DNA of 64,000 nucleotides, from positions 6,428,501 through 6,492,500 of the forward strand of contig NZ_CP036319.1 in assembly GCF_007752935.1 (NCBI RefSeq). Reading direction: 5' to 3'. Below the pieces are notes generated by a model, which was not told the origin of the DNA, made no database searches, and saw only the letters and a list, made by a program, of their open reading frames with translations. This stretch comes from Crateriforma conspicua. Its GTDB lineage: Bacteria > Planctomycetota > Planctomycetia > Pirellulales > Pirellulaceae. Positions within the stretch are counted from its first letter, which is position 1, and each line of letters begins with the position of its first letter. The translations under genes were made by a program, and so were the position numbers. Positions 1 through 64,000 of this stretch are shown in pieces.

Positions 1-790
1 CCACTTCGTCGGACGCGTCCCGCCATTGGCCGACGACGTCATCCAGAACGTCGGCGATGACATCGGCCGCTTCGGTGCCACGTCCGCCTTCGCTTTCAAA
101 GACCATCGCCAGATTCAGATCGTCCTCCGGCGGCGTGTCTTCGTACCCCAATTCGTCCACCGCGACGGCCATCAATTCACGTTCCGTCTCCCCGCGAACC
201 GACAGGTAAATCGTGTAGTCGACCAGCGTTTGCCGTTGCTCAAGACTGAGAATTCGGTAGGACGGCATCGACGTCCCGGGGATACCTCGCTTCAACAAAT
301 CCAGCAGATCCTCGCGCGTCGGCTTGGACCGCCGCTCGGTCGATTTCCATTTGAAAACACCACGCCGAAAATCGCGTGGATAGGGATTCTGATACAGCGA
401 TGCGGGCCCATTGCCGCTGCCCGACACGCCGTGACAAATCACACAATGTTCGCGATACAGCCCGCGGTGCTGGTCGGCCTGGTCGCTGCTGATTTTGCCG
501 ATCGCCAGTTCCAGGTTGTCCACATCGCGAAGAATCGACGATTGTTCATCGTCCAGCCAATCCGACGGCCAGCGTGGTTCCAGCGGCGTCCCGAACAATT
601 CGGTGATCACCGATTGAACATGTTCGGCCGCGACATCTGCGGGGATGTCCCGCGTTTTTTCCAGCGACAACGCGTACAGAAGATTGGGATCGAACTGGTC
701 GACCGTCTTTTCGCAACCGACCCAAGCCGCGACCGACAAAGCGGCGGCTAAACAGATCAAGATCGGGCGACGAGAATAACGAAACGTCAT
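1..790 (-). CDS. Cytochrome c domain lipoprotein, C-terminus cut by window edge
   Basis: Reading leftward from the ATG at 790, the frame stays open to the window edge, giving about 263 residues without a stop. The first residues (MTFRYSRRP, then a hydrophobic run ending AAWVGC) look like a lipoprotein signal with Cys near residue 26. A class I heme motif CVICH lies about halfway, followed by GVSGSGNGPAS and later a GTSMPSYR segment whose Met could be the distal heme ligand. It is probably a periplasmic or membrane-anchored mono-heme electron carrier. The next gene on the same strand (924-1751) is an exported cupredoxin-like protein, and copper and heme carriers are often paired in planctomycete respiratory clusters. 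The C-terminus lies outside the window, so fusion to a further domain cannot be excluded. The opposite-strand frame over this stretch has no recognisable domain and was taken as a shadow. Confidence 0.8.
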   Translation of the reverse strand, partial: MTFRYSRRPILICLAAALSVAAWVGCEKTVDQFDPNLLYALSLEKTRDIPADVAAEHVQSVITELFGTPLEPRWPSDWLDDEQSSILRDVDNLELAIGKISSDQADQHRGLYREHCVICHGVSGSGNGPASLYQNPYPRDFRRGVFKWKSTERRSKPTREDLLDLLKRGIPGTSMPSYRILSLEQRQTLVDYTIYLSVRGETERELMAVAVDELGYEDTPPEDDLNLAMVFESEGGRGTEAADVIADVLDDVVGQWRDASDEV

Positions 791-923
791 GGCGGGAAAG
801 GCAGAAGAATTTCGCAGGGTTGGGATCACCCATTGAACCGCCAAGCGGCGTCTTTGCAAACGCCGCGTATCGTCGCATGCCGCGGAAAACCGGCGGCTTC
901 GGTTCAAAAATTGCCGCTGCGAA

Positions 924-1751
924 TCACTCGCCCGACAGTGCGTCGGCCGGGACCGTCACGGTGCCCATGTCGTTCATGCCGGGTTCGATTTCGACTTCGA
1001 ATCGCGAACGACGCCATGATTCGGACTTGCCATCGATCGTGACTTCATCGATTCGGCCCGCTTCGTGAAAGATGCGGAACGTCAGTTCTTCGCCGGCCGG
1101 CAAGCCTTCGATTTCGATCATTCCGTCTTCATCGCTGACCGCAGCGAACGGATGCTCCAAGACAACCACATAGGCCTTCATCCAAGGGTGGATGTTGCAT
1201 TCGACGGGAATCGGTGCCGGTTCGGCTTCGACCAAATCCACCGACTTCTCTTGGCCGGTCGGGATGGTGAAGTTCTGGGGATCGTTACGCAGGAAGTTCA
1301 AGTTCGCGTTGTGGCCGACCGGATCGGGGTTGGTGACCGTCAATTCGTCGCCGGTTTGCGCAATGATGTACCGAGGTTCGAAACGGCAGTTTTCGTTGGC
1401 CAACACGTGATTCGCACCTGCGGGCTCGGTTTCCGGCAAATCGGGAGTCCCACGACCGGTGTACACGTACACCACCGCGTTCTTGATGCCTTTGTTGGTC
1501 GGATTGACGATCAGCGCCTCATTGGTCAGTCCGTGTTTGCCACAGAACTGGACGTCCTTGTTGACGTCGATCGGCGCCGGTTTGACCGGGTCACCGCCAT
1601 AGACCAATTGCATCCGCAGGGTCCCGGTTTCGGCCCTGAGGGCACTGACGTTCGACAGACAGGCGGCTGCGGCAAGCAACGCGGGCAGGCAAAAGGATGT
1701 CGCGATCTTCAAAGCTGAATTCTCCACTGACGGGAAAAACGGTTGGGTCAT
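924..1751 (-). CDS. Exported cupredoxin-like protein with carboxypeptidase-regulatory-like C-terminus
   Basis: The protein has 275 residues from the chosen ATG at 1751, where a Sec signal starts (MTQPFFPSV, hydrophobic core, cleavage near ALRA-ET). A frame extension upstream to 1808 would put polar residues before the signal and was rejected. The mature part has a beta-rich domain with NPDPVGHNANL and CNIHPWMKAYV, a His then Cys-x2-His-x2-Met spacing like a type 1 copper site. A short beta domain follows (DEDGMIEIEGLPAGEEL) resembling carboxypeptidase regulatory-like folds. Cupredoxin proteins of this kind are common in planctomycetes and are presumed periplasmic. Electron transfer is inferred from the ligands and from the neighbouring cytochrome c; a purely structural role is possible. 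Confidence 0.78.
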   Translation of the reverse strand: MTQPFFPSVENSALKIATSFCLPALLAAAACLSNVSALRAETGTLRMQLVYGGDPVKPAPIDVNKDVQFCGKHGLTNEALIVNPTNKGIKNAVVYVYTGRGTPDLPETEPAGANHVLANENCRFEPRYIIAQTGDELTVTNPDPVGHNANLNFLRNDPQNFTIPTGQEKSVDLVEAEPAPIPVECNIHPWMKAYVVVLEHPFAAVSDEDGMIEIEGLPAGEELTFRIFHEAGRIDEVTIDGKSESWRRSRFEVEIEPGMNDMGTVTVPADALSGE

Positions 1752-2010
1752 TGGAAGGTGTCGTTTCGTCAATCCGGACGGGCACTGAACGTGGCCAGGA
1801 CACGACACGTTAATCGATAATGTTCAATCAAGGGTGATGTACGGCGGCCGATCTCCGCGGTGATGCTTTTCCGCCCATGCTCTGGCCAGGCCCACGCGAA
1901 CCGATCAGCCCCTGCGGATGACAGCAATATAAATGCCGTCGGGTGGATGTGACGGTCATGCAACACGCCCAAGTCCACCAAGCAATCGCTGCGGTGGAAA
2001 ACAGCGAATC

Positions 2011-2054
2011 AAAAAAAGCAGTCCCGCCGGCAAACAAGCTCCGGCGGGGACTGC
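2011..2054 (-). terminator. Intrinsic terminator of the candidate small RNA
   Basis: On the minus strand, GCAGTCCCCGCCGG and CCGGCGGGACTGC pair over 13 bp with one bulged C and a 10-nt loop, followed directly by seven T residues (2011-2017). The plus strand has no T-run after the hairpin, so the orientation is minus. No minus-strand protein gene ends just upstream, which points to a short RNA transcript. Confidence 0.8.
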
Positions 2055-2168
2055 CTTGATCAGAAAAAAGAGTGGGGTGACTGGCGACCAGACCGCAAAT
2101 CGGGCGGGATCCACGAACCGGGCCGTGGACGAGTTTGCGGGACTTAGGAAGTCGCCTGTCGGCTGGAG
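2011..2168 (-). ncRNA. Candidate structured small RNA (about 158 nt)
   Basis: Between a strong promoter (2175-2202) and an intrinsic terminator (2011-2054), both on the minus strand, lies about 158 nt with no plausible ORF. The predicted transcript folds as a rod. GACAGGCGAC pairs with GTCGCCAGTC apart from one A-A mismatch, CCGCAAA pairs with TTTGCGG inside it, and TCCACG pairs with CGTGGA at the tip, with asymmetric internal loops. A U-rich linker and the terminator stem follow. Length and rod shape recall 6S RNA, but no consensus was confirmed. It lacks the GGAA loop of SRP RNA and is too short for tmRNA or RNase P RNA. It could instead be an attenuating leader of the cupredoxin gene 260 nt downstream. 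Confidence 0.55.
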
Positions 2169-2174
2169 CGGTCG

Positions 2175-2202
2175 ATTATACGCCATAAAGGCCGTTTGTC
2201 CA
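2175..2202 (-). promoter_or_regulatory. Sigma70-type promoter for the candidate small RNA
   Basis: On the minus strand a perfect TATAAT (-10, 2175-2180) is preceded at 16 bp by TGGACA (-35, 2197-2202), one base from TTGACA. A start near 2168 would give a transcript ending at the terminator at 2011. This is one of the best sigma70 promoters in the window. Confidence 0.7.
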
Positions 2203-2500
2203 GCATTCTCTTGAAAGCTTCACATGCACCCCCTGCTGCCCCCCAATGGAAAGCCCCGGTTCGACCCCTCGTTTCCAGGTACGCTTCAAAAGCGGCGGCG
2301 TGTTCGACCAGGCGGGGAACGGTTAAGCTGCCCGATTCGTCGGCCCAGGCATCGGTATTTCGCCGATCCGCCGCGTGCGCCGTTTTTTGCGTTCGGGAGG
2401 CTCACGCCTCACCGGTGATGGCTGTCCATTTCACCGGCCAGAACCGGGCCATGATCGACACCCTTCGGTCCACCCCCAGAAAAGAAATTCAATCAGTCAA
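2203..2500 (+). other. purD upstream region with several hairpins, no gene
   Basis: No convincing ORF lies here. Short inverted repeats crowd the 3' half: GAGGC/GCCTC at 2397-2410 and CCGGTGA/TCACCGG at 2412-2437. A T-run at 2382-2387 follows a G+C-rich stretch. They could form a structured purD leader, but none matches a riboswitch class I can name. Upstream in-frame extension of purD through this region would lack domain similarity. Confidence 0.35.
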
Positions 2501-3802
2501 ATGAAAGTATTGGTCGTCGGCGGCGGTGGCCGTGAACACGCTTTGGCTTGGAAGATCGGTCAAAGCCCCCGAGTCGAAACCGTTTACGTCGCCCCCGGCA
2601 ACGCGGGAACAGCCATCGACGCGGTCAACGTCCCGATCGGGGCCACGGACATTCCCGCGTTGATCGACTTCGCGAAATCAGAATCCATCGACCTGACCGT
2701 CGTCGGCCCCGAAGCTCCCCTGGTCGCCGGCATTGTCGACCAAATGAACGACGCCGGCTTGCGCGTGTTCGGTCCGTCGGCCGCGGCTGCCGAATTGGAA
2801 GGCAGCAAAGTCTTCTGCAAAAACTTGCTGCACTCGGCCGACATCCCAACCGCGGACTATCGAACGTTTCGCGATGCCGGCGACGCAACGCGTTACATCA
2901 AAGATCGCTACAGCGAACCCGGTGATTCGGTCAGTGTCGTTGTCAAAGCGGACGGCTTGGCCGCCGGCAAAGGCGTCATCGTTTGCAGCACCCGCGACGA
3001 AGCTCTGGAGGCCATCGATCGAATCGCCGGCCGACGCGAATTCGGTGAAGCGGGTAAAGAGTTGATCATCGAGGAACGTTTGACCGGCCAAGAAGCCAGC
3101 GTGCTAGCGATCACCGACGGGGAAACCATCGTCACCCTGCCGGCCGCCCAAGACCACAAGCCGGCACACGACGGCGACACCGGTCCGAACACCGGCGGCA
3201 TGGGCGCGTACTGCCCTACCCCGATCGTTGACGAAGCATTGATGGCCAAAGTCGAATCGGATGTGTTGGTGCCGATCGTTCACGCGATGAAGCGTGCCCG
3301 ACGTCCTTTCAAAGGCGTGCTTTATGCCGGATTGATGCTGACGCCGGCCGGCCCCAAAGTCTTGGAATTCAATGTCCGTTTCGGCGATCCGGAATGCCAG
3401 CCGCTGTTGATGCGTTTGCAAAGTGACTTGGTCGACGTGATCGAAGCCGCCGTGGACGGACGGCTGGGTGAAATCGAGGATCTGAAGTGGGACCCGCGTC
3501 CGAGCATCTGCGTCGTCATGGCCAGCGAAGGCTATCCGGGCGACTATGAAAAAGGGCGTCCTATATCCGGTCTGGAACAGGCCGCTGAACTGGAAGACGT
3601 GAAAGTCTTCCACGCCGGCACCGACGTCGCCGACGGCCAAGTCGTCAACACCGGTGGACGTGTCTTGGGCGTGACCGCGGTCGGTGATTCGATCAGCAAA
3701 GCGAAACTGCAAGCCTACACCGCGGTCAAACACATTCGCTGGCAAGGCGCTTGGTGCCGCAAAGACATCAGCGACAAAGCCCTTCGTCACAGCGATGCCT
3801 GA
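2501..3802 (+). CDS. purD: Phosphoribosylamine-glycine ligase
   Basis: The 433-residue protein, normal for the family, starts at the ATG where homology begins (MKVLVVGGGGREHALAWK). The enzyme joins glycine to 5-phosphoribosylamine using ATP, the second step of de novo purine synthesis, in the cytosol. Visible features are the N-terminal GGGGREHA nucleotide loop, the ATP-grasp segment VVKADGLAAGKGVIV (about residues 145-160), the HDGDTGPNTGGMGAY signature, and EFNVRFGDPECQ with metal ligands. No other purine gene lies nearby, so the pathway is scattered. It is followed after 59 bp by dapB on the same strand, possibly co-transcribed. Confidence 0.97.
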   Translation: MKVLVVGGGGREHALAWKIGQSPRVETVYVAPGNAGTAIDAVNVPIGATDIPALIDFAKSESIDLTVVGPEAPLVAGIVDQMNDAGLRVFGPSAAAAELEGSKVFCKNLLHSADIPTADYRTFRDAGDATRYIKDRYSEPGDSVSVVVKADGLAAGKGVIVCSTRDEALEAIDRIAGRREFGEAGKELIIEERLTGQEASVLAITDGETIVTLPAAQDHKPAHDGDTGPNTGGMGAYCPTPIVDEALMAKVESDVLVPIVHAMKRARRPFKGVLYAGLMLTPAGPKVLEFNVRFGDPECQPLLMRLQSDLVDVIEAAVDGRLGEIEDLKWDPRPSICVVMASEGYPGDYEKGRPISGLEQAAELEDVKVFHAGTDVADGQVVNTGGRVLGVTAVGDSISKAKLQAYTAVKHIRWQGAWCRKDISDKALRHSDA

Positions 3803-3861
3803 TTGCCCCGGCATGCACCAAGTCAATATTCCCTCATTCGTAAACGATTCTTTCGACGCAT

Positions 3862-4668
3862 ATGACTGAACCGATCCGAGTCGCCGTCCATGGCGCTGCC
3901 GGCCGCATGGGCCGCCGTGTTGTCGCCCTTGCCGCACAAGATCCCAATTTCGAAATTGTCGCCGCCATCGAACACGCTGACTGCAGCGACCTCGGTCACG
4001 ATGCCGGCCTGCTTGCCGGCATCCCCGCGGTGGACGTTCCCGTCGCCAGCCAGTGGCCCGGGTTCGCCGATGCCGTGATCGATTTTTCATTGCCCTCGGC
4101 CGTCGACGGCGTGATCGCCAATTGCATCGCAGCCAAGATCCCGCTGGTCATGGCCACCACCGGGCTGTCGACCGAGCAAAAGAATCAATTGGCCGAAGCA
4201 GCCAAATCGCTGCCGATCGTTTGGGCGCCCAGCATGTCGTTGGCCGTTAACTTGACCATGAAATTGGCCCAACAGGTGGCCGCCACATTGAAGGATGTTC
4301 CCGGCGGTATGGATGTCGAAATCCTGGAACGTCACCACCGCTACAAAGCCGATGCGCCCAGCGGCACCGCCCTGCGATTCGGCGAACTGATCGCCCAGCA
4401 ACTGGGCGACGACATTCGCCACGTTCATGGCCGAGAAGGTGAAACCGGTCAGCGATCGCGAAACGAAATCGGTTACCACGCCATTCGCGTCGGCGACAAT
4501 CCCGGTGAACACACCATTGTGTTCGGAATGCTGGGCGAAAAAATCGAGCTCAACGTCGGTGCCAGCAACCGCGACTGTTACGCATCGGGTGCGCTGACCG
4601 CCGCCAAGTTTTTGAAGGATCGCCAGCCCGGCCTGTACAGCATGTTCGACGTGCTGGGCCTGTCTTGA
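3862..4668 (+). CDS. dapB: 4-hydroxy-tetrahydrodipicolinate reductase
   Basis: The 268-residue protein has the usual length for DapB. It reduces hydroxytetrahydrodipicolinate with NAD(P)H in the diaminopimelate/lysine pathway. The N-terminal dinucleotide loop reads VHGAAGRMGRR and the catalytic signature is ERHHRYKADAPSGTAL (about residues 152-168), with the His pair and Lys of the active site. ATTGLS and APSMSLAVN match conserved family segments. DAP supply matters for peptidoglycan, which planctomycetes are now known to make. The last codons and the stop lie in a 16-bp tandem duplication (4656-4687). Confidence 0.96.
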   Translation: MTEPIRVAVHGAAGRMGRRVVALAAQDPNFEIVAAIEHADCSDLGHDAGLLAGIPAVDVPVASQWPGFADAVIDFSLPSAVDGVIANCIAAKIPLVMATTGLSTEQKNQLAEAAKSLPIVWAPSMSLAVNLTMKLAQQVAATLKDVPGGMDVEILERHHRYKADAPSGTALRFGELIAQQLGDDIRHVHGREGETGQRSRNEIGYHAIRVGDNPGEHTIVFGMLGEKIELNVGASNRDCYASGALTAAKFLKDRQPGLYSMFDVLGLS

Positions 4669-4687
4669 TCAGGGCCTGTCTTGATCT
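4656..4687. repeat. 16-bp tandem duplication across the dapB stop codon
   Basis: GGGCCTGTCTTGATC occurs at 4656-4670 and again at 4672-4686, separated by one base. The first copy encodes the last residues and TGA stop of dapB; the second is untranslated. It looks like a recent slippage duplication. Confidence 0.85.
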
Positions 4688-4764
4688 GATTTTGACGAAG
4701 GTCGCCGCCCAACGGTCGCTAGGCACTATTTTCTGGTTCTCAAGGCCGGACCGTACGATTCCGT

Positions 4765-6873
4765 TTACCGCACGCGGTCCGTTTCGACAGGCACCCACTG
4801 AACCGCGTCAGCGATCACATAACCATCGGCGTCGGCGTTTCGAATCTCAACGGTTCCCCGCACGCCAAACTCAAAGTCACCCAACGACACTTTGCCGCCG
4901 GATTTCGCATCGCGTTGGTTGATGCGTTGCGTGTGCCGCTTGCCGTCGACATCCAAGACGGTCACCGACACGTTGCTGGCCCGATTGGGATGGACGGGCC
5001 ACAACAAATTCACGCGATACCGGCCGGCTTGCCCCAGGTCGGCACGATAAATGGCCACGCAGTCGTCATTGGCGGATGCGTTGTCGTGCAGATAGTCATC
5101 ACCGACTCGGCCCGACGATGACGAACTGGACACCCAGCTTCCTTTGGTCTCGGCCCGCCGGTTATCCACGACGGTCCCCGACAACGTTTGGGCATCAATC
5201 CCCGGCCTTGGTTTGGCACCGACATGGACCAAGACTTGGTTGTCCTGAACCAGTCGCTTGGCCAAACGTGAATAGTCGACGTTTTGGACTGCCACACCGT
5301 CATCGATGGCCTGACATGCCGCCGTCGCGGCCGACTGTCCCAAGACCATGAAGACCGGTTCCATTCGAATCGAACCAAAGGCAATGTGCGACGCGGACAA
5401 ACAAACTGGCACCAACAGGTTGGAAACCTCATCGGGCTTGGGCACCAATGACCGATAGCTGATTCCATAAGGCGGAAAACCGCCCACCTGAACGTCTCCT
5501 TCGTTTCGCACGTGTCCCTGGGAATCGACGTACCGCTGTTGGTTGTGTGAATCCATCGTGTAGGCGGCCAACCCCACGGGATCCTCCACTTGCCGGCCTT
5601 GGCAGTTTTTCTGTGTCATGACGTAGTGGCCCACCAACCGGCGGGCTTCGCGAATATACAACTGGTCCTGCCAACCCTTACCTTCCTGGAATTCATCTTT
5701 GCACATCCCCCAACGCGACACTTCACGACGAACGTGTTCGGGCACCCGTGGATGGTTGGCAAGCGTCCACATCAATCCCTGCTGATACAGACGATGTTGC
5801 GCGATGATCTTTTCGCGCTGCTGGTAGTTGGCTTCGGGATAGTCATCGTTTTGACCAATGAAGTCGGTGGAAAACCCCAATCGGTTGTTGGTGTCCGTCT
5901 TTCGATTTGGCATCGGTGAATTGATCCAAGGCACGCCGTCTTCGCCCGCCTCAAAGTTACGCAGCAGCAACTCGTACCACTGCGGTTGATAGCCTTCCGG
6001 CTTGTGAAAGGGGATTCGATTTTCCGGGTGATCGGTCAAACACATCCGAAAGCAATAAGCTTGCACGCGATGATCCGCACCTCCTTCCGTTCCCGGTCCC
6101 TGGGGATCGATGTGTGGCAACAGACCACTGTCGGGGTTTCCGGGAACCACATAAGGGTCGATCCCTGGACGCAATTGGTGATGGCGTGCCATCGCGGTTT
6201 GCACACCGTTCAGGGTTTCTCCGTACTGATCATTGGATTCACGACCGACCGTGTAACTGACACCGGCGGCCGCCATCAGATCGCCTTCATAGGTTGCATC
6301 GATGAACATCTTGGCCCGATAGGTTTCGCCCGATTCCATGCGAATCGCGATGATCTGGGCCGGCAGGCTGCGCGTCGTGATCACGAACGACCGATCCAAA
6401 CGCCGTCCATAGTCGATGCGAATTTTGTCGCGATCGATCCAGCTTTGATAAACCGACAAGGCCACACCGGGTTCGAAGGTCCACATTGCAGACTCTCCCG
6501 CCGCGGTCTTCGATTGACCGCCACTGCGATACTCATCGCGCTGCTGCCATTTCCATGCCGAGGGTTCTTGGTAATGCGCTGCGATGTCTTCATAGAACTC
6601 GCGTGCGATTCCACCAATCGCTGCCTTGTTGCCGATGTCGGTTTGCCCCAGCCCACCGGTCGTCAATCCACCGACGCGTCGACCGGGTTCAATCACGATG
6701 ACGGACTTTCCCATACGCTGGGCCTGGACCGCCGCGGCAATCCCGCCGGAGGTGCCGCCGTAGACAACCAAATCGACCGGTTCGGGATCTTCGGCTCGCG
6801 CGATCACCGACGAAGCAATGACCAGACATCCCAAACAGATCCATCCTAGACACGGCTGTGAATTCAATCTCAT
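4765..6873 (-). CDS. Exported FAD-dependent oxidoreductase with golvesin-like C-terminal domain
   Basis: The protein is 702 residues from the ATG at 6873, chosen because it begins a clear signal peptide (MRLNSQPC, hydrophobic run, ARA-ED) and has AGGA seven bases upstream. After the signal comes an FAD Rossmann segment, VVYGGTSGGIAAAVQAQ, with GGLTTGGLGQTD typical of the FAD_oxidored (PF12831-like) family. Many family members in planctomycetes sit in polysaccharide-degradation loci. The last 130 residues (GSWVSSSS through DAVQWVPVE) resemble the golvesin/xanthan-lyase C-terminal beta domain, probably substrate- or surface-binding. It lies 110 bp downstream of a sulfatase on the same strand, so both may act on a sulfated glycan outside the cytoplasm. 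The actual substrate is unknown. Confidence 0.85.
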   Translation of the reverse strand: MRLNSQPCLGWICLGCLVIASSVIARAEDPEPVDLVVYGGTSGGIAAAVQAQRMGKSVIVIEPGRRVGGLTTGGLGQTDIGNKAAIGGIAREFYEDIAAHYQEPSAWKWQQRDEYRSGGQSKTAAGESAMWTFEPGVALSVYQSWIDRDKIRIDYGRRLDRSFVITTRSLPAQIIAIRMESGETYRAKMFIDATYEGDLMAAAGVSYTVGRESNDQYGETLNGVQTAMARHHQLRPGIDPYVVPGNPDSGLLPHIDPQGPGTEGGADHRVQAYCFRMCLTDHPENRIPFHKPEGYQPQWYELLLRNFEAGEDGVPWINSPMPNRKTDTNNRLGFSTDFIGQNDDYPEANYQQREKIIAQHRLYQQGLMWTLANHPRVPEHVRREVSRWGMCKDEFQEGKGWQDQLYIREARRLVGHYVMTQKNCQGRQVEDPVGLAAYTMDSHNQQRYVDSQGHVRNEGDVQVGGFPPYGISYRSLVPKPDEVSNLLVPVCLSASHIAFGSIRMEPVFMVLGQSAATAACQAIDDGVAVQNVDYSRLAKRLVQDNQVLVHVGAKPRPGIDAQTLSGTVVDNRRAETKGSWVSSSSSSGRVGDDYLHDNASANDDCVAIYRADLGQAGRYRVNLLWPVHPNRASNVSVTVLDVDGKRHTQRINQRDAKSGGKVSLGDFEFGVRGTVEIRNADADGYVIADAVQWVPVETDRVR

Positions 6874-6983
6874 CGAACAATCCTGACCCTGTAAAAACGA
6901 GTGCCGACCAACCAGCACATCATTCATGCGTGTTCACACGCTCGAAAGCCTGTAACGAACAACGGCACCGACATTCGTGAAGC

Positions 6984-8468
6984 TCACGGTTCAGTCGGTG
7001 GCTCCGGTCGCGGCGCCCAACCATCATAGTGCTTGGCGGAATCCCCCGACCAATACGGCGAAGATCCCCACAGCGGAACCGTGGGCAAACTGGATTCCCA
7101 TCGGCCAAGCTCACTCATCAGCTGACGAAACCGTTCGGGTTGATCTTGTGAAAGTTCATACGTTTCGGAAACGTCCGACGAAACATCGAACATCTCAGCC
7201 GGTCGGTGGGACAACCGAACCAGCTTGTCTTTCCCATCCAGAATCGCCGCTTGTCCCTGTAGTCGCCAATACAACCGACGCGTGTCGTTGATATCTTTTC
7301 GCATCAATCGTGGCAGCAGATTCACGCCATCGTGCGTTCCCGACAGACGAACCATTCGTTTTCGATTCGATTTGTCTTCGTGGGACAACGGATCGGAAAG
7401 CGGCAAGCACTCCGCACCCGCCGCCGCCATGAATGTGGGCAAAAGGTCAAGTGAACTGACCACACCGTCGTGAACTTGGCCAGCCGGAATCTTTGCCGGC
7501 CATGTGCAGATCATGGGCACACGAATCCCGCCTTCGCGTAGGCATCCTTTCACACCTCGCAACGGACCATTCCAACTGCCGTTGTTGGTCGCACCACCGT
7601 TGTCCGATAGGAACATGATCATGGTTTGATCCCATTGGCCCGAATGTTTCAATTCGTCGCAGATACGTCCGACTCCACGGTCTAACGCATACATCATCGC
7701 CGCATAAGTTCGGCGTTTTTTGTCCTTGATCGCTGCGAAGACTTCCAAGTCCGCGTCGGTGGCGTGCATGGGAGTGTGCGGCGCGTTGTAGGAAAAGAAG
7801 ACGAACCAAGGCTGCTGCGGCGATTCGGTACGTTGTTGGCGAATGAAACGCAGCCCTTCATCCGTGAAAAAGTCGGTTAAGTAGTCGCTCGAAAAATCTT
7901 GGACACGTGTGCCATTGCGTTCGATGGAATGTTTCATCGTGGCAGGGAAATAGTGATGACTGCCTCCCAGCATGCCACAAAAGTGATCAAAACCACGGCG
8001 ATTGGGATGATGCATGGGGCCGATACCCAAATGCCATTTCCCAATGATGGCGGTCGCATAGCCGGCATTTCGCAAATGATCGCCCAGCGTGTGTTCACTG
8101 CTGGGTAAGCCCAACAATTCGATGCGCGTGGCATAGTTGGACGGCGAAGCGTTCAAATTGCCTTCGTAACCGAATCGTCTTGGATCACGGCCGGTCAGCA
8201 ATCCGGCCCGCGATGGTGAACACACTGCACTGGCAACATAGGCCTGCGTGCACAGAACGCCCGATTCGGCCAGCCGATCCAAGTTTGGCGTCCGAAGTGT
8301 TTCGCTGCCTTGGCATCCGAGATCGCCATACCCCATGTCGTCCGCCAAAATCACGACAATGTTCGGACGCGTCTCCCCCTCCGCCGCACAAGCAAATGTT
8401 CCCAAGACCAGCGACAGGAAGACCAACACGAAAGGCCCCGTCCATACGGTACGAATACGAAACAACAT
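6984..8468 (-). CDS. Secreted sulfatase, Cys-type arylsulfatase family
   Basis: The 494-residue protein starts at the ATG at 8468, where a signal peptide begins (MLFRIRTVW, hydrophobic stretch, AC-AAEGE). A TTG start 18 codons upstream would add charged residues before the signal. The alkaline-phosphatase-fold metal site begins at ILADDMGYGDLG (Asp43, Asp44), and CSPSRAG at residues 83-89 is the canonical sulfatase signature whose Cys becomes formylglycine. GKWHLG and FLSDNGG are further family motifs. It hydrolyses a sulfate ester, probably on a marine polysaccharide, in the periplasm or outside. The FAD oxidoreductase follows on the same strand. A matching maturase is not in the window. Confidence 0.93.
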   Translation of the reverse strand: MLFRIRTVWTGPFVLVFLSLVLGTFACAAEGETRPNIVVILADDMGYGDLGCQGSETLRTPNLDRLAESGVLCTQAYVASAVCSPSRAGLLTGRDPRRFGYEGNLNASPSNYATRIELLGLPSSEHTLGDHLRNAGYATAIIGKWHLGIGPMHHPNRRGFDHFCGMLGGSHHYFPATMKHSIERNGTRVQDFSSDYLTDFFTDEGLRFIRQQRTESPQQPWFVFFSYNAPHTPMHATDADLEVFAAIKDKKRRTYAAMMYALDRGVGRICDELKHSGQWDQTMIMFLSDNGGATNNGSWNGPLRGVKGCLREGGIRVPMICTWPAKIPAGQVHDGVVSSLDLLPTFMAAAGAECLPLSDPLSHEDKSNRKRMVRLSGTHDGVNLLPRLMRKDINDTRRLYWRLQGQAAILDGKDKLVRLSHRPAEMFDVSSDVSETYELSQDQPERFRQLMSELGRWESSLPTVPLWGSSPYWSGDSAKHYDGWAPRPEPPTEP

Positions 8469-8670
8469 GGCACGGCGCCGCTGGCTGAAACGGAAAGAAG
8501 TCCGACACGATTCGGTTCCCAATAAGTCGGGGACCCAATCAACGCTTCAAAGATGCTAACGGATTCTTCGTCGCCTGATCGCCCTGCCCCGGCGGAATCG
8601 GGTCACACCGTGACAGAGCGCCGCTTCGTCTTGTCCACTTTCGATTGCCTTCGCACGCCGGTTTCGAAAT

Positions 8671-11412
8671 TCATGCGTTCGATCCGGACGATTTGGTCGC
8701 TGCATATCGCTGACGCAACTTGTCCAGTTCGGCAAGCACGTGCAGCAACAGTCCGGCCGCGACGGCCAGCGCCCAGGGACGCCATGTCGTCGGTGCGGAT
8801 TCGAACACTTGGTTCATGAACGGCAAGTACGTGAACGCCAGTTGCAGTCCGATCATTGCAAGAATGCCGGCCCACAACAGCGGGTTTCGGAACGGCCCGA
8901 TACGAAAGATCGAATGATGAAGGGATCGGCAGTTCAGCAAATAAAACGCTTGGCCCATGACGATGACATTCACCGCGGCGGTCCGCGCCGCATCCATATC
9001 GACGCCCAACGATTTCTTGAATGCAAAGACGAAATAGGTGGCCAGGACCAATACACCACCGACCCACATGGTTCGCCAAATCAGCGGCCCCGTCAAAATG
9101 CCTTCGTCTTGGCGTCTTGGTGGCCGGGTCATGACGTCCGCTTCCTTAGGTTCAAACGCCAGGGTGGCCCCCAACAAGACCGCGGTCGACATGTTGATCC
9201 ACAGAATCTGTAGCGGTGTGATGGGCAACTGCAATCCCAACAACGTCGCGACCAAGATGATTCCGGCTTCGCCGAGATTCGTCGGCAGCGTCCAAGCGAT
9301 GAACTTGATCAAGTTGTCATAGATTCCACGACCTTCCTCCACCGCCGCTTCGATGGATGCAAAATTGTCATCGGTCAGAATCATGTCGGCGGATTCTTTG
9401 GTGACCTCGGTGCCGGTGATCCCCATCGCGACGCCGATGTTGGCTTGGCGAAGTGCGGGCGCATCATTGACGCCGTCACCGGTCATGGCGGTGACATGCC
9501 CCAGCGATTGAAGGGCCTCGACCAACCGCAGTTTTTGCGCCGGTGAAACTCTCGCAAACACACAGACGTCTTCCACGGTGGCGATCAAGTCATGATCACG
9601 CATGCCCTCCAGTTCCGCACCGGTCAGTCCGACCAATTCCCCGTCGTTTCGCTTTCCCTTCAAGCCCAGTTGCCCGGCGATCGCTTTGGCGGTGCCCACG
9701 TGGTCACCGGTGATCATCTTGACGCGAATCCCAGCTTGCTGGCACGCCGCCACGGCTTTGATGGCTTCGGGACGGGGCGGATCGATCATGCCTTGCAGGC
9801 CCAGCCACTGCATCCCATCGGTCAAATCATCATGGCCCAGCGATCGTGTATCCGCCGGAAAACGTTTGATCGCAAAAGCCAGGACACGTTGGCCTTTGGA
9901 TGCCAAGGTATCGACTTGTCGTTCGATGGATTCAGCGTCGACGGGTCGGTCGCTGTAGGTCGTATCGCATCGGGCCAAGACCCGTTCGACCGATCCCTTC
10001 AGATAGACGATGGTTTCGTCGTCCGCCCGGTGAAGCGTGGCCATGTACTGGTGCTGGGATTCGAATGGCACGACATCCAAGCGCGGACGGTTCTGTTGTT
10101 GCAGTTGACGATCCAGTCCGCCTTTTGCGGCGGATACCAGTAAAGCGGCTTCTGTCGGATCCCCTTCGACCTGCCAGTGCCCATCGTCGTCTTGATTCAA
10201 TCGTGCGTCGTTGCACAACAGGCCGGCGCGCATCAATTCCGCCAAGACGGGCTGATCATCCAGTTCCAGCGAACCGGGTTCGCCGGTGTCTGCGTCGACT
10301 TCCGCAACTGGAATCAACCGCCCCTCGGGCGAGTAGCCAGAACCGGTCGCTTTGAAAAGCTGGTCATCGGCCCACAGATTGCGAACCGTCATTTGGTTTT
10401 GTGTCAGTGTTCCTGTCTTGTCCGAACAGATCACCGAAGTGCTGCCCAGTGTTTCGACCGCGGGCAACTTGCGAACGATCGCTCGTCGGCTGGCCAGACG
10501 TGCGACGCCCAGCGCCAAAGTCGCGGTCACCACCGCGGGCAAGCCTTCGGGAATTGCACCGACCGCCAACGCCACCGCTGACAACAGGACGTCCACAGGT
10601 TTGGCACCACGGATCACGCCCGCGACGGCAACCAACACCGCCAAAAACAAGATCACCTTCAGCAATAGATGACTCAGTTCGTTGATCCGGCGGACCAGTG
10701 GAGTCTCCAACACATCGGCCGAAGCGATCAATTCATTGATGTGTCCTATCTCGGTTCGGTCACCGGTCGCAACCACGATGCCCGTTGCCGTCCCATAGGT
10801 CACCAATGTCGTGGAATAGGCGACGTTGGTCCGTTCGGCCAAAACGGTTCCGACCGGTAAAGCCGAGATCTGTTTTTCGACCGGAACGGATTCGCCGGTC
10901 AAAGCGGATTCATCGATCTGTAGGTCTTTGGTTTCCACCAGACGCAAATCAGCGGGGACACGGTCACCGGATTGCAACTGAACCACATCACCGGGAACCA
11001 ATTCACTGGCATCGACGGTCGTGGGTTCGCCACCACGAATCACGTTGGCCATGGTCTGCAGCGACTGGCTGAGAGCGTCGATGGCTTTTAACGCTTTGGC
11101 TTCTTGGACAAAACCAATCGAAGCATTGACCAGTACAACGGCCAAGATCACCGCGGCATCGGCCCATTCGCGCATGACCAGCGTCAGCACGACGGCACCC
11201 AACAAGATGTACACGAGAGGCTGTTGGAACTGTCGCAGCAGAATCACGGGCCAGCCATCGGCCGCCTTCTGCGTCAGTTGGTTGGGGCCGAAACGACTTT
11301 GCCGACGTCCGACTTCCAGAAGCCCCAAACCTTCACGGATATCGGTCTCCAAACGCTGGGCAACCTGATCGGCAGGATGGTCATACCAAATGTCGGTTCG
11401 CGGCTTCGTCAT
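8671..11412 (-). CDS. P-type cation-transporting ATPase (Ca2+/P2-like)
   Basis: The 913-residue protein has full P2-type architecture. It contains an N-terminal cation-ATPase domain (HPADQVAQRLETD), the actuator loop LTGESVPV, and PEGLPAVVTATLALG in TM4, whose PEGLP is typical of Ca2+ and related pumps. The phosphorylation motif is CSDKTGTLTQNQMT, the hinge is MTGDGVNDAPALRQ, and C-terminal TM segments are present. It hydrolyses ATP to export a cation, most likely Ca2+ or Mn2+, across the inner membrane; Na+ cannot be excluded. No regulator or accessory gene is adjacent. The start is the ATG at 11412 and gives the expected N-terminus. Confidence 0.93.
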   Translation of the reverse strand: MTKPRTDIWYDHPADQVAQRLETDIREGLGLLEVGRRQSRFGPNQLTQKAADGWPVILLRQFQQPLVYILLGAVVLTLVMREWADAAVILAVVLVNASIGFVQEAKALKAIDALSQSLQTMANVIRGGEPTTVDASELVPGDVVQLQSGDRVPADLRLVETKDLQIDESALTGESVPVEKQISALPVGTVLAERTNVAYSTTLVTYGTATGIVVATGDRTEIGHINELIASADVLETPLVRRINELSHLLLKVILFLAVLVAVAGVIRGAKPVDVLLSAVALAVGAIPEGLPAVVTATLALGVARLASRRAIVRKLPAVETLGSTSVICSDKTGTLTQNQMTVRNLWADDQLFKATGSGYSPEGRLIPVAEVDADTGEPGSLELDDQPVLAELMRAGLLCNDARLNQDDDGHWQVEGDPTEAALLVSAAKGGLDRQLQQQNRPRLDVVPFESQHQYMATLHRADDETIVYLKGSVERVLARCDTTYSDRPVDAESIERQVDTLASKGQRVLAFAIKRFPADTRSLGHDDLTDGMQWLGLQGMIDPPRPEAIKAVAACQQAGIRVKMITGDHVGTAKAIAGQLGLKGKRNDGELVGLTGAELEGMRDHDLIATVEDVCVFARVSPAQKLRLVEALQSLGHVTAMTGDGVNDAPALRQANIGVAMGITGTEVTKESADMILTDDNFASIEAAVEEGRGIYDNLIKFIAWTLPTNLGEAGIILVATLLGLQLPITPLQILWINMSTAVLLGATLAFEPKEADVMTRPPRRQDEGILTGPLIWRTMWVGGVLVLATYFVFAFKKSLGVDMDAARTAAVNVIVMGQAFYLLNCRSLHHSIFRIGPFRNPLLWAGILAMIGLQLAFTYLPFMNQVFESAPTTWRPWALAVAAGLLLHVLAELDKLRQRYAATKSSGSNA

Positions 11413-11825
11413 CGACCTACCTTCGTGCGGGGATCTAGGTTTTCAAAGCAGACCTGGATGCAGAAATTGGTTTGCGAAAATGGGTGCCAACGGCGACCGC
11501 TCCTTCGTCGATGGTACACTTTGCGTTGCGTTCGTTGGCCTTGTGCGTTTCAGCGCGGCGGTCGTTCCAATCTCGGCCGGGGATTGTTTCCGTCTATCGT
11601 CAACTGGCGATGTACACCCGACATATCCGCTTGTGATTCGCCCCATCACGGTGCGAATGCCTCAGATTGAGTGACTTCCCTCACTCGATCACGTTGCCGC
11701 CCGATGGTCGTGATGGCATAGGCGCCGGTTTCGGTGGTGTTGACGAAAAAAACAACCGCATTTGCGATGCAATCACGCCGACCCCATTCCGGCAAGTTCG
11801 AAACAATCACGTTGAATAAGAACCG
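11413..11825. other. Divergent intergenic region, no gene
   Basis: This 413-bp stretch separates the ATPase (minus) from the small conserved protein (plus). Reading frames here lack any recognisable domain. A near-perfect inverted repeat, ATTGAGTGA/TCACTCGAT, lies at 11667-11689. No T-run follows, so it may be an operator rather than a terminator. Confidence 0.4.
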
Positions 11826-12194
11826 ATGGCAAAGTGCGACGAAGGTTATCGATGCGAAGTGTGTGGCGAAGACGTCACGTCCATCGTCGATAGCGACCTT
11901 TACCTTCGATACGTGATCGGCGAAATCGATCCCGAGGTTCTTCACACGACGCCTGAACGACACCTTCGATGCAATCCCGTCTTGGCACAGTTCATCGCCG
12001 ATGATCGATTCCCGGTGGTCGAATTAGCCGGCCCAATGGATCGGCGGCAACTCGACCCGATGTTCTGCGAAGAACGCACCCAACGCGTTACCGCAGGCTA
12101 TCGACGCTTGCATGAAATCAACACTTGGGCGGGCGATCGCGACGTGACGCAATACCCGTTGCCGGACGTGCTGGAACGTTGGCAGCGATCTTAA
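11826..12194 (+). CDS. Conserved hypothetical protein with N-terminal CxxC motif
   Basis: This is a 122-residue soluble protein. The N-terminus MAKCDEGYRCEVCGEDV has Cys residues in a possible zinc-binding arrangement, followed by SDLYLRYVIGEIDPE and HTTPERHLRCNPVLAQFI. From memory, similar short proteins occur in Rhodopirellula-type genomes, so I treat it as real, but no function is known. No signal or TM segment is visible. It stands alone between divergent and convergent neighbours. Its 3' end is followed by a 7-bp inverted repeat (12196-12220) without a T-run. Confidence 0.7.
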   Translation: MAKCDEGYRCEVCGEDVTSIVDSDLYLRYVIGEIDPEVLHTTPERHLRCNPVLAQFIADDRFPVVELAGPMDRRQLDPMFCEERTQRVTAGYRRLHEINTWAGDRDVTQYPLPDVLERWQRS

Positions 12195-12288
12195 GCCGCG
12201 TGATGCACGCAACCACGCGGTGACAACGCCACACGGCGGTCCGACCGGCGTGACGATTCACCGCACACGTCAACGTGCATTCCCGATC

Positions 12289-14364
12289 TTAGTCGTCGTC
12301 CGCGGCATCCCCCGCGACCAAACGAACCGCGGCACGAACCATTTGGTTGGGACCACCTGGAAATTCCGGGTGCGGACTGATGCAGACGACCTGGCCGTCA
12401 CCAAATTCGCCGTGGATCACCGCGTGTGTGCCCGCCATGGCGTCTTCGTGTGCCCCCTTTTGCGCCACGGTTGTTTGAAACTTGGCAATGACGTTGTAGT
12501 CCGGCAGATGGTCATAACGACCGGGAACCAGCAAGGGTCCCTGGGCATAGTCAACATCCACACGCGGATCCGAAATGCCCAGACATTGCTGGCCAATTTC
12601 GCTGATCGACACGGTCACCGGCCCGTTGCCTCGCGCCCAGTGGACACGATCCCAAACCCGCGCATCGATCAGCCCCAACGACCAGTCGTAGTGCGCCGTG
12701 GCCAGATAGGCACCGGCGCAGATCCCCAGATAACCGCCGCCGGCATCAACAAAATGACGGATCTGTTCGCGCCCCTGGTCTTGCAGTTTTTTGGACTGGC
12801 CGCTGGCCGATCCGCCCGGCATCACCAGTACGTCATAGTCTGACAACACGCCGTTGCGGATGTCGCCCGGACTGACCCGATCGCATCGGAAACCGTGATC
12901 GCTGGTCAAAACAGACGACAACGTTTTGGTACGTCGATGAATGCTTTCGGCGTGGTCATAGATCGCGACGTGAATCACATCATCCGATCCGGTGGACGGA
13001 CGCGATTGCGGCACCAGCGATTCCGATTCGTCAGGCGTCGCAGCGTGTTGCAAGGCCGCCTGTTTGGCTTGCACCAATTCCTGTCGCATCGCCGCGTAGG
13101 CTTTGGAGGCCAATCGTTCGTGTTGAGACTGGGACGCTTCGAAGGCTGATTCAGGCGAATCAAGCATTCGGTCACGGTGTTCCAAGTTTTGTCGAATCAG
13201 CTGATCTTCGGTGGGCCACAGATCGGCCCAAATCCCGGGCAACGCGTCGGTACGAATCGAATGCCGGTCTTTGGTCAGCGTCCAATCGCGAAGCGTCAAA
13301 GCGATCTCTCCGATCTCACCGCCACGTGAACCTTCCAGTGGATCGGCGATCGCGCGACAACGCATCTCCACCGGTACAGCGATCGAGTACTTGGGATCCC
13401 CCAAAATGGTCCACATGGTGGTCGATTCACTGGGTTCGTCTTTCTGAACCCCATGGAACACCACCGCCGAGACCGTGGTACGCCGGCTGATCGTCTTGTC
13501 GATCAGAATCACCGGAGGCAGCGGCCCCACTTGTCCGTTGACCGTTCCGGAAAAACCAACGCCATTGGTGTCCGCCATATCGCGGGCCAAATGACGTAAG
13601 ACAAACCGCAAATCAATCGTGCCGCCGGAATCCGTTGCTTTTGACAACAGGTCATCGGCACGACAATACCTTACACCGGAGTAAACATCGGTCAGCGAAT
13701 CCGCGTCGGGATCGGCGGGCAAGGCCTTTGCCGTGGTGGCAAAGTTGGTCCGCACAAGAAAACCGTCCGGCGCCACGGCGGGATCATTGATGTCGAATTC
13801 CTGAAACTGATTCGGGCCGGTTTCAAAAACCGAAGCACCACCGGAGGCATCGATGACGCCGAAATTCGCCGCGGTGCTGCGCCCGGTCGCATTGGACTGA
13901 TCCAACAAACGCCGAAAATCGTCCACATTGCGGCAGGTTCGCAGTGCCTTTTTCATCAACGCCCCGTTGCCCAGCCCCTGTCGTTGATCGTCATCGTCGC
14001 GGAGATCCAAACTGAGCGAGTTTTCGATACAGAAACCCGCCTCGTTCATTCCCATCCAGACCGACGTATCTTGACCGGCGTTGATCACGCCGATTGCACG
14101 CAACGGCCCATCTTCGATGACGACGACTTCGTTGTGAACGCTGGAGGTCGTGTCTCGATTCTTCCACAACAGCGGACGCCCGTCCGGCGTCGCACGGCCG
14201 CTGATCACCGCGGTCGTGCACCCGTGCAGAACCGTTGCCCAAGTCACCACCAACGATGACACACCGACAAGGATCGTCAGCCAAAGACGCCCGCCGGTGA
14301 AAATTTGAACGGGATTCGTCACGTGATCCACGCGTGGATCATCAAACAGGGCGGGCGCGGGCAT
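12289..14364 (-). CDS. Membrane-anchored Ntn-hydrolase (C45/C69-like) fused to class I glutaminase-like (BPL_N) domain
   Basis: The 691-residue protein starts at the ATG at 14364. Upstream in-frame codons overlap the next gene and carry no domain. A hydrophobic segment at about residues 28-48 is followed by Cys49 in GCTTAVISGRAT, then PLLWKNRD and VWMGMNEAG. This is the pattern of Ntn hydrolases related to acyl-CoA:6-aminopenicillanate acyltransferase, where an N-terminal Cys is the nucleophile. The last 215 residues start at VIHVAIYDHAESIHRR and contain DYDVLVMPGG and GYLGICAGAYLA, a class I amidotransferase nucleophile elbow as in biotin-protein-ligase N-terminal (BPL_N) domains, plus the HPEFPGG end motif. 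It probably acts in the periplasm on amide bonds. Substrate and coupling of the two halves are unknown. Confidence 0.75.
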   Translation of the reverse strand: MPAPALFDDPRVDHVTNPVQIFTGGRLWLTILVGVSSLVVTWATVLHGCTTAVISGRATPDGRPLLWKNRDTTSSVHNEVVVIEDGPLRAIGVINAGQDTSVWMGMNEAGFCIENSLSLDLRDDDDQRQGLGNGALMKKALRTCRNVDDFRRLLDQSNATGRSTAANFGVIDASGGASVFETGPNQFQEFDINDPAVAPDGFLVRTNFATTAKALPADPDADSLTDVYSGVRYCRADDLLSKATDSGGTIDLRFVLRHLARDMADTNGVGFSGTVNGQVGPLPPVILIDKTISRRTTVSAVVFHGVQKDEPSESTTMWTILGDPKYSIAVPVEMRCRAIADPLEGSRGGEIGEIALTLRDWTLTKDRHSIRTDALPGIWADLWPTEDQLIRQNLEHRDRMLDSPESAFEASQSQHERLASKAYAAMRQELVQAKQAALQHAATPDESESLVPQSRPSTGSDDVIHVAIYDHAESIHRRTKTLSSVLTSDHGFRCDRVSPGDIRNGVLSDYDVLVMPGGSASGQSKKLQDQGREQIRHFVDAGGGYLGICAGAYLATAHYDWSLGLIDARVWDRVHWARGNGPVTVSISEIGQQCLGISDPRVDVDYAQGPLLVPGRYDHLPDYNVIAKFQTTVAQKGAHEDAMAGTHAVIHGEFGDGQVVCISPHPEFPGGPNQMVRAAVRLVAGDAADDD

Positions 14365-14437
14365 GGCGGGTTTCTCCAGTGGTTCACTGAAAGCAGGCGT
14401 GCCACTTGATGTTAACCGCCCGGCGCCGCTGGATGGG

Positions 14438-15775
14438 CTAAACCGCCGTTTCTGGGATCCCGTCGGGTCCGCTTGGCACGGCGTCATCGCTGTCGTCCAG
14501 TCGGTAAACGATCGCCACCGGAACGAACAAGACCGCCATCGCTGCGAACACACTACTGCGTGGCCAAGCAGCCTGGCTGATCACCAAGTCCATGATCTGG
14601 TACAGGATGCCCGAGCCGACAATGGCGATGAAGTTCGCCTGGTTCATCACCGCAATCATGCGTCCCTTCAGCTCATCGGGCGGACGCGATTGAAGAAAGA
14701 CTTGGATGGGAATCGCAAAGAATGCCGCCGAAGCCCCCAGCAACATCAGGGCGGGAATGCTGCCGGGAAACCCCAGCAAATGCCCTCGGCCCGGAACCGT
14801 GATCGCCAACAACACACAGAACAAGACCACACCCCAACATCCGATGTGCAGCACCGTTCGCGCCGACGTCTTCCGTGTCAGCCATCCGGCCACCACACCA
14901 CCAATGGCGATACCAACACTGATCAGTGACACCATCAAACTGGTGTTTGTATCGGACAGTCCCAGTTGTGTTTTGCCCAACGAATTGACCGCTTGAATGG
15001 TCAGCCCCGCAATCAACCAAAACACACATGACGCAAGCAGTGCCCACAACAGCGGCTTGTCTTCGACCAACAATCGCCGCATCGGTTTGGGGACCGTCAA
15101 ATACTCGGCCTTCAGTTTCAGATCCGGATCGGCGACCGGGACTCGCGCGATGAACAAACTGGAAATCGTTCCCAAGATTGCGATGCCGATGCAGACAAAC
15201 GATCCGATCCACAACTTTTGGGCCGCGCGAACGCCGGGGATATCAGGATCCACCAAAGCGTCTTTCAGCGGCCCCGCCGCAGCGGTTCCGATGATGATTG
15301 CAACGAACGTGGTCATCAAAACCAGACCGTTGGCGCGGGGCAACTGACGTTTCTCCAACATCTCCGGCAAGATGCCGTACTTTCCTGGACCGAAAAACGT
15401 GCTTTGCAGGCCCATCAAAAACAAGACCGCCCACAATCCGTAAAAGCCGACATAGGGGACTGCCCAAAACGCGATCATGCCCAACGCCATGACAACGATT
15501 TCGGCCATTTTGCTGCCGACGATGATGGTGCGTTTGTTGAATTTGTCGGCCCAAAACCCGGCCAAACCACCGGCAAAGACAAACGGCAAACCAAAGACCA
15601 CCGTGGCGATTCCCTGCAGATCGGGGCCTTTCGCTTGACCGGCCGCGATCGCCGCCGCCGAAGGCACCGCCAACAGCAGCAGTAACTGTTTGAACAGGTT
15701 GTCGTTGAACGCACCAAAGAACTGCGTCACCAAAAATCCGACGAAACTGCGAGTGGCTAGCGAGTCAGATTTCAT
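14438..15775 (-). CDS. MFS transporter, LplT-like (lysophospholipid transporter family)
   Basis: The 445-residue protein has about 12 hydrophobic segments. Its N-terminus, RSFVGFLVTQFFGAFNDNLFKQ, matches the LplT/Aas MFS subgroup, where a FNDN motif in TM1 is typical. WADKFNKRTIIVGSK is the MFS loop 2-3 motif variant and FFGPGKYGILPE is also typical. In Enterobacteria LplT flips lysophosphatidylethanolamine inward for reacylation; this role is inferred here only from similarity. No acyltransferase gene is adjacent. It ends 73 bp before the Ntn-hydrolase fusion on the same strand, so they may share a transcript. Confidence 0.82.
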   Translation of the reverse strand: MKSDSLATRSFVGFLVTQFFGAFNDNLFKQLLLLLAVPSAAAIAAGQAKGPDLQGIATVVFGLPFVFAGGLAGFWADKFNKRTIIVGSKMAEIVVMALGMIAFWAVPYVGFYGLWAVLFLMGLQSTFFGPGKYGILPEMLEKRQLPRANGLVLMTTFVAIIIGTAAAGPLKDALVDPDIPGVRAAQKLWIGSFVCIGIAILGTISSLFIARVPVADPDLKLKAEYLTVPKPMRRLLVEDKPLLWALLASCVFWLIAGLTIQAVNSLGKTQLGLSDTNTSLMVSLISVGIAIGGVVAGWLTRKTSARTVLHIGCWGVVLFCVLLAITVPGRGHLLGFPGSIPALMLLGASAAFFAIPIQVFLQSRPPDELKGRMIAVMNQANFIAIVGSGILYQIMDLVISQAAWPRSSVFAAMAVLFVPVAIVYRLDDSDDAVPSGPDGIPETAV

Positions 15776-15856
15776 CGGTTTCGCATTCCCTTGAATCAGC
15801 TGTGGAGAATCAGTCGCTGTGTGGAGGTTCCATCCCAGTAGACGCCATCGGCTGGA

Positions 15857-17608
15857 TCAGACAGCGCTTAAAAGTATCACGGCGACGTCGGCGTTCAAAT
15901 TCGGGTCGTCGTCGTCGCTGACTTTGGTTCCGCGTGTGGTGTCCAAATAAACCGCGTCGTTCACCGTTACGCCGCGACGCTGACAAAATTCCAGCACGTC
16001 CGCGATGCTGGGGAATCGTCGATTGGGCGTATTGAACCAGTCGTGGTTGAATTCGCCCTGCGATTTTGGCGAACGCCCTTGGCGAACGTAATGGTCACGC
16101 AGATCACGAAACGCAAAGTTTGGAAAACTTAACACAGCGTGACGCCCGACACGCATCATTTCGCCGAACAGCGATTCGACGTTTTCCACCGCTTGCAGCG
16201 TCGAATTCAACACGACGAAGTCGAACTGGTTGTCGATGAACGCGGGCAAACCTTTGTTCAGGTCGTAATCGATCACGTCCAAACCACGCGCGGCCGCCGC
16301 CAAGATCTTTGCCTGGGCGACTTCCACTCCCATCAATCGTCGGCGACCGCGGGTCGCCAGCGCGGACAACAATCGCCCGCTGCCACAACCCAAATCCAAC
16401 ACCGAAGCGTCATCGGGAATCAATTCCAAGATGGCTTCGTCGGCCGGTTTAAGCGGCGGACGACTGGTGTCGATGTCGCCAAGCTTCGCACGCACCAACG
16501 GACCGTATTGGTCGATATCCGATTCGATCAAAAACGCATCGTGCCCGGCGTCGGTGGTAATTTCGGCGTAGGTGACCTCGTGATCCAGCGCCGTCAACGC
16601 ATTGACGATGTCCCGTGACTGTTGTGGCGTGAACAACCAATCACTGCTGAAACTGACGATCAAATAATTGCAATCCGAATCGTCAAACCGCTCCATCAGC
16701 TTCAATCTTGTGTCGCCCAAATCAAACAGATCCATCGCCATGGTCAGCGTGATGTAACTGTTGGCGTCAAACCGGGTGACAAACTTTTGGCCTTGGTGCG
16801 CCAGGTAGGATCCGACGCTGAAACGCTGCTCAAAATCCGATGCAATCTGACGCGGGTCATGGCGATCCGGATCAAACTTGGCGTCCATCGCTTGGCTGGA
16901 CAAATACGTGATGTGGCCCAACATCCGTGCGATTGCCAACCCCGTATCGGGACGACTGGGGCGATCGTAGTATTGGCCGTCGGCGAAGGAAGGATCCGAC
17001 TGGATCGCATTGCGTCCGACCACGTCGAACCCCAACGCCTGGGACGTCAATCGCGGCGACGTGGCAATCGCAATGCAGGTGTCGGCCGAATCGGGGTACC
17101 GTGTCACCCAGGTCAGCACTTGGTGGCCGCCCAGCGATCCGCCCACCACGGCTTTCCATCGGTTGATCCCCAAATGATCGGCCAAGCGTCGCTGCACCGC
17201 CACCATGTCCCCGATGGTGATGCGAGGAAAGTCGGCGCCATAGGGGCGTTTGGTGGCGGGATCCAGATCCCCCGGACCGGTCGTCCCGCGGCAGCCGCCC
17301 AGAACGTTGGGACAGACGACAAAGAAACGATCGGTATCGATCGGCTTTCCCGGACCGATCAGGGCGTCCCACCACCCCGGCGCGTCGTCATCGTCATGCC
17401 GCGCCGCGTGCGAATCACCGCTGATCGCGTGACAGACTAGAATCGCATTGGAAGCGTCCTTGTTCAGCGTGCCCCACGTTTCATAGGCACAGCGGACGTG
17501 CGGCAGCGAACCACCGAGCTCCAGCGACAATGGTTGATCAAAGTCGACCGATTGGGCGTACCGCAGCGGGCCGTCGCTGCGGAGATCATCGGTGCTTTGA
17601 AATTGCAT
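15857..17608 (-). CDS. metX: Homoserine O-acetyltransferase MetX fused to MetW methyltransferase-like domain
   Basis: The 583-residue protein is longer than normal MetX (about 370-390). Residues 1 to about 375 form the alpha/beta hydrolase. CHAISGDSHAA and LGGCRGTTGP are typical of MetX, GGSLGGHQ holds the nucleophile Ser, SSDWLF the Asp and DAGHDAF the His. From about 385 on comes MetW: VLDLGCGSGRLL (SAM motif I), GVEVAQAKI, SFPNFAFRDLRDHY and FNHDWFNTPNRRF. In many bacteria metX and metW are adjacent separate genes; here they are one reading frame with no frameshift. It acetylates homoserine for methionine synthesis, and MetW is thought to assist MetX. It lies 101 bp downstream of metY in a probable operon. 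Confidence 0.93.
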   Translation of the reverse strand: MQFQSTDDLRSDGPLRYAQSVDFDQPLSLELGGSLPHVRCAYETWGTLNKDASNAILVCHAISGDSHAARHDDDDAPGWWDALIGPGKPIDTDRFFVVCPNVLGGCRGTTGPGDLDPATKRPYGADFPRITIGDMVAVQRRLADHLGINRWKAVVGGSLGGHQVLTWVTRYPDSADTCIAIATSPRLTSQALGFDVVGRNAIQSDPSFADGQYYDRPSRPDTGLAIARMLGHITYLSSQAMDAKFDPDRHDPRQIASDFEQRFSVGSYLAHQGQKFVTRFDANSYITLTMAMDLFDLGDTRLKLMERFDDSDCNYLIVSFSSDWLFTPQQSRDIVNALTALDHEVTYAEITTDAGHDAFLIESDIDQYGPLVRAKLGDIDTSRPPLKPADEAILELIPDDASVLDLGCGSGRLLSALATRGRRRLMGVEVAQAKILAAAARGLDVIDYDLNKGLPAFIDNQFDFVVLNSTLQAVENVESLFGEMMRVGRHAVLSFPNFAFRDLRDHYVRQGRSPKSQGEFNHDWFNTPNRRFPSIADVLEFCQRRGVTVNDAVYLDTTRGTKVSDDDDPNLNADVAVILLSAV

Positions 17609-17709
17609 GGGCTTGAAACGCTATGGGAATTCAATCGGACGGTGGTCACCGGACGGGCGGTCGTTGCCACACGTCCGGCGAAGGATCATCCGACGAAAAA
17701 CGTCATCGA

Positions 17710-19020
17710 TCAAGCCGTCGCGACGGCCAAAGCTTGCTTCAAGTCGTCGATGATGTCCTGGGCATCCTCGATCCCCACGCTGACGCGAACGTACTCCGGC
17801 GTCACGCCCGCGCTGGACTGTTCGCTTTCGGACAGCTGTTGGTGGGTCGTGCTGGCGGGGTGAATGACCAGCGTTTTCGCATCGCCGATATTGGCCAAGT
17901 GCGAACACAGCTTGCACGCATTGATGAACTTCTTGCCCGCTTCCAATCCGCCCTTGATGCCGAAGCCCAGGATCGCGCCTTGGCCATCGGGCAAATACTT
18001 TTGAGCGTTGGCGTGGTGGGGGCTGGATTCCAGTCCCGGGTAATTGACCCAATCAACCCCGTCGTGAGATTCCAGGAACTTGGCAACGGCCAAAGCGTTT
18101 TCGCAGTGCCGTGGCATTCGCAGGTGCAGTGTTTCCAGACCTTGCAGGAACAAGAAAGCCGCGAACGGGTTCATCGCCGCACCGGTGTCTCGCAACCAGT
18201 GGGTGCGAATGTGCAAGTTGTAGGCGATGTTGCCCATCGGACGCAGGTGTTCTTCGAAAACCGCACCGTGGTATGACGGGGACGGGCCGCAGAATTCCGG
18301 CCATTTGTCGGGCTGGTCGGCCCATTTGAAGTTTCCGCTGTCGACGATCGCACCGCCGATGCTGGTGCCATGGCCGCCGATGAACTTGGTCGTGCTGTAG
18401 ACGACGATGTCGATGCCGTGCTGAATCGGCTTGAGCAACATCGGGGTCATTACGGTGTTGTCACAGATGACCGGAATCGCGCCGTGCGGTGCGGTGTGGG
18501 CCGCATCGGCGATGGCTTTGAAATCGGGGACGTCGTTCTTCGGGTTGCCCAGCGATTCCATGTAGACCAGTCGCGTGTTTTCATCGACCAGGCCGTGAAT
18601 GGTTTCCGGTTTGCTCGGATCAAAGAAACGGACTTCGACGCCCAGGTTCTTCAGCGTTTGCGTGAACAACGTCCAGGTGCCGCCATACAGCGACGTGCTG
18701 CTGACGATGTTTTGACCGCTGTGGGCGATCGTCAAAATCGCAGCCGTGATCGCCGCTTGGCCGCTGGCAAAACACAGGCCCGTGACGCCACCGTCCAAAG
18801 CCGCCAGACGCTTTTCCAAAACGTCGACGGTTGGGTTCATCAACCGGCTGTAGATGTTTCCGAACTCGGTCAATCCGAACAACGCCGCAGCGTGTTCGGT
18901 GTCATTGAACGTGTAACTGGTCGTCGCATAGATCGGCACCGCGCGGCTGTTGGTGGCGGGGTCGGGCTGTTGACCGGCGTGCAGCGCCAACGTCGCATCG
19001 CGATATTGCGGTTCGGACAT
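17710..19020 (-). CDS. metY: O-acetylhomoserine sulfhydrylase
   Basis: The 436-residue protein has the usual MetY length. Cys/Met-metabolism PLP enzyme features include [36 protein letters not shown] and [18 protein letters not shown], where the Lys binds PLP. It converts O-acetylhomoserine and sulfide to homocysteine, directly using the product of the MetX domain encoded next. It is the first gene of the metY-metXW unit. The 225-bp upstream region contains a perfect 8-bp hairpin (19116-19151) that might matter for regulation. Confidence 0.95.
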
Positions 19021-19115
19021 ATTCGAAGCTGGGTCTGGAGGCGTTGGGGATGAAAGAGAGCGAACGATTGGCCGTCGGTTCCGGCGTCAATCACCGGACC
19101 GTTTTTCGGGGCGGA

Positions 19116-19151
19116 CGGTTCGTCGCAGGTGATGATACCAGCAACGAACCG
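19116..19151 (-). promoter_or_regulatory. Hairpin in the metY leader, function unknown
   Basis: CGGTTCGT and ACGAACCG form a perfect 8-bp inverted repeat with a 20-nt loop that itself contains GGTATCATCACC. It lies 95-130 bp upstream of metY. I checked it against SAM-I and SAM-II features from memory and found no clear match. It may be a leader structure or an operator. Confidence 0.35.
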
Positions 19152-19246
19152 ATGTGAGAGGTAGCTATCTGCAGCCGCCGCCCGGGATGAAAACCGGCCG
19201 GCGCGATGACCGGACCGGTGAATTCGTCCGAGCGGACGTTGGCGGA

Positions 19247-20614
19247 TCAGCCCATTTGGATTTCGTAGCCTTCCCGGTACGGTCGGGCCAGCATCGCATT
19301 GGCTTCGTCGTCACCGACGATCTGCTCGGCCGAATCGTCCCATTTCAGGTCACGTCCCAAGCGGGCCGAAATCCCCGCCAAGTGACAAATATTCAGCATC
19401 TGCATGTGGCTGTGGACGTCGCTGATCGGTTCCAAGCCTTCGCGATGACAATGAAGGAAGTTCGCCCAGTGGGCTTGGCGTTCATTGCGCTCCATCGGCA
19501 GGTTCTTGTAAACCTTGGCGATCGTGTCGTCTGCCAGCGGGTTTTCCTTGAGCGCATCGACGGGAGCTCCGTCCAAATTGCGGCGGCTGACGAAGATGCG
19601 TCCTTTTTCGCCTTCGATCAGGACCCCGTTGCGGGAATTGCTGCGGATCACCATTTCCGCCCCATCGGGATAGCTGACAGTGAACTCGAATTTGGTCGCC
19701 GTGTTGTATCGGTCGTCCTGTTGGGGAACGCCATCGGCAAATTCGACCGGGTGATCGGCCGACCCGCTGATGCCGGTCGGTCCGGCGGTCTGGCCGTTCA
19801 GCTTCAATGCCCAATTGGCGATGTCGACGTGGTGGGCACCCCAATCGGTCAACTTGCCGCCGCTGTACTGGTACCACCACCGAAACTCGTAATGGCAGTT
19901 CGTGTTCGGACGCCCCTTGCCGGTGGACAGGAACCGATAGTCGGTTTCCGGTGCGGGTCCCAACCAGCGATCCCAATCCAAATTGGCGGGCACATCGGCA
20001 ACGGGAATCGACGGGCTGGACGGTGCCCCGCCGATGCCGCACTCCAGACGTTTGATTTTGCCCAATCGGCCTTCGGCGACGATCGCCATTGCTTTGACGA
20101 ACAGGTTGAACGTGCTGCGCTGCTGTGTGCCGACCTGGACGATGCGTCCGGTTTCCTTCTGGACTTTGCGAATCTGTTTGCCTTCGTCGATGGTCAACGT
20201 CAGCGGTTTTTCGCAGTAGACGTCTTTGCCGGCCAACATGGCTTCGATCAGCGGCTTGGTGTGCCAGTGGTCCGGTGTGGCCACGTGAATCAGCGGGATG
20301 CTGTCGTCGGCCAGGATGTCGTGATAATCGGTGTAAACCTTAGCTTTTCCACCGCTGTGACTTTCGTTGAACTTTGCGGCACGATCGCTGTCGGCGTCAC
20401 AAATCGCGACGACGTCCAGCCAGTCTTTGGCGGCTTTCATGTTGCCCCCCGCCATCCCGCCGCTGCCGATCACGCCGATCGGAATCCGACTGTTGGCCGA
20501 TGCCGTTTCATCGGCCAACGTCCGCGGTTGCGAATAGAAGTAAGGGGTCGTCACCGCAGTGGTCGCGGCGGAAGCTTTCAGGAAATCACGTCGGGTGGGA
20601 CGAAGGCGTGTCAC
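19247..20614 (-). CDS. Tat-exported Gfo/Idh/MocA family oxidoreductase
   Basis: The protein has 455 residues from a GTG at 20614, chosen because it gives a compact Tat signal (VTRLRPTRRDFLKASAAT). An ATG at 20731 would add 39 unconserved residues but cannot be excluded. After the signal, IGVIGSGGMAGGNMK is the NAD(P)-binding loop, and HVATPDHWHTKPLIEAMLAGKDVYCEKP holds the EKP motif of the family. DWGAHHVDIANWAL is the typical planctomycete motif near the catalytic His. Such enzymes oxidise or rearrange sugars and cyclitols, and planctomycetes carry many exported copies. The substrate is unknown. Gene neighbours give no hint; it appears monocistronic. Confidence 0.92.
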   Translation of the reverse strand: MTRLRPTRRDFLKASAATTAVTTPYFYSQPRTLADETASANSRIPIGVIGSGGMAGGNMKAAKDWLDVVAICDADSDRAAKFNESHSGGKAKVYTDYHDILADDSIPLIHVATPDHWHTKPLIEAMLAGKDVYCEKPLTLTIDEGKQIRKVQKETGRIVQVGTQQRSTFNLFVKAMAIVAEGRLGKIKRLECGIGGAPSSPSIPVADVPANLDWDRWLGPAPETDYRFLSTGKGRPNTNCHYEFRWWYQYSGGKLTDWGAHHVDIANWALKLNGQTAGPTGISGSADHPVEFADGVPQQDDRYNTATKFEFTVSYPDGAEMVIRSNSRNGVLIEGEKGRIFVSRRNLDGAPVDALKENPLADDTIAKVYKNLPMERNERQAHWANFLHCHREGLEPISDVHSHMQMLNICHLAGISARLGRDLKWDDSAEQIVGDDEANAMLARPYREGYEIQMG

Positions 20615-21061
20615 GGGCGATGCACCTGTGTCAGGAGGGAAGGGACGACGAAATGAGATCGGACGGGGACGTCCAGCGGAGTCTTTGGAATCGAGCGGTT
20701 TGACAACCAAACCGACCATCGAGTCAGGCAAGGAAGTCGAAATCGATCCGGCCGAGCCGCCCGGGACGAACGCGCCCCATCATGATTCGAACGGAACGCC
20801 GAGACGTCGACACGATGTGACAAAACGGACAACACCATCGAATCATCCGAGTGCCCGAAACGGGTTTCCGCGGGGGGAGCGTGAAGTTTTGCTGTCGCGG
20901 CGGCAATGATCTTGCCGCATATGTCCGTCACGACCGACACTAAAAACTAACTTCGGCGCGCCCCAACCGGATGGCGGATCCGCCTTGGTTGGCTTGGCAC
21001 AGTCGTTTCAGCCGACACGATCGACCACCCATCCTACCTCCTTTGCCCCCTTGAAGTGACC
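20615..21061. other. Divergent intergenic region, no gene
   Basis: The region lies between the oxidoreductase (minus) and the AIM24-like gene (plus). No frame here shows a domain. A short hairpin, GCGGCAA/TTGCCGC, is at 20900-20918 without a T-run. No convincing -10/-35 pair was found. Confidence 0.4.
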
Positions 21062-22117
21062 ATGAATTGCAACTGTCCCCAATGCGGCAACCGATACCAA
21101 GTCGACGAATCCTTTATCGGCCGAACGGTCAAGTGTCGTTCTTGCGGTGCAACCTTTCAGGTCCAGAGTCCGGGTTCGGGCGGCGGAACCGAGCCCGTCC
21201 CGGCGGTCGTCGCCGGCCCGATGTCCAATTCGACGACCGACGGCGATGACGAATTCCGCGCAGGCTCGGTCGAGATCGGATCGGCCGAAGCAACGATGCG
21301 TGGCGGCCAAGCCAACGGGTCGCGAAACGCGGTCGCGATTGATTACGAGATCTTTGGTCACGAAACGCAGTACGTAGAAATCACGTTGGACCCGGGCGAA
21401 CAAACGATCGCCGAAGCCGGCGCGTTGATGTTCATGTCCGACGGCATCACGATGGAAACCGTCTTTGGTGACCCCGGCCAGCAAGGCGGCGGTTTCTGGG
21501 CCAAGGCCATGTCCGCCGGCAAACGAGTGCTGACCGGCGAATCGCTGTTCATGACCACCTTTACCAACCATGGCCGCGGGCGAGCGGTGGTCGCGTTCGG
21601 CGCCCCCTACCCCGGTCGCATGATTCCGATGCACCTGGACCAATTGGGCGGCGAACTGATTTGCCAAAAGGACGCGTTTCTGTGCGGGGCCCGAGGGATC
21701 CAAATCGACATCGCGTTCCAGAAAAAGATCGGTGCCGGGCTGTTCGGCGGCGAAGGGTTCATCATGCAACGGTTGCGGGGCGACGGCATCGCAATCGTGC
21801 ATGCCGGTGGGACCATGATGTATCGCGAACTGGCGGCCGGAGAAAAACTGCGGCTGGATACCGGTTGCTTGATGGCGATCGGCCCGACCGTCCAGTACGA
21901 CATCGAGTTCGTCGGTGGACTGAAAAACGCGTTTTTGGGCGGCGAAGGCCTGTTCATGGCCACCGTGGTCGGACCGGGCCCGGTGTGGCTGCAATCGTTG
22001 CCGTTTTCGCGTCTGGCCGGACGCGTCGCATCGGCGATCCCTCGTGCCGGAAGCGGCAGCAGCAAAGGCGAAGGCACCGTGCTGGGCGGCCTGGGTGAAA
22101 TGTTCATGGGCGACTAA
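21062..22117 (+). CDS. AIM24/TIGR00266-family protein with N-terminal MJ0042-type zinc ribbon
   Basis: The 351-residue protein starts at ATG 21062; a GTG two codons upstream is also possible. Residues 1-40 form a zinc ribbon, CNCPQCGNRYQ then CRSCGATFQV, of the MJ0042 type often seen at the start of planctomycete proteins. After a linker, residues 90-320 form the AIM24 beta-helix-like domain. It includes EITLDPGEQTIAEAGALMF, GRMIPMHLDQLGGELICQKDAFL, and a Gly-rich end, FGGEGFIMQRLRGDG. Family members are cytosolic or membrane-associated with unclear function; yeast Aim24 supports mitochondrial membrane organisation. No signal peptide is seen. Confidence 0.85.
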   Translation: MNCNCPQCGNRYQVDESFIGRTVKCRSCGATFQVQSPGSGGGTEPVPAVVAGPMSNSTTDGDDEFRAGSVEIGSAEATMRGGQANGSRNAVAIDYEIFGHETQYVEITLDPGEQTIAEAGALMFMSDGITMETVFGDPGQQGGGFWAKAMSAGKRVLTGESLFMTTFTNHGRGRAVVAFGAPYPGRMIPMHLDQLGGELICQKDAFLCGARGIQIDIAFQKKIGAGLFGGEGFIMQRLRGDGIAIVHAGGTMMYRELAAGEKLRLDTGCLMAIGPTVQYDIEFVGGLKNAFLGGEGLFMATVVGPGPVWLQSLPFSRLAGRVASAIPRAGSGSSKGEGTVLGGLGEMFMGD

Positions 22118-22197
22118 GCAAGCAGCCGTGTCGACGGCGATGAATGTTCATTTCGCCCTGATTGATCGGTTCCCGGCGTCAGCCTAATCTGGCATTT

Positions 22198-22617
22198 ATG
22201 GTTGCACCACTATCCGACGATGCCTACGCCGATTTCGTCGCGGCGATCGCTGACAGCGATGTCCAACGGATCCAATCGATCCTGTCTGGCACCGAATTCA
22301 TTTTGATCAGCGTGGAAGATCCGGATGAACCGGAGGATTCCGAGGAGATCGGCGCGCTGACCGCGGAACTGGAGGACCAGGATGTCTTGGTCGTCTTCAG
22401 CAGCGAAAGTCACGCCGAACAATTCGTCAACGCGCAAGCCGACGTCTTTGAGGATATCGAAGAAGTCCAGGGCTTCACCGTGGGCGGCGAATTGCTGATG
22501 GATTATCTGCCCGACGACTATGGGATCCTGATCAACCCGGAAACCGACGATGTGCAGCTGATCGACGCCGACATCGCGGACCAGATGCGACCTCCGGTCG
22601 ACGAAGACGCATCCTAG
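22198..22617 (+). CDS. SseB-like domain protein
   Basis: The 139-residue acidic soluble protein starts at ATG 22198; in-frame codons upstream to 22162 are less likely. The fold pattern resembles the SseB N-terminal domain: a short helix, FILISVEDPDEPEDSEE, DVLVVFSSESHAEQFV, GFTVGGELLMDYLPDDYGILINPETDDVQLI. The INP motif and the order of strands match. SseB family proteins have poorly defined roles, some as sulfurtransferase-linked enhancers. It may be co-transcribed with the AIM24-like gene 80 bp upstream. It converges on the acetyltransferase. Confidence 0.68.
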   Translation: MVAPLSDDAYADFVAAIADSDVQRIQSILSGTEFILISVEDPDEPEDSEEIGALTAELEDQDVLVVFSSESHAEQFVNAQADVFEDIEEVQGFTVGGELLMDYLPDDYGILINPETDDVQLIDADIADQMRPPVDEDAS

Positions 22618-22650
22618 TCGATGAGCGTTCGGGCCAGCTCGGGTCGGCGG

Positions 22651-23085
22651 CTAAGTTCCGGCGTGTTTCTGCATCGCTTGGTGCGGGATGCCGACTTCGA
22701 CGAACGGGGCATCGACGTTCTGATAGCCCAGCTTTTGATAAAAGCCCGTTGCGTCATCACGGGCGTGAAGCCGGAACGAGCTCACACCTGAATCCTCCAA
22801 CAGCCCCTCGGCATTTCGCATCAAGAACGCGCCGACGCCCTTGTTCTGATGCTCCGGGGCGACCGCCATCTGACGGAACTTGACCTCGCCGCCGTCCAAT
22901 GGGCGGGCCGACAAGGTGGCAACCAGGGTGCCGTCGACGGTCACGCCGAAATGCCGATCGGAATGCTCGGCATCCAAATCCTCCGGGGAAAAGCTGATCC
23001 CCAGCGGCTTGCGGAGGACTTCGTGGCGCAGGTCCAACGCTTCTTGGTAAAGCGGCGTGCACCATTGGATCGTCACGAATTCCAC
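22651..23085 (-). CDS. GNAT family N-acetyltransferase
   Basis: The protein has about 144 residues from a GTG at 23085; a second GTG three codons on (23076) is an alternative. The longer frame upstream reads through an inverted repeat and has no domain. The acetyl-CoA loop is seen in VKFRQMAVAPEHQNKGVGAFLMRNAE (Q/RxxGxG/A variant), followed by FYQKLGYQNV. LRHEVLRKPLGI at the N-terminus resembles small acetyltransferases of the ElaA/YitI kind. The substrate is unknown. Confidence 0.85.
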   Translation of the reverse strand: MEFVTIQWCTPLYQEALDLRHEVLRKPLGISFSPEDLDAEHSDRHFGVTVDGTLVATLSARPLDGGEVKFRQMAVAPEHQNKGVGAFLMRNAEGLLEDSGVSSFRLHARDDATGFYQKLGYQNVDAPFVEVGIPHQAMQKHAGT

Positions 23086-23531
23086 TGGTCCGGTTCCACT
23101 AGGCGGCAAGAGGCGAGCGTTTAGTTGAGACTTGCTCGAATTCGGGGGCACGTGTTCGGGGGGACGTGTTCGGGGACACGTGCCGTAGGATCCGACCGAA
23201 CCACACAAAAGGGCCTGACCAAGCTGCGGGGGCATGACCGGGGCGGCCGACCTGCATCGGCCGCAGCGGATTGTAACGGCTGGCTGTGGCCGCGTGACCC
23301 GGCGGCCCGGCTCGGCGTCACTGCCGCCGGCCCAAAACGACACCACCGGCAATGTGTCACTGGCCTCGACGATTCGGATATCCGGTTGCTACATTGCCAG
23401 ACTTTCCGTTTTGCCAAGGATTTTCGGCCTTTCCTAAGTCCCGAGCGGTCGACGCCGGCAACCACGCGACTAGCCTGACGCCGCGGATTGTTTTGCCGCC
23501 CCCGTATCAACCCTAGCCGGTCTGTCCAAAC
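23086..23531. other. Divergent intergenic region with CACGTG repeats
   Basis: This 446-bp region between the acetyltransferase (minus) and DAHP synthase (plus) contains the inverted repeat at 23148-23184. No gene or clear promoter was recognised. Confidence 0.4.
23148..23184. repeat. CACGTG-containing inverted/tandem repeat (REP-like)
   Basis: GGCACGTGT (23148-23156) and ACACGTGCC (23176-23184) are perfect 9-bp inverted arms. Between them GGACGTGTTCGGGG nearly repeats the left arm, so CGTGTTCGGGG occurs twice in tandem. It looks like a REP/intergenic mosaic element, but it may be a regulator site. Only one copy was noticed in the window. Confidence 0.6.
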
Positions 23532-24569
23532 GTGATCCTGATTTTACAAAGCAAAGCCACCGACGATCAGGTCGACCATGTGATCGAAAAGGTGGAATCG
23601 CTCGGCCTGAAAGCCCACCTGAGCCGCGGAACGTACCGCACGATCGTCGGCATCATCGGCGACGAATCCAAGCTTAGCGAAGAACGATTGCGATCGATCC
23701 CGGGCGTCAGCGAAGTCGTCCCGGTGTTGCCGCCATACAAGTTGGCTTCCCTGGAAGCCCACCCCGAACCCAGCGTCGTCAACGTGTCGGGCGTCCAAAT
23801 CGGTGGCGGCCATTTGGGAATGATCGCCGGCCCGTGCAGCGTCGAAGACGCCGACCGGATGCACCGCATCGCCAAATCCGTCCGTGACGCCGGAGCGAAC
23901 CTGTTTCGCGGCGGTGCCTACAAGCCCCGCACCAGCCCCTACGCATTCCAGGGTTTGGGCGAAGACGGACTGAAGATCCTTCGCGAAGTCGGGGACGAAT
24001 ACGGCATGCCGATCGTCACCGAGGTGACCGATCCACGCAACGTCGAATTGGTCGCCAAGTACGCCGACATGCTGCAGGTCGGTGCCCGCAACATGCAGAA
24101 CTTTGTGCTGTTGACCGAGGTCGGCAAGACGTCGCGTCCGGTGCTGTTGAAACGCGGCATGAGCGCGACGATCAAAGACCTGTTGATGAGCGCCGAATAC
24201 GTATTGTCGCAGGGCAACCCGAACGTCGTGCTTTGCGAACGCGGCATCAAAGGCTTCGATACGATCACCCGAAACTTGTTCGACGTGGCGGCCGTCCCCG
24301 CGGTCAAAGCCCTGACGCACTTGCCCATCATCGTCGACCCGTCGCACGCGACCGGACGACCAGACCTGATCCCGCCGTGTGCCTTGGCCGGCATCGCGGC
24401 CGGCGCCGATGGCGTCCACGTTGAAGTGCACGACTGTCCCGAAGAAGCCAAAAGCGACGGTCCTCAAGCACTGCTACCCGACCAATACCAAGAGCTGGCC
24501 AAGCAAATGCGACAGCTGGCCGAACTGTTTCAAAAGACCATTTCACCGCTCCCGGAGGCCCTGGCATGA
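23532..24569 (+). CDS. aroF: 3-deoxy-7-phosphoheptulonate synthase (DAHP synthase, type I-beta)
   Basis: The 345-residue protein starts at a GTG at 23532 that gives the standard N-terminus. Residues 1-70 form a ferredoxin-like regulatory domain ([17 protein letters not shown]). The TIM barrel then has [46 protein letters not shown] and [14 protein letters not shown], all typical of the I-beta class. It condenses phosphoenolpyruvate and erythrose-4-phosphate to start aromatic amino acid synthesis. The stop overlaps the tpiA start by 4 bp (ATGA), so the two genes are translationally coupled. Confidence 0.96.
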
Positions 24570-25321
24570 CTCGCCGCACCCTGATCGCTGGCAACTGGAA
24601 AATGAACATGCGGGCCGAATCGGCCGCCGCACTTGCCAAAGGCATCGTCGACGCTGTCGGCAACACGCCGGCGGTGGACGTGGCGGTTTGCCCTCCGTCG
24701 GTCTACTTGGCTCCCGTCGCCGACGTCGTCGCCGGATCCTCGGTCGGCCTCGGCGCCCAAAACCTGTATCCGGAATCCGACGGCGCTTTCACCGGCGAAG
24801 TCAACGCGGCGATGTTGACCGACATCGGTTGCCGCTACTGCATTCTGGGCCACAGCGAACGTCGCCAATTGATGGGCGAAACCGACAAGGATGTTTCCAC
24901 CAAGCTGCATGCCGCGTTGGCGGGCAATCTGATCCCGATCGTCTGCGTCGGTGAAACCTTGGAACAACGTGAATCGAGAACAACCGAAGACGTCATTGCC
25001 AAACAGATCGAAGGCTCGTTGGCCGGACTGGACGAAGCCCGCGCCGCGGGAATCGTCATCGCCTACGAACCGGTCTGGGCCATCGGCACGGGCAAGACGG
25101 CCAGCAAGGAACAGGCCGAAGAAGTCCACGTCTTCATTCGCGGATTGTTGACCAAACAATTCGGTGGCGAAGTCGCCGAACAAATTCGCATCCAGTACGG
25201 CGGAAGCGTCAAACCGGGCAACGCCGCCGAATTGCTGGCCCAGCCGAACATCGACGGTGCCTTGGTCGGCGGAGCTAGCCTGAAGGTCGACGATTTTGTG
25301 GCGATCATCAACGCTTCCTGA
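24566..25321 (+). CDS. tpiA: Triosephosphate isomerase
   Basis: The 251-residue protein has normal length. Motifs are AGNWKMNM (active-site Lys), ILGHSERRQ (catalytic His), [15 protein letters not shown] (catalytic Glu in AYEPVWAIG and the loop 6 phosphate gripper) and [10 protein letters not shown]. It interconverts dihydroxyacetone phosphate and glyceraldehyde-3-phosphate in glycolysis. It overlaps the DAHP synthase gene by 4 bp and precedes secG by 150 bp, an arrangement often seen as tpiA-secG in bacteria. Confidence 0.98.
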
Positions 25322-25471
25322 CCCCCAACCAACATTGACCGGGCCGGCTTGCAACGTTTGCCCAACGCTGCGTCGGTAAACGGGCCGCCCCCCTGCATCA
25401 ATCGCGTCGCCGGTCGCCCCTCCGGGCTGTCGACGCCTTGCCCGCAATCAGAAATTAAACGGATTGAACCC

Positions 25472-26080
25472 ATGAACCTGATGATCCTTGGAAGCTTCGC
25501 CGGCGTCGTGCTGGGCACCCTGATGGCTTTCCTTTCACTGTTCTTGATCCTTCTGGTCCTGATCCAGCGTGGCCGCGGCGGCGGATTGACCGGTGCCCTG
25601 GGTGGACCGGGCGGTCAAAGTGCGTTCGGCAGCAAAGCGGGCGACACGTTCACCGTGATCACCGTCGTGGTGGCCGCCGTCTGGGCTTTCACTTGCGCGT
25701 TCACGATGTGGTTGCTGGGCACCCACACGTTGCCGGTCGCAGACAACACACCAGCGGTTTCCAGTGGACCGGGCGATGATGCCGACGAAACGACCGACGG
25801 ATTGAACATCCCCACCGGCGATTCGCTGGGACTCGGTGGCCTGTCGGTCGGCGACGATGCCAGCGGTTCGGCCAACGAGAATGTGCAACTGACGCCCGCC
25901 GACGGCGGTGACGCAGCGGCCGATGCCGATGCCGATACCGATGATCAGGCGACGGAATCAAACACCGAGACCGCGGCGGACGACGAAGCCGTCTCCGACG
26001 ATGCGACGAACGGTGACGACGCGGGATCCCAAGACGGCGACGAACCGACCGAGACGGACGAATCCACGTCCGCCGAATAA
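25472..26080 (+). CDS. secG: Preprotein translocase subunit SecG with long acidic C-terminal tail
   Basis: The protein has 202 residues, while typical SecG has 70-120. Two TM segments (about residues 5-28 and 55-78) flank the SecG signature [18 protein letters not shown] and the Gly/Ser-rich [11 protein letters not shown] loop. It is part of the SecYEG channel and stimulates translocation. The last 110 residues are low-complexity, rich in Asp, Glu, Thr and Ala, and not conserved in normal SecG. Such acidic extensions occur in planctomycete SecG proteins. The start at 25472 is the ATG just before the hydrophobic segment; an upstream frame extension is rejected. Confidence 0.9.
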
Positions 26081-26122
26081 GCTTCCACCCGCCCGATTGG
26101 CCCACGACGGCAATTGCGATTG

Positions 26123-27133
26123 ATGACGACAGCCCAGTCCGACGGTCTCGCCCCCACCGCTAACGCCCCGGGCACATCCGGCGCCGGAATCCGCAGCATG
26201 ACCGGGCAAGGGCGCGCCCAATGCTCGGCCGACTGTGGGACGGTGACCGTCGAAATCCGTTCGGTCAACAATCGCGGCATCAAAGTCAGTGTGCGAACCC
26301 CCGATTCGTTGGCGGATTTGGCCGCAACGGTCGAAACAACCGTTCGCAAGTGGGTCCACCGTGGGTCCTTCACCGTCAATTTGACGTGGCGTCCCAAAGA
26401 AACGTCGACCGCAGTGAAGGTCAACACCGACGTCGTGTCGTCGTACTTTCGACAAATCAAAGACGCGCAAACCCATTGCGGTGTGGACCAAGACATCGAC
26501 TGGGTGGGATTGATGCAGTTGCCCGGCGTCCTGGTATCCGATGGCGCGACCGACCGAGTCGATCAAACACTTCGCGACCTGGTCAACACCACACTTCGGC
26601 ACGCGGTCGACGCGTTGGACCAGATGCGCCAACGTGAGGGAGCCGAAATGGCGGCCAGCCTGACGTCCGACCTCGGCCGGATCGCCGGACACGTCGAAAC
26701 CATCAAAGGCTTTGTCCCCGACACGGTTCAGCGATACCGGGATCGTTTGGAATCGAAGGTACGTTCGGCCATCGATGCGTATGACCTAAAAATCGATTCA
26801 ATCGATTTGCTACGCGAGATCCAGATCTATGCGGACCGCGTCGACATCAGCGAAGAAATCACCCGACTGGAAAGCCACCTAAAGTTGTTTGGGCAGGTGT
26901 TGGGCGGTGATTCACTCGGGCAAAACGGTCCATCCACTTCATCGTCGACCGCCGGCCCGGATTCACCCAACCATTCACCGGCAGGACGCCGTCTGGATTT
27001 CGTCATTCAGGAAATGGTGCGGGAAACCAACACGATCGGCAGCAAGGCGTCCAATGCGGACGTGTCCGCTCAAGTGGTTGAGGTGAAGTGTGCTTTGGAA
27101 CGAATGCGAGAAATGGTTCAAAATCTCGAATGA
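26123..27133 (+). CDS. yicC: YicC/YloC-family endoribonuclease
   Basis: The 336-residue protein is slightly longer than the usual 290. The domain begins at IRSMTGQGRAQ and shows EIRSVNNRGIKV (normally EIRSVNHRYL), then a C-terminal DUF1732 part ending DFVIQEMVRETNTIGSKASN and VEVKCALERMREMVQNLE. YicC proteins are hexameric endoribonucleases involved in small-RNA turnover. The ATG at 26123 is preferred over a TTG at 26114. Its stop overlaps the gmk start (ATGA), a common yicC-gmk-rpoZ-coaBC order. Confidence 0.92.
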   Translation: MTTAQSDGLAPTANAPGTSGAGIRSMTGQGRAQCSADCGTVTVEIRSVNNRGIKVSVRTPDSLADLAATVETTVRKWVHRGSFTVNLTWRPKETSTAVKVNTDVVSSYFRQIKDAQTHCGVDQDIDWVGLMQLPGVLVSDGATDRVDQTLRDLVNTTLRHAVDALDQMRQREGAEMAASLTSDLGRIAGHVETIKGFVPDTVQRYRDRLESKVRSAIDAYDLKIDSIDLLREIQIYADRVDISEEITRLESHLKLFGQVLGGDSLGQNGPSTSSSTAGPDSPNHSPAGRRLDFVIQEMVRETNTIGSKASNADVSAQVVEVKCALERMREMVQNLE

Positions 27134-27789
27134 CGCAGACTGAAATCATGTGCCACGGCGAACGCCAATCGATCGAATCGGGCAAGCGGCAACAACGACC
27201 GCCTGGAAACCCGATCGATCCCGTGGCTCGCTTGGTGGTCATCTCGGGCCCCAGCGGTGCCGGCAAATCGACCGTTCTCCGTCGATTACTGCGGGAATGC
27301 GACCTGCCGCTGGCGATGAGCGTCTCGGCGACCACCCGACCACCGCGTCCGGGCGAAGTGAACGGGGTCGACTATCACTTCTTGGATCGCGACGAATTTC
27401 GCCGTCGAATCGACGCCGGCGATTTCCTGGAATGGAAGGAAGTCTTCGGCCTGGGACACTACTACGGAACGCTTCGCTCGGAAGTAACGACTGGCCTAAA
27501 ACACGGTCGCTGGGTAATTTTAGAAATTGACGTCCAGGGCGCGTTGGCCGTTTTCCAGGATTCCCGGTGGGATCCGGTCAGCTTTTTCATTCATCCCGGC
27601 GACATGAATGAGCTGGAACGACGGCTTCGGTCGCGCGGAACCGAAGACGAAACAAAGATCGTCGCCCGGCTGAAGACGGCCGCCCGCGAAATGAAATTCA
27701 GTGACCACTACCGGCATGAAATCATCAACGAGTCGGTCGATCATTCGGTCCAAGAAATCTGTGAGATCCTAAAGGAATACTGTAGCTAA
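27130..27789 (+). CDS. gmk: Guanylate kinase
   Basis: The 219-residue protein has its P-loop at GPSGAGKST, and SVSATTRPPRPGEVNGVDYHF binds GMP as in all Gmk proteins. FLEWKEVFGLGHYYGTL and LEIDVQGAL are also conserved. It phosphorylates GMP to GDP. The ATG at 27130 overlaps the yicC stop by 4 bp. About 30 extra residues precede the catalytic domain. rpoZ follows after 3 bp. Confidence 0.97.
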   Translation: MTQTEIMCHGERQSIESGKRQQRPPGNPIDPVARLVVISGPSGAGKSTVLRRLLRECDLPLAMSVSATTRPPRPGEVNGVDYHFLDRDEFRRRIDAGDFLEWKEVFGLGHYYGTLRSEVTTGLKHGRWVILEIDVQGALAVFQDSRWDPVSFFIHPGDMNELERRLRSRGTEDETKIVARLKTAAREMKFSDHYRHEIINESVDHSVQEICEILKEYCS

Positions 27790-27792
27790 ACG

Positions 27793-28065
27793 ATGCTTGA
27801 AGAACTGAAAGAAGAAGAGATCGTCAACAAGGTCGGTGGCCGATTCAAACTCAGCACCCTGATCCAAAAACGCTTGGTCCAACTGAACCAGGGAAGCCGC
27901 GCGTTGGTCAGCGTGGACACTCACGATAAAATGTCGATCGTCTTGCAGGAAATCATGCAAGACAAAATCGTCCTGAACACGGAAAACGAAGTTCAGGCCG
28001 TCGACGATTTGAACGCGGCGATCGCAGCGGCCGAAGGCCCGGATCTGGAAGCGTCTGACCTATGA
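27793..28065 (+). CDS. rpoZ: RNA polymerase omega subunit
   Basis: The 90-residue protein matches omega in length and position between gmk and coaBC. The N-terminus [21 protein letters not shown] corresponds to the conserved helix that binds the beta-prime C-terminus. Further conserved residues are few, as is normal for omega. It stabilises core RNA polymerase assembly. It overlaps coaC by 4 bp. Confidence 0.85.
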
Positions 28066-28625
28066 CCTCCGCGTCGTCACGGACGGTACTGTTGGCCGTC
28101 GGTGGCGGTATCGCCGCATACAAGGTTGCGACCGTCTGCAGCCGCCTGTCCCAGGCCGGCCATCAGGTCCGTGTCGCCATGACCGAATCGGCCACCCAAT
28201 TCGTGGGTCCGGCAACCTTCGCCGCCCTATCCGGATCCGCCGTCGCCGGCGATGCGATCGATCCGCACTCCCGACCGCTGGGGCCCCACATCGAACTGGC
28301 CGATGGGATCGACTTGATGTTGATCGCACCGGCCACCGCTAATTTGATGGCCAAGTTTGCCGTCGGGATCGCCGACGATTTGATTTCCACGACCTATCTG
28401 CAAGTCACCGCGCCGGTACTGTTGGCGCCGGCGATGAGCGACATCATGTGGGAAAAACCGGCTGTCCAACGCAACGTTCAGCGTTTGCGGGACGACGGCT
28501 GTCATTTCGTGGGCCCCGAAACCGGATGGCTCAGTTGCCGTGCGTCCGGCACCGGACGAATGTCCGAACCTGAAACCATCGTCCAAGCCGCCCAAGACCT
28601 GTTGGCACCAACGAACACGAACTGA
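28062..28625 (+). CDS. coaC: Phosphopantothenoylcysteine decarboxylase (CoaC-type flavoprotein)
   Basis: The 187-residue flavoprotein domain has [15 protein letters not shown] (flavin site), [36 protein letters not shown] (His active site) and [10 protein letters not shown], where most members have PAMN. It decarboxylates phosphopantothenoylcysteine in coenzyme A synthesis. The usual C-terminal CoaB ligase domain of the bifunctional CoaBC protein is absent and not encoded next, so CoaB must be elsewhere. The protein is closer to the size of stand-alone decarboxylases. Confidence 0.9.
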
Positions 28626-28626
28626 A

Positions 28627-30285
28627 ATGACACTGCACGTCTTTGGGCACCGCAACCCGGACACCGATGCGATCTGCAGCGCGATCGCTTATGCCGATTT
28701 CCTCCAACGGACGACGCGTCCCGATGCGGTCGCCGGCAGCTGCGGCCCGCCAAACGAGCGGACCGAATTTGCACTTCGTAAAGCCGGACTGCAGCCGCCC
28801 CGCATCACGATGGACGTTCGTCCGGAACTGCGAGACATCTGTAAACGCGATGTCATCTGTGCCCGTTCCGACGAGGTGTTCTACGAAGTCTATCAGCGGA
28901 TGAACCATCACGGCATCCGTTCGATCCCGGTGCTGGACGATTCGAAACACCTGATCGGCTTGGTCACGTTGCTGGACCTGTTAGAGCTGGTTTTCCAAGG
29001 CGGTGTCGACCCGATCCAATCACGCCAGGTTCGAACCAACCTGGATAAGGTCGTCAGCGTATTGGGCGGCAGTTTCCAGCACTCAATCGATACCGGCCGA
29101 AACGACGAATTGATCGTCACCGTCGGTGCGATGAGCGCCGAAGGTTTCACCCACCGGATGAAGCAGTTCCCCGCCGAACGTTTGCTGGTCGTCAGCGGCG
29201 ACCGTCCGACCATTCAATTGCCCGCTCTGGAAATGGGCGTCCGGGGCTTGGTGGTCACCGGCGGCTACGAATTGTCCAGCGGTTTGCTGCACTTGGCCCA
29301 GGCACGTGGCGTGACGGTGATTTGCAGCCCGTTCGACACCGCCACGACAACCATGCGGATCAAAGCGGCACGACTGATCGATGAAGTCGTCGACCGTGAT
29401 TTCATGTCGCTGCCGGGTAAACTGCCCGTAACGACGGCGCGCAACCAGATCTATCGGTCGCCACAAAGCGTGTTCCCGGTCTTGGAAGGGCCCGAATTAA
29501 TCGGTGTGCTTAGCAAAAGCGACCTGGTGAACCCGCCCCAGCCGGAATTGGTCTTGGTGGACCATAACGAACTGTCCCAAGCGGTCGCCGGCGCCGAAGA
29601 GGCAGATATCGTCGAAGTCTTGGATCACCACCGCCTGGGCGGATCTCTCAAATCCAGCGGCCCGATGCGATTCTTTATGGAACCGGTCGGATCGACTTGC
29701 ACCCTGGTCGCCCAGAAATTTCGCACCGCCCAAATTGATCCATCCCCCGGCATCGCCCTATGCATGGCGTCGGGCATTATCAGCGACACGCTGTTCCTCA
29801 GGTCGCCAACCGCGACCGAAGCCGATCGCGAAATTTTGGATTGGCTGCAATCCCTGTGCGATGTGGATCTGAAAGAATTCGCCGATGAGTTCTTTCAGGT
29901 CGGTTCGGCACTGCGCACATGCACGCCGGAGAAAGTCGTCCGCGAAGACTGCAAGGAATTCGAAGAAGCCGGGCGTCAATTTTCGATTTCCCAAATCGAA
30001 GAAATCGGCTTCGACCTGTTCTGGCAACGACAAGATGAATTGGCCGCCGCGTTGGAAGCCATGGCGGCGGAAAACGGTTACGAATTCTCGGCACTGTTGG
30101 TCACGGACATCGCCAGCAACGGTTCGCTTCTGTTGCTAAGCAATGAACCGGAGGGATGGGACGAAATCAACTATCCGCAACTGGAAGACAACCTGTACGA
30201 ACTGAAGAACGTTGTCAGCCGAAAGAAACAGTTGCTGCCGTTGATCATCAGCTTGCTGGAAACGGCTCCCGCCACCCCGAACTGA
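28627..30285 (+). CDS. Manganese-dependent inorganic pyrophosphatase (family II) with CBS and DRTGG domains
   Basis: The 552-residue protein starts at ATG 28627, one base after the coaC stop. The N-terminal DHH domain has VFGHRNPDTDAICSA (His and two Asp Mn2+ ligands). Then follow a first CBS domain (NHHGIRSIPVLDD), a DRTGG-like domain, a second CBS domain (SVFPVLEGPELIGVLSKSDLV), the rest of DHH with LVDHNELSQ and EVLDHHRLGG, and a DHHA2 end. This is the order of regulated CBS-PPases, which bind adenine nucleotides. It hydrolyses pyrophosphate. It is the last gene of the co-directional run beginning at the DAHP synthase. Confidence 0.92.
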   Translation: MTLHVFGHRNPDTDAICSAIAYADFLQRTTRPDAVAGSCGPPNERTEFALRKAGLQPPRITMDVRPELRDICKRDVICARSDEVFYEVYQRMNHHGIRSIPVLDDSKHLIGLVTLLDLLELVFQGGVDPIQSRQVRTNLDKVVSVLGGSFQHSIDTGRNDELIVTVGAMSAEGFTHRMKQFPAERLLVVSGDRPTIQLPALEMGVRGLVVTGGYELSSGLLHLAQARGVTVICSPFDTATTTMRIKAARLIDEVVDRDFMSLPGKLPVTTARNQIYRSPQSVFPVLEGPELIGVLSKSDLVNPPQPELVLVDHNELSQAVAGAEEADIVEVLDHHRLGGSLKSSGPMRFFMEPVGSTCTLVAQKFRTAQIDPSPGIALCMASGIISDTLFLRSPTATEADREILDWLQSLCDVDLKEFADEFFQVGSALRTCTPEKVVREDCKEFEEAGRQFSISQIEEIGFDLFWQRQDELAAALEAMAAENGYEFSALLVTDIASNGSLLLLSNEPEGWDEINYPQLEDNLYELKNVVSRKKQLLPLIISLLETAPATPN

Positions 30286-30313
30286 CCCATGGGCCGCGAT
30301 GTGGGTCAGTTCG
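30278..30313. terminator. Shared hairpin carrying both stop codons of convergent genes
   Basis: CGAACTGACCCA (30278-30289) and TGGGTCAGTTCG (30302-30313) are a perfect 12-bp inverted repeat with a 12-nt loop. The left arm contains the TGA of the pyrophosphatase gene (30283-30285); the right arm contains the TGA of the TolC-like gene on the other strand (30306-30308). There is no T-run, so termination activity is inferred from position. Confidence 0.6.
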
Positions 30314-32177
30314 CGGCGATCATCACATGGGTATCCTGCAGCAACGTGCCTGATTCGAATTGCACGTTCTTTGCCGCGATCGTGTACTCAGCCATGGACT
30401 GATAGTAACGTGTTTGCGATTCGCTTAATCGGCGTTGTGCATCCAACAGTTGCTCCAAACTGATCGGCAGTCCCGCTTCGCGATTGGCTTCCAGTGCGTC
30501 CAAAGCATCCTTGGCAGCCAAGTAACGGTTCAGGTTGGTTTCCGTTTGCACAAACGCGCGATCAGCCTCGGCGACACAGGCCACCAGATCGTGCAGCACC
30601 TGACGTTCCTGTTCCTTCAACAACGCTCGTTCGCGTGCGATGTTCAGCTTTGCATTGCGGACCGCAGCGTGGGCTTGGCGGAATCCCACCGGCATGCGGA
30701 ATTCCACGCCGGCTTCATACTCCTGATAGTCCATCGATCCAAATTCTTCGAACGCTGAATTGTCGCCAGCAAGTTGCTGTCCAAGACCTCGCAGGCGGTA
30801 GATGGTCACCAAATCCAGTTCGGGCAACAGGAAATTCTTCGCCGCCAACAACTCCATTTGTCGTCTGGCGACCAACAGACGCTGCTGTTGCAGTTCGGAC
30901 CGCAACCGAATCGCTTCCGCCGTCAGGGATTCGACATCGAAGATGATCGGTGCCGTCAAAGGGTCGTCCACGCAACGCAACAATTCTTCGTCGCCGATGG
31001 AAAGTCCGATCAGCAACCGAAGCCGTCGTTCGGCGGCCAACACACCGCCAATCCCGGCGAATGTCCCACCGCTGGTGGAATTATTGACTTGGGTCCGTTG
31101 AATCAGCTTTCCTGCAATCGCATCCTGATATTCGCTCAGGAATCGATAGTACTGTTCTCGGGCAAGTGCTTCGGCAGACCCACCGCGTCGGTTGGATGCC
31201 TTTTGCGCTTCATAGCTTCGCCACGTTTGCCGGCTGCGTTCCAGCGCGGCCCGTTTGGCATCCACGTCACGATAGGCAAACGCCAGATCCCAATAGGCGT
31301 TGATCACATTGCTGACGTAATCGCGTGCATCTTGGCGAAACTTCGCGGTGCTGATGTCGTTGTCCGCCTTGGCGATCAGAACGCCGTTGTACACGCCGGG
31401 AAGGGCCGCCGGTCCTGCGATCCGGTTGAAGGCCACGCCGGCACCCTGCAGCAGCGGTTGACGAAGCTCGGCATGCCACTGGGTCTGCCAGGCACTGGGC
31501 GTCAGGTTGCCCGTGGCATTGTTGGCGTCGTAGTCGGTGACGCTTCGCAAAGCAACTTCGGCACCGGTTGCCCCGCGTTTGGAAAGCTGAAAGACATAGT
31601 CGTGGGTGTCTTGCTTGAACGCATTGGCTCCCCCGCCGAAAAATCGGTTATTGAACCGTCGATCGTTGTTTTGCCATTTGCCAAACGCGTACAACTGGGC
31701 ATCAAAGGCGCTAAGGGCGGCTTCGATACTTTGCTGCGGATCAGTTTGCACCAACTGAAGCGTCTGATCGGACGCCAACTGCTCAGGCGCCCGTAGCACC
31801 GTGGCGTTCAGGTCACGCAGCACCTGCGTGTTGGTCATCGCGATTTGGATCACTTCCAACAAGGTCACATCGCGATAGGACGCCGATTCAAAAGCCTCCG
31901 GGTCCCGCAGCGTCATCGGCATCGGAGGTGGTTCGGGGTAGACCTCCGGCGGCGCACCGGCGTCGACGTCGCACATGATCGCATCCACGCACCGGGTGTC
32001 GTTGCCGATCGTTTCCGGAACACTGCGATAGGCCCGACAGCCCACGCCCGCGGTGATGACAGCGGCAACCACCAGCCACGCAATCCCCGGCCAGCCGGTG
32101 ACGACGAATCGGCGCTGTTGAAACCCCGCGGAAATGCCCCGGGATCGACGGTCGGATCGGACGATGAATCGCGTCAT
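30306..32177 (-). CDS. TolC-like outer-membrane efflux lipoprotein (module A)
   Basis: The protein has 623 residues from ATG 32177; an ATG at 32222 or 32258 would extend the N-terminus. A hydrophobic stretch (residues 31-46) ends in AGVGC with Cys47 as probable lipidation site. The rest shows two long helical repeats typical of outer-membrane efflux proteins: AELRQPLLQGAGVAFNRIAGP, TAKFRQDARDYVSNVINAYWDLAFAYRD, and later GVEFRMPVGFRQAHAAVRNAKL and QLLDAQRRLSESQTRYYQSMAEY. It probably forms a trimeric channel through the outer membrane. It is divergent from the module A adaptor genes with about 170 bp between, so a shared control region is likely. Confidence 0.88.
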   Translation of the reverse strand: MTRFIVRSDRRSRGISAGFQQRRFVVTGWPGIAWLVVAAVITAGVGCRAYRSVPETIGNDTRCVDAIMCDVDAGAPPEVYPEPPPMPMTLRDPEAFESASYRDVTLLEVIQIAMTNTQVLRDLNATVLRAPEQLASDQTLQLVQTDPQQSIEAALSAFDAQLYAFGKWQNNDRRFNNRFFGGGANAFKQDTHDYVFQLSKRGATGAEVALRSVTDYDANNATGNLTPSAWQTQWHAELRQPLLQGAGVAFNRIAGPAALPGVYNGVLIAKADNDISTAKFRQDARDYVSNVINAYWDLAFAYRDVDAKRAALERSRQTWRSYEAQKASNRRGGSAEALAREQYYRFLSEYQDAIAGKLIQRTQVNNSTSGGTFAGIGGVLAAERRLRLLIGLSIGDEELLRCVDDPLTAPIIFDVESLTAEAIRLRSELQQQRLLVARRQMELLAAKNFLLPELDLVTIYRLRGLGQQLAGDNSAFEEFGSMDYQEYEAGVEFRMPVGFRQAHAAVRNAKLNIARERALLKEQERQVLHDLVACVAEADRAFVQTETNLNRYLAAKDALDALEANREAGLPISLEQLLDAQRRLSESQTRYYQSMAEYTIAAKNVQFESGTLLQDTHVMIAAN

Positions 32178-32348
32178 GGTCTTTTGAATCGGACGCCGGC
32201 CAGGCCGGCTGATACGCATCATCGTTATTGTTCGTCCGACCGGTACGACCGTATCCAATCATTCCGTCACGAAACGCGCACGTGAAACGGATGTCGGCTG
32301 TTTCACGATTCACTGCGACTGGATTTCAAAGGCTGTTGGTTAGACTGG

Positions 32349-33734
32349 ATGTCGACCATGGCTCCGCAAAACGTCTCCCATACCGCCGGTCGCGACGCCG
32401 CCACGTCTCGCGACACTGCTACCTGGACCAATGTCGCCGCCAACGCGATCGACCAGCTGGACGTTGCTGCGCAGACCGCCACCAAGCTTCAACCATTCTT
32501 GGACAACGCACTCGGTGTTGTCGTCCAGACCGTCGGCGCGACCCGATGCACCTTGTCGCTGCTGGAACAAGGTGTCCCCCGCGTGCTGGCCAGTCGCCTC
32601 GCGTCCGATCCGTCACCGTCCGAAACTCCCGCGACGACCACCACCACGGCACGAATCCGACGGGCGGACGTTTCCCCAGATACCGCCTTGGAACTGATGG
32701 CACAATGGCCACAGGGGCACCGCTTCGCCGCAGCGTCGCAATCGACCATGACGGACGTTGATCAGCAGCAACCGGTCGACGAGTTTCTCACGTCAGTACT
32801 GCAACTGTGTCAAACCGTCTTTCTGAAAGACCAGTACGCGCGATACCGGACCTTCACGCCCACCGCATCTCCGGACGAATCATCGACCTCATCCGGCCGA
32901 AAACAAAAGATCCGGCTCGCCACCGTTTTGATCATCGCCTTGGGATTGATCGGCATCGTTCCGGTACCGTTCCACTTACCCGTTGACGGCGTGATTCGGG
33001 CCAAAAATCAGTTTGGTATCTATGCCCCGGTGTCTGGCAGGATCGCCGAGGTTGCGGTCACCGACGGCCAGAACGTCAAAGAAGGCCAAGTTTTGCTGGT
33101 GTTGGAAAATGCCGATCTGCAACTGCGCCGCAGCAACGTGATCGGTGAATTGGCAACCGCGGAAGCCGAGCTGACCAGTTTGCGGGCCGGATCCTCAAAG
33201 GCCTCCGGCGAATCCGATCCCAACCAAGGCCTTCGGCAATCGGTGCTGCGCACAAAAATCGATGCGCTGCGAAAGCAGGTCGAACTGGCCAATCAAATTC
33301 ACGAGACCTTGACGCTGCGTGCACCCATCACAGGACGCGTGAACAGCGATTCGACATGGAATCATCGTACCGGCCAGAACATCGCAGCGGGCCAGTGGTT
33401 CATGGACATCGTGTCCGATGACGAAGGTTACGTTGCGGTCATGTCGTTGCCCGAACGTCAGTTTGGATACCTCGGCGATGAAAGGATCCCCTGCGACTTT
33501 CGATTACGGTCCGCCCCCGAATCCAACCTATCGGGAACCGTGCAAACGGTCGCCGATACGGTGTCCCTTCGCCCCGACGGAACATCAGTCGTTGAGATGA
33601 CGATACCGGTGGATTCGAATAACGGCCTGCGAAACGGGGCCGAAATCGTTGGTCACATCACTCCGGGGCGGCGTCCGCTTGGATTTGTCCTTTTCCGGCC
33701 CATCATCGAAGCTTTCAGGAACCAGCGATGGTGA
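32349..33734 (+). CDS. Module A membrane-fusion protein with cytosolic N-terminal GAF-like region
   Basis: The 461-residue protein has three visible parts. Residues 1 to about 185 form a soluble region resembling a degenerate GAF sensor (FLDNALGVVVQTVGATRCTLSLLEQGVPRVLAS). One TM helix lies at about 186-206 (ATVLIIALGLIGIVPVPF). A HlyD-type barrel-sandwich and hairpin follow (VDGVIRAKNQFGIYAPVSGRIAEVAV, LTLRAPITGRVNS). The adaptor part would sit in the periplasm and the GAF-like part in the cytosol. It is the smaller counterpart of the module B protein at 55430-57478. The next gene overlaps its end by 7 bp. Confidence 0.8.
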   Translation: MSTMAPQNVSHTAGRDAATSRDTATWTNVAANAIDQLDVAAQTATKLQPFLDNALGVVVQTVGATRCTLSLLEQGVPRVLASRLASDPSPSETPATTTTTARIRRADVSPDTALELMAQWPQGHRFAAASQSTMTDVDQQQPVDEFLTSVLQLCQTVFLKDQYARYRTFTPTASPDESSTSSGRKQKIRLATVLIIALGLIGIVPVPFHLPVDGVIRAKNQFGIYAPVSGRIAEVAVTDGQNVKEGQVLLVLENADLQLRRSNVIGELATAEAELTSLRAGSSKASGESDPNQGLRQSVLRTKIDALRKQVELANQIHETLTLRAPITGRVNSDSTWNHRTGQNIAAGQWFMDIVSDDEGYVAVMSLPERQFGYLGDERIPCDFRLRSAPESNLSGTVQTVADTVSLRPDGTSVVEMTIPVDSNNGLRNGAEIVGHITPGRRPLGFVLFRPIIEAFRNQRW

Positions 33735-34819
33735 AGCGACTTTCGATCGTTACGTTGGGTATGTCCGCAGCCTGCGTTGTGCTGTCCCGCCCCTGTCTTG
33801 CCGAAGACGCACACCACCGTATCGGCGGTTTGGTCGTCGTCGCAGTGGATTCAGCAGCGGTGTCTTCATCGATCGAGGGGCGCGTGGAATCCGTTCAAGC
33901 CGTCGAAGGCGATGACGTTTCGCAGGATCAATGCGTCATTTCGCTGAACAGCTTCGAAGCCGATCTGCGTCATCGATTGGCGAAAAGTAACGTTCAAATT
34001 GCTGTTGAACGGTCGTCGAAGAATCGCCAAACCGCGGCCGCCGAAATCGCATTACGCGAAGCCAAGCAGTTATTGGATGAATTCCTTTCGACCCAAGAAA
34101 TCAATCAACGCAAAGCCGAAAACGATCTGTCGATCCGAGCCGCCGAAAAAGCAGAATCGGTCGCACAAAACGAACTCGAACGCGCCCGAAAGGCACGCGA
34201 GAACTTCTCCGCTTCGATATCTGAATCCGAGATTGATGCGTTGGAGTTGGCCTATCAAAACCGCCAATTGGAAACTCGACAAGCCCGATTTGAACACAGT
34301 CTGGCACAACTGGACGTTGCCGCAGGAAAACGTCGAATCGACACGCTGCAAACCCGCATCGATGCGGCAGAACAAGCACGCATCGAATCCGCATCGCTGG
34401 ATCAAATTCTGCGCTGGCAGGCCGAAATCGAACAGCATCAAGAAAAATTGGCATCGCTGCATCTGAATCAACACCGGCTGACATCTCCCATCACCGGCAC
34501 CTTGGTATCGGTAGCGGTCCATCCCGGTGATTGGATCGAGCAGGGGCAAACCGTGGCACGTGTCGTGAATTTGCAGCGTTTGCGGGCGGAAGGATTTATC
34601 CCTTTTGCAGATGTCGAATCACTTCGCCGAACTTCCAATCTGAACATCAAGATTCAAGTGGCAGGCGGCGAAACCGTCACCGTAAAACCAACACGCCAGT
34701 TCATTAGTCCGGAAATCGATCCGATCACCCAGGAAACACGTGTCTGGTTTGAATTCCCGAATCCGGAACGCAGGATCAAACCAGGCCTTTCGGCGATTCT
34801 GACGATGGGTGCGCCGTGA
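33728..34819 (+). CDS. Module A HlyD-family periplasmic adaptor
   Basis: The 363-residue exported protein begins with a signal peptide (MVKRLSIVTLGMSAACVVLSRPCLA-ED). The biotinyl-lipoyl-like half motif is SSSIEGRVESVQAVEGDDVSQDQ. A long helical hairpin (residues 80-230) rich in Glu, Gln and Lys follows, then LTSPITGTLVSVAVHPGDWIEQGQTVA and a beta-barrel. It resembles adaptors of tripartite efflux systems and the module B gene at 54391-55356. Its gene overlaps both neighbours, which supports one transcript with the M50 protein. It probably bridges inner and outer membrane partners. Confidence 0.85.
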   Translation: MVKRLSIVTLGMSAACVVLSRPCLAEDAHHRIGGLVVVAVDSAAVSSSIEGRVESVQAVEGDDVSQDQCVISLNSFEADLRHRLAKSNVQIAVERSSKNRQTAAAEIALREAKQLLDEFLSTQEINQRKAENDLSIRAAEKAESVAQNELERARKARENFSASISESEIDALELAYQNRQLETRQARFEHSLAQLDVAAGKRRIDTLQTRIDAAEQARIESASLDQILRWQAEIEQHQEKLASLHLNQHRLTSPITGTLVSVAVHPGDWIEQGQTVARVVNLQRLRAEGFIPFADVESLRRTSNLNIKIQVAGGETVTVKPTRQFISPEIDPITQETRVWFEFPNPERRIKPGLSAILTMGAP

Positions 34820-37026
34820 AAGTCCGTTCAATCTCTGCTAGGGCAACACAACTCTCCGGTGCATCCTTTCGTCTGAACCGAAAATTAGTTCATCGAAAGA
34901 TTCGATTCGGTCGGAAAACGACTTGGGTGGTCAAGCGAATCGCCGACGAGGCTTTTTTTTACTTTGATGAAGCGGAACACTGGATCCTTCAACAACTGAC
35001 AAGTCCACTGACCATCGGCCAATTGATGGACCGCTGTCGCAACAACATGCGGGACCAAGCTCCGTCACCTGGCGCACTTTCCGAGTTCGTCCGAATGCTG
35101 GCCGGCAACCATCTGTTGTTGGTCGGAAACGAAAGACCAATCGCAGACGATGTCGCATCGCCAAGTCGTCGTCATGATTACTCGCTTCATCCATTGGCGC
35201 TGCGTTTGCCTGGAATCGACGCCAGCCAATTTTTCGACTGGGCCGCCACATGCACGCGATTCATCCCCCGTTCCTTGGCCTTCGGCATCTACCTGACACT
35301 CTTGGCCATCGCAGGCGGTGTGGCATGGACCGACTTTCCCGCCCTGGTTACAGACATCCGCGGCGCAGCACAGCGCATGCCCACGCAGTGGGTTTGGTTC
35401 ATCATGGCCCTCGCGTTGGCAAAAGTGTGTCATGAAATTGCACACGCATCGGCTTGTCATTTGGCCGGCGGGCGATGTCGAAACGTCGGCGTCATGTTTC
35501 TGTTCGGTGTCCCCTGTTTGTACTGCGATGTCAGCGATGCTTGGCTAATGCCACAGCGATGGCATCGTGTTCTGGTGTCTGCCGCGGGCATGATGGCCGA
35601 ATGGTTCATCGCCGCCATCTGTGTGTTGATATGGTGGACCAGCCAACCGGGAATTCTTCACGACACCGCGTCATTGTTGATCATGGTTTGCACGGCCAGC
35701 ACGCTGGTTTTCAACGGCAATCCGCTGATGCGTTATGACGGGTATTTCATTTTGTCAGACCTTTGGGGAAAGCCAAACTTGGCTCAGCGATCAACGACCG
35801 CACTGCGTGAATTCGCATACCACCTATTTCACGGCAGTCGTGATGCATCGCTCGCTTGCGAACACGACGACGACGACACCAGCGTTGCCCTATTGGTCTA
35901 TGGACTTGCCAGCGTTTTGTACCGTGCGTTGGTCCTATCGTTCATCAGCTTGGTTGCGATGCGTTGGGTCAGCGGCACACCTTGGTTTTGGCCGGTAACA
36001 TTGCTGATCATCGCGACCGTTGTACGCGTGTTTTTCGCCAGGATCGGTAAACAAGACGATGCCGATACCGCACCAAATCGTTCATCGCATGCCGATCCCG
36101 AACAAACGCGACGCCCCATGATGGTCGGCGCCGCAATCGTGGCCCTGTCACTTGTGGTGCTGGTCGTTCCGTTGCCACGCACACTATCGGTCGACGGTGT
36201 CGTGCTTCCGGACAAGCACCAGGAGATCCGGCTGTCCGGATCAGGCCGGATCATTGATGCGGTCCGGCCCGGCATTGTGCTGGAACAAGATCAAACCATT
36301 CTGCAAGCTGACGATTGGGTCAATCGCTGGGAACTGCTGCGCTGCGACGCTGCCACGGATTCGATTCGGAATCATATCAACGCGATCCGGTTGATGCGAA
36401 CGCAGAATCCGGTCCTTTCACAACAGCTTCCGGCGTTGACTGAACAACTGCACGCGTCCATCACGCAATCGCAGACCCTGCAATCGCAATTGAAACTGAT
36501 GCATCTTCGGGCCGAAGCCGGCCAGATGGTTTTTGACACACAGAAAGTGATGCCTTCGCGGGATCAAAAACAACGACGTTGGATCGGGTCACCGTTTGCA
36601 TCCGAAAATCGTGGATGCGTTGTCCCTGCCGGGCAGAGTCTTGGCTTGGTGGGAGATGCAAACAAACGTATTGTCCAATTGGCACTTCCACAGGAACAGT
36701 TGGACCTGGTCCGTATCGGCCAGCACGTCAGAATTCCGCTATCAGGGCGAAGCGATCCTGCTGAGGGAACGATTCGTTCGATCGCACAAATGCCAAGTAC
36801 CGGTTCCGGGATGTCGCTTCGATCGGCGATCGATTCATTCAATGTCGATTTGCCGGCGGCTCAAGCACGGGCAGCAAACTCTTACCAGGTCAACGTAGAA
36901 CTGGATGCATCGATCTTCCATCGGCCGTTGCCGGTTCACCTGTCCGTGGTTGGCCGAATCGAATTACCCAAAGCCGCGATCTATCAACGTGTGTGGCGAT
37001 TCTTGATCGAAAACTTTTCGTATTGA
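34816..37026 (+). CDS. Module A PqqD-like / M50 peptidase / HlyD fusion membrane protein
   Basis: The 736-residue protein starts with GTG overlapping the previous stop by 4 bp. Residues 35-105 resemble a PqqD-like winged-helix domain (FYFDEAEHWILQQL, GALSEFVRMLAGNHLLLV). The M50 core has LAKVCHEIAHASACH, with HEIAH at 206-210, PCLYCDVSDAWLMP, and NGNPLMRYDGYFILSDL carrying the conserved Asp. Several TM helices surround these. A further TM at about 435-455 precedes a periplasmic HlyD-like arm (SVDGVVLPDKHQEIRLSGSGRIIDAV). All M50 catalytic residues appear intact, so intramembrane or juxtamembrane proteolysis is possible. The paralogue at 52070-54307 has the same order. Confidence 0.85.
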   Translation: MKVRSISARATQLSGASFRLNRKLVHRKIRFGRKTTWVVKRIADEAFFYFDEAEHWILQQLTSPLTIGQLMDRCRNNMRDQAPSPGALSEFVRMLAGNHLLLVGNERPIADDVASPSRRHDYSLHPLALRLPGIDASQFFDWAATCTRFIPRSLAFGIYLTLLAIAGGVAWTDFPALVTDIRGAAQRMPTQWVWFIMALALAKVCHEIAHASACHLAGGRCRNVGVMFLFGVPCLYCDVSDAWLMPQRWHRVLVSAAGMMAEWFIAAICVLIWWTSQPGILHDTASLLIMVCTASTLVFNGNPLMRYDGYFILSDLWGKPNLAQRSTTALREFAYHLFHGSRDASLACEHDDDDTSVALLVYGLASVLYRALVLSFISLVAMRWVSGTPWFWPVTLLIIATVVRVFFARIGKQDDADTAPNRSSHADPEQTRRPMMVGAAIVALSLVVLVVPLPRTLSVDGVVLPDKHQEIRLSGSGRIIDAVRPGIVLEQDQTILQADDWVNRWELLRCDAATDSIRNHINAIRLMRTQNPVLSQQLPALTEQLHASITQSQTLQSQLKLMHLRAEAGQMVFDTQKVMPSRDQKQRRWIGSPFASENRGCVVPAGQSLGLVGDANKRIVQLALPQEQLDLVRIGQHVRIPLSGRSDPAEGTIRSIAQMPSTGSGMSLRSAIDSFNVDLPAAQARAANSYQVNVELDASIFHRPLPVHLSVVGRIELPKAAIYQRVWRFLIENFSY

Positions 37027-37065
37027 TCGTGGGTTCGCATGACGCAAAGCCGCCACTTCGAACGA

Positions 37066-40000
37066 TTAAGGATTCATGGACCAAACCGAAATCCGTCCTT
37101 CGCGATCCGCGGTCAAAACGTGTTTCTGATCTGGCGAAATGTCGACATCAGTCAACGGTTGGTTGTGCCGGCGAATCTCGATCAACTCACGCCCCTCGGT
37201 GGACGTCTGGTCCTTGGCGACGGCATCCAACATCGGGTCCCAAATCCGTAATGATTCATCATCACTGACCGACAACAGACGTAAATTGGCGTCTTCGTTG
37301 CCGTGAAAAACGACGCCTTCGACAGATTCGGCGTGCCCACGAAACACAATGGGCACACGCCACTGGACGTCATTGATGCCTGGAATCGGCCACATTCGCA
37401 CCAACCGGTCGGCTCCTCCGCAAGCGACCCAACGCCCGTCGGCCGAGAACCGACCACACAAAACGGCGCCCGCTTGTGGTATGTCCATCAACACGTCCGT
37501 CTTCTTCGCAACGATGTCATGGACCACCACTTCGCCGCGATCCGTTGTGACCAACAAACGGCGACCATCGACCGAGAAAGTTAACGACAGGGGGCGGCCC
37601 AACGTTACCGACCATTGCCCCGCATCAATCAATTCCAAAGTCTCATCGCTTTCACGATACTTCCACTGACGCACCCGACCGTCATCACCACCGGTCACCA
37701 GAACGTCTGGTGACGATGCGGGTCCGAACTGTAGACAGCGAACGGCACCCTCGTGCGGCGATTCCAACTTTGCCACCGCGCGGCCCGTTTCCACATCCCA
37801 GATTTTCACGCTGCGACTTGCGGTCGCCACACGAGTGGAATCGGCGGAAAAAGCGACGTCGGTGATGGCACCGTGCGAACGGTAACTGCGCATATGCTGA
37901 TATGTGGTGCAGTCCCACAGAAACGCCGCGCTTCCGTGCAGCGTTAGAAGCTGATTGGGCGATATCGGCAAGACGGCCCCCGGATCGGGCAATCGCATGG
38001 GCAACTCGAATCGTCCACGACGCTGGGCAAACGTCGCGTTGTCCACCAACGACTTGTCGTCATCGATGCGTGCTGTCTGCACATGCCACAGGTCAATCTG
38101 CGAAGGCTCATCGCCGCGGGGCGTGAACAATACCGCCAACCGACCGTCCGAATCGTCAAAGCAGGCATCGACAATTCCTGGTCGTCCACCGTTGACCGAT
38201 TTTGCATCTCGCGGTATTTCCAATCGCGTCAGCATCTGTGACGCTCCGGTGACCGAATCCACAAGCACTGCTTGATGCACGACGGAATCGACCTTGGCCA
38301 ATTCCGTCACCACCGCCAAGAATCGTTTATCCGGTGATAACGACAATCCCACCGCGGCACCGTCTTGAGCGTAGGTCTGCACCACTTGCCGGCTTTCCAA
38401 ATCCCAGCGACTGACGACGCCATCATCGGTTGCGATCCAGGCCGATGATCCGTTGACTGCAAACGCGATGGCGTGAATCCGAAGCCCCAAACGATCGTCC
38501 CAAGGTTCACCGATTGGTTTTCCGGATTCGCAATCCCACTGAATTAGCCGACCCGCGCGATCGCCGGTCAATAAGGTTTTGCCATCATCCGATATCGCTA
38601 CCGCCGAAACGGATTCTTGGTGCCCGCCCAATCGGTGCATCACGCGAGGATAACTGCTCTGCCCCGGCGGTATTTCCCAAATCAGCGCACGATCATTCTT
38701 GGAACTGGACGCGGTCACCATTCGACGTCCGTCACGGGAAACAGCGACCACATTTCCGATGCCCGTTCCCGACGCGGTGGTCAGTTCTGTTCCCTTTTTC
38801 AAATCCCACAACCGAACCATCGCATCGGCGGCACCGACAACCAACCGCCCATACCGACGATCCAATGCCATGGCCATCGCACGAAAATCCGTACCTTCGT
38901 CAAGCCGAAGTGTCGCCGCCAGCGCGGCGTCATCCGATTCTGAAGCGGTTCCCATCGTACGATCGTCGGTGACCCAAAGATCGTTTTGCTGATCGTAAGA
39001 AAGCAACCTTGCGGTACGATCACGCCCCGCTGTCACAATCCGATCCGAAGCCGGAGAAAACCGTGCCGCCCAGATGGCATCGTCCTGCACCTGGATCAAA
39101 CCGGATGATCCGGTTTGATTTTCTGATTCACCATCAGCATTACTTGGCTTCTTTGATACCTGACTGACCAAAGTCCTAAACGCACGGTATGACCGCACGG
39201 ATGCTTGATCGTCATCCGAATCAGGCATGGGTTCCACGTCGGGCTTTCGCAGATCCCAGAGCCGAACCGTCATGTCCTTGGATGCAGAAATCACCATTCC
39301 CTGCCCCTCGTCCCAGTATTCCGCCGCAACCACCGCACCGCCATGGCCACGGAACGACCGCTGAAACTGTCCGACGGGTGGTTGATCGACGCCGGATGCC
39401 TGGACCCGCCAAAGCTTGATCAAATAGTCATCACCGCTGGTCACCAAATGCTGACCGTCGTCGGAAAAAGAAACCGACAAGACTTTGGAGTCATGTGCCG
39501 CGTCTTGCGCGCGGTCTTCGCGACCGGAACCAACGTCGGGATCGACCAAACGAGCCGACGGCACAACGGACTTGGAACTTGACTGTTTGGGCACCGAAGC
39601 CATGTCCCCCGCATTGCCTGCGGTCTCTGGTGCAAGCCCCTGCACGGCCCGTTGGATTTCAGAAACGAGGTCCGATTGCGCAACGGCTTTCGGGTCCCAA
39701 AGAAACACGACACCTGACTGGTCGCCAGACGCCACCAAAGATCCGTCACGCGTCAGGCAAACGTCCGTCACGGGTGATTCATGCTGATCATATACCCCCA
39801 CACGATCGAACGAGGTTCCATCATTATCAATCGACCACAATACGATTCGTCCCATCGTCTGATCGGCGATGGCGGCGGCAACCAAAACATCGGATTCCCG
39901 CGCCACGGCATCAAACGCCACGACCGGCGCCAAGTGCCATAGGACCGACGTTTGATCTTCGGACGAACCGGATCGCACGCGAATCGTTCGGTCAGTCCCC

Positions 40001-43000
40001 GCGGACAGGATCCAGTCGTCACGACGATCGGGGAACGACAACAACATGGATTCCGTCACCCGTCCGTTGTGGCTGAGCATCGATCCAGACGATATTGGCC
40101 GCTCCTGCGATCGATCCATCAGATCGACGGTTCCCAGTTCTGTTCCCACTAGCAGTCGATTCCCGTCCGCCGCGATCGCCACGTCGCTAGCAACATCTCC
40201 TTGGGACGTTGCAAAAGCCGGCTGCATGCGTAGGCGTTGTCCCTGGCGATTCAAAGTCACGACGCGACCGTCGGCCAGCGCGACGGCAAAATCACCCGCG
40301 TTCTTGGACATCGATAGGTCTTTCGCCGGCGATTCCAGTTGCACGGTTTCGGCCGCCTGTTGGGTCACATCGGACAACCACTGCAGCTCGATGGGCAACT
40401 CGCCCGTTTTCCCTTCCCGCCGCCGCTTTTCGATCAATTCATCAACGATGCGACGAGCCTCATCAAATTCATTCTGGTCCACACGTGCTTTGGCAAGGCC
40501 GATCTGAGATCGATAGTATTCTTGTTCGACCAAACGCCGGGCAAGCTCCGTTTCCCTGCGAGCCTTGACCGCTTCATTCCTGGCAACGACCGCTTTGTTC
40601 TTTTCTTCGACGGCGATCTTTTTCTGCTCTTCTTCGTTCTGCTTTGCCTTCAAGGCTTCGTCCCGAGCCGTTTCCGCATCACCACGCGCAATCGCCTCTT
40701 TGTCCTTTGCCTTTTCCGCTTGTTCGCGTGCTTCAATGGCTTCTTGTCGTGCTGCCTCTGCCTCCACTCTCTTCGTTTCGGCGACTTGGGCATTGGACCG
40801 AGCCTCTTCCGCGTTAGCTCGAGCCAACTCTTCGTTTTCCCTGGCCAAGTTCGCGTTGTGTTCGGCCAAGCCTCGTTGCTGGTCGATGAAGTAGATCGCC
40901 GCCGCCCCACCGACCAGGATGAACGCCAGCATCGCTGCCGCAGCCTTTTTCAACAGCGTCAACCGAGACGCATTCAGCTCTCGTTCACGAATGCCATCTT
41001 TCAGCCGCTTGATCAAATCGACGTGATCGGGATCGTTCTCACTGAGTAGCGATAACCCCAAATCGAAGTCGCGGTTGCGATAGGCCGCTTCGGCATGTTC
41101 GACGCGTGCCTGAGACAATCCCAACTTGGCTTGCCGGTTGCCTTCCCACAAAACCAACGCTTCTTCGAAACCGAATTCAGCCCTCGCGAACGACGAATAG
41201 TCCTCGGTCTGCCCTGCACGCTGCAAATCATCTTTGGCACGTTTGGCCAAGGTGATGCTTTCGGCGTGATCGCGGTATTGTCGAATCGCGTCCTGAAAAC
41301 TGGGCACATCGGGATATCGATCGGCCGGATTGGTGGCCATCGCCTTCAATGCGATGTCCATCAGTTCGCCACGATAACGATCATCAAAAGGCCGAATTTC
41401 ATTCGACGCGACCGCTCGTAAACAAAGGCTGACGTTCGCAGCATTGTGGGGCGGATTACCGGTGATGATCATGAACAGCGTCGCACCAAGCAGATAGATA
41501 TCTGCTGCCGGCCCGATGCGATCGACCGGCCCGACCGCCAATTCAGGCGCCATGAACGACGGCGTCCCGCCCAGGCCGTGCGATGGCGTGATCGAATCCA
41601 GTTTTTCGAACTCGGGCTTCGCCAACGCCAAGCCCCAGTCCATCACCAACACAACACCGAAGTCGCCCAACATGATGTTTTCGGGCTTGATGTCACGGTG
41701 CACCACGCCCCGAGTGTGCGCGAAACCGATTGCGTCGGATGTCCGCAACAAGATCTCAAGATTCTCATCCAACGTCTTTTCGGCAATCACGTCGGACCAG
41801 GGCGTCCCGACGACCCGCTTCATCGCGTAAAAGACAGTGTTGTCACCGGTGACAGCGACATCATGGATGGGAACGATGTTCGGGTGATCCAAATCACCGG
41901 TCACAACGGCTTCGGACAAAAACTGTTGCCGACGTGATTCCTCGACGTGTTGCAGTTTGCCTTGTTTGCGAAGCTTGGATCGCTTGGCCTTGTCCAACGG
42001 GCGGATGACTTTGACGGCAATCAACCGGTCCAGCGAACCTTGCCGAGCGACGAACACATTGCCCATCCCACCCTTGCCCAGAAGGCGGATCAAACGATAG
42101 TCCGACAACTGGTCATCATTTTGCATGGGCGTCACCATGTGACGCTTGTGCAAAGCCAATTTTTGCTCACTGATGGACCGGTCGATGGCCGGCTTCATCT
42201 TGGTGGGCGCGTCGTCGGCGACGAACTCGGCGGAGATTTGGCCCCAAAAATCTTGCTCCTCATCGCTCAACTGACGTGGGCTGATCGTCTGCCCGAGATT
42301 GTCGTCCTCTAAGACACTCGGTTGCCCATCCGCATCGTCCGCCGGATCCACAACCAACGAATCCAGCGCCACATCCATGGTGTGAACATCATCGGGATCC
42401 TGAAACTCCATCGTGGACTGGTCAGAACGCGAATCGTCCACGCCCAGTTCAAAGTCCACGGTTCCCGAATGCGGATCACCCTTTGAATCCGGTGCGTCCA
42501 ATTCCGCGGTCGCGTCGCTGGACAAATCCACCGTTCGATTTTCGTCACTTGGATCGACGAGGCCGGAAGCCATGACGGTCTCCGAACCGGCAGTTTCATC
42601 CAACCGTTTGGTCGCGTCTAAATCCACCGTTTCATCAATGCGTGTGGTGGCATCCAGATCGACCGTTTCATCCAACCGCTTGGTGGCGTTTGGATCCGAT
42701 TCATCCGTCGAATCCGTAGCCGCGGGGACGACATCGACGGTTTCATCAATACGCCGCGTCGCGCTCAAATCGGTGGTTTCATCCAACGCCTCCATCGGAA
42801 CCGACAGCTTCGCTGGCGTGAAATCGACGGTTTCATCGATTTGTTTGGTGGCGTCTAGATCGTCTTCTTTGCTGGACGATTCGGCGTCCGCGTCGGGATC
42901 AATTCCCACCGTTTCATCCAAACGTGTGGTCGCATCCAAATCAACGGTTTCATCCAACTTCGCTGTGCGATCCAGATCGTTTGCCGACGAATCGCCGGTC

Positions 43001-43212
43001 GCGCGTTCGCCGGGCTTCGCACTGCCAGATCCCGTCGCTGCAACATCCGGTGTGGGAACGTCTTGGTCATCAGGACCGCAATGGCCATCGCCGTCCGGTT
43101 GGTTCAGATCAACGGTTTCATCCAATGACTCCGGACGTCGACTGGGATCATCGTCTTGTCGACCCGGTTCCCTATGCGGATCGTTCGGTGATCGTTGACC
43201 GTCGCGAGACAT
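37066..43212 (-). CDS. Giant Ser/Thr protein kinase with DETVD repeats, coiled coil and WD40 propellers
   Basis: The protein has 2048 residues. Residues 1-330 are acidic with about ten copies of a DETVDL-like motif. The kinase domain is at about 370-640 with GKGGMGNVF (P-loop), AVKVI (Lys), HRDIKPENIML (catalytic loop), DWG in place of DFG and GTPSFMAPE, as usual in planctomycete kinases. A TM helix at about 750-772 is followed by a coiled coil of Ala/Glu/Arg repeats to about 900, then WD40 repeats to the end, for example DGKTLLTGDRAGRLIQWD and FSADSTRVATASRSVKIWD. The topology predicts a cytosolic kinase and a periplasmic or external WD40 sensor. It lies between module A and the giant surface protein, so it may signal about this system. 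Confidence 0.92.
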   Translation of the reverse strand: MSRDGQRSPNDPHREPGRQDDDPSRRPESLDETVDLNQPDGDGHCGPDDQDVPTPDVAATGSGSAKPGERATGDSSANDLDRTAKLDETVDLDATTRLDETVGIDPDADAESSSKEDDLDATKQIDETVDFTPAKLSVPMEALDETTDLSATRRIDETVDVVPAATDSTDESDPNATKRLDETVDLDATTRIDETVDLDATKRLDETAGSETVMASGLVDPSDENRTVDLSSDATAELDAPDSKGDPHSGTVDFELGVDDSRSDQSTMEFQDPDDVHTMDVALDSLVVDPADDADGQPSVLEDDNLGQTISPRQLSDEEQDFWGQISAEFVADDAPTKMKPAIDRSISEQKLALHKRHMVTPMQNDDQLSDYRLIRLLGKGGMGNVFVARQGSLDRLIAVKVIRPLDKAKRSKLRKQGKLQHVEESRRQQFLSEAVVTGDLDHPNIVPIHDVAVTGDNTVFYAMKRVVGTPWSDVIAEKTLDENLEILLRTSDAIGFAHTRGVVHRDIKPENIMLGDFGVVLVMDWGLALAKPEFEKLDSITPSHGLGGTPSFMAPELAVGPVDRIGPAADIYLLGATLFMIITGNPPHNAANVSLCLRAVASNEIRPFDDRYRGELMDIALKAMATNPADRYPDVPSFQDAIRQYRDHAESITLAKRAKDDLQRAGQTEDYSSFARAEFGFEEALVLWEGNRQAKLGLSQARVEHAEAAYRNRDFDLGLSLLSENDPDHVDLIKRLKDGIRERELNASRLTLLKKAAAAMLAFILVGGAAAIYFIDQQRGLAEHNANLARENEELARANAEEARSNAQVAETKRVEAEAARQEAIEAREQAEKAKDKEAIARGDAETARDEALKAKQNEEEQKKIAVEEKNKAVVARNEAVKARRETELARRLVEQEYYRSQIGLAKARVDQNEFDEARRIVDELIEKRRREGKTGELPIELQWLSDVTQQAAETVQLESPAKDLSMSKNAGDFAVALADGRVVTLNRQGQRLRMQPAFATSQGDVASDVAIAADGNRLLVGTELGTVDLMDRSQERPISSGSMLSHNGRVTESMLLSFPDRRDDWILSAGTDRTIRVRSGSSEDQTSVLWHLAPVVAFDAVARESDVLVAAAIADQTMGRIVLWSIDNDGTSFDRVGVYDQHESPVTDVCLTRDGSLVASGDQSGVVFLWDPKAVAQSDLVSEIQRAVQGLAPETAGNAGDMASVPKQSSSKSVVPSARLVDPDVGSGREDRAQDAAHDSKVLSVSFSDDGQHLVTSGDDYLIKLWRVQASGVDQPPVGQFQRSFRGHGGAVVAAEYWDEGQGMVISASKDMTVRLWDLRKPDVEPMPDSDDDQASVRSYRAFRTLVSQVSKKPSNADGESENQTGSSGLIQVQDDAIWAARFSPASDRIVTAGRDRTARLLSYDQQNDLWVTDDRTMGTASESDDAALAATLRLDEGTDFRAMAMALDRRYGRLVVGAADAMVRLWDLKKGTELTTASGTGIGNVVAVSRDGRRMVTASSSKNDRALIWEIPPGQSSYPRVMHRLGGHQESVSAVAISDDGKTLLTGDRAGRLIQWDCESGKPIGEPWDDRLGLRIHAIAFAVNGSSAWIATDDGVVSRWDLESRQVVQTYAQDGAAVGLSLSPDKRFLAVVTELAKVDSVVHQAVLVDSVTGASQMLTRLEIPRDAKSVNGGRPGIVDACFDDSDGRLAVLFTPRGDEPSQIDLWHVQTARIDDDKSLVDNATFAQRRGRFELPMRLPDPGAVLPISPNQLLTLHGSAAFLWDCTTYQHMRSYRSHGAITDVAFSADSTRVATASRSVKIWDVETGRAVAKLESPHEGAVRCLQFGPASSPDVLVTGGDDGRVRQWKYRESDETLELIDAGQWSVTLGRPLSLTFSVDGRRLLVTTDRGEVVVHDIVAKKTDVLMDIPQAGAVLCGRFSADGRWVACGGADRLVRMWPIPGINDVQWRVPIVFRGHAESVEGVVFHGNEDANLRLLSVSDDESLRIWDPMLDAVAKDQTSTEGRELIEIRRHNQPLTDVDISPDQKHVLTADREGRISVWSMNP

Positions 43213-43272
43213 TTAGAGCTAACCTAAACAAACAATTGTTCGATGAATTTGGTACGGGTTCATGTGATCGCA

Positions 43273-46200
43273 TCATGAGGTGCCGGGGCTTTGATCCCCA
43301 AACCCTGCGGCGATACGACGCAAAAAGCGAGATGAATGAGAAAAGGGTTGAACCGGGGCATCATCCGGCGGCAAAGATTCAGCATCCTCGTCTTCATCCG
43401 GCCAAAATGAATCGACCGGCGGCTGATCCACACCGGCATCACCCGATTCACGGTCTTCGCTTGGGCCAGCCGATGCCTCCTGGGAATTCGATATTTCGTC
43501 CCCGTTTCCATCCGAACCGTCGGTGGCATCCAGCGGCGTCAGCTTCAGGGTACCGCCATCCAGATCGTCGTTCAAAATCACCGGACGACCGCCACGCAAA
43601 TCGACTCGCAGAATGGAACGTTCGTCGTCGTCACCGGCAACGTATTCAATCTCATAAGCTCCATCGGGAAGCTGCCGGAACAATCGCTGAAGTTTTTCGA
43701 AATCCAAGATGTCGTCGGGCAAGCGAATCGGTTCGATCAAATCCGGCGACGCGGGATCTGGCGAAAGTGTTCGCAATTGAAAGTATTCATCACTGATCGA
43801 AACGTTCAACGATGTGCTTTCGGACGTTTGAAAGCTGGCATCTGTGACAAAAGTGGTTTCCGTCTGTCGCACAATGGTGGGCAATTCCACCGGTTCGGGA
43901 ATCACATCACGAACGGGAAAAAAGGCGACCGGGACGTCGACCTGTGGGATCACGAAAAACGCCCTTCCGTTTTCTAAAATCGGCCCCGCCGGGTCCAACG
44001 TCAACGGATTGTCGGTCGATGTGACCAGTCGGCCATCGACTGGAAGCGGCAGGTCGCTGCCTTGAAAAATGCGATCCGCCTGGATCTGTATCGACTCGTG
44101 GTGTGACACCGAAAAACGAACCGCCAAAGGATCGGTTGCACTTTGCCGACCATTCAATGTTGAATTCAGAATGTCCGATTCAAGATAAACATGACTCACC
44201 TGCGCCGTCGCACCGTCACCGGGAAGATTATCGACGCGCTGAAAACGATCCGCCGGAGCCCCCCAGTCGATCATCAACGTCAAACCGGTTTCGCCTTGGG
44301 TTCCGATGTCAACGCTTAGCGTTCCCTCCGCATCATTCAAGTTCGCTTGAGACAGAATATTGGTGCTGACGGAATCGAAATCATAAAACGCGTCCGCTAC
44401 GACTCCCTCACCCGGATAGGGCGTGAACTGGCGTGCAATCCCCACACCCTGCCCCGTCATGATTTCGAAATCATCGCCCAGCGAAACGGTGTCCGCTTCG
44501 ACATCGACCGCTCCGCCGGTTGTTGCATCGGCATGAAGTTGAACCGAATCACCCACAATCCAGCTGTCACCCATCCGCAACCGAATCGTGCCCGACGTTC
44601 CGCCTGCAACGATCTCCGGATCCGCTTTTCGATCGTTGCCGTCATTGGTCGCGTCAAAGTCGTCGATCACGATGTCGTCGGCGGCTCGAATGTCGATGCC
44701 TCCGTTGCCGGTTCGAATGACGCCCGAATCGTCACGAGAATCACCAGACGCCAAGCGAACGGAATCGGTTTCGGCGATCAGCAAATCTCCAGGATTGGTT
44801 CCATCGACCGATGCAACCAGATCGGCGACAGCGGTAGTTAGGGCAATTGACTCGGCCTGATCCGCGACATCATTGCCCGCAACCACCACCAAATCATCGG
44901 CGGCGACCGAAGCCGTTTGTGAATCAACGACACCCACGACGGGATCGATCGACAACACGTCATCCGCGGACACCAGCCGAACATCGGCGTTTAAGTCGGC
45001 TTGAACCCGACCGACCAAAAGATCGCTTCCAGTCCCGGTGGTTTCCAAGCGGATGTCGCGACTGTCGGCTGAACCATCGGCACCGTCTGATCCGAATTGA
45101 TTTTCCGAGTGAACCAGTATGGCTTCCATCGTGCCCGCCGAGCGCACATCAATCCCGCCATCGACGGTCTGCAAACGTTGGATACGAATAGAATTAAGTT
45201 CGTCGATCGCCACTGCGCCGGAGGAGGACACGAAGCCATCAAGCGTCTGCACCTGCGTCTCAATTGCGTCCCCATCGCCAATCCCTGAATGTGACCGGAT
45301 GACAACGCCGCCCGATTCGGCCACAAGGTCAATGCTGCTGTCGCCTCCGTCTTGAATGGCACCGTCAGTGCTTGTCACTTGTATGGCATCATTTTGGCCT
45401 GAACCGCTGACCACGGTGCCCAACATAATGTCCGAACTGGCCGTCAACCGGACGACATCCTCAGTGGCGATGACAGCCGCGCCATCCTCCATGCGAATTT
45501 CCCCCAAACTTCCGGGGGCGTCGCCCGCGGTCAGCCGTACTTGCCCCGGTGATTGCACGTTTGCACCGGCGGGCAAAACAAGGCTCGCTTGATGATTCGC
45601 CACATCGATCCCACCGGATGCGCTGACGTCCACCAATCGAACATCACCCGCCCCGACGCGATCAACACGGATCGAGCCTCCGTCGGCTCGCAGTTGCGAA
45701 ACTTCCGCATCGGCCGATCCTGACCAATCCAATGCGATGTCACCATCGGTCGTGACTGCATCCAAGGTTCGCAAGTCGGCCAGACGCATCGGCGTGACGC
45801 CGCCAATGCCCTCGTCGGCACGCAAAATCAATCCGTCCGCGTCGATTCGGGCGTCGGCACCGTCAATCGCATCGATACGTTGCGCCGAAAGTTCGACATT
45901 CTCGCCAGCGTCCACCGCCCCCACCTGCAATGCGACATCGCTGTGTAGCTGAATCGAGCGACCGGCAACAAGCCGGTCCACAACGTCGATTTGGTTGCCG
46001 GGCTGCGAAAAATCAATCGCCCCGTCGGCATACACCGACAAGCGATTCATGTCGATCGTCTGACCGCTCGCCTGCTGAACATCACCTGCAATGGGTTGCG
46101 TCGGTTCGCCAATGATCAGTGTTTCGGCCTGCATCGTTCCCAGACGGACGGTGGTTGCATTTCCCAACACAATTCCGGCGGACTTGAGATGCACCCCCGT

Positions 46201-47580
46201 CAGGTCCAACGGATCTGACGACGCGTCGACCAAGATCTGATCCACAGCATTGATCGCTCCATCGGTCCCCGATACCGGCCCCGTCACGGTGACGTTCGTT
46301 GCCGTCAAAGATGAATCCAACAGAGTTTCGGTGGCCTGCAGCTGGACGTCATCCGCAACGCTGACATCACCAGTCAAAATGATTTGATTGCCAGCCACGA
46401 CATCCAAATCACCTTGCACCACCAACGAATGTTCGATGCGAACAGAATCCCCCGAGCGAATCAACAAAGAATCATCGCCGCCGGTGGACGCCAGCTCCGA
46501 TTCAATGATTAGATCCTGGTCGGTTACCAAACTGACATCACCTTCGAACGTCGTCGGCACCGACAGCACAAGATCCTCCGACGTCTGCAACTGCAGGTCG
46601 ATCAATTCCATCTGGCCCGCGTTGACGGTGAAGTGATTCGCGGTGATGTCGGAACGAATCGAAACAGTGGAATCAGGCGAATCAATCGCCAGGCTTCCGC
46701 TGACGTCGATCGTATCGCCCGACAATTGAATTTGATTGCCACCACGAATGGTCACATCGTGCAAGGGTTCCCCCACGGATCGGTCCACATCCCCGAGGTT
46801 CAGATCGGCTGTGTTTCCCAGTTGAAACGTCAATGAACTTTCGACGTTTGTCGCGGCGGTCGATACACCGGTTAGTTCCACCAGTCCTTGCGTCGCTTGA
46901 ACGGTCACGTCTCCCGAGACGACCAACATTCCATCGATTCGAATCGATCCGTTGCCCAAATCCACCAACGTCGGCTGATCGGGCTGGCCCACATCCGTTC
47001 GCCCCGTGATCGTCAGACGATCACCTTGGGCGTCAAAGGCCCCCGAGCGTGGCGCCAAAACGACTTGCTCCGAATCGATCGTCACTTCGTCGGCGGAACT
47101 GCCGTTGACGACGGGCGATTCCAAAACCACACGATCCCGGCCGTCGCCGCCCGTCACGTCGATGTCCAATCCGTCGATCAAAGGTGTCACCGCGACATCA
47201 TCACCGGCTCCCAGGTCGATTCGCAACGATCCAGCAGTGATCTCAGACTTCTGGATCGAATCAGCGTAGACCGGGTTACCCACGCCATCGGTCCCAACTT
47301 GGATCGGAATCAACGATGCATCAGCATCGAACAGACGCACATCATCCGTCGCGGCATGCTGGACTTGAACAAAGTCACCACCGGCGCCTCCTTGGATCAC
47401 CAATTCACCCAAGGCGGTCAATTCCGCCGTCGCGTTCAGAACCAACCGACGTTCCAGCATTCGGACCCGTGGTTTCCACCCCGCCATCTCTGCACTCGGG
47501 TGTCTCGCGGCATCGGCCACCACCCGCCGGCGTCGCCACCACTTCGCCAAGCGTCCCGGATTCCGTCGGCTTGGTTGCAT
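43273..47580 (-). CDS. Giant beta-rich surface protein with LEPR-xLL-like leader
   Basis: The 1435-residue protein starts with a basic N-terminus (RRNPGRLAKWWRRRR). At about residues 42-50 it has MLERRLVLNA, resembling the LEPR-xLL leader found on planctomycete and related large exported proteins. From there on it is almost entirely Asp/Val/Ser/Thr-rich short beta repeats with IR/DG/GDDV patterns (QIQLSGDTIDVSGSLAI, VVQGDLDVVAGNQIILTGDV), suggesting a parallel beta-helix or filamentous haemagglutinin-like fold. The C-terminus is charged and ends in a basic helix. No enzymatic domain was seen. It is 60 bp upstream of the kinase gene on the same strand. It might be cargo of module A; this is inference. 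Confidence 0.82.
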   Translation of the reverse strand: MQPSRRNPGRLAKWWRRRRVVADAARHPSAEMAGWKPRVRMLERRLVLNATAELTALGELVIQGGAGGDFVQVQHAATDDVRLFDADASLIPIQVGTDGVGNPVYADSIQKSEITAGSLRIDLGAGDDVAVTPLIDGLDIDVTGGDGRDRVVLESPVVNGSSADEVTIDSEQVVLAPRSGAFDAQGDRLTITGRTDVGQPDQPTLVDLGNGSIRIDGMLVVSGDVTVQATQGLVELTGVSTAATNVESSLTFQLGNTADLNLGDVDRSVGEPLHDVTIRGGNQIQLSGDTIDVSGSLAIDSPDSTVSIRSDITANHFTVNAGQMELIDLQLQTSEDLVLSVPTTFEGDVSLVTDQDLIIESELASTGGDDSLLIRSGDSVRIEHSLVVQGDLDVVAGNQIILTGDVSVADDVQLQATETLLDSSLTATNVTVTGPVSGTDGAINAVDQILVDASSDPLDLTGVHLKSAGIVLGNATTVRLGTMQAETLIIGEPTQPIAGDVQQASGQTIDMNRLSVYADGAIDFSQPGNQIDVVDRLVAGRSIQLHSDVALQVGAVDAGENVELSAQRIDAIDGADARIDADGLILRADEGIGGVTPMRLADLRTLDAVTTDGDIALDWSGSADAEVSQLRADGGSIRVDRVGAGDVRLVDVSASGGIDVANHQASLVLPAGANVQSPGQVRLTAGDAPGSLGEIRMEDGAAVIATEDVVRLTASSDIMLGTVVSGSGQNDAIQVTSTDGAIQDGGDSSIDLVAESGGVVIRSHSGIGDGDAIETQVQTLDGFVSSSGAVAIDELNSIRIQRLQTVDGGIDVRSAGTMEAILVHSENQFGSDGADGSADSRDIRLETTGTGSDLLVGRVQADLNADVRLVSADDVLSIDPVVGVVDSQTASVAADDLVVVAGNDVADQAESIALTTAVADLVASVDGTNPGDLLIAETDSVRLASGDSRDDSGVIRTGNGGIDIRAADDIVIDDFDATNDGNDRKADPEIVAGGTSGTIRLRMGDSWIVGDSVQLHADATTGGAVDVEADTVSLGDDFEIMTGQGVGIARQFTPYPGEGVVADAFYDFDSVSTNILSQANLNDAEGTLSVDIGTQGETGLTLMIDWGAPADRFQRVDNLPGDGATAQVSHVYLESDILNSTLNGRQSATDPLAVRFSVSHHESIQIQADRIFQGSDLPLPVDGRLVTSTDNPLTLDPAGPILENGRAFFVIPQVDVPVAFFPVRDVIPEPVELPTIVRQTETTFVTDASFQTSESTSLNVSISDEYFQLRTLSPDPASPDLIEPIRLPDDILDFEKLQRLFRQLPDGAYEIEYVAGDDDERSILRVDLRGGRPVILNDDLDGGTLKLTPLDATDGSDGNGDEISNSQEASAGPSEDRESGDAGVDQPPVDSFWPDEDEDAESLPPDDAPVQPFSHSSRFLRRIAAGFGDQSPGTS

Positions 47581-48048
47581 CGGATGGCCTGTGAATGAAA
47601 CGAGAATTTGGAATTGCGCGGCTGTGGGCAGACGAAAATCCCCTCGATGGAAGCCCAGTCATCATAATTGGCAGGGCCGAGAAATACGAAAACCGTCTGG
47701 TCGGTTCGAGCCAGAAAGCACGATGAAATCGCCTTACAAAAGCCCGTTCCAATGCTTGCAGCCTTGTCTGTGAAACCGAATTCGCAAACCGGACACACCG
47801 GCGGGCTGCTTTCGCGACCAGCGGGGTTCCCAGGCACGCCGCTGGTCGTCATCAAGAACATTCCTGCCCTCCCCCCAAGCGAACCGCCAGCTGAGGCCGG
47901 CCGAAACCGTCGCGGTGGTAAACCTTACCGGCTGAATCGAATGTTCTGGATTCAACGACGTCCGCACACCGATGGTCCGGGGTGAAGGTCCCGCCATGTT
48001 TGCCGGTGGGACGGCAACACCCAGGCTAGCGTCGTGTGCACCCATCGT
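47581..48048. other. Divergent region upstream of the giant surface protein
   Basis: This 468-bp stretch separates the giant surface protein (minus) and the small exported protein (plus). Apparent reading frames here have no domain. Two inverted repeats are visible: the 10-bp one at 47815-47848 and a weaker GTCCCGCC/GGTGGGAC near 47988-48013. Confidence 0.4.
47815..47848. repeat. 10-bp inverted repeat in divergent region
   Basis: CGACCAGCGG (47815-47824) and CCGCTGGTCG (47839-47848) pair perfectly around a 14-nt loop. No T-run follows in either direction, so an operator or an RNA stem is more likely than a terminator. Confidence 0.6.
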
Positions 48049-48744
48049 ATGACGGCAATTTATCGAACATCCGATCGCTGGCGGTTCGGCACGGTCATCC
48101 TTTTGATGGCGACGATCACGTCAGCGGCTAGCGGCGACCCGCCCGATGACGGCTTTGCGCCGGTCAACGTTTCCAGCAATTGGACGACGATGACCGATGA
48201 CAAAGAATTTGTGGCCACCGACACCGCATCCGAGCCCGATGCATCAATGGCGGATGCCGACCGACTGCGACAACGATTGGCCGAGCTTCGCAAACCGGCC
48301 CAAGACATACGTTTGGACAGTCGGCCGATCCTGGATGATGTGCCGACAAATGTCGCCGCCCTTCAGCAAGATCAGGAACCGGAACGATACTGGGCCAGCC
48401 CGCACTATCCCACGCCGATTGCTTCCCGGGTCCACGAACCGTTCTGCCATCAACCTCTGTACTTCCAAGAAATCGCTTTGGAACGTTGTGGTGACCACTG
48501 TGGATACTTCCAGAACGCCGTCAGCACCTGGCGATTCGTATTCAACACGACCGTCCTGCCGTACCGTCTGGCCACGCAACCCCACTGTCGATGCGTCACG
48601 TCGTGGGGTGACTGTCGTTGCTGCCAACAGGACCGCTTTCCTGCGGTCGAACCATTGCAGCGTCGCGATGATGGCCATCTTCAATGCCGGGGCGTGACAG
48701 CGGAAGCCGCGATGGCCGGCTTTACGTTCCTGTTGTTGATGTAA
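48049..48744 (+). CDS. Exported conserved hypothetical protein, Cys-rich C-terminus
   Basis: The protein has 231 residues from ATG 48049; a GTG at 48034 is possible. It starts with a signal peptide (MTAIYRTSDRWRFGTVILLMATITSAASG). The middle is acidic. The C-terminal part has HEPFCHQPLYFQEIALERCGDHCGYFQ, then VLPYRLATQPHCRCVTSWGDCRCCQ. From memory, the HxPLYFE...LERxG and LPYxMA pattern recurs in Rhodopirellula exported proteins of unknown function. Several Cys residues could form disulfides. It converges with the LURP-one-like gene, leaving 16 bp. Confidence 0.75.
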   Translation: MTAIYRTSDRWRFGTVILLMATITSAASGDPPDDGFAPVNVSSNWTTMTDDKEFVATDTASEPDASMADADRLRQRLAELRKPAQDIRLDSRPILDDVPTNVAALQQDQEPERYWASPHYPTPIASRVHEPFCHQPLYFQEIALERCGDHCGYFQNAVSTWRFVFNTTVLPYRLATQPHCRCVTSWGDCRCCQQDRFPAVEPLQRRDDGHLQCRGVTAEAAMAGFTFLLLM

Positions 48745-48760
48745 ACGGCAGGTCAGACAC

Positions 48761-49345
48761 CTAGCCTCGACGGCGTTCCAACAACACGACCATCATCAGC
48801 GCCAACAGCGAACGCAGCTCATCGTCTTCGGGCATCTCCGACAGCTTTTCCAAGGTAAATCGACCTTCGAAAATTGCCGGATGCTTGATCAGACGCAGCA
48901 GTGGTGTTCCATCGGGGCGACGCACGATGTAGCTGGGGTTCAACAAATAGATGAAGATCATCCCGATGATCGGAATTTCACCCAGCAGGCTTTCGACGAA
49001 TTTTTTGATCGCACTTTCCTCTTCGACTTCCATGTCGACCTGGCCGTCCTGAATGATCTGGTAGTGCGCCGACCAAAGTGATCGCATGCCGCGACGCCGC
49101 ACCGATCCCCAATCATTTCCCTGTGGATCGGTAAAGTGGTAATTTGCTGAAAAGTCGATCATGCGATCCGCGTCGATGCGAAACAACAAGTGGGTCTGCT
49201 GTTGATCAGAAAAGATCTCCACTTGTTCCTTGAAGCGAAACATCTTTTGCTTGACGAACATCAACAACTTGCCGCTGGCATCGGTCGCGCTGATACGCTG
49301 TCCAAACGTCAACAGCTTGAACGACAATTCGATCGGATATTGCAT
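48761..49345 (-). CDS. LURP-one-related (scramblase-like) protein
   Basis: The protein has 194 residues from ATG 49345; the in-frame extension to 49411 carries a different composition. MQYPIELSFKLLTFGQRISATDASGKLLMFVKQKMFRFKEQVEIFSD followed by RIDADRMIDFSANYHFTDPQGNDWGSVRRRG resembles the beta-barrel of LURP-one/Tubby-like and phospholipid-scramblase-fold proteins. A hydrophobic segment (PIIGMIFIYLL) sits near residue 130. The function in bacteria is not defined; lipid binding is possible. It is divergent from the PQQ-propeller gene. Confidence 0.72.
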   Translation of the reverse strand: MQYPIELSFKLLTFGQRISATDASGKLLMFVKQKMFRFKEQVEIFSDQQQTHLLFRIDADRMIDFSANYHFTDPQGNDWGSVRRRGMRSLWSAHYQIIQDGQVDMEVEEESAIKKFVESLLGEIPIIGMIFIYLLNPSYIVRRPDGTPLLRLIKHPAIFEGRFTLEKLSEMPEDDELRSLLALMMVVLLERRRG

Positions 49346-49588
49346 CTCGCACCGTTTGTGAATGTTCTGTTTCGCTCTCGCGGCCACCGCCGAATGCCCG
49401 ATGCCCTGCAAAACCCAAAGCTCACTGCGTCACAGCGAATCGATCGGTGAATCCTATCCAATGGGTTACAGCGGCGTGGGTCAACGTATCGAAATCTCTT
49501 TCGTGCTGCCAAGACGTCCGATCGCCGGACGAATGCATCGGCGCCCGTATCCTCCTCCGCCCCTTTCCCATCACAGCGACGTACCGTC

Positions 49589-51391
49589 ATGCCAGATGAT
49601 CCACAAACTTCGGCAGTGCCCGTTGATACGGCTTCGCAACCGCCCGTCCACAGCCTGCGTTGGTGGCCCGCTGCGGCGCTGCTGTTGCTGATGGCGGCCC
49701 TGCGATATGGCCTTGGTTCCACGGAATCGCCCAGCCTGTCGATGATGATGCTGGCATTCATGGGACCGGCGGCGGTCTGTCTGTTGATTCTGCTTTGGTG
49801 GTGTTTTGGAAGTGCCGCCACCATACGTGAAAAAGCCATCGGGCTGATCGGGCTTGTCGTCATCGCTGTCATTTCGGTCGCGCTCATGCACCCATCTTTG
49901 CAAGGCATGGCGACCGTCATCATGGTCATCCCCACGGCCATCGCCCTATTTGCGGTCGCACTGATCCTGTTTTCACGGCAACCGAAATGGCGTCTACCGG
50001 TCGCGTTGGTTGCCGCCACGATCGGCTTTGGATTTTGGAACCTGAAGCAAAGCGAAGGCGTCACCGGTCAGTTCGAATCCCAGCTGTTGTGGCGATGGCA
50101 GCCCACCGCTGAACAATCCTATTTAAAGGAACTTGCGTCTCGCGAGACCACCGAACCTGTCGATGCCGGCGACATGATCGCGCTGGCCGATGCACAGTGG
50201 CCGGCCTTCCGGGGGGCCGATCGTAACGGCGTGGTCCGCGGCGCGGCGCTGATGGAAGACTGGGACACGACGCCGCCGAAGCTGGTTTGGAAACACCGAA
50301 TTGGTCCGGCGTGGTCGTCCTTCGCTGTTGCCGGAAATCGCATCTACACCCAAGAGCAACGTGGCGACGAAGAAGCCGTGCTGTGCCTGGACGCCGACAC
50401 GGGCCGGTCGATTTGGACCCACGCGTATCCCAGCCGATTCTGGGAAGCCATCGGCGGTGCGGGCCCACGCGCCACCCCAACGTACGCCGACGAAGGATTG
50501 TTCGCGTTGGGTGCCGATGGGATCTTGATGGCACTGGATCCCACCGACGGTACCCTGCGATGGGAAAGAGACCTCAAGGACGATGCCAGACGCGATCCGC
50601 CACAATGGGGATTTTCGTCTTCACCTTTGGTCGTCGACGGCAAGGTCATCGTGCATGCCGGCGGTGAAGATGATTTGGGGCTGCTGGCCTATGAAGCCAT
50701 TGACGGAAGCATCGCTTGGTCCGTCCCTTCGGGTGACCACAGCTACAGTTCGGCACAATTGGCCGAGTTCTTTGGGACCGCGGGCATCTTGATGATGACC
50801 AACCAAGCCCTGCAGTTCGTTAGCATTGCCGACGGTTCGACCATCTGGCAGCACGATTGGCCCGTGGAAAACTATCGTGCCATCCAGCCGTTGGTTGTTT
50901 CCGATACGGTGCTGATTGGGACCAGCCTGGGCGAAGGCACGCGTAAGATCCAAGTCCTTCGGAACGAATCCGACAACCAATGGTCCACCGTTGAACGCTG
51001 GACATCACTGGACTTGAAACCTGATTACAACGATTACGTGGTGGCCGATGGATTCCTGTATGGTTTCGACCGAAACATCTTTGCCTGCATCGATCTGAAA
51101 TCGGGCCAACGTCAATGGAAACGCGGACGATACGGTAACGGCCAAGTTCTCCTGCTGGCCGACGCCGACCAACTATTGGTTTCATCCGAAAAAGGCGAAG
51201 TCGTCCTGCTGCGGGCCAATCCCGAGCAGCTACAGGAAACCACACGCTTTCAAGCCCTGGATGGCAAAACGTGGAATCATCCGGTACTGGTGGGCGACCG
51301 GCTTTACATCCGTAACGCTCAAGAGGCCGCCTGTTATCAAATGCCGCTGAAGAAAAACGAAACGCCGGAACAAGACTTGGCGGCAAAGTAG
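49589..51391 (+). CDS. Membrane protein with PQQ-like beta-propeller domain
   Basis: The 600-residue protein has an N-terminal region with about four TM segments (residues 27-150; ALLLLMAALRYGLG, VIMVIPTAIALFAVALILF). A linker and a large beta-propeller of PQQ-like repeats follow. WPAFRGADRNGVVRG is the typical planctomycete start. Repeats include VLCLDADTGRSIWTHAYP, LMALDPTDGTLRWERDL and FACIDLKSGQRQWKR. It lacks the residues of true quinoprotein dehydrogenases that I can recognise, so it may be a scaffold like BamB rather than an enzyme. The propeller would be periplasmic. It converges with the DUF3467 gene through a terminator. Confidence 0.85.
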   Translation: MPDDPQTSAVPVDTASQPPVHSLRWWPAAALLLLMAALRYGLGSTESPSLSMMMLAFMGPAAVCLLILLWWCFGSAATIREKAIGLIGLVVIAVISVALMHPSLQGMATVIMVIPTAIALFAVALILFSRQPKWRLPVALVAATIGFGFWNLKQSEGVTGQFESQLLWRWQPTAEQSYLKELASRETTEPVDAGDMIALADAQWPAFRGADRNGVVRGAALMEDWDTTPPKLVWKHRIGPAWSSFAVAGNRIYTQEQRGDEEAVLCLDADTGRSIWTHAYPSRFWEAIGGAGPRATPTYADEGLFALGADGILMALDPTDGTLRWERDLKDDARRDPPQWGFSSSPLVVDGKVIVHAGGEDDLGLLAYEAIDGSIAWSVPSGDHSYSSAQLAEFFGTAGILMMTNQALQFVSIADGSTIWQHDWPVENYRAIQPLVVSDTVLIGTSLGEGTRKIQVLRNESDNQWSTVERWTSLDLKPDYNDYVVADGFLYGFDRNIFACIDLKSGQRQWKRGRYGNGQVLLLADADQLLVSSEKGEVVLLRANPEQLQETTRFQALDGKTWNHPVLVGDRLYIRNAQEAACYQMPLKKNETPEQDLAAK

Positions 51392-51414
51392 ACGCCACAA
51401 CTAAGCGTGGAGCC

Positions 51415-51453
51415 TAAAAAAAACGCACCACCGGAAAACCGATGGTGCGTTTT
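51415..51453. terminator. Bidirectional intrinsic terminator
   Basis: A nine-A run (51415-51423) is followed by CGCACCACCGG, loop AAAA, CCGATGGTGCG (one mismatch) and TTTT. The T-tracts on both strands fit the convergent PQQ-propeller (ends 51391) and DUF3467 (ends 51483) genes. Confidence 0.88.
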
Positions 51454-51482
51454 GATTGGATTCAATCGAATCTCGGTGGACC

Positions 51483-51881
51483 TCAGTCCTTCTTGGCCTG
51501 AGCAGCCTGTTGTTGCAGGCCCGGACGAACACGCTTGTTGATGTCCGTTTCCAAAACGCCGAAAACCGACTCGTGGCGGGCGACCGACATTTGCAGTGCG
51601 GCCAACAGTCGCTTGGCGGTGAAGAAGTTCAAAATGATTCGTTGCTTGACTTGAATCGGGTCCTTCGGGACACCGATCGGTTGCGGGTTCAAACCAAAGT
51701 CGACGATCAGTTCTTCGGGCGAACCGGTCACGCGGCAAAAGTTCGCGTAGGTGGCGACCGCGTGATCATCTTCCACTTGAACTTGAACGGGCTGTTGGGT
51801 TTGTGCCTTTTCAGCGGCTGGTGCGGGAGCAGGAGCAGCGGTCTGAGTGTCTTCGGCGGTCTTGGCGGCTTCGTCGGCCAT
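51483..51881 (-). CDS. DUF3467 family protein
   Basis: The protein has 132 residues from ATG 51881, chosen because upstream codons to 51914 are unconserved. It begins MADEAAKTAEDTQ with a Pro/Ala-rich linker. The DUF3467 part is DHAVATYANFCRVTGSPEELIVDFGLN, then VKQRIILNFFTAKRLLAALQMSVARHESVFG. The function is unknown. It is soluble and small. It lies about 190 bp downstream of the module B operon on the same strand and could be its last gene, though the spacing suggests its own promoter. Confidence 0.85.
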   Translation of the reverse strand: MADEAAKTAEDTQTAAPAPAPAAEKAQTQQPVQVQVEDDHAVATYANFCRVTGSPEELIVDFGLNPQPIGVPKDPIQVKQRIILNFFTAKRLLAALQMSVARHESVFGVLETDINKRVRPGLQQQAAQAKKD

Positions 51882-52069
51882 TGGGAAAATCTCCAAACAT
51901 GGGTCTTGGGACAAACATCACATTGGTGAGGCCGCCCATCCTAACTTGCGGGGGGTATGACGCAACGCACGTCATACCTTTTTCCCCCGTGGAAAACAAA
52001 AAGTGATCGTCATAAGTGTCAAAAGACAAAACTGCGCAAAATGGATTAAACCGGTGTTCGACAACCGTT

Positions 52070-54307
52070 CTAAAATTCAAAGTTGAACGTCTTGGCAATG
52101 ATCCGCCACAAGCGTTGCCCCAAGGACATTGGATCCACATGAATCTTGGCCGATCCGCGATAGCCCGCTCTCAGCACGGTCTCATCAAAATCAATCGGGA
52201 CTCGTCCTTGGAATGAAACACTGCGTGGTTTGATCTGGCCTGTCCGCGGGTCAATTTCGGTTTGCAAATCGCCCCCGGTTTGGCTGGACATATTCGTCGA
52301 AGCTGCTTGCATCGGATTGATCGACATCTCGGTCAATTTCCCATGAAAGGTCTCCAATCGCTTGGAATCCAATTTCAAATCAACCTCCTGGCCGACACGA
52401 ACCAGCTGCATGTCGCCCTGGTCGATGATCAGCACCGCCTCATAATCTTTAGGGGTGCCGATCTCGCAAATCTTATCATCCGGCGTCATCAAAGCCCCGA
52501 TGTTATGCGGCTGCATCGGAGTCCCCGTCCAACCAGGCAAGCGTCCGTCGCCGGCATCTTGTGATGGCTTGTCGGCCGGCGGCAGAACTTGGCCGTCACG
52601 AACCGCACGAACGGTCAACCGCTTGACTTCTTCTTCGGTTTTTTCACGCAGCGCGACGATCGACGCCAGGACCTCATCTTGATAATCCTGCTGCACTTTG
52701 ACCGATTCATCGGTTCGTGCACGACGCGTCAGGTTCGCACGCTGGACTCGTGCAAGTTCTTCTTGGCCCTGAAGATCCGCCAAACGAATGATCAGGTCGG
52801 GATTCTCCAGTTTGGCAACCGGATCTCCCTTGGAAACGATGTCTCCCGGCTGTGCAGTCCAACGGACACGTCCCGTTGTGGCAGCATAGACCGAACCGGC
52901 TTCGCTGGGTCGGATCTCAAAAGCACAATCGATATGGTGCGGCAGCGGAATGTACGCCACCGCCGCCAGGATCGCTCCCGCGATGCCCAGCGTTGCAAAC
53001 AGTCGGCCCTTCTTCACTTTTGCCAACCTCCCAGGCGTACGAACAAATTTCCAAGTTTGAATAATGGGCTGCATCACAAGGCCGGCAAATCCGGCCACCG
53101 CCAACAATCGGCCGACCGCCTGAAGCCCATAAGGTTCCAACACCTTCATCACGAACCAGACGATCGAAAACACAACCACCCATCGATAAATCACACTCGC
53201 GATGGTGAACATCGCAAAGGCAAGTCGATTTCGCTGGGGCAAGAAAGGATCTTCCTGCAGTTCCAACCCCAAGCAGGTTTCTTGAAACCATCGCTTGAGA
53301 ACTTCCGTGGCCTTCTGACGAAGGTTGGGAATTTCCAACAAATCCATCAAAATGTAATAGCCGTCGAACCGCAGCAACGGGTTCCCGTTGACCAGAATCG
53401 TGCTAACAGCATTCAGGAACATGATATTCAGCGACAAATCATTGACGGTCGTTCCGGGTTCGCTGAAGAACCAGACAAATGCTGCAATCGATGCCAGGAT
53501 CATTTCCACATAAATCCCGGCCGCACCGATCCAAACACGCTGCCATTTATTGGGCAACATCCATGAATCGGAAACATTGCAATACAGACATGGCGTGAAC
53601 ACCAACAGCATGAAACCGATTTCGTGGCATTCACCACCGAATTTCTTACAACTCAGCCCGTGACCGAATTCGTGAATGACTTTCACGACTCCCATCGTTG
53701 CCGCAAGAATCAGCCACCGGTCGGCTGCAAAAAATTGCTGGAATGTGGGCAACTTGGCATAAACGGTTTCATACTGAGTCGCCAACAACAACGACGCGGT
53801 AAGAAACAAACCGATAAAGAACAACAGTGCCGGGACTGTGAACATCCACCCGAACCACGGCAACAGCCGGTTCAAGATTTTTTCGGGGTCGATACCACGG
53901 GTACGAATCGCAAAGATGTTGGAAAACTTGCCCAACAGTTCCTTGTTACGCTTCTTCCGACCACGTTCGCGAAGCTGTTTTCCCTGCCCTGGCGAATTGC
54001 TGATCACCAGCCCACTGCGGTGCAGCATTCCGATGAACTGTTGCAGATCCCCAAAGGTGATCTTCTGCGGTGCGAATCGAGCCTCAAATCCGTCTTTGAT
54101 TTGTTGCAGGCTGACGTGACCGTCCAGCATGTTCAGAATGAAATATTCTTCATCATGAAAGCGGAAGTACTGCAGCCCGATTGGTTCTTTGACCACCCAA
54201 TAGGCCGCACCCTGATAATGGTGCCGACTGCCCGTCAGGTCCGGCCGTTTGCGCACCGTCAGCGGCCGCGATGAGCTGCTTACCAGGGATTCGGCCAAAG
54301 TGGTCAT
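52070..54307 (-). CDS. Module B PqqD-like / M50 peptidase / HlyD fusion membrane protein
   Basis: The 745-residue protein has the same plan as 34816-37026. Residues 45-105 are PqqD-like (FRFHDEEYFILNMLDGHVSLQQI, GMLHRSGLVI). The M50 core has VIHEFGHGLSCKKFGGECHEIGFML with HEFGH at 212-216, PCLYCNVSDSWMLPNKW, and NGNPLLRFDGYYILMDLLEIPN. TM helices surround this. A last TM near 460 leads to a HlyD-like arm (AFEIRPSEAGSVYAATTGRVRWTAQPGDIVSKGDPVAKLEN) with coiled coil and a barrel domain. Catalytic residues are intact. It is better preserved in size than the module A copy. It follows the HlyD adaptor gene by 83 bp in the same operon. Confidence 0.88.
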   Translation of the reverse strand: MTTLAESLVSSSSRPLTVRKRPDLTGSRHHYQGAAYWVVKEPIGLQYFRFHDEEYFILNMLDGHVSLQQIKDGFEARFAPQKITFGDLQQFIGMLHRSGLVISNSPGQGKQLRERGRKKRNKELLGKFSNIFAIRTRGIDPEKILNRLLPWFGWMFTVPALLFFIGLFLTASLLLATQYETVYAKLPTFQQFFAADRWLILAATMGVVKVIHEFGHGLSCKKFGGECHEIGFMLLVFTPCLYCNVSDSWMLPNKWQRVWIGAAGIYVEMILASIAAFVWFFSEPGTTVNDLSLNIMFLNAVSTILVNGNPLLRFDGYYILMDLLEIPNLRQKATEVLKRWFQETCLGLELQEDPFLPQRNRLAFAMFTIASVIYRWVVVFSIVWFVMKVLEPYGLQAVGRLLAVAGFAGLVMQPIIQTWKFVRTPGRLAKVKKGRLFATLGIAGAILAAVAYIPLPHHIDCAFEIRPSEAGSVYAATTGRVRWTAQPGDIVSKGDPVAKLENPDLIIRLADLQGQEELARVQRANLTRRARTDESVKVQQDYQDEVLASIVALREKTEEEVKRLTVRAVRDGQVLPPADKPSQDAGDGRLPGWTGTPMQPHNIGALMTPDDKICEIGTPKDYEAVLIIDQGDMQLVRVGQEVDLKLDSKRLETFHGKLTEMSINPMQAASTNMSSQTGGDLQTEIDPRTGQIKPRSVSFQGRVPIDFDETVLRAGYRGSAKIHVDPMSLGQRLWRIIAKTFNFEF

Positions 54308-54390
54308 GACAAATTACGACAGAGAAAAGGATGCAGGGGGTTGCTCAAACTAGAAAACGAACGGAGCAGTGACGATTCTTAGATCACCAA

Positions 54391-55356
54391 TCACTTGATG
54401 ACGATGTCGGCCGACATTCCAGGCCGGATGATCCAGCGTCCATCGACTTGCTGGTTTTTGATCACGGCCCAAGCGCGATAGCTTTCCAAACTGTTGATTC
54501 CGGGGCTGACAAAGCCCAACTGGGCGTTGATGCGGATCGGTTCGCCGTCTTTGCCGTCGGCGTAAACCCAGACTTCGCATGGGGCACCGGCATAAACGCG
54601 GTCGCCCGTTCCGATGGCGGGCAAATCGGCTTCGACTTTCAATTCATCCATCTGCAACAGGCTGGCGATCGGGCTGCCCGGTTGGACCCATTCGCCCTGT
54701 TGTGCGTCGCGTTCTTCGATCTCGATCACGCCGTCAAAGGGGGCCTTGATCTGTCGCCGATCCAATTCGTGTTCGGCCATCGCCAATTCCACACTGCGGG
54801 CGATGAATTTGATTTGGTTGCCCTTGGTTTCGATGTCCGCAAGTTCGATCTGTAGACCGGCCTTTTCGACTTCGAGTTCCTTCTTTTCTTTTTCAAGACG
54901 GCTGGCAACGTTTTTTCGGAACAGTTCACGAAGCGCTTCGGCTTCCTTTTCGGCAAGCTTGCGACTGCTGACTGCGAAACGTCGGTTGATGTCGTTTTCG
55001 GCGTTCAGCTTGGCTTCCAGCTTTTCAGCTTTCTTTAACTCCACGGCCAAGCGTGCGGAATGGTCATCGATCACACCGATGATCTCGCCGGCCTTCACCG
55101 TGCTGCCCTCTTCGATATTCAGCTGGGTCAGTTTGCCTTCCACTTCGGCCGGGATCTTGATGTTACGACGAAACTTGACGAAGCCGTTTTCCGAACGCAG
55201 TTGGCCGTCGGCCATGGACCGCTGGCCGCCAAGCCCGGCATAGGGAGTGGCCAGGCTGCCACGTTCCTGGCCGCTGGCATCGCTGCTGACGACCAACAGG
55301 CATGCCATCATGGCCGGCAACAAGAACAGCAACGATGCTTTGGGTTGGTTGGTCAT
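54391..55356 (-). CDS. Module B HlyD-family periplasmic adaptor
   Basis: The 321-residue exported protein starts at an ATG giving a signal peptide (MTNQPKASLLFLLPAMMACLLVVSSDASG). GFVKFRRNIKIPAEVEGKLTQLNIEEGSTVKAGEIIGVI is the first lipoyl half motif. A long Lys/Glu-rich hairpin (about residues 85-185) follows, then IKAPFDGVIEIEERDAQQGEWVQPGSPIA (second half) and a beta-barrel. It is homologous in layout to 33728-34819. It probably links the M50/HlyD protein to an outer-membrane partner. No TolC-like gene lies in module B, so the partner may be the one at 30306-32177 or elsewhere. Confidence 0.88.
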   Translation of the reverse strand: MTNQPKASLLFLLPAMMACLLVVSSDASGQERGSLATPYAGLGGQRSMADGQLRSENGFVKFRRNIKIPAEVEGKLTQLNIEEGSTVKAGEIIGVIDDHSARLAVELKKAEKLEAKLNAENDINRRFAVSSRKLAEKEAEALRELFRKNVASRLEKEKKELEVEKAGLQIELADIETKGNQIKFIARSVELAMAEHELDRRQIKAPFDGVIEIEERDAQQGEWVQPGSPIASLLQMDELKVEADLPAIGTGDRVYAGAPCEVWVYADGKDGEPIRINAQLGFVSPGINSLESYRAWAVIKNQQVDGRWIIRPGMSADIVIK

Positions 55357-55429
55357 ATCGCTGGTAAAGATAAGGGCGGCGTGGATGAAGGTAGGGGGTG
55401 GAGGCGTGACTGGTGATCGACAGCGTTGA

Positions 55430-57478
55430 CTAGAAGAAGAACTTGCAAGCCCACTCGTAGACTTCGTGCAGCAAGACGAACCCGGAGGCGCGCCGGCCGC
55501 ACTTCACGTCGGCGGTGAAGCGTGTGCCAGGGCTGGGATCAAGCTTTTTCAGATCGTCCTGGTCGGGCGTTGCTTTCATCTTGATGATCGCGCCGTGTTC
55601 TTCATCGGCTTCGGCACGCAACGCGATCTGGCGAGTCGGCAGGACCGCATGAAGTGTTTCGTCAGGATCGGACGCCAGGATGTATTCGACATCCAATTGA
55701 TCCAAACTGTTTTCGCGAATGAAATTGTCCAAATGCCCCTCACGTTTCTCGGGCATCTTCAATTCCAAATACATCGGCTGTGTCAGGTCGGCGACCTCCA
55801 TCAAGACCTGCCCGGTGGTCACGGGACGAGCCCGCAACATTTTTTCGACTTCCCATGAAACCACGGTGCCGTCGATCGGCGATTTGACGTCCAAATCGGC
55901 TTCGCGTTCTTGTTTCAGTTCCAGTTTCTTTTTCAAGATCTCCAGCTTCGTTCCCAACTCGTAGGTCTGGGCTTCCAAAGCGACCGCTTCGCTGCGTTCC
56001 ATGTTGCGACGATCCTTCAACTGCATCCGCAGACGATCGAATTCCGCATAGGTCGTTTGGATTTGCCCCTGAAGATCGGCGATTTCGATGTCCAGATCGG
56101 GATTACGTAAACGCAGCAGCACCTGGCCGGCTTTGATCTCATCGTTCTCCTTGACCAGAACATCGATGACTTCACCGTCGATGTTGGCAAAGACTTCGCG
56201 CCGGACTTCCGGCAACAGCGTGCCTTCGGCTTCCAAGTCAAAGTCCAGGGGCACAAAAATGCCTGCCAGAATCAAGCCGATCACGCCGGCCACCACGGCC
56301 AAGGTCTTGGGCAGCGTCCGAGCCTTCAAAACCCAAGTCGCACGACCCAGAGCCCGCCAAACCGGCATCAGGAAAAGGTTGCTGTGTGATAGCGAGTTGG
56401 CGATCGCTCGAGTGCCGTGTTCGTAAACCAAGTCACAGCGGGCGCGGAACACTTCGGGCGGCAGTTCGCTTTCGATCTGCTCGACGATCAGCGCGCCGAT
56501 GACTTCGCCGCGGTGCGCGTTGTCGCGGTCCAAGGCGCCGGTGGCCGCGTTTTCTTCGCTGCTGATGTCGCGTTGCGGTTCACGCAACGGCAACACGGCG
56601 ATGTTTCGGCCGTAGGACTGATCGACGTATTCCTCCAACGCGTCTTCGATTTGTGGCGGCAAGTCTTCGGTCTTGCCGTCGTGCCACAACGGTTCGCCGG
56701 CGGCGACAACGCGGGTGGCCAAATTGTTCAGGGCGGCAACGATGTTGGATCGGTTTTCGAACGTGTCTTGACCGCTGATCGCTTCGACCTTGCACTTGCG
56801 CCCCGACTTGATCGCCACACTGACGCGGTCACAACCGATCAACCGCCGTCCTTCGTTGGCAACGATGTTCGCGGTTTCTTTAAGGTCCAATGACTCGTGG
56901 GCCGCGCGGGCGAACGAGTCCGATTGCTGCCACAGTGTTTGGCGATCGCCCAACGTTCGCAGTTTCTGGCTTCGCAACCATTCGGCGGCCAACTGACACA
57001 TCTGCTGCATGAACCGCAGATAGCCGCGTTGGGTGTCCGGGGCGGTGTCGGGACGCTGGAAGACTTCGATCACGCCGTCCTTGTGGCCGTCATGCTCGAG
57101 GGCCCCCAGGACCAACAGGTATCGCGTCGGGTTGCCTTCGCTTTCGCCGTCGGTGGTTCCAGAGTACGGGGGAACCAGCAACGACTGGCCCGCGTTGGCC
57201 ACGCGGGTGATCAACCGATTGTGCCGGGATGCATCTTCGCTGTCGTTGGACAGCACCGATGGCTCGGCGTTGATTTGGTACTGCAGTTTCAGTTGGCGGT
57301 CTTCATCCAGCAGCCAGATCGCGCCGCCGGCGGCCGCCAGGGCCGTGATGATCCGGGTCAAAAGCTCCGGATAGAACTCTTCCGCCGTTGCCCCACTTTT
57401 GGACAACGTCGCAATTTCGTTCACCAAAGCCCGAATCTGTGCCTTGGTTTCTTCGACCGATTGCTGATTGACCGCCAT
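55430..57478 (-). CDS. Module B membrane-fusion protein with GAF-like cytosolic sensor region
   Basis: The protein has 682 residues from ATG 57478; further upstream codons contain the promoter and were rejected. Residues 1-385 hold GAF-like domains (LLTRIITALAAAGGAIWLLDEDRQLKLQYQINAEP; IVANEGRRLIGCDRVSVAIKSGRKCKVEAISGQDTF; IGALIVEQIESELPPE). One TM lies near 390-412 (VVAGVIGLILAGIFVPLDF). A HlyD-type adaptor follows (EAEGTLLPEVRREVFANIDGEVIDVLVKENDEI, coiled coil, DVKSPIDGTVVSWEVEKMLRARPVTTGQVL). A cytosolic ligand-binding part joined to a periplasmic adaptor is unusual and suggests gating by a small molecule. It is the first gene of the module B operon. Confidence 0.88.
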   Translation of the reverse strand: MAVNQQSVEETKAQIRALVNEIATLSKSGATAEEFYPELLTRIITALAAAGGAIWLLDEDRQLKLQYQINAEPSVLSNDSEDASRHNRLITRVANAGQSLLVPPYSGTTDGESEGNPTRYLLVLGALEHDGHKDGVIEVFQRPDTAPDTQRGYLRFMQQMCQLAAEWLRSQKLRTLGDRQTLWQQSDSFARAAHESLDLKETANIVANEGRRLIGCDRVSVAIKSGRKCKVEAISGQDTFENRSNIVAALNNLATRVVAAGEPLWHDGKTEDLPPQIEDALEEYVDQSYGRNIAVLPLREPQRDISSEENAATGALDRDNAHRGEVIGALIVEQIESELPPEVFRARCDLVYEHGTRAIANSLSHSNLFLMPVWRALGRATWVLKARTLPKTLAVVAGVIGLILAGIFVPLDFDLEAEGTLLPEVRREVFANIDGEVIDVLVKENDEIKAGQVLLRLRNPDLDIEIADLQGQIQTTYAEFDRLRMQLKDRRNMERSEAVALEAQTYELGTKLEILKKKLELKQEREADLDVKSPIDGTVVSWEVEKMLRARPVTTGQVLMEVADLTQPMYLELKMPEKREGHLDNFIRENSLDQLDVEYILASDPDETLHAVLPTRQIALRAEADEEHGAIIKMKATPDQDDLKKLDPSPGTRFTADVKCGRRASGFVLLHEVYEWACKFFF

Positions 57479-57584
57479 GGCTGTGCGAACCCGAAAACAG
57501 GGAGTGGTGGGAAGCTGGTTGGGGGACCGATGTCGTCGATTTTGTGACGGTACTGAAACGCGGGCGAAATTGCCACGTTGACAA

Positions 57585-57611
57585 TTTATACAACTTGTAT
57601 AAGTATGTAAA
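57585..57611 (-). promoter_or_regulatory. Promoter of the module B operon
   Basis: On the minus strand TTTACA (57606-57611) and TATAAA (57585-57590) are separated by 15 bp, a little short. Start of transcription would be near 57578, 100 bp before the module B GAF/HlyD gene. The spacer is a palindromic site. A TTGACA also exists on the plus strand (57578-57583), so divergent promoters may overlap. Confidence 0.5.
57586..57602. promoter_or_regulatory. 17-bp palindromic operator candidate
   Basis: TTATACAACTTGTATAA is a perfect 8-bp inverted repeat around one C. It overlaps the -10 and spacer of the module B promoter, where a dimeric repressor would block RNA polymerase. The sequence is AT-rich in a GC-rich context and resembles MarR or GntR sites only in general style. 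No matching regulator gene is next to it. Confidence 0.6.
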
Positions 57612-57676
57612 GAGTTGGCTTTTTGGAATTTTTCAGCCCCGCCCGGCTGACCGCCTGAATCCTTGGCAGCGTCCCG

Positions 57677-58168
57677 ATGCAGACCCCCGACCCTCGCCAG
57701 ATGACGGCCGCCGCGCAAAGTCGCGGTTTGACCGGCGGCCAGGAGCAAACGGGGCTGGCCGGGGCGAACGGAAAGGCGGTCTCCCTAGATGTCATCCAGG
57801 CCCAGGGGACGATCACCGAGCTGCGGATGGAACTAAACCGCATGCAGCGGACGATCCGGCTGACGATCCAGGCCCGACTGCTCCATTTGCAGGGACAATC
57901 CTGCGACACGTTGGAGGCCAACCAGACTCTGGCGACCGAGCTGCACGAATTACTGGACAGCCAAGGCTTGCGGGTGCAGTGCAGCGAATGCGGTCACCCG
58001 GCGATCCTGCGGGCATCGCCTCGCAAGGGGTCCCCGCGCGGCGCTTTCGTGTTTGACCACACGATCAACGGCCGGCGGACATTCCATGGCGGCGCCGGCG
58101 TGATCCCCGAATTGCGACTGGTCGCCAAACCGAAGCGTGCCAAGGCGACTCGTCGCGAACCCAAGTAA
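57677..58168 (+). CDS. Conserved hypothetical protein with CxxC motif
   Basis: The 163-residue protein starts at ATG 57677. A helical middle (VIQAQGTITELRMELNRMQRTIRLTIQARLLHLQ) is followed by VQCSECGHPAILR and GAFVFDHTINGRRTFHGGAGVIPELRLVAKPKR. The CSECG pair, with later His residues, could bind zinc. The FDHTxxGRRTFHGG pattern recalls planctomycete hypothetical proteins. It is divergent from module B and shares its regulatory region. No function can be assigned. Confidence 0.7.
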   Translation: MQTPDPRQMTAAAQSRGLTGGQEQTGLAGANGKAVSLDVIQAQGTITELRMELNRMQRTIRLTIQARLLHLQGQSCDTLEANQTLATELHELLDSQGLRVQCSECGHPAILRASPRKGSPRGAFVFDHTINGRRTFHGGAGVIPELRLVAKPKRAKATRREPK

Positions 58169-58307
58169 CGACACGGGCGATTTCTGTATCGGGTGAAGAT
58201 GGTACGATCCCCACCTGCGTGCATCGCGGTGCGGCCGATCCGGCGGGCCGACGACACACCAATCCCCCCTTGCCCGATTTGGCCCCCCACGGACGCCGAC
58301 CTGATTG

Positions 58308-58865
58308 ATGACCGACGCAGCCCCCGATCTGCCTTCGCCCGATGACGTCCCGTCGATGCTGCGATCGGCATTGGGCCAGATCGATTTCGCCAGGAATTAC
58401 ACCGTCGCCTTGCTGGACGCGACGCCGAAGGAACTGTGGCACGAAGTCCCGCCGAATTCGCCGACGTCAATCGCTTGGCAGATCGGACACCTGACGGTCA
58501 GCCAGTACGGGCTGTTGATGTTTCGGGTCCGTGGACGCCAGCCCGACGACCTGGATTTGATCCCGGGTAAGTTTCGCAAAGCATTCGGTCGCGGCTCCGA
58601 CCCCGCAGCGATCGGCGAACAGACCGCATCACCCGACGAACTTCTGGAACGCTTCGGGCGCGTCCACCAGCAAGCAATGACGGAACTGCATGCGTTGCTG
58701 GACGCGCCGGACGTCGCCGAACAGTTGCTGGAACCGGTGGACATGCCGTACGCCGCGTATCCCGTGAAACTGGGCGCGATCCTGTTCTGTCCGCTACACG
58801 AACAGATCCACAGCGGACAGATCGGTCTGACCCGTCGATTGCTGGATCTGGATCCGGTCCGCTGA
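58308..58865 (+). CDS. DinB-like four-helix metal-binding protein
   Basis: The 185-residue protein starts at ATG 58308. The first helix IDFARNYTVALLDATPKELWHEVPPNSPTSIAWQIGHLTVSQYG carries the HLT-type His of the DinB/YfiT-like fold. The last helix CPLHEQIHSGQIGLTRRLL has the second and third His. Such proteins bind a divalent metal and many act as thiol transferases or in stress responses. The exact reaction is unknown. It may be co-transcribed with 57677-58168, though 139 bp separate them. Confidence 0.85.
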   Translation: MTDAAPDLPSPDDVPSMLRSALGQIDFARNYTVALLDATPKELWHEVPPNSPTSIAWQIGHLTVSQYGLLMFRVRGRQPDDLDLIPGKFRKAFGRGSDPAAIGEQTASPDELLERFGRVHQQAMTELHALLDAPDVAEQLLEPVDMPYAAYPVKLGAILFCPLHEQIHSGQIGLTRRLLDLDPVR

Positions 58866-58999
58866 AAGATCCGAGTCAGCAGACGCGACACGATCGGTGC
58901 GCATTGGGTTTCACGACTTTCGCCGTCATGGCCGGCCCCCGTCGGTGACCTGCACGACACACACCCACCGGGCCACAAACCCGCACAACGCAATTGCCG

Positions 59000-59809
59000 A
59001 TGGAAACCTTAGACGAATCGATCTACGACCACCCGAAATACTACGACTTGGTTTTCGGCGCCGACTGTGCCTCGGAAACTCGCTTCATTATGGAATGCGG
59101 GCACTGGTATGCCGACGGCGCGGTGGGCAAGAAATCGCCTTCGAAGTGGCGGATGTTTGAACCAGCGTGCGGGACCGGGCGATTACTGAACGCCTTTGCC
59201 CGCAAAGGCCACACGGTGGCCGGGCTGGACCTGAATCCCAAAGCGGTTGAATTCTGTAACGCCCGATTTGCACGCGGTGGCTTTCCACAGTCGGCGTTTG
59301 TTGCCGACATGAGCGACTTTCAAGTTGACAAGCCGTACGACATCGCTTTCAACACGATCAACAGCTTTCGACATGTTGCCAGCGAACGGGCCGCCAAAGC
59401 CCATCTGGATTGCATGGCCGACGCGATTCGTCCGGGCGGCTTGTATCTGCTGGGCATTCACCTGACCCCAACCACAGGCGTGCCCAGCGAAACCGAATCA
59501 TGGTCGGCACGTCGCGGACACCTCGCGATCAACACGCACATGTGGACGATCTCGCGCGAACCGAAAAAGCGGATCGAACGGTTCGGCATTCGGTTCGACG
59601 TGCACACGCCACAGCGATCGTTCCGCATCAACGACGTGCTGGTGCTGCGCAGTTACACCAAGCCGCAAATGGAACGGCTGATTAAAAGCAGTCCGGCTTG
59701 GGAAATCGCCGACACATTCGACTTTGCCTATGACATCGACGAACCGATTGATGTCGACGCGTCGACCGAAGACGTCGTCTATATACTGCGACGAAAAGCC
59801 AACGCATAG
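59000..59809 (+). CDS. Class I SAM-dependent methyltransferase
   Basis: The 269-residue protein starts at ATG 59000; a TTG two codons upstream is possible. SAM motif I is MFEPACGTGRLLNAFARKGH, followed by VAGLDLNPKAVEFC (acidic loop) and VADMSDFQVDKPYDIAFNTINSFRHV. The start DESIYDHPKYYDLVFGADCASE is typical of small-molecule methyltransferases. The substrate is unknown. It stands alone, converging with the zinc-ribbon protein. Confidence 0.9.
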   Translation: METLDESIYDHPKYYDLVFGADCASETRFIMECGHWYADGAVGKKSPSKWRMFEPACGTGRLLNAFARKGHTVAGLDLNPKAVEFCNARFARGGFPQSAFVADMSDFQVDKPYDIAFNTINSFRHVASERAAKAHLDCMADAIRPGGLYLLGIHLTPTTGVPSETESWSARRGHLAINTHMWTISREPKKRIERFGIRFDVHTPQRSFRINDVLVLRSYTKPQMERLIKSSPAWEIADTFDFAYDIDEPIDVDASTEDVVYILRRKANA

Positions 59810-59926
59810 CGATCCGCCTGGTCGCTTCCGACATCGCGACAACCGGGCGCCGAAACACCATCGCCAAAGTGTCCCGCACGGCGGACCGACTGACCGGAGC
59901 CCGATCACCGTGCATGGCCGCCACGC

Positions 59927-60475
59927 TTACCCGGAAGCCGCCGGTGTTTTGGATCGGCCCAACGACAGCGACAGAAACGCGCCCAACAGACAGGCCGCGG
60001 CGACACCACCGGACGCCAGCGCGTACGTCCCCATCGACTGTTTTTTCATCTCAGCGACCCGGTAATCGGTCGGCGCGGTGGCCGCGATGCCAAATTCTTC
60101 GATGTCTTCCCAGACGCGAATCAGTTCCGCGGGGCTCAGCTTTTTGAACTCGTCACGCAACTGCTGTGCGTGCATTTCGGTGGTCATGGGCACATCGATC
60201 ACGGCCCAGCGAAGCCCGCAAAAACCGGCCACCAGCAGAAAAACCAAACCGACCAAGCCCAACACCACGAACAGCCCGCGCCCCACCGCGTTGACCTCGG
60301 ATTTGGGGGCATCCCCCAAGGGCCCGGCGTCATCGACGCGCGGCAATTGACGCAACTGCCCCAACTTGGGCACGTCCACCACCGCGTTGCAGGACGGACA
60401 GGGTGTCGTGCCGCCGGCTTGGGCCGGACTGACCTCGATTGCCGCTTCACAATGGGGACACGTCAACAGGTGCAT
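59927..60475 (-). CDS. Zinc-ribbon membrane protein (MJ0042-like N-terminus)
   Basis: The protein has 182 residues from ATG 60475; in-frame codons to 60517 precede the zinc ribbon and were not used. MHLLTCPHCEAAIEVSPAQAGGTTPCPSCNAVVDVP is a zinc ribbon. A TM segment follows at about residues 68-90 (FVVLGLVGLVFLLVAGFCGL) and a second near the C-terminus (GGVAAACLLGAFLSLSL). The middle is soluble and Glu-rich. This layout is common in planctomycetes and its function is unknown. Confidence 0.78.
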   Translation of the reverse strand: MHLLTCPHCEAAIEVSPAQAGGTTPCPSCNAVVDVPKLGQLRQLPRVDDAGPLGDAPKSEVNAVGRGLFVVLGLVGLVFLLVAGFCGLRWAVIDVPMTTEMHAQQLRDEFKKLSPAELIRVWEDIEEFGIAATAPTDYRVAEMKKQSMGTYALASGGVAAACLLGAFLSLSLGRSKTPAASG

Positions 60476-61710
60476 CTGCGGGCGACTTTCGCAAAATGGA
60501 AACTGACAAACATACAAATCCGATCGGTGAATAAAACCACCCAGACCTGGACCCGGCCGTTGGTCGGACTAAAATCCAGGTGTGCAAACGGTACCACCGC
60601 CACAGCACCACCGCTTCCCGCCTGAATTCCTTCCGAGACGCCGACGCACGGCCGCCCGTTGATTCGATTTCCCCACGCCAGCGATCCTGGCAAACGGAAC
60701 GGTCAACGTTCGCCTGCAGCGACGATTCGAATCGGGTTCAGGTACCAGGGAACGTCCCAGACGAATCGCGGGGGGAAACAATGAACTGTTTTGTTCGTCT
60801 TCGCGTCCCAACGGAGTTGGGTTCGCTTTCGAGTGGTCAAATTTGCCGAATGTCTCACGGATGTGAACGGTCGAACCCATGGGGCACACGAAAACCGTCG
60901 CCGGGCGAAGATTTTCGTTGTGACCGCGCCGGTCTTTCGTGCCGCGAAAAACCGGTTCCCTAAACGTTCGACCCGAAAGCGTATTCGGATCTCGTGCTGA
61001 CGCACTCGTCCACCCCGGTCAATTGTCGTTTTGCCAGAACGGTTTCATGACGTCCTGTGTCATGTTGCGCCGTCGCAAAACACGGGACCGCGGCGAACCA
61101 TTGCGGGGGCCAAGATCGGATTCGCCGCGATGAACGAACGTCGATGGCGCGACGGTACGTGCTGCATTGGCATGGTGGTCTATTGGGTCCACCACCCCGG
61201 TGCTTCACGGATCGCAGGTCACAGACATCAACCATTGGCGAACATTGTGGAAACACGATCGTACGGATTTCAAATTACATACCCCGAACAGTTCGACGCC
61301 CTAGCGATTCGGCAACCAAGGTGGCACAGCGTTTTCGTTTGATGCCCGCAATGGCCCCTCCGATTGACTTCGCCAACAAAGGAAACCCAGTCCGCGCAGC
61401 CCGATCAAAACGAAAGTCTTTCCAATTCCATGGCCGCCGCAAACCGTTGGTATGGCGGGTGGTAAAGTTGGAAATGACCGGCTTGACGCACCACCGGATT
61501 TCGGCTTTCCACGCCATCTTTCGCCAAGACGACGTGCCGGAACCAAACGCGTGCTATTGATTAGATTTCGGACGCAAACCGCGCGGCACCCCACAGCGAA
61601 CCAAGCACCACACTAGCCACCCGCCCGTTTCGCAACCCAACCCAAGCCATGGCGGTCGCGGCAACAGCCCGCCGACCCCGACACAACAGACTTTCTAAGG
61701 AGTGACACCC
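60476..61710. other. 1.2-kb region without a convincing gene
   Basis: Reading frames here are short, on both strands, and show no domain or signal. Hairpin-prone sequence with CGAAAA...TTTTCG and CCGGT...ACCGG occurs near 60888-60960. The region ends with the sigma factor Shine-Dalgarno. It may hold a long leader, promoters or an unrecognised RNA. Confidence 0.4.
61697..61702 (+). promoter_or_regulatory. Shine-Dalgarno that decides a TTG start
   Basis: AAGGAG lies 8 bp before TTG 61711. It is too close to the in-frame GTG at 61702 for that codon to be used, so the TTG is the preferred start of the sigma factor. Confidence 0.75.
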
Positions 61711-63276
61711 TTGTTCGATACGATGATGGACGAGTTCGACGACGTCAGTGCACAAAGCACCGATGTCGTGACCGGCAATTTTCGCAAACTGCCGGCCGAT
61801 GACGGCGAAGACGACGGCACGGTTGCCGTATCCGCCGGCGAACTGGCCGAAGGTGAAGTCCAATTGGACAGCCCCGACGAACTGCTGCCCATCGACGAGA
61901 GTGAATCCTGGTCCGATGACCCGGTGCGGATGTACTTGACCCAAATGGGCGAGATCCCGCTGCTGACCCGTCGCGAAGAAATCGAATTGGCCAAACGGAT
62001 CGAGGAAACTCGTCGACGCTTCCGCACCAAGCTGCTGGAAAACCACTTCGTCTTGGTCGAAGCCTACAAGACGCTGAAGAAGGTCTATCGCGGCCAACTG
62101 CCGTTCGATCGCACCGTCCAAGTGTCGGTGACCGATCGCCTGGAGAAAGAACAGATCGTCGGACGGCTGCCCCACAACCTGCGGACACTGCAAACCCTGC
62201 TGCAGCGAAACCGCCACGATTGGAAGGTCGCCCTCAGCAAGAGTGCTTCGCAACGGCGTCGTGCCGAAGCTTGGCGTCAACTGGGCCGGCGCCGTCGCCG
62301 CGCCGTTCGCTTGGTCGAAGAACTGGGTCTGCGGACCCAACGAATCGAAACCCGCATCGATCTGCTGGACCGATTCTCCCAACGGCTGACCGAGATCGAC
62401 GAGCTGATCAAGCAGCAAAAACGCACCAAGCACGGTCGCGAAGTCCGCGAAAGCTTGCTGCACGAACGTCGCCAGATCCTGACCGCTTGCCAAGAAACGC
62501 CGACGTCCCTGCGGAATCGCGTCAAGATGCTGCGCCGCGTTTACGGCGATTACCAACAAGCCAAACGTGAACTGAGCGAAGGTAACCTGCGGCTGGTCGT
62601 CAGCATCGCCAAGAAGTATCGGAACCGTGGCTTGTCTTTCCTGGACCTGATCCAAGAAGGCAATGCGGGCCTGATGCGTGCGGTCGACAAGTTCGAATAC
62701 CGCCGTGGGTTCAAGTTTTGTACGTACGCGACCTGGTGGATTCGCCAAGCGATCACTCGCGCCGTGGCCGACCAAAGCCGAACGATTCGTATCCCCGTGC
62801 ACATGGTCGAAACCATGTCTCGCGTGCGAAACGTGGCACGCCAACTGTTGCAAGAACTTGGCCGTGAACCGACGATCGAAGAAACCGCACGCCGCGCCGA
62901 CGTCACCGTCGAAGAAGCCCGCCGTGTGCTGACGATGAGCCGGTTCCCGATCAGCTTGGATCGCCCGGTCGGCAACAGCGAAGACAGCCAATTCGGCGAT
63001 CTGTTGCCCGACGGCACCGCGGAAAGCCCGCAAATCGGGGCGACCCAGGAAATGCTGCGTGACCGGATCACCGGCGTGCTGAAATCGCTGTCCTACCGTG
63101 AACGCGAAATCATCAAGCTGCGTTACGGCCTGGGCGACGGATACAGTTACACCCTGGAAGAAGTCGGGCACATCTTCAAAGTGACCCGAGAACGGATCCG
63201 CCAGATCGAAGCAAAAGCGGTTCGCAAGCTGCAACAACCCAGTCGCAGTCAAGAACTGGTGGGCTTCCTGGACTGA
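61711..63276 (+). CDS. RpoD-type sigma-70 family RNA polymerase sigma factor
   Basis: The protein has 521 residues from TTG 61711. Region 1.2 is [28 protein letters not shown] (residues 70-97). An insertion of about 190 residues rich in Arg and Leu follows. Region 2 is [29 protein letters not shown] with [35 protein letters not shown]. Region 3 and region 4 follow, the latter with [16 protein letters not shown] and [17 protein letters not shown]. Strong region 2.4/4.2 conservation suggests a primary-type sigma recognising TATAAT/TTGACA-like promoters, as seen at 2175-2202. Planctomycetes have several RpoD-like proteins, so whether this is the main one is not certain. It is followed by an intrinsic terminator. 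Confidence 0.93.
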
Positions 63277-63311
63277 TCCCGACGGTCCCACCTGCGTGCA
63301 TGAATCCAAAA

Positions 63312-63356
63312 CAAAACGCGGCGTCCCGAAATCGGTTCGCCGCGTTTTTTCGTTTT
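63312..63356 (+). terminator. Intrinsic terminator after the sigma factor gene
   Basis: AAACGCGGCG and CGCCGCGTTT pair over 10 bp around a 14-nt loop, followed by two T-runs (63345-63350 and 63353-63358). An A-rich left flank could also allow termination of lipA transcripts on the other strand. Confidence 0.85.
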
Positions 63357-63411
63357 TTAGTAGCCACCGCATCGACCGCCGGCAGAGCTCTGTCGCCCCA
63401 CCACGGCAACA

Positions 63412-64000
63412 CTAGTTCAGATCGGTTTCCGCCATGTCGCGCGCGTGATAGCTGCTGCGGACAAACGGTCCACTGGCGACCTTCGCGAACCCCATCGCCT
63501 TGGCCAAATCAGCCAGCTCGTCAAATTCCTCCGGCGGAACATAGCGAACGACGGGCAGGTACTTTTCACCCGGCTGCAGATACTGGCCCAGGGTCAAGAA
63601 ATCGACGCCGTATTCCCGAAGATCCGCCAACGCATCCAACAGTTCGCCACGTTCTTCGCCCAGCCCCAGCATCAAACCGCTTTTGGTTTTGACATCGGGG
63701 TTGTACCGCTTCACCTGGCGCATCATTTCCAGCGTCCAGCGATAGTCGCTTTTGGGCCCGCGAACCCGCCGGTACAAGCGTGGCACGGTTTCCATGTTGT
63801 GATTGAACACGGTCGGGAACGCATCGATGACGGTTTTCAATGCCGGTTTGCAGTGGACAAAATCAGGGGTCAGCACCTCGGTCGTCGCTCCCGTTCGCTC
63901 CCGCACCGCAATGACGCAATCATGAAAATGGCGGGCACCACCGTCGGGCAAATCGTCACGCGTGACGCTGGTGATGACGACATGTTTCAGCCCAAGACGC
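63412..64000 (-). CDS. lipA: Lipoyl synthase, N-terminus beyond window edge
   Basis: The 3' part of the gene is present: about 196 C-terminal residues in frame to the right edge. VVITSVTRDDLPDGGARHF, EVLTPDFVHCKPALKTVIDAFPTVFNHNMETVPRLYRRVR, KSGLMLGLGEE and LTLGQYLQPGEKYLPVVRYVPPEEF are diagnostic of LipA. It is a radical-SAM enzyme that inserts two sulfurs into octanoyl-carrier domains to make lipoate. The [4Fe-4S] Cys motifs lie outside the window. It converges with the sigma factor gene. Confidence 0.96.
   Translation of the reverse strand, partial: RLGLKHVVITSVTRDDLPDGGARHFHDCVIAVRERTGATTEVLTPDFVHCKPALKTVIDAFPTVFNHNMETVPRLYRRVRGPKSDYRWTLEMMRQVKRYNPDVKTKSGLMLGLGEERGELLDALADLREYGVDFLTLGQYLQPGEKYLPVVRYVPPEEFDELADLAKAMGFAKVASGPFVRSSYHARDMAETDLN

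Follow-up and report, generated by a model that had tools for sequence, protein, structure and literature searches.

What might two neighbouring sets of HlyD-type adaptor and M50 membrane protease genes move across the envelope of Crateriforma conspicua, and with which motor? Both sets, modules A and B, lie in the window (the whole stretch of 64,000 nucleotides that was analyzed). The favored reading, to which we attach a probability of roughly two in three, is that they are two of six paralogous, type-I-like secretion machines that operate without an ABC transporter and serve giant surface proteins bearing a LEPR tag.

Gene content and domain architecture of the modules

Each module encoded two HlyD-type adaptors followed, in the same order, by a PqqD-like/M50/HlyD membrane protein, as a first-pass annotation of the DNA had described (Table 1), and HlyD domains were matched in all six proteins. 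Start and stop codons of neighboring genes overlapped in module A (32349-37026); module B extended over 51483-57478, including a DUF3467 gene. The first protein had been taken for a GAF-HlyD protein in both modules, which held for module B, while no GAF domain was detected by Pfam search in module A. Comparison with relatives placed the true start of the module B GAF/HlyD gene at the ATG at 57478, the 772-aa ORF being over-extended. The TolC-like gene assigned to module A was present but divergent, outside the operon. TolC homologues also adjoined several further M50-HlyD modules, among them L013 and L014 of the same genome.

Table 1. Features of modules A and B and of a possible cargo gene in the window
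Feature	Position	Strand	Evidence
Module A adaptor 1, single TM and HlyD-type arm	32349..33734	+	HlyD_3 E 8e-18
Module A periplasmic HlyD adaptor, signal-like N-terminal segment	33728..34819	+	HlyD_3 E 1e-15, HlyD_D23 E 1e-14
Module A PqqD-like/M50/HlyD membrane protein, HEIAH, NGNPLMRYDG	34816..37026	+	Pfam HlyD_3; M50 24.7 bits
TolC-family outer-membrane protein, divergent from module A	30306..32258	-	OEP Pfam E 1e-19
Possible cargo, 1435-aa beta-rich protein, LERRLVLNA near N-terminus	43273..47580	-	pattern match only
Module B DUF3467 protein, 132 aa	51483..51881	-	PF11950 E 7e-25; not in the first-pass annotation
Module B PqqD-like/M50/HlyD membrane protein, HEFGH, NGNPLLRFDG	52070..54307	-	M50 31.2 bits, HlyD_3 E 5e-8
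Module B periplasmic HlyD adaptor	54391..55356	-	HlyD_3 E 3e-14
Module B tandem-GAF/TM/HlyD protein	55430..57478	-	GAF E 3e-6, GAF_3 E 3e-6, Biotin_lipoyl_2 E 6e-8

Both M50 proteins were polytopic membrane proteins harboring HExxH and N..P....DG. The HExxH motif, already reported as intact, was found in 145/145 homologues, as was the Asp, and the motifs point to a conserved and probably active protease site. The module B protein exceeded the Pfam Peptidase_M50 cut-off (27.2 bits), with module A slightly under it. The PqqD-like N-terminus was weakly detected in module B (PF05402, 15.2 bits; cut-off 23.4); 9 of 38 homologues matched at E 0.01 or lower, and AlphaFold displayed strands followed by helices in this region. 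The module B M50/HlyD protein was modeled with a pLDDT of 84 (AF2), and its C-terminus matched MacA/MexA folds.

The DUF3467 gene adjoined module B in relatives and was also found in two alphaproteobacterial operons. A role as SecB-like chaperone was considered for its product and dropped (AF2 pLDDT 63, no PDB matches); literature searches returned no functional work on DUF3467.

Distribution and the SecA-like ATPase

The C. conspicua genome encoded six M50-HlyD proteins, each at its own locus, and at least one homologue was present in 40/40 genomes searched (its own and 39 relatives). M50-HlyD proteins are present order-wide, some genomes encoding as many as about eight paralogues. Lack of conserved synteny outside this genome had been named as evidence against an export or sensing machine; synteny was instead conserved far beyond C. 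conspicua.

Neither module encoded an ABC or RND pump, as first noted, although SecA-like partners were found elsewhere in the genome. No such pump was a conserved neighbor of the homologues either: across 80 loci of non-planctomycete phyla, ABC-like genes occurred in 4, as compared with 61 for a SecA-like ATPase. A secondary SecA-like ATPase also adjoined the module B orthologue in 11 relatives (G002-G005, G008, G009, G015, G018, G020, G021 and G035). Export with a conserved protease, as initially proposed, is supported, but because of this recurrent ATPase linkage the machine is not simply protease-driven.

Besides the housekeeping SecA, the C. conspicua genome encoded two secondary SecA_DEAD proteins without SecA_SW; the secondary SecA also lacked SEC-C. 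One operon (L013) had the order TolC-SecA-HlyD-HlyD-M50. The genome's own orthologue of the ATPase that adjoins module B in relatives was unlinked to the module, and this SecA-like protein (genome positions 3277215-3279467) is most likely the partner of module B. Module A is of the SecA-less subtype.

LEPR-XLL giants as candidate cargo

The cargo of such a machine can be guessed because modules in many bacteria adjoined genes for giant surface proteins with a common, short N-terminal tag. In other phyla, 36 of 50 loci had a LEPR-XLL ORF no more than 10 kb from the M50 gene, against a mean of 4.4 and a maximum of 14 in 5000 label shuffles, the sampled loci being phylogenetically non-independent. 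Among 187 gammaproteobacterial genomes, LEPR and M50-HlyD co-occurred (13 of 15 LEPR genomes; Fisher p 2.6e-11), the remaining two having no M50-HlyD match at a threshold of E 1e-25. Neptuniibacter and Methylomonas are environmental gammaproteobacteria with both a module and a LEPR giant. In planctomycetes, ten modules had a LEPR ORF within 10 kb where 1.65 were expected (Poisson p 9e-6). LEPR was absent at threshold from 6/50 genomes of other phyla and 6/40 planctomycete genomes, all of them M50-positive, and the cargo or the tag may therefore differ in some modules.

In alphaproteobacterial plasmid operons, a giant of about 8,800-12,900 aa (LEPR-XLL or LamG) adjoined HlyD-M50-SecA-HlyD(-TolC), and in C. 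conspicua itself the gene for an 8497-aa protein with LEDRILLSGE was divergent from the TolC gene of module L014. SecA-less loci, including those on E. coli and Azospirillum plasmids, adjoined giants tagged LE-x-R-x-MFDAAG or LFDGA. A one-to-one match between tag variant and presence of SecA was rejected, as it failed in planctomycetes (LEVREVFDAAG and LEDREVLDAAG beside SecA-type L037 and L041). A common C-terminal tail (TM and W-x-L-R-G-G ... P-x-W ... DPLP), found on three giants only, was likewise set aside. No functional work on LEPR-XLL was found in literature searches. Proximity shows functional linkage rather than cargo status, and the LEPR giants are candidate cargo.

Within the window, the 1435-aa LERR protein is a weak candidate for module cargo: the motif HMM gave no significant score, and the protein was not among NF012209 (LEPR-XLL) matches at E up to 1.

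In the proposed machine, giants that lack an obvious hydrophobic signal for Sec would carry the N-terminal tag, in which a basic stretch precedes LE-x-R-x-[LM]-[LF] and this in turn SAD or D[AG]A. Recognition would fall to the PqqD-like domain on the cytosolic side of the M50 protein, to the SecA-like ATPase, or to both. This ATPase, the putative motor in most loci, would drive the polypeptide across the membrane by a pore that the polytopic M50 protein probably makes, alone or with partners. Tag removal may fall to the M50 protease site, and three HlyD arms (on the M50 protein, the GAF/TM protein and the free adaptor), in a presumed stoichiometry, would form a periplasmic duct docking on a TolC-type exit. 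The wider proposal has odds only a little better than even: LEPR-XLL would mark proteins for export by a distinct Gram-negative secretion system, in which a SecA-family motor and a site-2-protease/adaptor fusion replace the ABC exporter. Its cargo, reaching about 14,000 aa, would include some of the largest bacterial proteins known, and the system would come as a SecA type (in Pseudomonadota mostly with LEPRxLLSAD) and a SecA-less type (LExRxMFDAAG).

Alternative readings and known systems

PqqD domains usually bind RiPP leaders, and the modules might accordingly mature a small modified peptide by trimming its leader, like daptide and epipeptide systems, before HlyD/TolC export. The window M50 proteins scored 149.6 (module A) and 184.6 bits with the daptide protease model NF041824 and 36-58 bits with the YydH/LiaK model, but all these values were below the curated cut-offs (300 for NF041824). 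As the inspected operons had neither a modifying enzyme nor a small precursor annotated, and the recurrent neighbor was a giant protein gene, this reading is unlikely. So, to a similar degree, is a regulated intramembrane proteolysis circuit in which GAF/HlyD and M50 proteins report envelope or adhesin state and HlyD arms are structural sensors without a duct. M50 proteases classically cleave regulators and many copies carry GAF domains, the only basis of the sensing idea in the first-pass annotation; yet GAF was undetectable in the first protein of module A, no regulator gene was found as conserved neighbor, and SecA-like ATPase and TolC genes suit transport. Least probable is that the adaptors serve a conventional ABC or RND exporter whose genes lie elsewhere, the M50 and SecA-like proteins being accessory: such pumps typically have HlyD and TolC components, but the neighborhood counts given above favor SecA.

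ABC-free secretion of tagged giants would resemble type I secretion (HlyB/HlyD/TolC) in its HlyD-type adaptors, TolC-type exit and presumed one-step export of large repeat proteins. It would differ in lacking an ABC transporter in the operon or as conserved neighbor, in a putative tag at the N-terminus where type I cargo has a C-terminal signal, and in using three adaptor chains, of which one is a protease fusion. Daptide/epipeptide proteases (NF041824, NF058609) resemble the window proteins in an M50 architecture with a putative PqqD-like part, picked up by the same model, whereas the window proteins score far under cut-offs, have a C-terminal HlyD arm and neighbor giant-protein cargo candidates. 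As in the accessory Sec (SecA2) system of Gram-positives, a dedicated second SecA would serve surface proteins, but the secondary SecA here, without SecA_SW and SEC-C, is coupled to HlyD/TolC, and SecY2 was not seen in the operons read.

The machine had first been considered undescribed; the locus type was in fact reported by Kamneva, Poudel and Ward in 2015 as a type-I-like locus with a secondary SecA_DEAD protein lacking the wing-scaffold domain, with M50/HlyD, HlyD, GAF/HlyD and sometimes OEP genes, partners that can be unlinked, and a proposal that SecA is the ATPase and M50 perhaps the pore (PMC4452313). That text names no specific substrate, LEPR tag, PqqD, DUF3467 or adhesins (PMC4452313). 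Module B has all three adjacent genes of that locus, and module A three genes with GAF not detected; the SecA_DEAD proteins without SecA_SW described above also agree with it. Order-wide presence, paralogues, the SecA-less subtype and cargo candidates go beyond it, and LEPR-XLL giants as substrate candidate for this locus type appear to be new.

The 2015 locus came without cargo and the LEPR-XLL giants without machinery in the literature found, and linking them makes both testable. If true, very large surface proteins would be exported across two membranes independently of ABC transporters, and a job would be assigned to the extra SecA copies of Gram-negative genomes.

Gene content and distribution of the modules

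Modules A and B belong to a family of M50-HlyD machines. All ORFs named in the first-pass annotation were real, and start and stop codons overlapped in module A; the GAF domain it had read in the first protein of module A was not found with Pfam. The DUF3467 gene was conserved directly 3' of the M50 gene in module-B orthologues and occurred in 14 of 80 loci from other phyla (predicted fold of low confidence). The genome (one contig, 7.18 Mb) encoded six M50-HlyD proteins rather than two, and at least one homologue was found in 40/40 genomes searched (this one and 39 relatives of the same order), with 1 to about 8 per genome. The kinase/WD40 and BamB-like genes were not among the conserved neighbours recovered.

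Features of the window and of related loci
Feature	Coordinates	Strand	Content
TolC-family gene	30306-32258	-	divergent from module A
Module A	32349-37026	+	HlyD-type adaptor with one TM, periplasmic HlyD adaptor, PqqD-like/M50/HlyD membrane protein
Kinase/WD40 gene	37066-43212	-	protein kinase (2048 aa) carrying many fused WD40 repeats; adjoins module A
1435-aa protein	43273-47580		between modules A and B
BamB-like gene	49589-51391
Module B	57478-51483	-	tandem-GAF/HlyD protein, HlyD adaptor, M50/HlyD protein, DUF3467 protein
DUF3467 gene of module B	51483-51881	-	missed by first-pass annotation
L013 (own genome)			TolC - SecA-like - HlyD - HlyD - M50/HlyD
L014 (own genome)			TolC - HlyD - HlyD - M50/HlyD
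Own-genome secondary SecA	genome 3277215-3279467		unlinked to module B
Giants L225/L226	genome ~2605738-2631228	-
L078 (E. coli plasmid)	NZ_CP081687.1 44829-64580		TolC-HlyD-HlyD-M50/HlyD operon; 4459-aa Ig-like protein tagged ALESRQLFDGA

Giant LEPR proteins beside M50-HlyD genes

NCBIfam NF012209 (LEPR-8K) models a short N-terminal motif of giant proteins and marked several large ORFs of the own genome. One protein of 8497 aa, whose ALEDRILLSGE scored under the curated cut-off, started about 400 bp from the L014 TolC gene, divergently. Alphaproteobacterial plasmids plainly showed the giant-module link: annotated LEPR-XLL giants of Pontibrevibacter and Pseudosulfitobacter (about 10,600 and 12,900 aa) lay directly upstream of HlyD-M50-SecA-HlyD genes, and in Methylosinus, an 8,850-aa giant with LEPRVLLNAD preceded DUF3467-HlyD-M50-SecA-HlyD-TolC. 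Pseudooceanicola nanhaiensis (G041, genome of locus L086) harbored two M50 modules, with one of its two LEPR giants beside each, which suggests cargo-specific pairs.

NF012209 matched 44/50 M50-locus genomes versus 1/14 controls. A LEPR ORF was located within 10 kb of an M50 gene (same-contig fit) in 36/50 genomes (24 upstream and 9 downstream on its strand, 3 on the opposite strand), whereas 5000 genome-label shuffles averaged 4.4 and never exceeded 14. Among 187 gammaproteobacteria, chosen regardless of either gene except for one ascertained genome, 15 had LEPR and 26 had M50-HlyD (E below 1e-60); 13 had both (Fisher p 2.6e-11, or 1.6e-10 when the ascertained genome was left out). Among 193 alphaproteobacteria, both LEPR genomes had the M50 gene, too few for a test of their own. 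Planctomycete genomes had a LEPR ORF within 10 kb at 10 modules versus 1.65 expected (modules counted by hand from the listing). All these tests were uncorrected for shared ancestry.

The 1435-aa protein carried a basic N-terminus and LERRLVLNA; since it gave no significant profile match, it is only a weak cargo candidate. The C-termini of giants L225/L226, L058 and L148 consisted of a hydrophobic helix and, after it, a W-x-L-R-G-G ... P-x-W ... DPLP-like tail that may act as an anchor.

SecA-type and SecA-less loci

The best homologue of one own-genome secondary SecA (3277215-3279467) was found a few kb from the module-B orthologue in 11 relatives (G002, G003, G004, G005, G008, G009, G015, G018, G020, G021, G035). 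Across the 80 non-planctomycete loci (Pseudomonadota, Desulfobacterota, Omnitrophota, Nitrospirota, Rokubacteria; several cut by contig ends), 61 had a SecA-like, 55 a GAF/HlyD-type, 44 an HlyD and 4 an ABC-like gene. The earlier view that no energiser is encoded was thus wrong for the family overall, though none lay near module A or in the vicinity of some subtypes. Secondary SecAs kept DEAD, preprotein-binding and P-loop domains, without the wing/scaffold and SEC-C of housekeeping SecA. A SapC-family gene recurred in SecA-type operons (12/80 loci; e.g., L080 14215-15036, L073 14214-15035).

A secondary-SecA locus with M50/HlyD, HlyD, GAF/HlyD and OEP genes was described by Kamneva, Poudel and Ward 2015 (PMC4452313). 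In their proposal SecA is the ATPase and M50 may be the pore; they gave the biological role of the locus as unknown. LEPR, PqqD, DUF3467, adhesins and a specific substrate are all absent from that text; later work may exist outside the openly licensed literature.

A closely similar M50/HlyD gene was present on E. coli, Citrobacter and Hafnia plasmids and in Azospirillum; near-identical M50 genes occurred on several of these plasmids. In the records examined from E. coli and Azospirillum, the gene order was giant - TolC - HlyD - HlyD - M50/HlyD without SecA, and the giants had ALESRQLFDGA or ALEPRFMFDAAG in the N-terminal region. Giants of further SecA-less loci from the genome search carried LEPRYMFDAAG, LEPRMMFDAAG, LEARIAFDAAG, LEPRLLFDGAA, LEQRVVLDAAA and LENRIVLDAAA. 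The tag family therefore tracks the M50-HlyD protein itself, and SecA is a feature of one large subset of these loci. Within Pseudomonadota, SecA-type and SecA-less loci seem to have different tag endings, a rule that planctomycete loci broke.

The M50 core and a possible export route

The M50 protein is the constant core of the system. HExxH was present in 145/145 homologues, and the PqqD-like N-domain reached E 0.01 or better in 9/38 members; a confident model (pLDDT 84) had about seven TM helices together with an arm resembling MacA/MexA. No obvious hydrophobic signal peptide was seen by eye, without a predictor, in the giants. From these features we infer a scheme with recognition, pore and cleavage steps: the tag would be recognised by the M50 protein or the SecA-like ATPase, the giant translocated, SecA-driven or otherwise energised, and the tag removed by M50. 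The giant would then be exported via a mixed HlyD duct and TolC.

Follow-up and report, generated by a model that had tools for sequence, protein, structure and literature searches.

The window analysed here is a 64,000-nt stretch of the Crateriforma conspicua genome that holds the gene for a giant protein, P0003, with components of putative membrane export modules on both sides of it (Table 1). P0001, P0002 and P0003 lie where a sequence-only reading of this DNA had placed them. Module 1 exceeds the extent given by that reading, as it also comprises a divergent TolC gene (30306-32258) and two HlyD proteins (32349-34819). On the far side of the giant lies module 2, with GAF-HlyD, HlyD and PqqD-M50-HlyD proteins (52070-57748).

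Table 1. Features of the window and the matches that identify them
Feature	Position	Strand	Evidence
P0006, TolC-family outer membrane factor	30306..32258	-	Pfam OEP 1.1e-19; divergent from module 1
P0004, HlyD-family adaptor, GAF-HlyD type, module 1	32349..33734	+	Pfam HlyD_3 7.9e-18; HlyDg profile
P0005, HlyD-family periplasmic adaptor, module 1	33728..34819	+	Pfam HlyD_3 1e-15
P0001, PqqD/RRE-like + M50 protease + HlyD fusion, module 1	34816..37026	+	
P0002, Ser/Thr kinase with WD40 propellers	37066..43212	-	kinase match 1e-27
P0003, giant leader-bearing protein, presumed cargo	43273..47580	-	1435 aa
Leader core LERRLVLNA of P0003, residues 42-50	47431..47457	-	PSSM 18.1 bits
P0008, second PqqD/RRE-like + M50 + HlyD fusion, module 2	52070..54307	-	
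RRE (PqqD-like) domain of P0008, residues 16-103	53999..54262	-	structural alignment, Z 11.5 to TbiB1
P0009, HlyD-family periplasmic adaptor, module 2	54391..55356	-	Pfam HlyD_3 3.1e-14
P0010, GAF-GAF-HlyD adaptor, module 2	55430..57748	-	Pfam GAF 2.8e-6, Biotin_lipoyl_2 5.7e-8

Two components of type I secretion are present. HlyD-family membrane fusion proteins are represented by P0004, P0005, P0009, P0010 and the C-termini of P0001 and P0008, and P0006 is a TolC-family outer membrane factor; TolC is also found in other module loci. P0004 has a single TM segment (residues 186-213) and no GAF match in the Pfam search, while its paralog P0010, whose translation probably begins further along than the first TTG, has GAF matches. 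The N-terminus of P0005 is Sec-like (hydrophobicity 2.25). The genome as a whole has six copies of the module and some 35 leader genes. These are mostly apart from each other, and linkage in this genome is therefore loose.

The RRE-M50-HlyD proteins

The sequence-only reading described P0001 as a PqqD-like part fused to an M50 protease, and our analysis bears this out. The M50 domain of P0001 contains HEIAH and the NGNPLMRYDGY motif (Pfam M50 1.7e-5) and is followed by a C-terminal HlyD domain (Pfam HlyD_3 2.2e-7). The PqqD-like N-terminus of P0001 has no Pfam match of its own and is supported by alignment to P0008, by a weak Pfam PqqD match in P0008 (E 0.027; 15.2 bits, below the gathering score of 23.4) and by the predicted fold of P0008. 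HExxH and NxNPxxRxDG are invariant between the two proteins, and H212, E213, H216, N307, N309, P310 and D315 are invariant in 40 M50 proteins from many phyla. These proteins thus have the make-up of site-2 proteases, with HExxH and, likewise in membrane helices, a second metal-ligand motif that includes Asp.

The predicted fold of P0008 comprises an RRE at residues 16-103, an S2P part at about 194-387 and HlyD at 453-737, and the block pLDDT is mostly 84-93 over residues 21-100. In this model the RRE has three strands and then helices, as in leader-binding RREs. VIA-align superposes it on TbiB1 with its leader peptide (5v1v; Z 11.5, 84/88 residues aligned, rmsd 2.6) and on TfuB1 with its leader (6jx3; Z 10.8). 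The modelled S2P part resembles RseP (Z 9.5) and mjS2P (Z 8.6), and the HlyD part has the HlyD fold (Z 17). As modelled, then, the N-terminus of the M50 protein has the fold of RiPP leader-binding RRE domains. It differs from TbiB1 and TfuB1 in being fused to a membrane protease-exporter, and it presumably binds a giant protein's leader rather than that of a peptide.

Could these modules serve RiPPs, as the daptide and YydH/LiaK proteases do, while the leader of the giants is read by another route, either ABC type I secretion or Sec with an unusual signal? Among curated families, the M50 part comes nearest to daptide_HExxH (NF041824), which is the closest NCBIfam of P0001, and to YydH/LiaK (NF058609). 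Both are likewise membrane M50 proteases, with homology over residues 30-412 including the RRE-like part. RRE domains are chiefly familiar from RiPP systems, and some cargo giants contain RTX-type repeats, which are typical of ABC-driven type I secretion. However, scores of 149.6 (P0001) and 184.6 bits fall far under the NF041824 cut-off of 300, the YydH/LiaK cut-off is likewise missed by a wide margin, and we reject P0001 and P0008 as true daptide or YydH proteases because they score below cut-off. Unlike those proteases, they are HlyD-fused and have giants, HlyD/TolC and SecA as neighbours instead of small peptides; an informal look over the mapped loci showed no maturase. Moreover, the control C39-ABC family shows no association with the leader in our genome survey (p=0.16), and a search confined to the 160 module loci gave no exporter-sized ABC transporter ORF. 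The leaders also lack an h-region. We regard a RiPP role with separate export of the giants as quite improbable.

Leader proteins and their association with the modules

P0003 (1435 aa) has no Pfam and no NCBIfam match, and it contains no Sec-like hydrophobic stretch. The predicted model of its C-terminal 555 residues, made from the single sequence, has a pLDDT of 36 and is unusable. The leader matrix scores LERRLVLNA at 18.1 bits and the runner-up site in the protein at 0.9. At this position the orthologs in four other genera carry LEKRIVLDA, LEPRIVLNA, LEPRIVLDA and LEPRLVLNA; a chance match can therefore be dismissed. The core lies near the N-terminus after a basic stretch with no Sec h-region, as in the known leader class, even though the curated leader models PF07595 and NF012209 miss P0003 itself at E<=1.

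A 2004 report described this planctomycete export leader on giant surface proteins (Planc_extracel, PF07595; Studholme et al. 2004). Planc_extracel and LEPR-8K (NF012209) describe the same leader, a basic stretch and then LExRxLLA or LEPRxLLSA at the N-terminus of very large proteins, but they describe the tag only, and the accessible literature names no export machinery for it. The sequence-only reading held that the leader takes the place of a classic signal peptide; in agreement with this, a Sec h-region was found in 0/33 leader proteins. The cargo giants carry Ig, cadherin, DUF4347, Golvesin_C, fn3 and RTX-like repeats. In Tuwongella immobilis, where the leader takes the form LxLExLExRxxP, proteomics recovered 20 of the 52 leader proteins, with 8 found in the Tris/SDS fraction alone, and the leader proteins are regarded as likely surface proteins (PMC8567305). 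The 2021 proteomics is consistent with a surface location of leader giants.

If the modules export these proteins, leader and module should occur in the same genomes, and the sequence-only reading had proposed this correlation as a check. With leaders called by the two curated models, 294 Planctomycetota genomes divide into 62 with leader and PqqD-M50-HlyD, 8 with leader only, 44 with M50 only and 180 with neither (p=7e-26). In the phylum scans only a few candidates were scored in each genome (3 for M50), which makes module counts per genome and some absences unreliable. The association holds outside the window's class (p=4e-20) and when counted by family (p=2e-5). Leaders common in genomes without modules would have spoken against the proposal, and this pattern was not found, given the 8 leader-only genomes. 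In the 44 module-positive genomes without a leader by the two models, the leader form may perhaps differ. Outside Planctomycetota, 19 of the 23 module genomes have a leader.

Leader and module are also neighbours. A simple leader pattern missed several real leaders and was dropped in favour of a matrix built from 42 sequences. Nine of its seeds came from module-adjacent loci, and loci chosen for having a leader (L129-L136) were therefore kept out of the region statistics; seed L100 is among the unselected regions. Modules have leader giants as immediate neighbours in Planctomycetota, Verrucomicrobiota, Pseudomonadota, Fibrobacter and other groups, and the same-strand operonic order giant, GAF-HlyD, M50 is seen at loci L129, L130, L131, L132, L134, L135, L136 and L163. 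Outside Planctomycetota, a leader ORF overlaps 9/23 module loci where 0.32 are expected (p=8e-11). Among unselected planctomycete regions, 11/72 module regions and 2/40 control regions have a leader (p=0.09), a suggestive result only; taken alone, this test carries little weight, since the control genomes often have leaders as well. No Gemmata-type LxLExLExRxxP motif turned up near modules. Giant length alone proved unspecific as a module marker, since ORFs of at least 1300 aa occur in 9/40 control regions as well.

The sequence-only reading counted the kinase P0002 in the cargo system and set the giant beside an M50 module. The second point stands within the window but fails outside the genus, where P0003 orthologs keep the STK-WD40 neighbour and have no M50 module beside them. 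P0002 is 36-39% identical over its full length in four other genera and adjoins the P0003 ortholog there, so the pair stands side by side in five genera, the window's own included. The first point does not stand: we rejected the kinase as part of the exporter because its conserved partner is the giant, not the module. P0003 may be functionally paired with the kinase, perhaps as the surface partner of that receptor. The giant could even belong with the kinase only, its nearness to two M50 modules being accidental and export by them not occurring. The conserved pairing and the lack of a nearby module outside the genus favour such an arrangement. However, the orthologs keep a canonical LEPR-type leader, all six genomes with P0003 or its orthologs carry modules elsewhere, and pairing with a kinase is compatible with export. 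We therefore think it unlikely that the giant belongs with the kinase only. Export in trans is the simplest reading of the conserved leader and the distant modules, and the leader probably acts in trans.

A truncated SecA paralog and the proposed route of export

What would drive export by modules that have no ABC gene? A truncated SecA paralog is encoded in 70/80 module loci fetched across phyla and in 27/80 of the other module loci, and in 0/40 controls. It combines the DEAD motor (PF07517, 2.5e-95) with the preprotein-binding domain (PF01043, 2.3e-24), has an intact Walker A with invariant TGEGKT, and falls below the NCBIfam SecA/SecA2 equivalog cut-offs. In the window's genome it is found at another module (G000:C1:2378661-2380664), and the gene is absent from both modules of the window. 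The paralog was not visible to the sequence-only reading. We consider it the likely motor, which that reading missed.

We propose that the window probably contains, twice over, the membrane components of a dedicated exporter for giants with LEPR/LExR leaders, together with one such protein, P0003, in an ABC-free, SecA-powered and RRE/M50-gated form of HlyD-TolC secretion. First, in the cytosol, the RRE (PqqD-like) domain of RRE-M50-HlyD would bind the basic, non-hydrophobic leader ending in LExRxLLSA. The truncated SecA paralog would then thread the unfolded chain, using ATP, and the chain would cross the HlyD part of the M50 fusion, GAF-HlyD, HlyD and TolC in one step without an ABC transporter. 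The M50 site-2 protease would remove the leader, and the protein would fold outside. We infer that P0003 is a cargo of this exporter, which would serve it in trans.

Alternatively, the paralog could work with ordinary SecYEG, such that leader proteins reach the periplasm by Sec and leave it through HlyD/TolC in a second step. Accessory SecA2 proteins use SecYEG. The paralog aligns with residues 13-609 of B. subtilis SecA with its ATPase motifs intact, and no dedicated channel gene was seen. However, the match stops at residue 609, and the paralog lacks the C-terminal region of SecA (the end of the helical scaffold, the two-helix finger and the tail). The leaders are unlike Sec signals, and an HlyD domain fused to an RRE-bearing membrane protein suits a one-step conduit better. 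We thus find the two-step route doubtful.

The proposed one-step exporter resembles several known systems. Like type I secretion (HlyB/HlyD/TolC, and LapBCE with giant RTX adhesins), it has HlyD adaptors, TolC and cargo that is very large, carries RTX repeats in some cases and lacks a Sec signal. In contrast to type I secretion, its modules have RRE-M50-HlyD and the SecA paralog in place of an ABC transporter, and the address is N-terminal. Accessory SecA2 systems likewise use an extra SecA-family ATPase for particular, often large surface proteins, whereas the paralog here stops short at about residue 610 of B. subtilis SecA and accompanies HlyD/TolC and an M50 protease in bacteria with two membranes. 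We found no published description of SecA with HlyD and M50, of M50 with PqqD and HlyD, or of a site-2 protease with giants, in a search that did not cover preprints and most subscription papers. This points to a secretion system for very large surface proteins that has apparently not been described so far. We lean towards regarding it as a separate class, in which the place of the ABC motor of type I secretion is taken by a truncated SecA, and RRE-S2P-HlyD reads and removes the N-terminal leader of proteins of up to about 14,000 residues. Its range would include at least Planctomycetota, Verrucomicrobiota, Pseudomonadota, Fibrobacterota, Omnitrophota and Desulfobacterota. If true, this would name the machinery for a leader known since 2004 and explain the export of some of the longest known proteins in many phyla. 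It would also mean that bacteria have a new secretion system, one that combines a leader reader of the RiPP type with an intramembrane protease, SecA as the motor and TolC as the exit tube.

Co-occurrence of the leader and the putative export module

The sequence-only reading proposed that the N-terminal LEPR-xLL-like leader of the giant protein is bound by the PqqD-like part and cut by the M50 part of a fusion protein, and that the giant is moved through HlyD/TolC; it named as a check a genome-wide correlation of leader proteins with M50/HlyD modules. These putative export modules combine a PqqD-M50-HlyD fusion with HlyD and GAF-HlyD adaptors, TolC and often a SecA paralog. We found this correlation. 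In a set of 294 Planctomycetota genomes with a completeness of 90% or more, many of them MAGs and not independent of one another, 62 encode leader and module, 8 the leader only, 44 the module only and 180 neither (p=7e-26). Leaders are thus not common without modules, and the 8 leader-only genomes have mostly weak matches. Leaders were detected by NF012209 and PF07595 and modules by a profile of six PqqD-M50-HlyD proteins, with three candidates scored per genome. The association persists when the window's class is excluded, whether counted by genome (35/8/21/178 in the same order, p=4e-20) or by family (16/2/12/30, p=2e-5). The control, the C39 peptidase of bacteriocin/type I ABC exporters, was not associated with the leader (31/39/78/146, p=0.16), nor when limited to ABC-sized frames (p=0.35).

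Giants and modules also adjoin one another. In many Planctomycetota, giant, GAF-HlyD and M50 genes follow in this order on a single strand (L129, L130, L131, L132, L134, L135, L136, L163) and look like a single transcription unit; giant and module are divergent at L046 (own genome), L100 and L149. An unbiased comparison is only suggestive, with leaders in 11 of 72 module regions versus 2 of 40 control regions (p=0.09). Searching named genomes across phyla with a 12-sequence module alignment gave 80 loci in many phyla, 11 of which are flanked by a leader giant. NF012209 leaders occur in 19 of 23 of these module genomes, picked by record title from outside Planctomycetota, and in 9 of these 23 a leader ORF overlaps a module locus (expected 0.32, p=8e-11). 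Giants lie just upstream of GAF-HlyD in Neptuniibacter caesariensis MED92 (7,974 residues), Pseudomonas sp. MMS21 TM103 (8,684) and a Sulfuritalea MAG (14,390), and just upstream of the M50 gene in a Fibrobacter succinogenes MAG (6,177).

What kinds of proteins carry the leader? The C. conspicua genome encodes about 35, dispersed over the chromosome, in proteins of up to 8,497 residues. None of the 33 N-termini of leader proteins tested has a Sec-type hydrophobic core, and the residues before the motif include a median of 8 basic versus 1 acidic. Among the domains of module-adjacent giants are DUF4347, cadherin, Ig, laminin-G, Golvesin_C, fibronectin III, subtilase and amidase, and RTX-type GGxGxD repeats number 14-18 in the C-terminal parts of five. 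In Tuwongella immobilis, 8 of the 10 longest proteins have the motif, and proteomics detected 20 of the 52 leader proteins, 8 of them in the SDS fraction only (PMC8567305).

P0003 and its neighbours

The giant P0003 has no family match (Pfam, NCBIfam) and no hydrophobic stretch. Its residues 42-50, LERRLVLNA, resemble the LEPR-XLL domain NF012209 and RRLxxExLExRxLLA, the export motif of Rhodopirellula baltica surface proteins (Studholme et al. 2004, as cited in PMC8567305), which is modelled as PF07595; both profiles miss P0003 at E<=1. A matrix built on 42 leaders (seed scores 22.7 to 38.4) gives this site 18.1 bits and the next best site within P0003 0.9. At the corresponding position, orthologs in four other genera have LEKRIVLDA, LEPRIVLNA, LEPRIVLDA and LEPRLVLNA, and a conserved stretch comes after each of these motifs. 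The matrix score and these equally placed motifs show that the P0003 leader is real and conserved.

P0003 homologs occur in 7 of 79 genomes searched, its own counted. The gene order that had joined giant to M50 module holds within the genus, where the entire region is conserved, but not in the four other genera. There the giant is directly followed by a homolog of the WD40-bearing Ser/Thr kinase P0002 (36-39% identity over ~1,950 residues), and the stretches fetched on either side of the pair contain no M50/HlyD module. Modules lie elsewhere in all six other genomes with a P0003 homolog. The kinase is therefore the stable partner of P0003, and any use of M50 modules by P0003 has to be in trans; local synteny is misleading here. 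Conserved adjacency suggests a functional tie between P0003 and the kinase, and, judged by the leader alone, P0003 is likely exported by the system proposed below.

Residues 29-203 of P0002, in its N-terminal region, hold about ten copies of LDETVD/IDETVD and LDATTR units. These might serve for multisite phosphorylation or for phosphothreonine binding, and the kinase's WD40 part might have the adjoining giant as partner. The 236-residue protein, hydrophobic in an N-terminal stretch and Cys/His-rich towards its C-terminus, matches no Pfam family; G007 and G013, from two further genera, have homologs of it next to their giant and kinase genes. The propeller protein is kept within the genus and has one weak relative elsewhere, in a single genome. 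A sulfatase related to the window's own adjoins the M50 module at L048, possibly just reflecting the abundance of planctomycete sulfatases.

Features of the window (G000:C1:6428501-6492500, in the complete 7.18 Mb genome) and, with the prefix G000:C1, of the same genome elsewhere
Feature	Position	Strand	Remark
Sulfatase	6984-8522		
TolC, module 1	30306-32258	-	
HlyD protein, module 1	32349-33734	+	
HlyD protein, module 1	33728-34819	+	
P0001, PqqD-M50-HlyD	34816-37026	+	open frame; last gene of module 1
P0002, STK-WD40 protein	37066-43212	-	open frame; between two modules
P0003, giant	43273-47580	-	open frame; between two modules
236-residue protein	48034-48744		
PQQ-repeat/BamB-like propeller protein	49589-51391		membrane helices at N-terminus; between both modules
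Module 2: GAF-HlyD (P0010), HlyD (P0009), PqqD-M50-HlyD (P0008)	52070-57748	-	
SecA paralog	G000:C1:2378661-2380664		another module, L045
Second SecA-like open frame	G000:C1:3277263-3279188		778 residues; apart from M50 modules
Locus L048, with an M50 module	4883000-4902500 of the same genome		

A candidate secretion system

In an AlphaFold prediction for P0008 that drew on 39 relatives (mean pLDDT 83), residues 16-103 match leader-bound TbiB1 (Z 11.5, 84 of 88 residues, rmsd 2.6), leader-bound TfuB1 (Z 10.8) and part of a substrate-bound heterocyclase (Z 8.7); residues 194-387 match RseP (Z 9.5) and residues 453-737 MacA-type adaptors (Z 17). The N-terminal part thus has the fold of RRE domains, which bind leader peptides; a sequence profile also reaches TfuB1 (E 0.039). 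The protease motifs do not vary across 40 sequences, and the closest curated families, daptide protease and YydH/LiaK protease, both score under cut-off.

In most cross-phylum module loci, the gene after M50 encodes a SecA paralog of ~665 residues (SecA_DEAD 2.5e-95, SecA_PP_bind 2.3e-24) with an invariant Walker A motif, TGEGKT. It aligns with B. subtilis SecA residues 13 to 609 of 783-844 and, since the match stops there, is without the C-terminal part. We found it at 70 of the 80 loci from the search across phyla, at 27 of 80 loci in planctomycetes and in none of 40 control regions. Among the best matches listed, a short SecA frame accompanies a module in 64 of 66 planctomycete genomes, and a long housekeeping frame is mostly without one (61 of 71).

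These findings are most economically read as a secretion system of RRE reader, SecA paralog, HlyD/TolC and site-2 protease. The RRE domain would read the N-terminal leader, the SecA paralog would drive the chain, which would pass via HlyD and TolC, and the protease would trim the leader; we infer that the leader is bound and cleaved, and likewise the inner-membrane channel and what SecA does. Type I secretion is alike in exit route and cargo but is defined by an ABC motor. We searched the modules for one and found no exporter-sized ABC transporter at any of 160 loci, so the proposed system is not a type I member. No published description of such a system was found in the literature searched, preprints and most subscription papers lying outside its coverage.

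The C. conspicua genome has six PqqD-M50-HlyD copies, and G007 has 13 profile matches, part of them separate HlyD genes. The 778-residue SecA-like frame may be either the housekeeping SecA or another accessory one. The several module copies and few SecA paralogs in the window's family suggest exchangeable gate units with a common motor.
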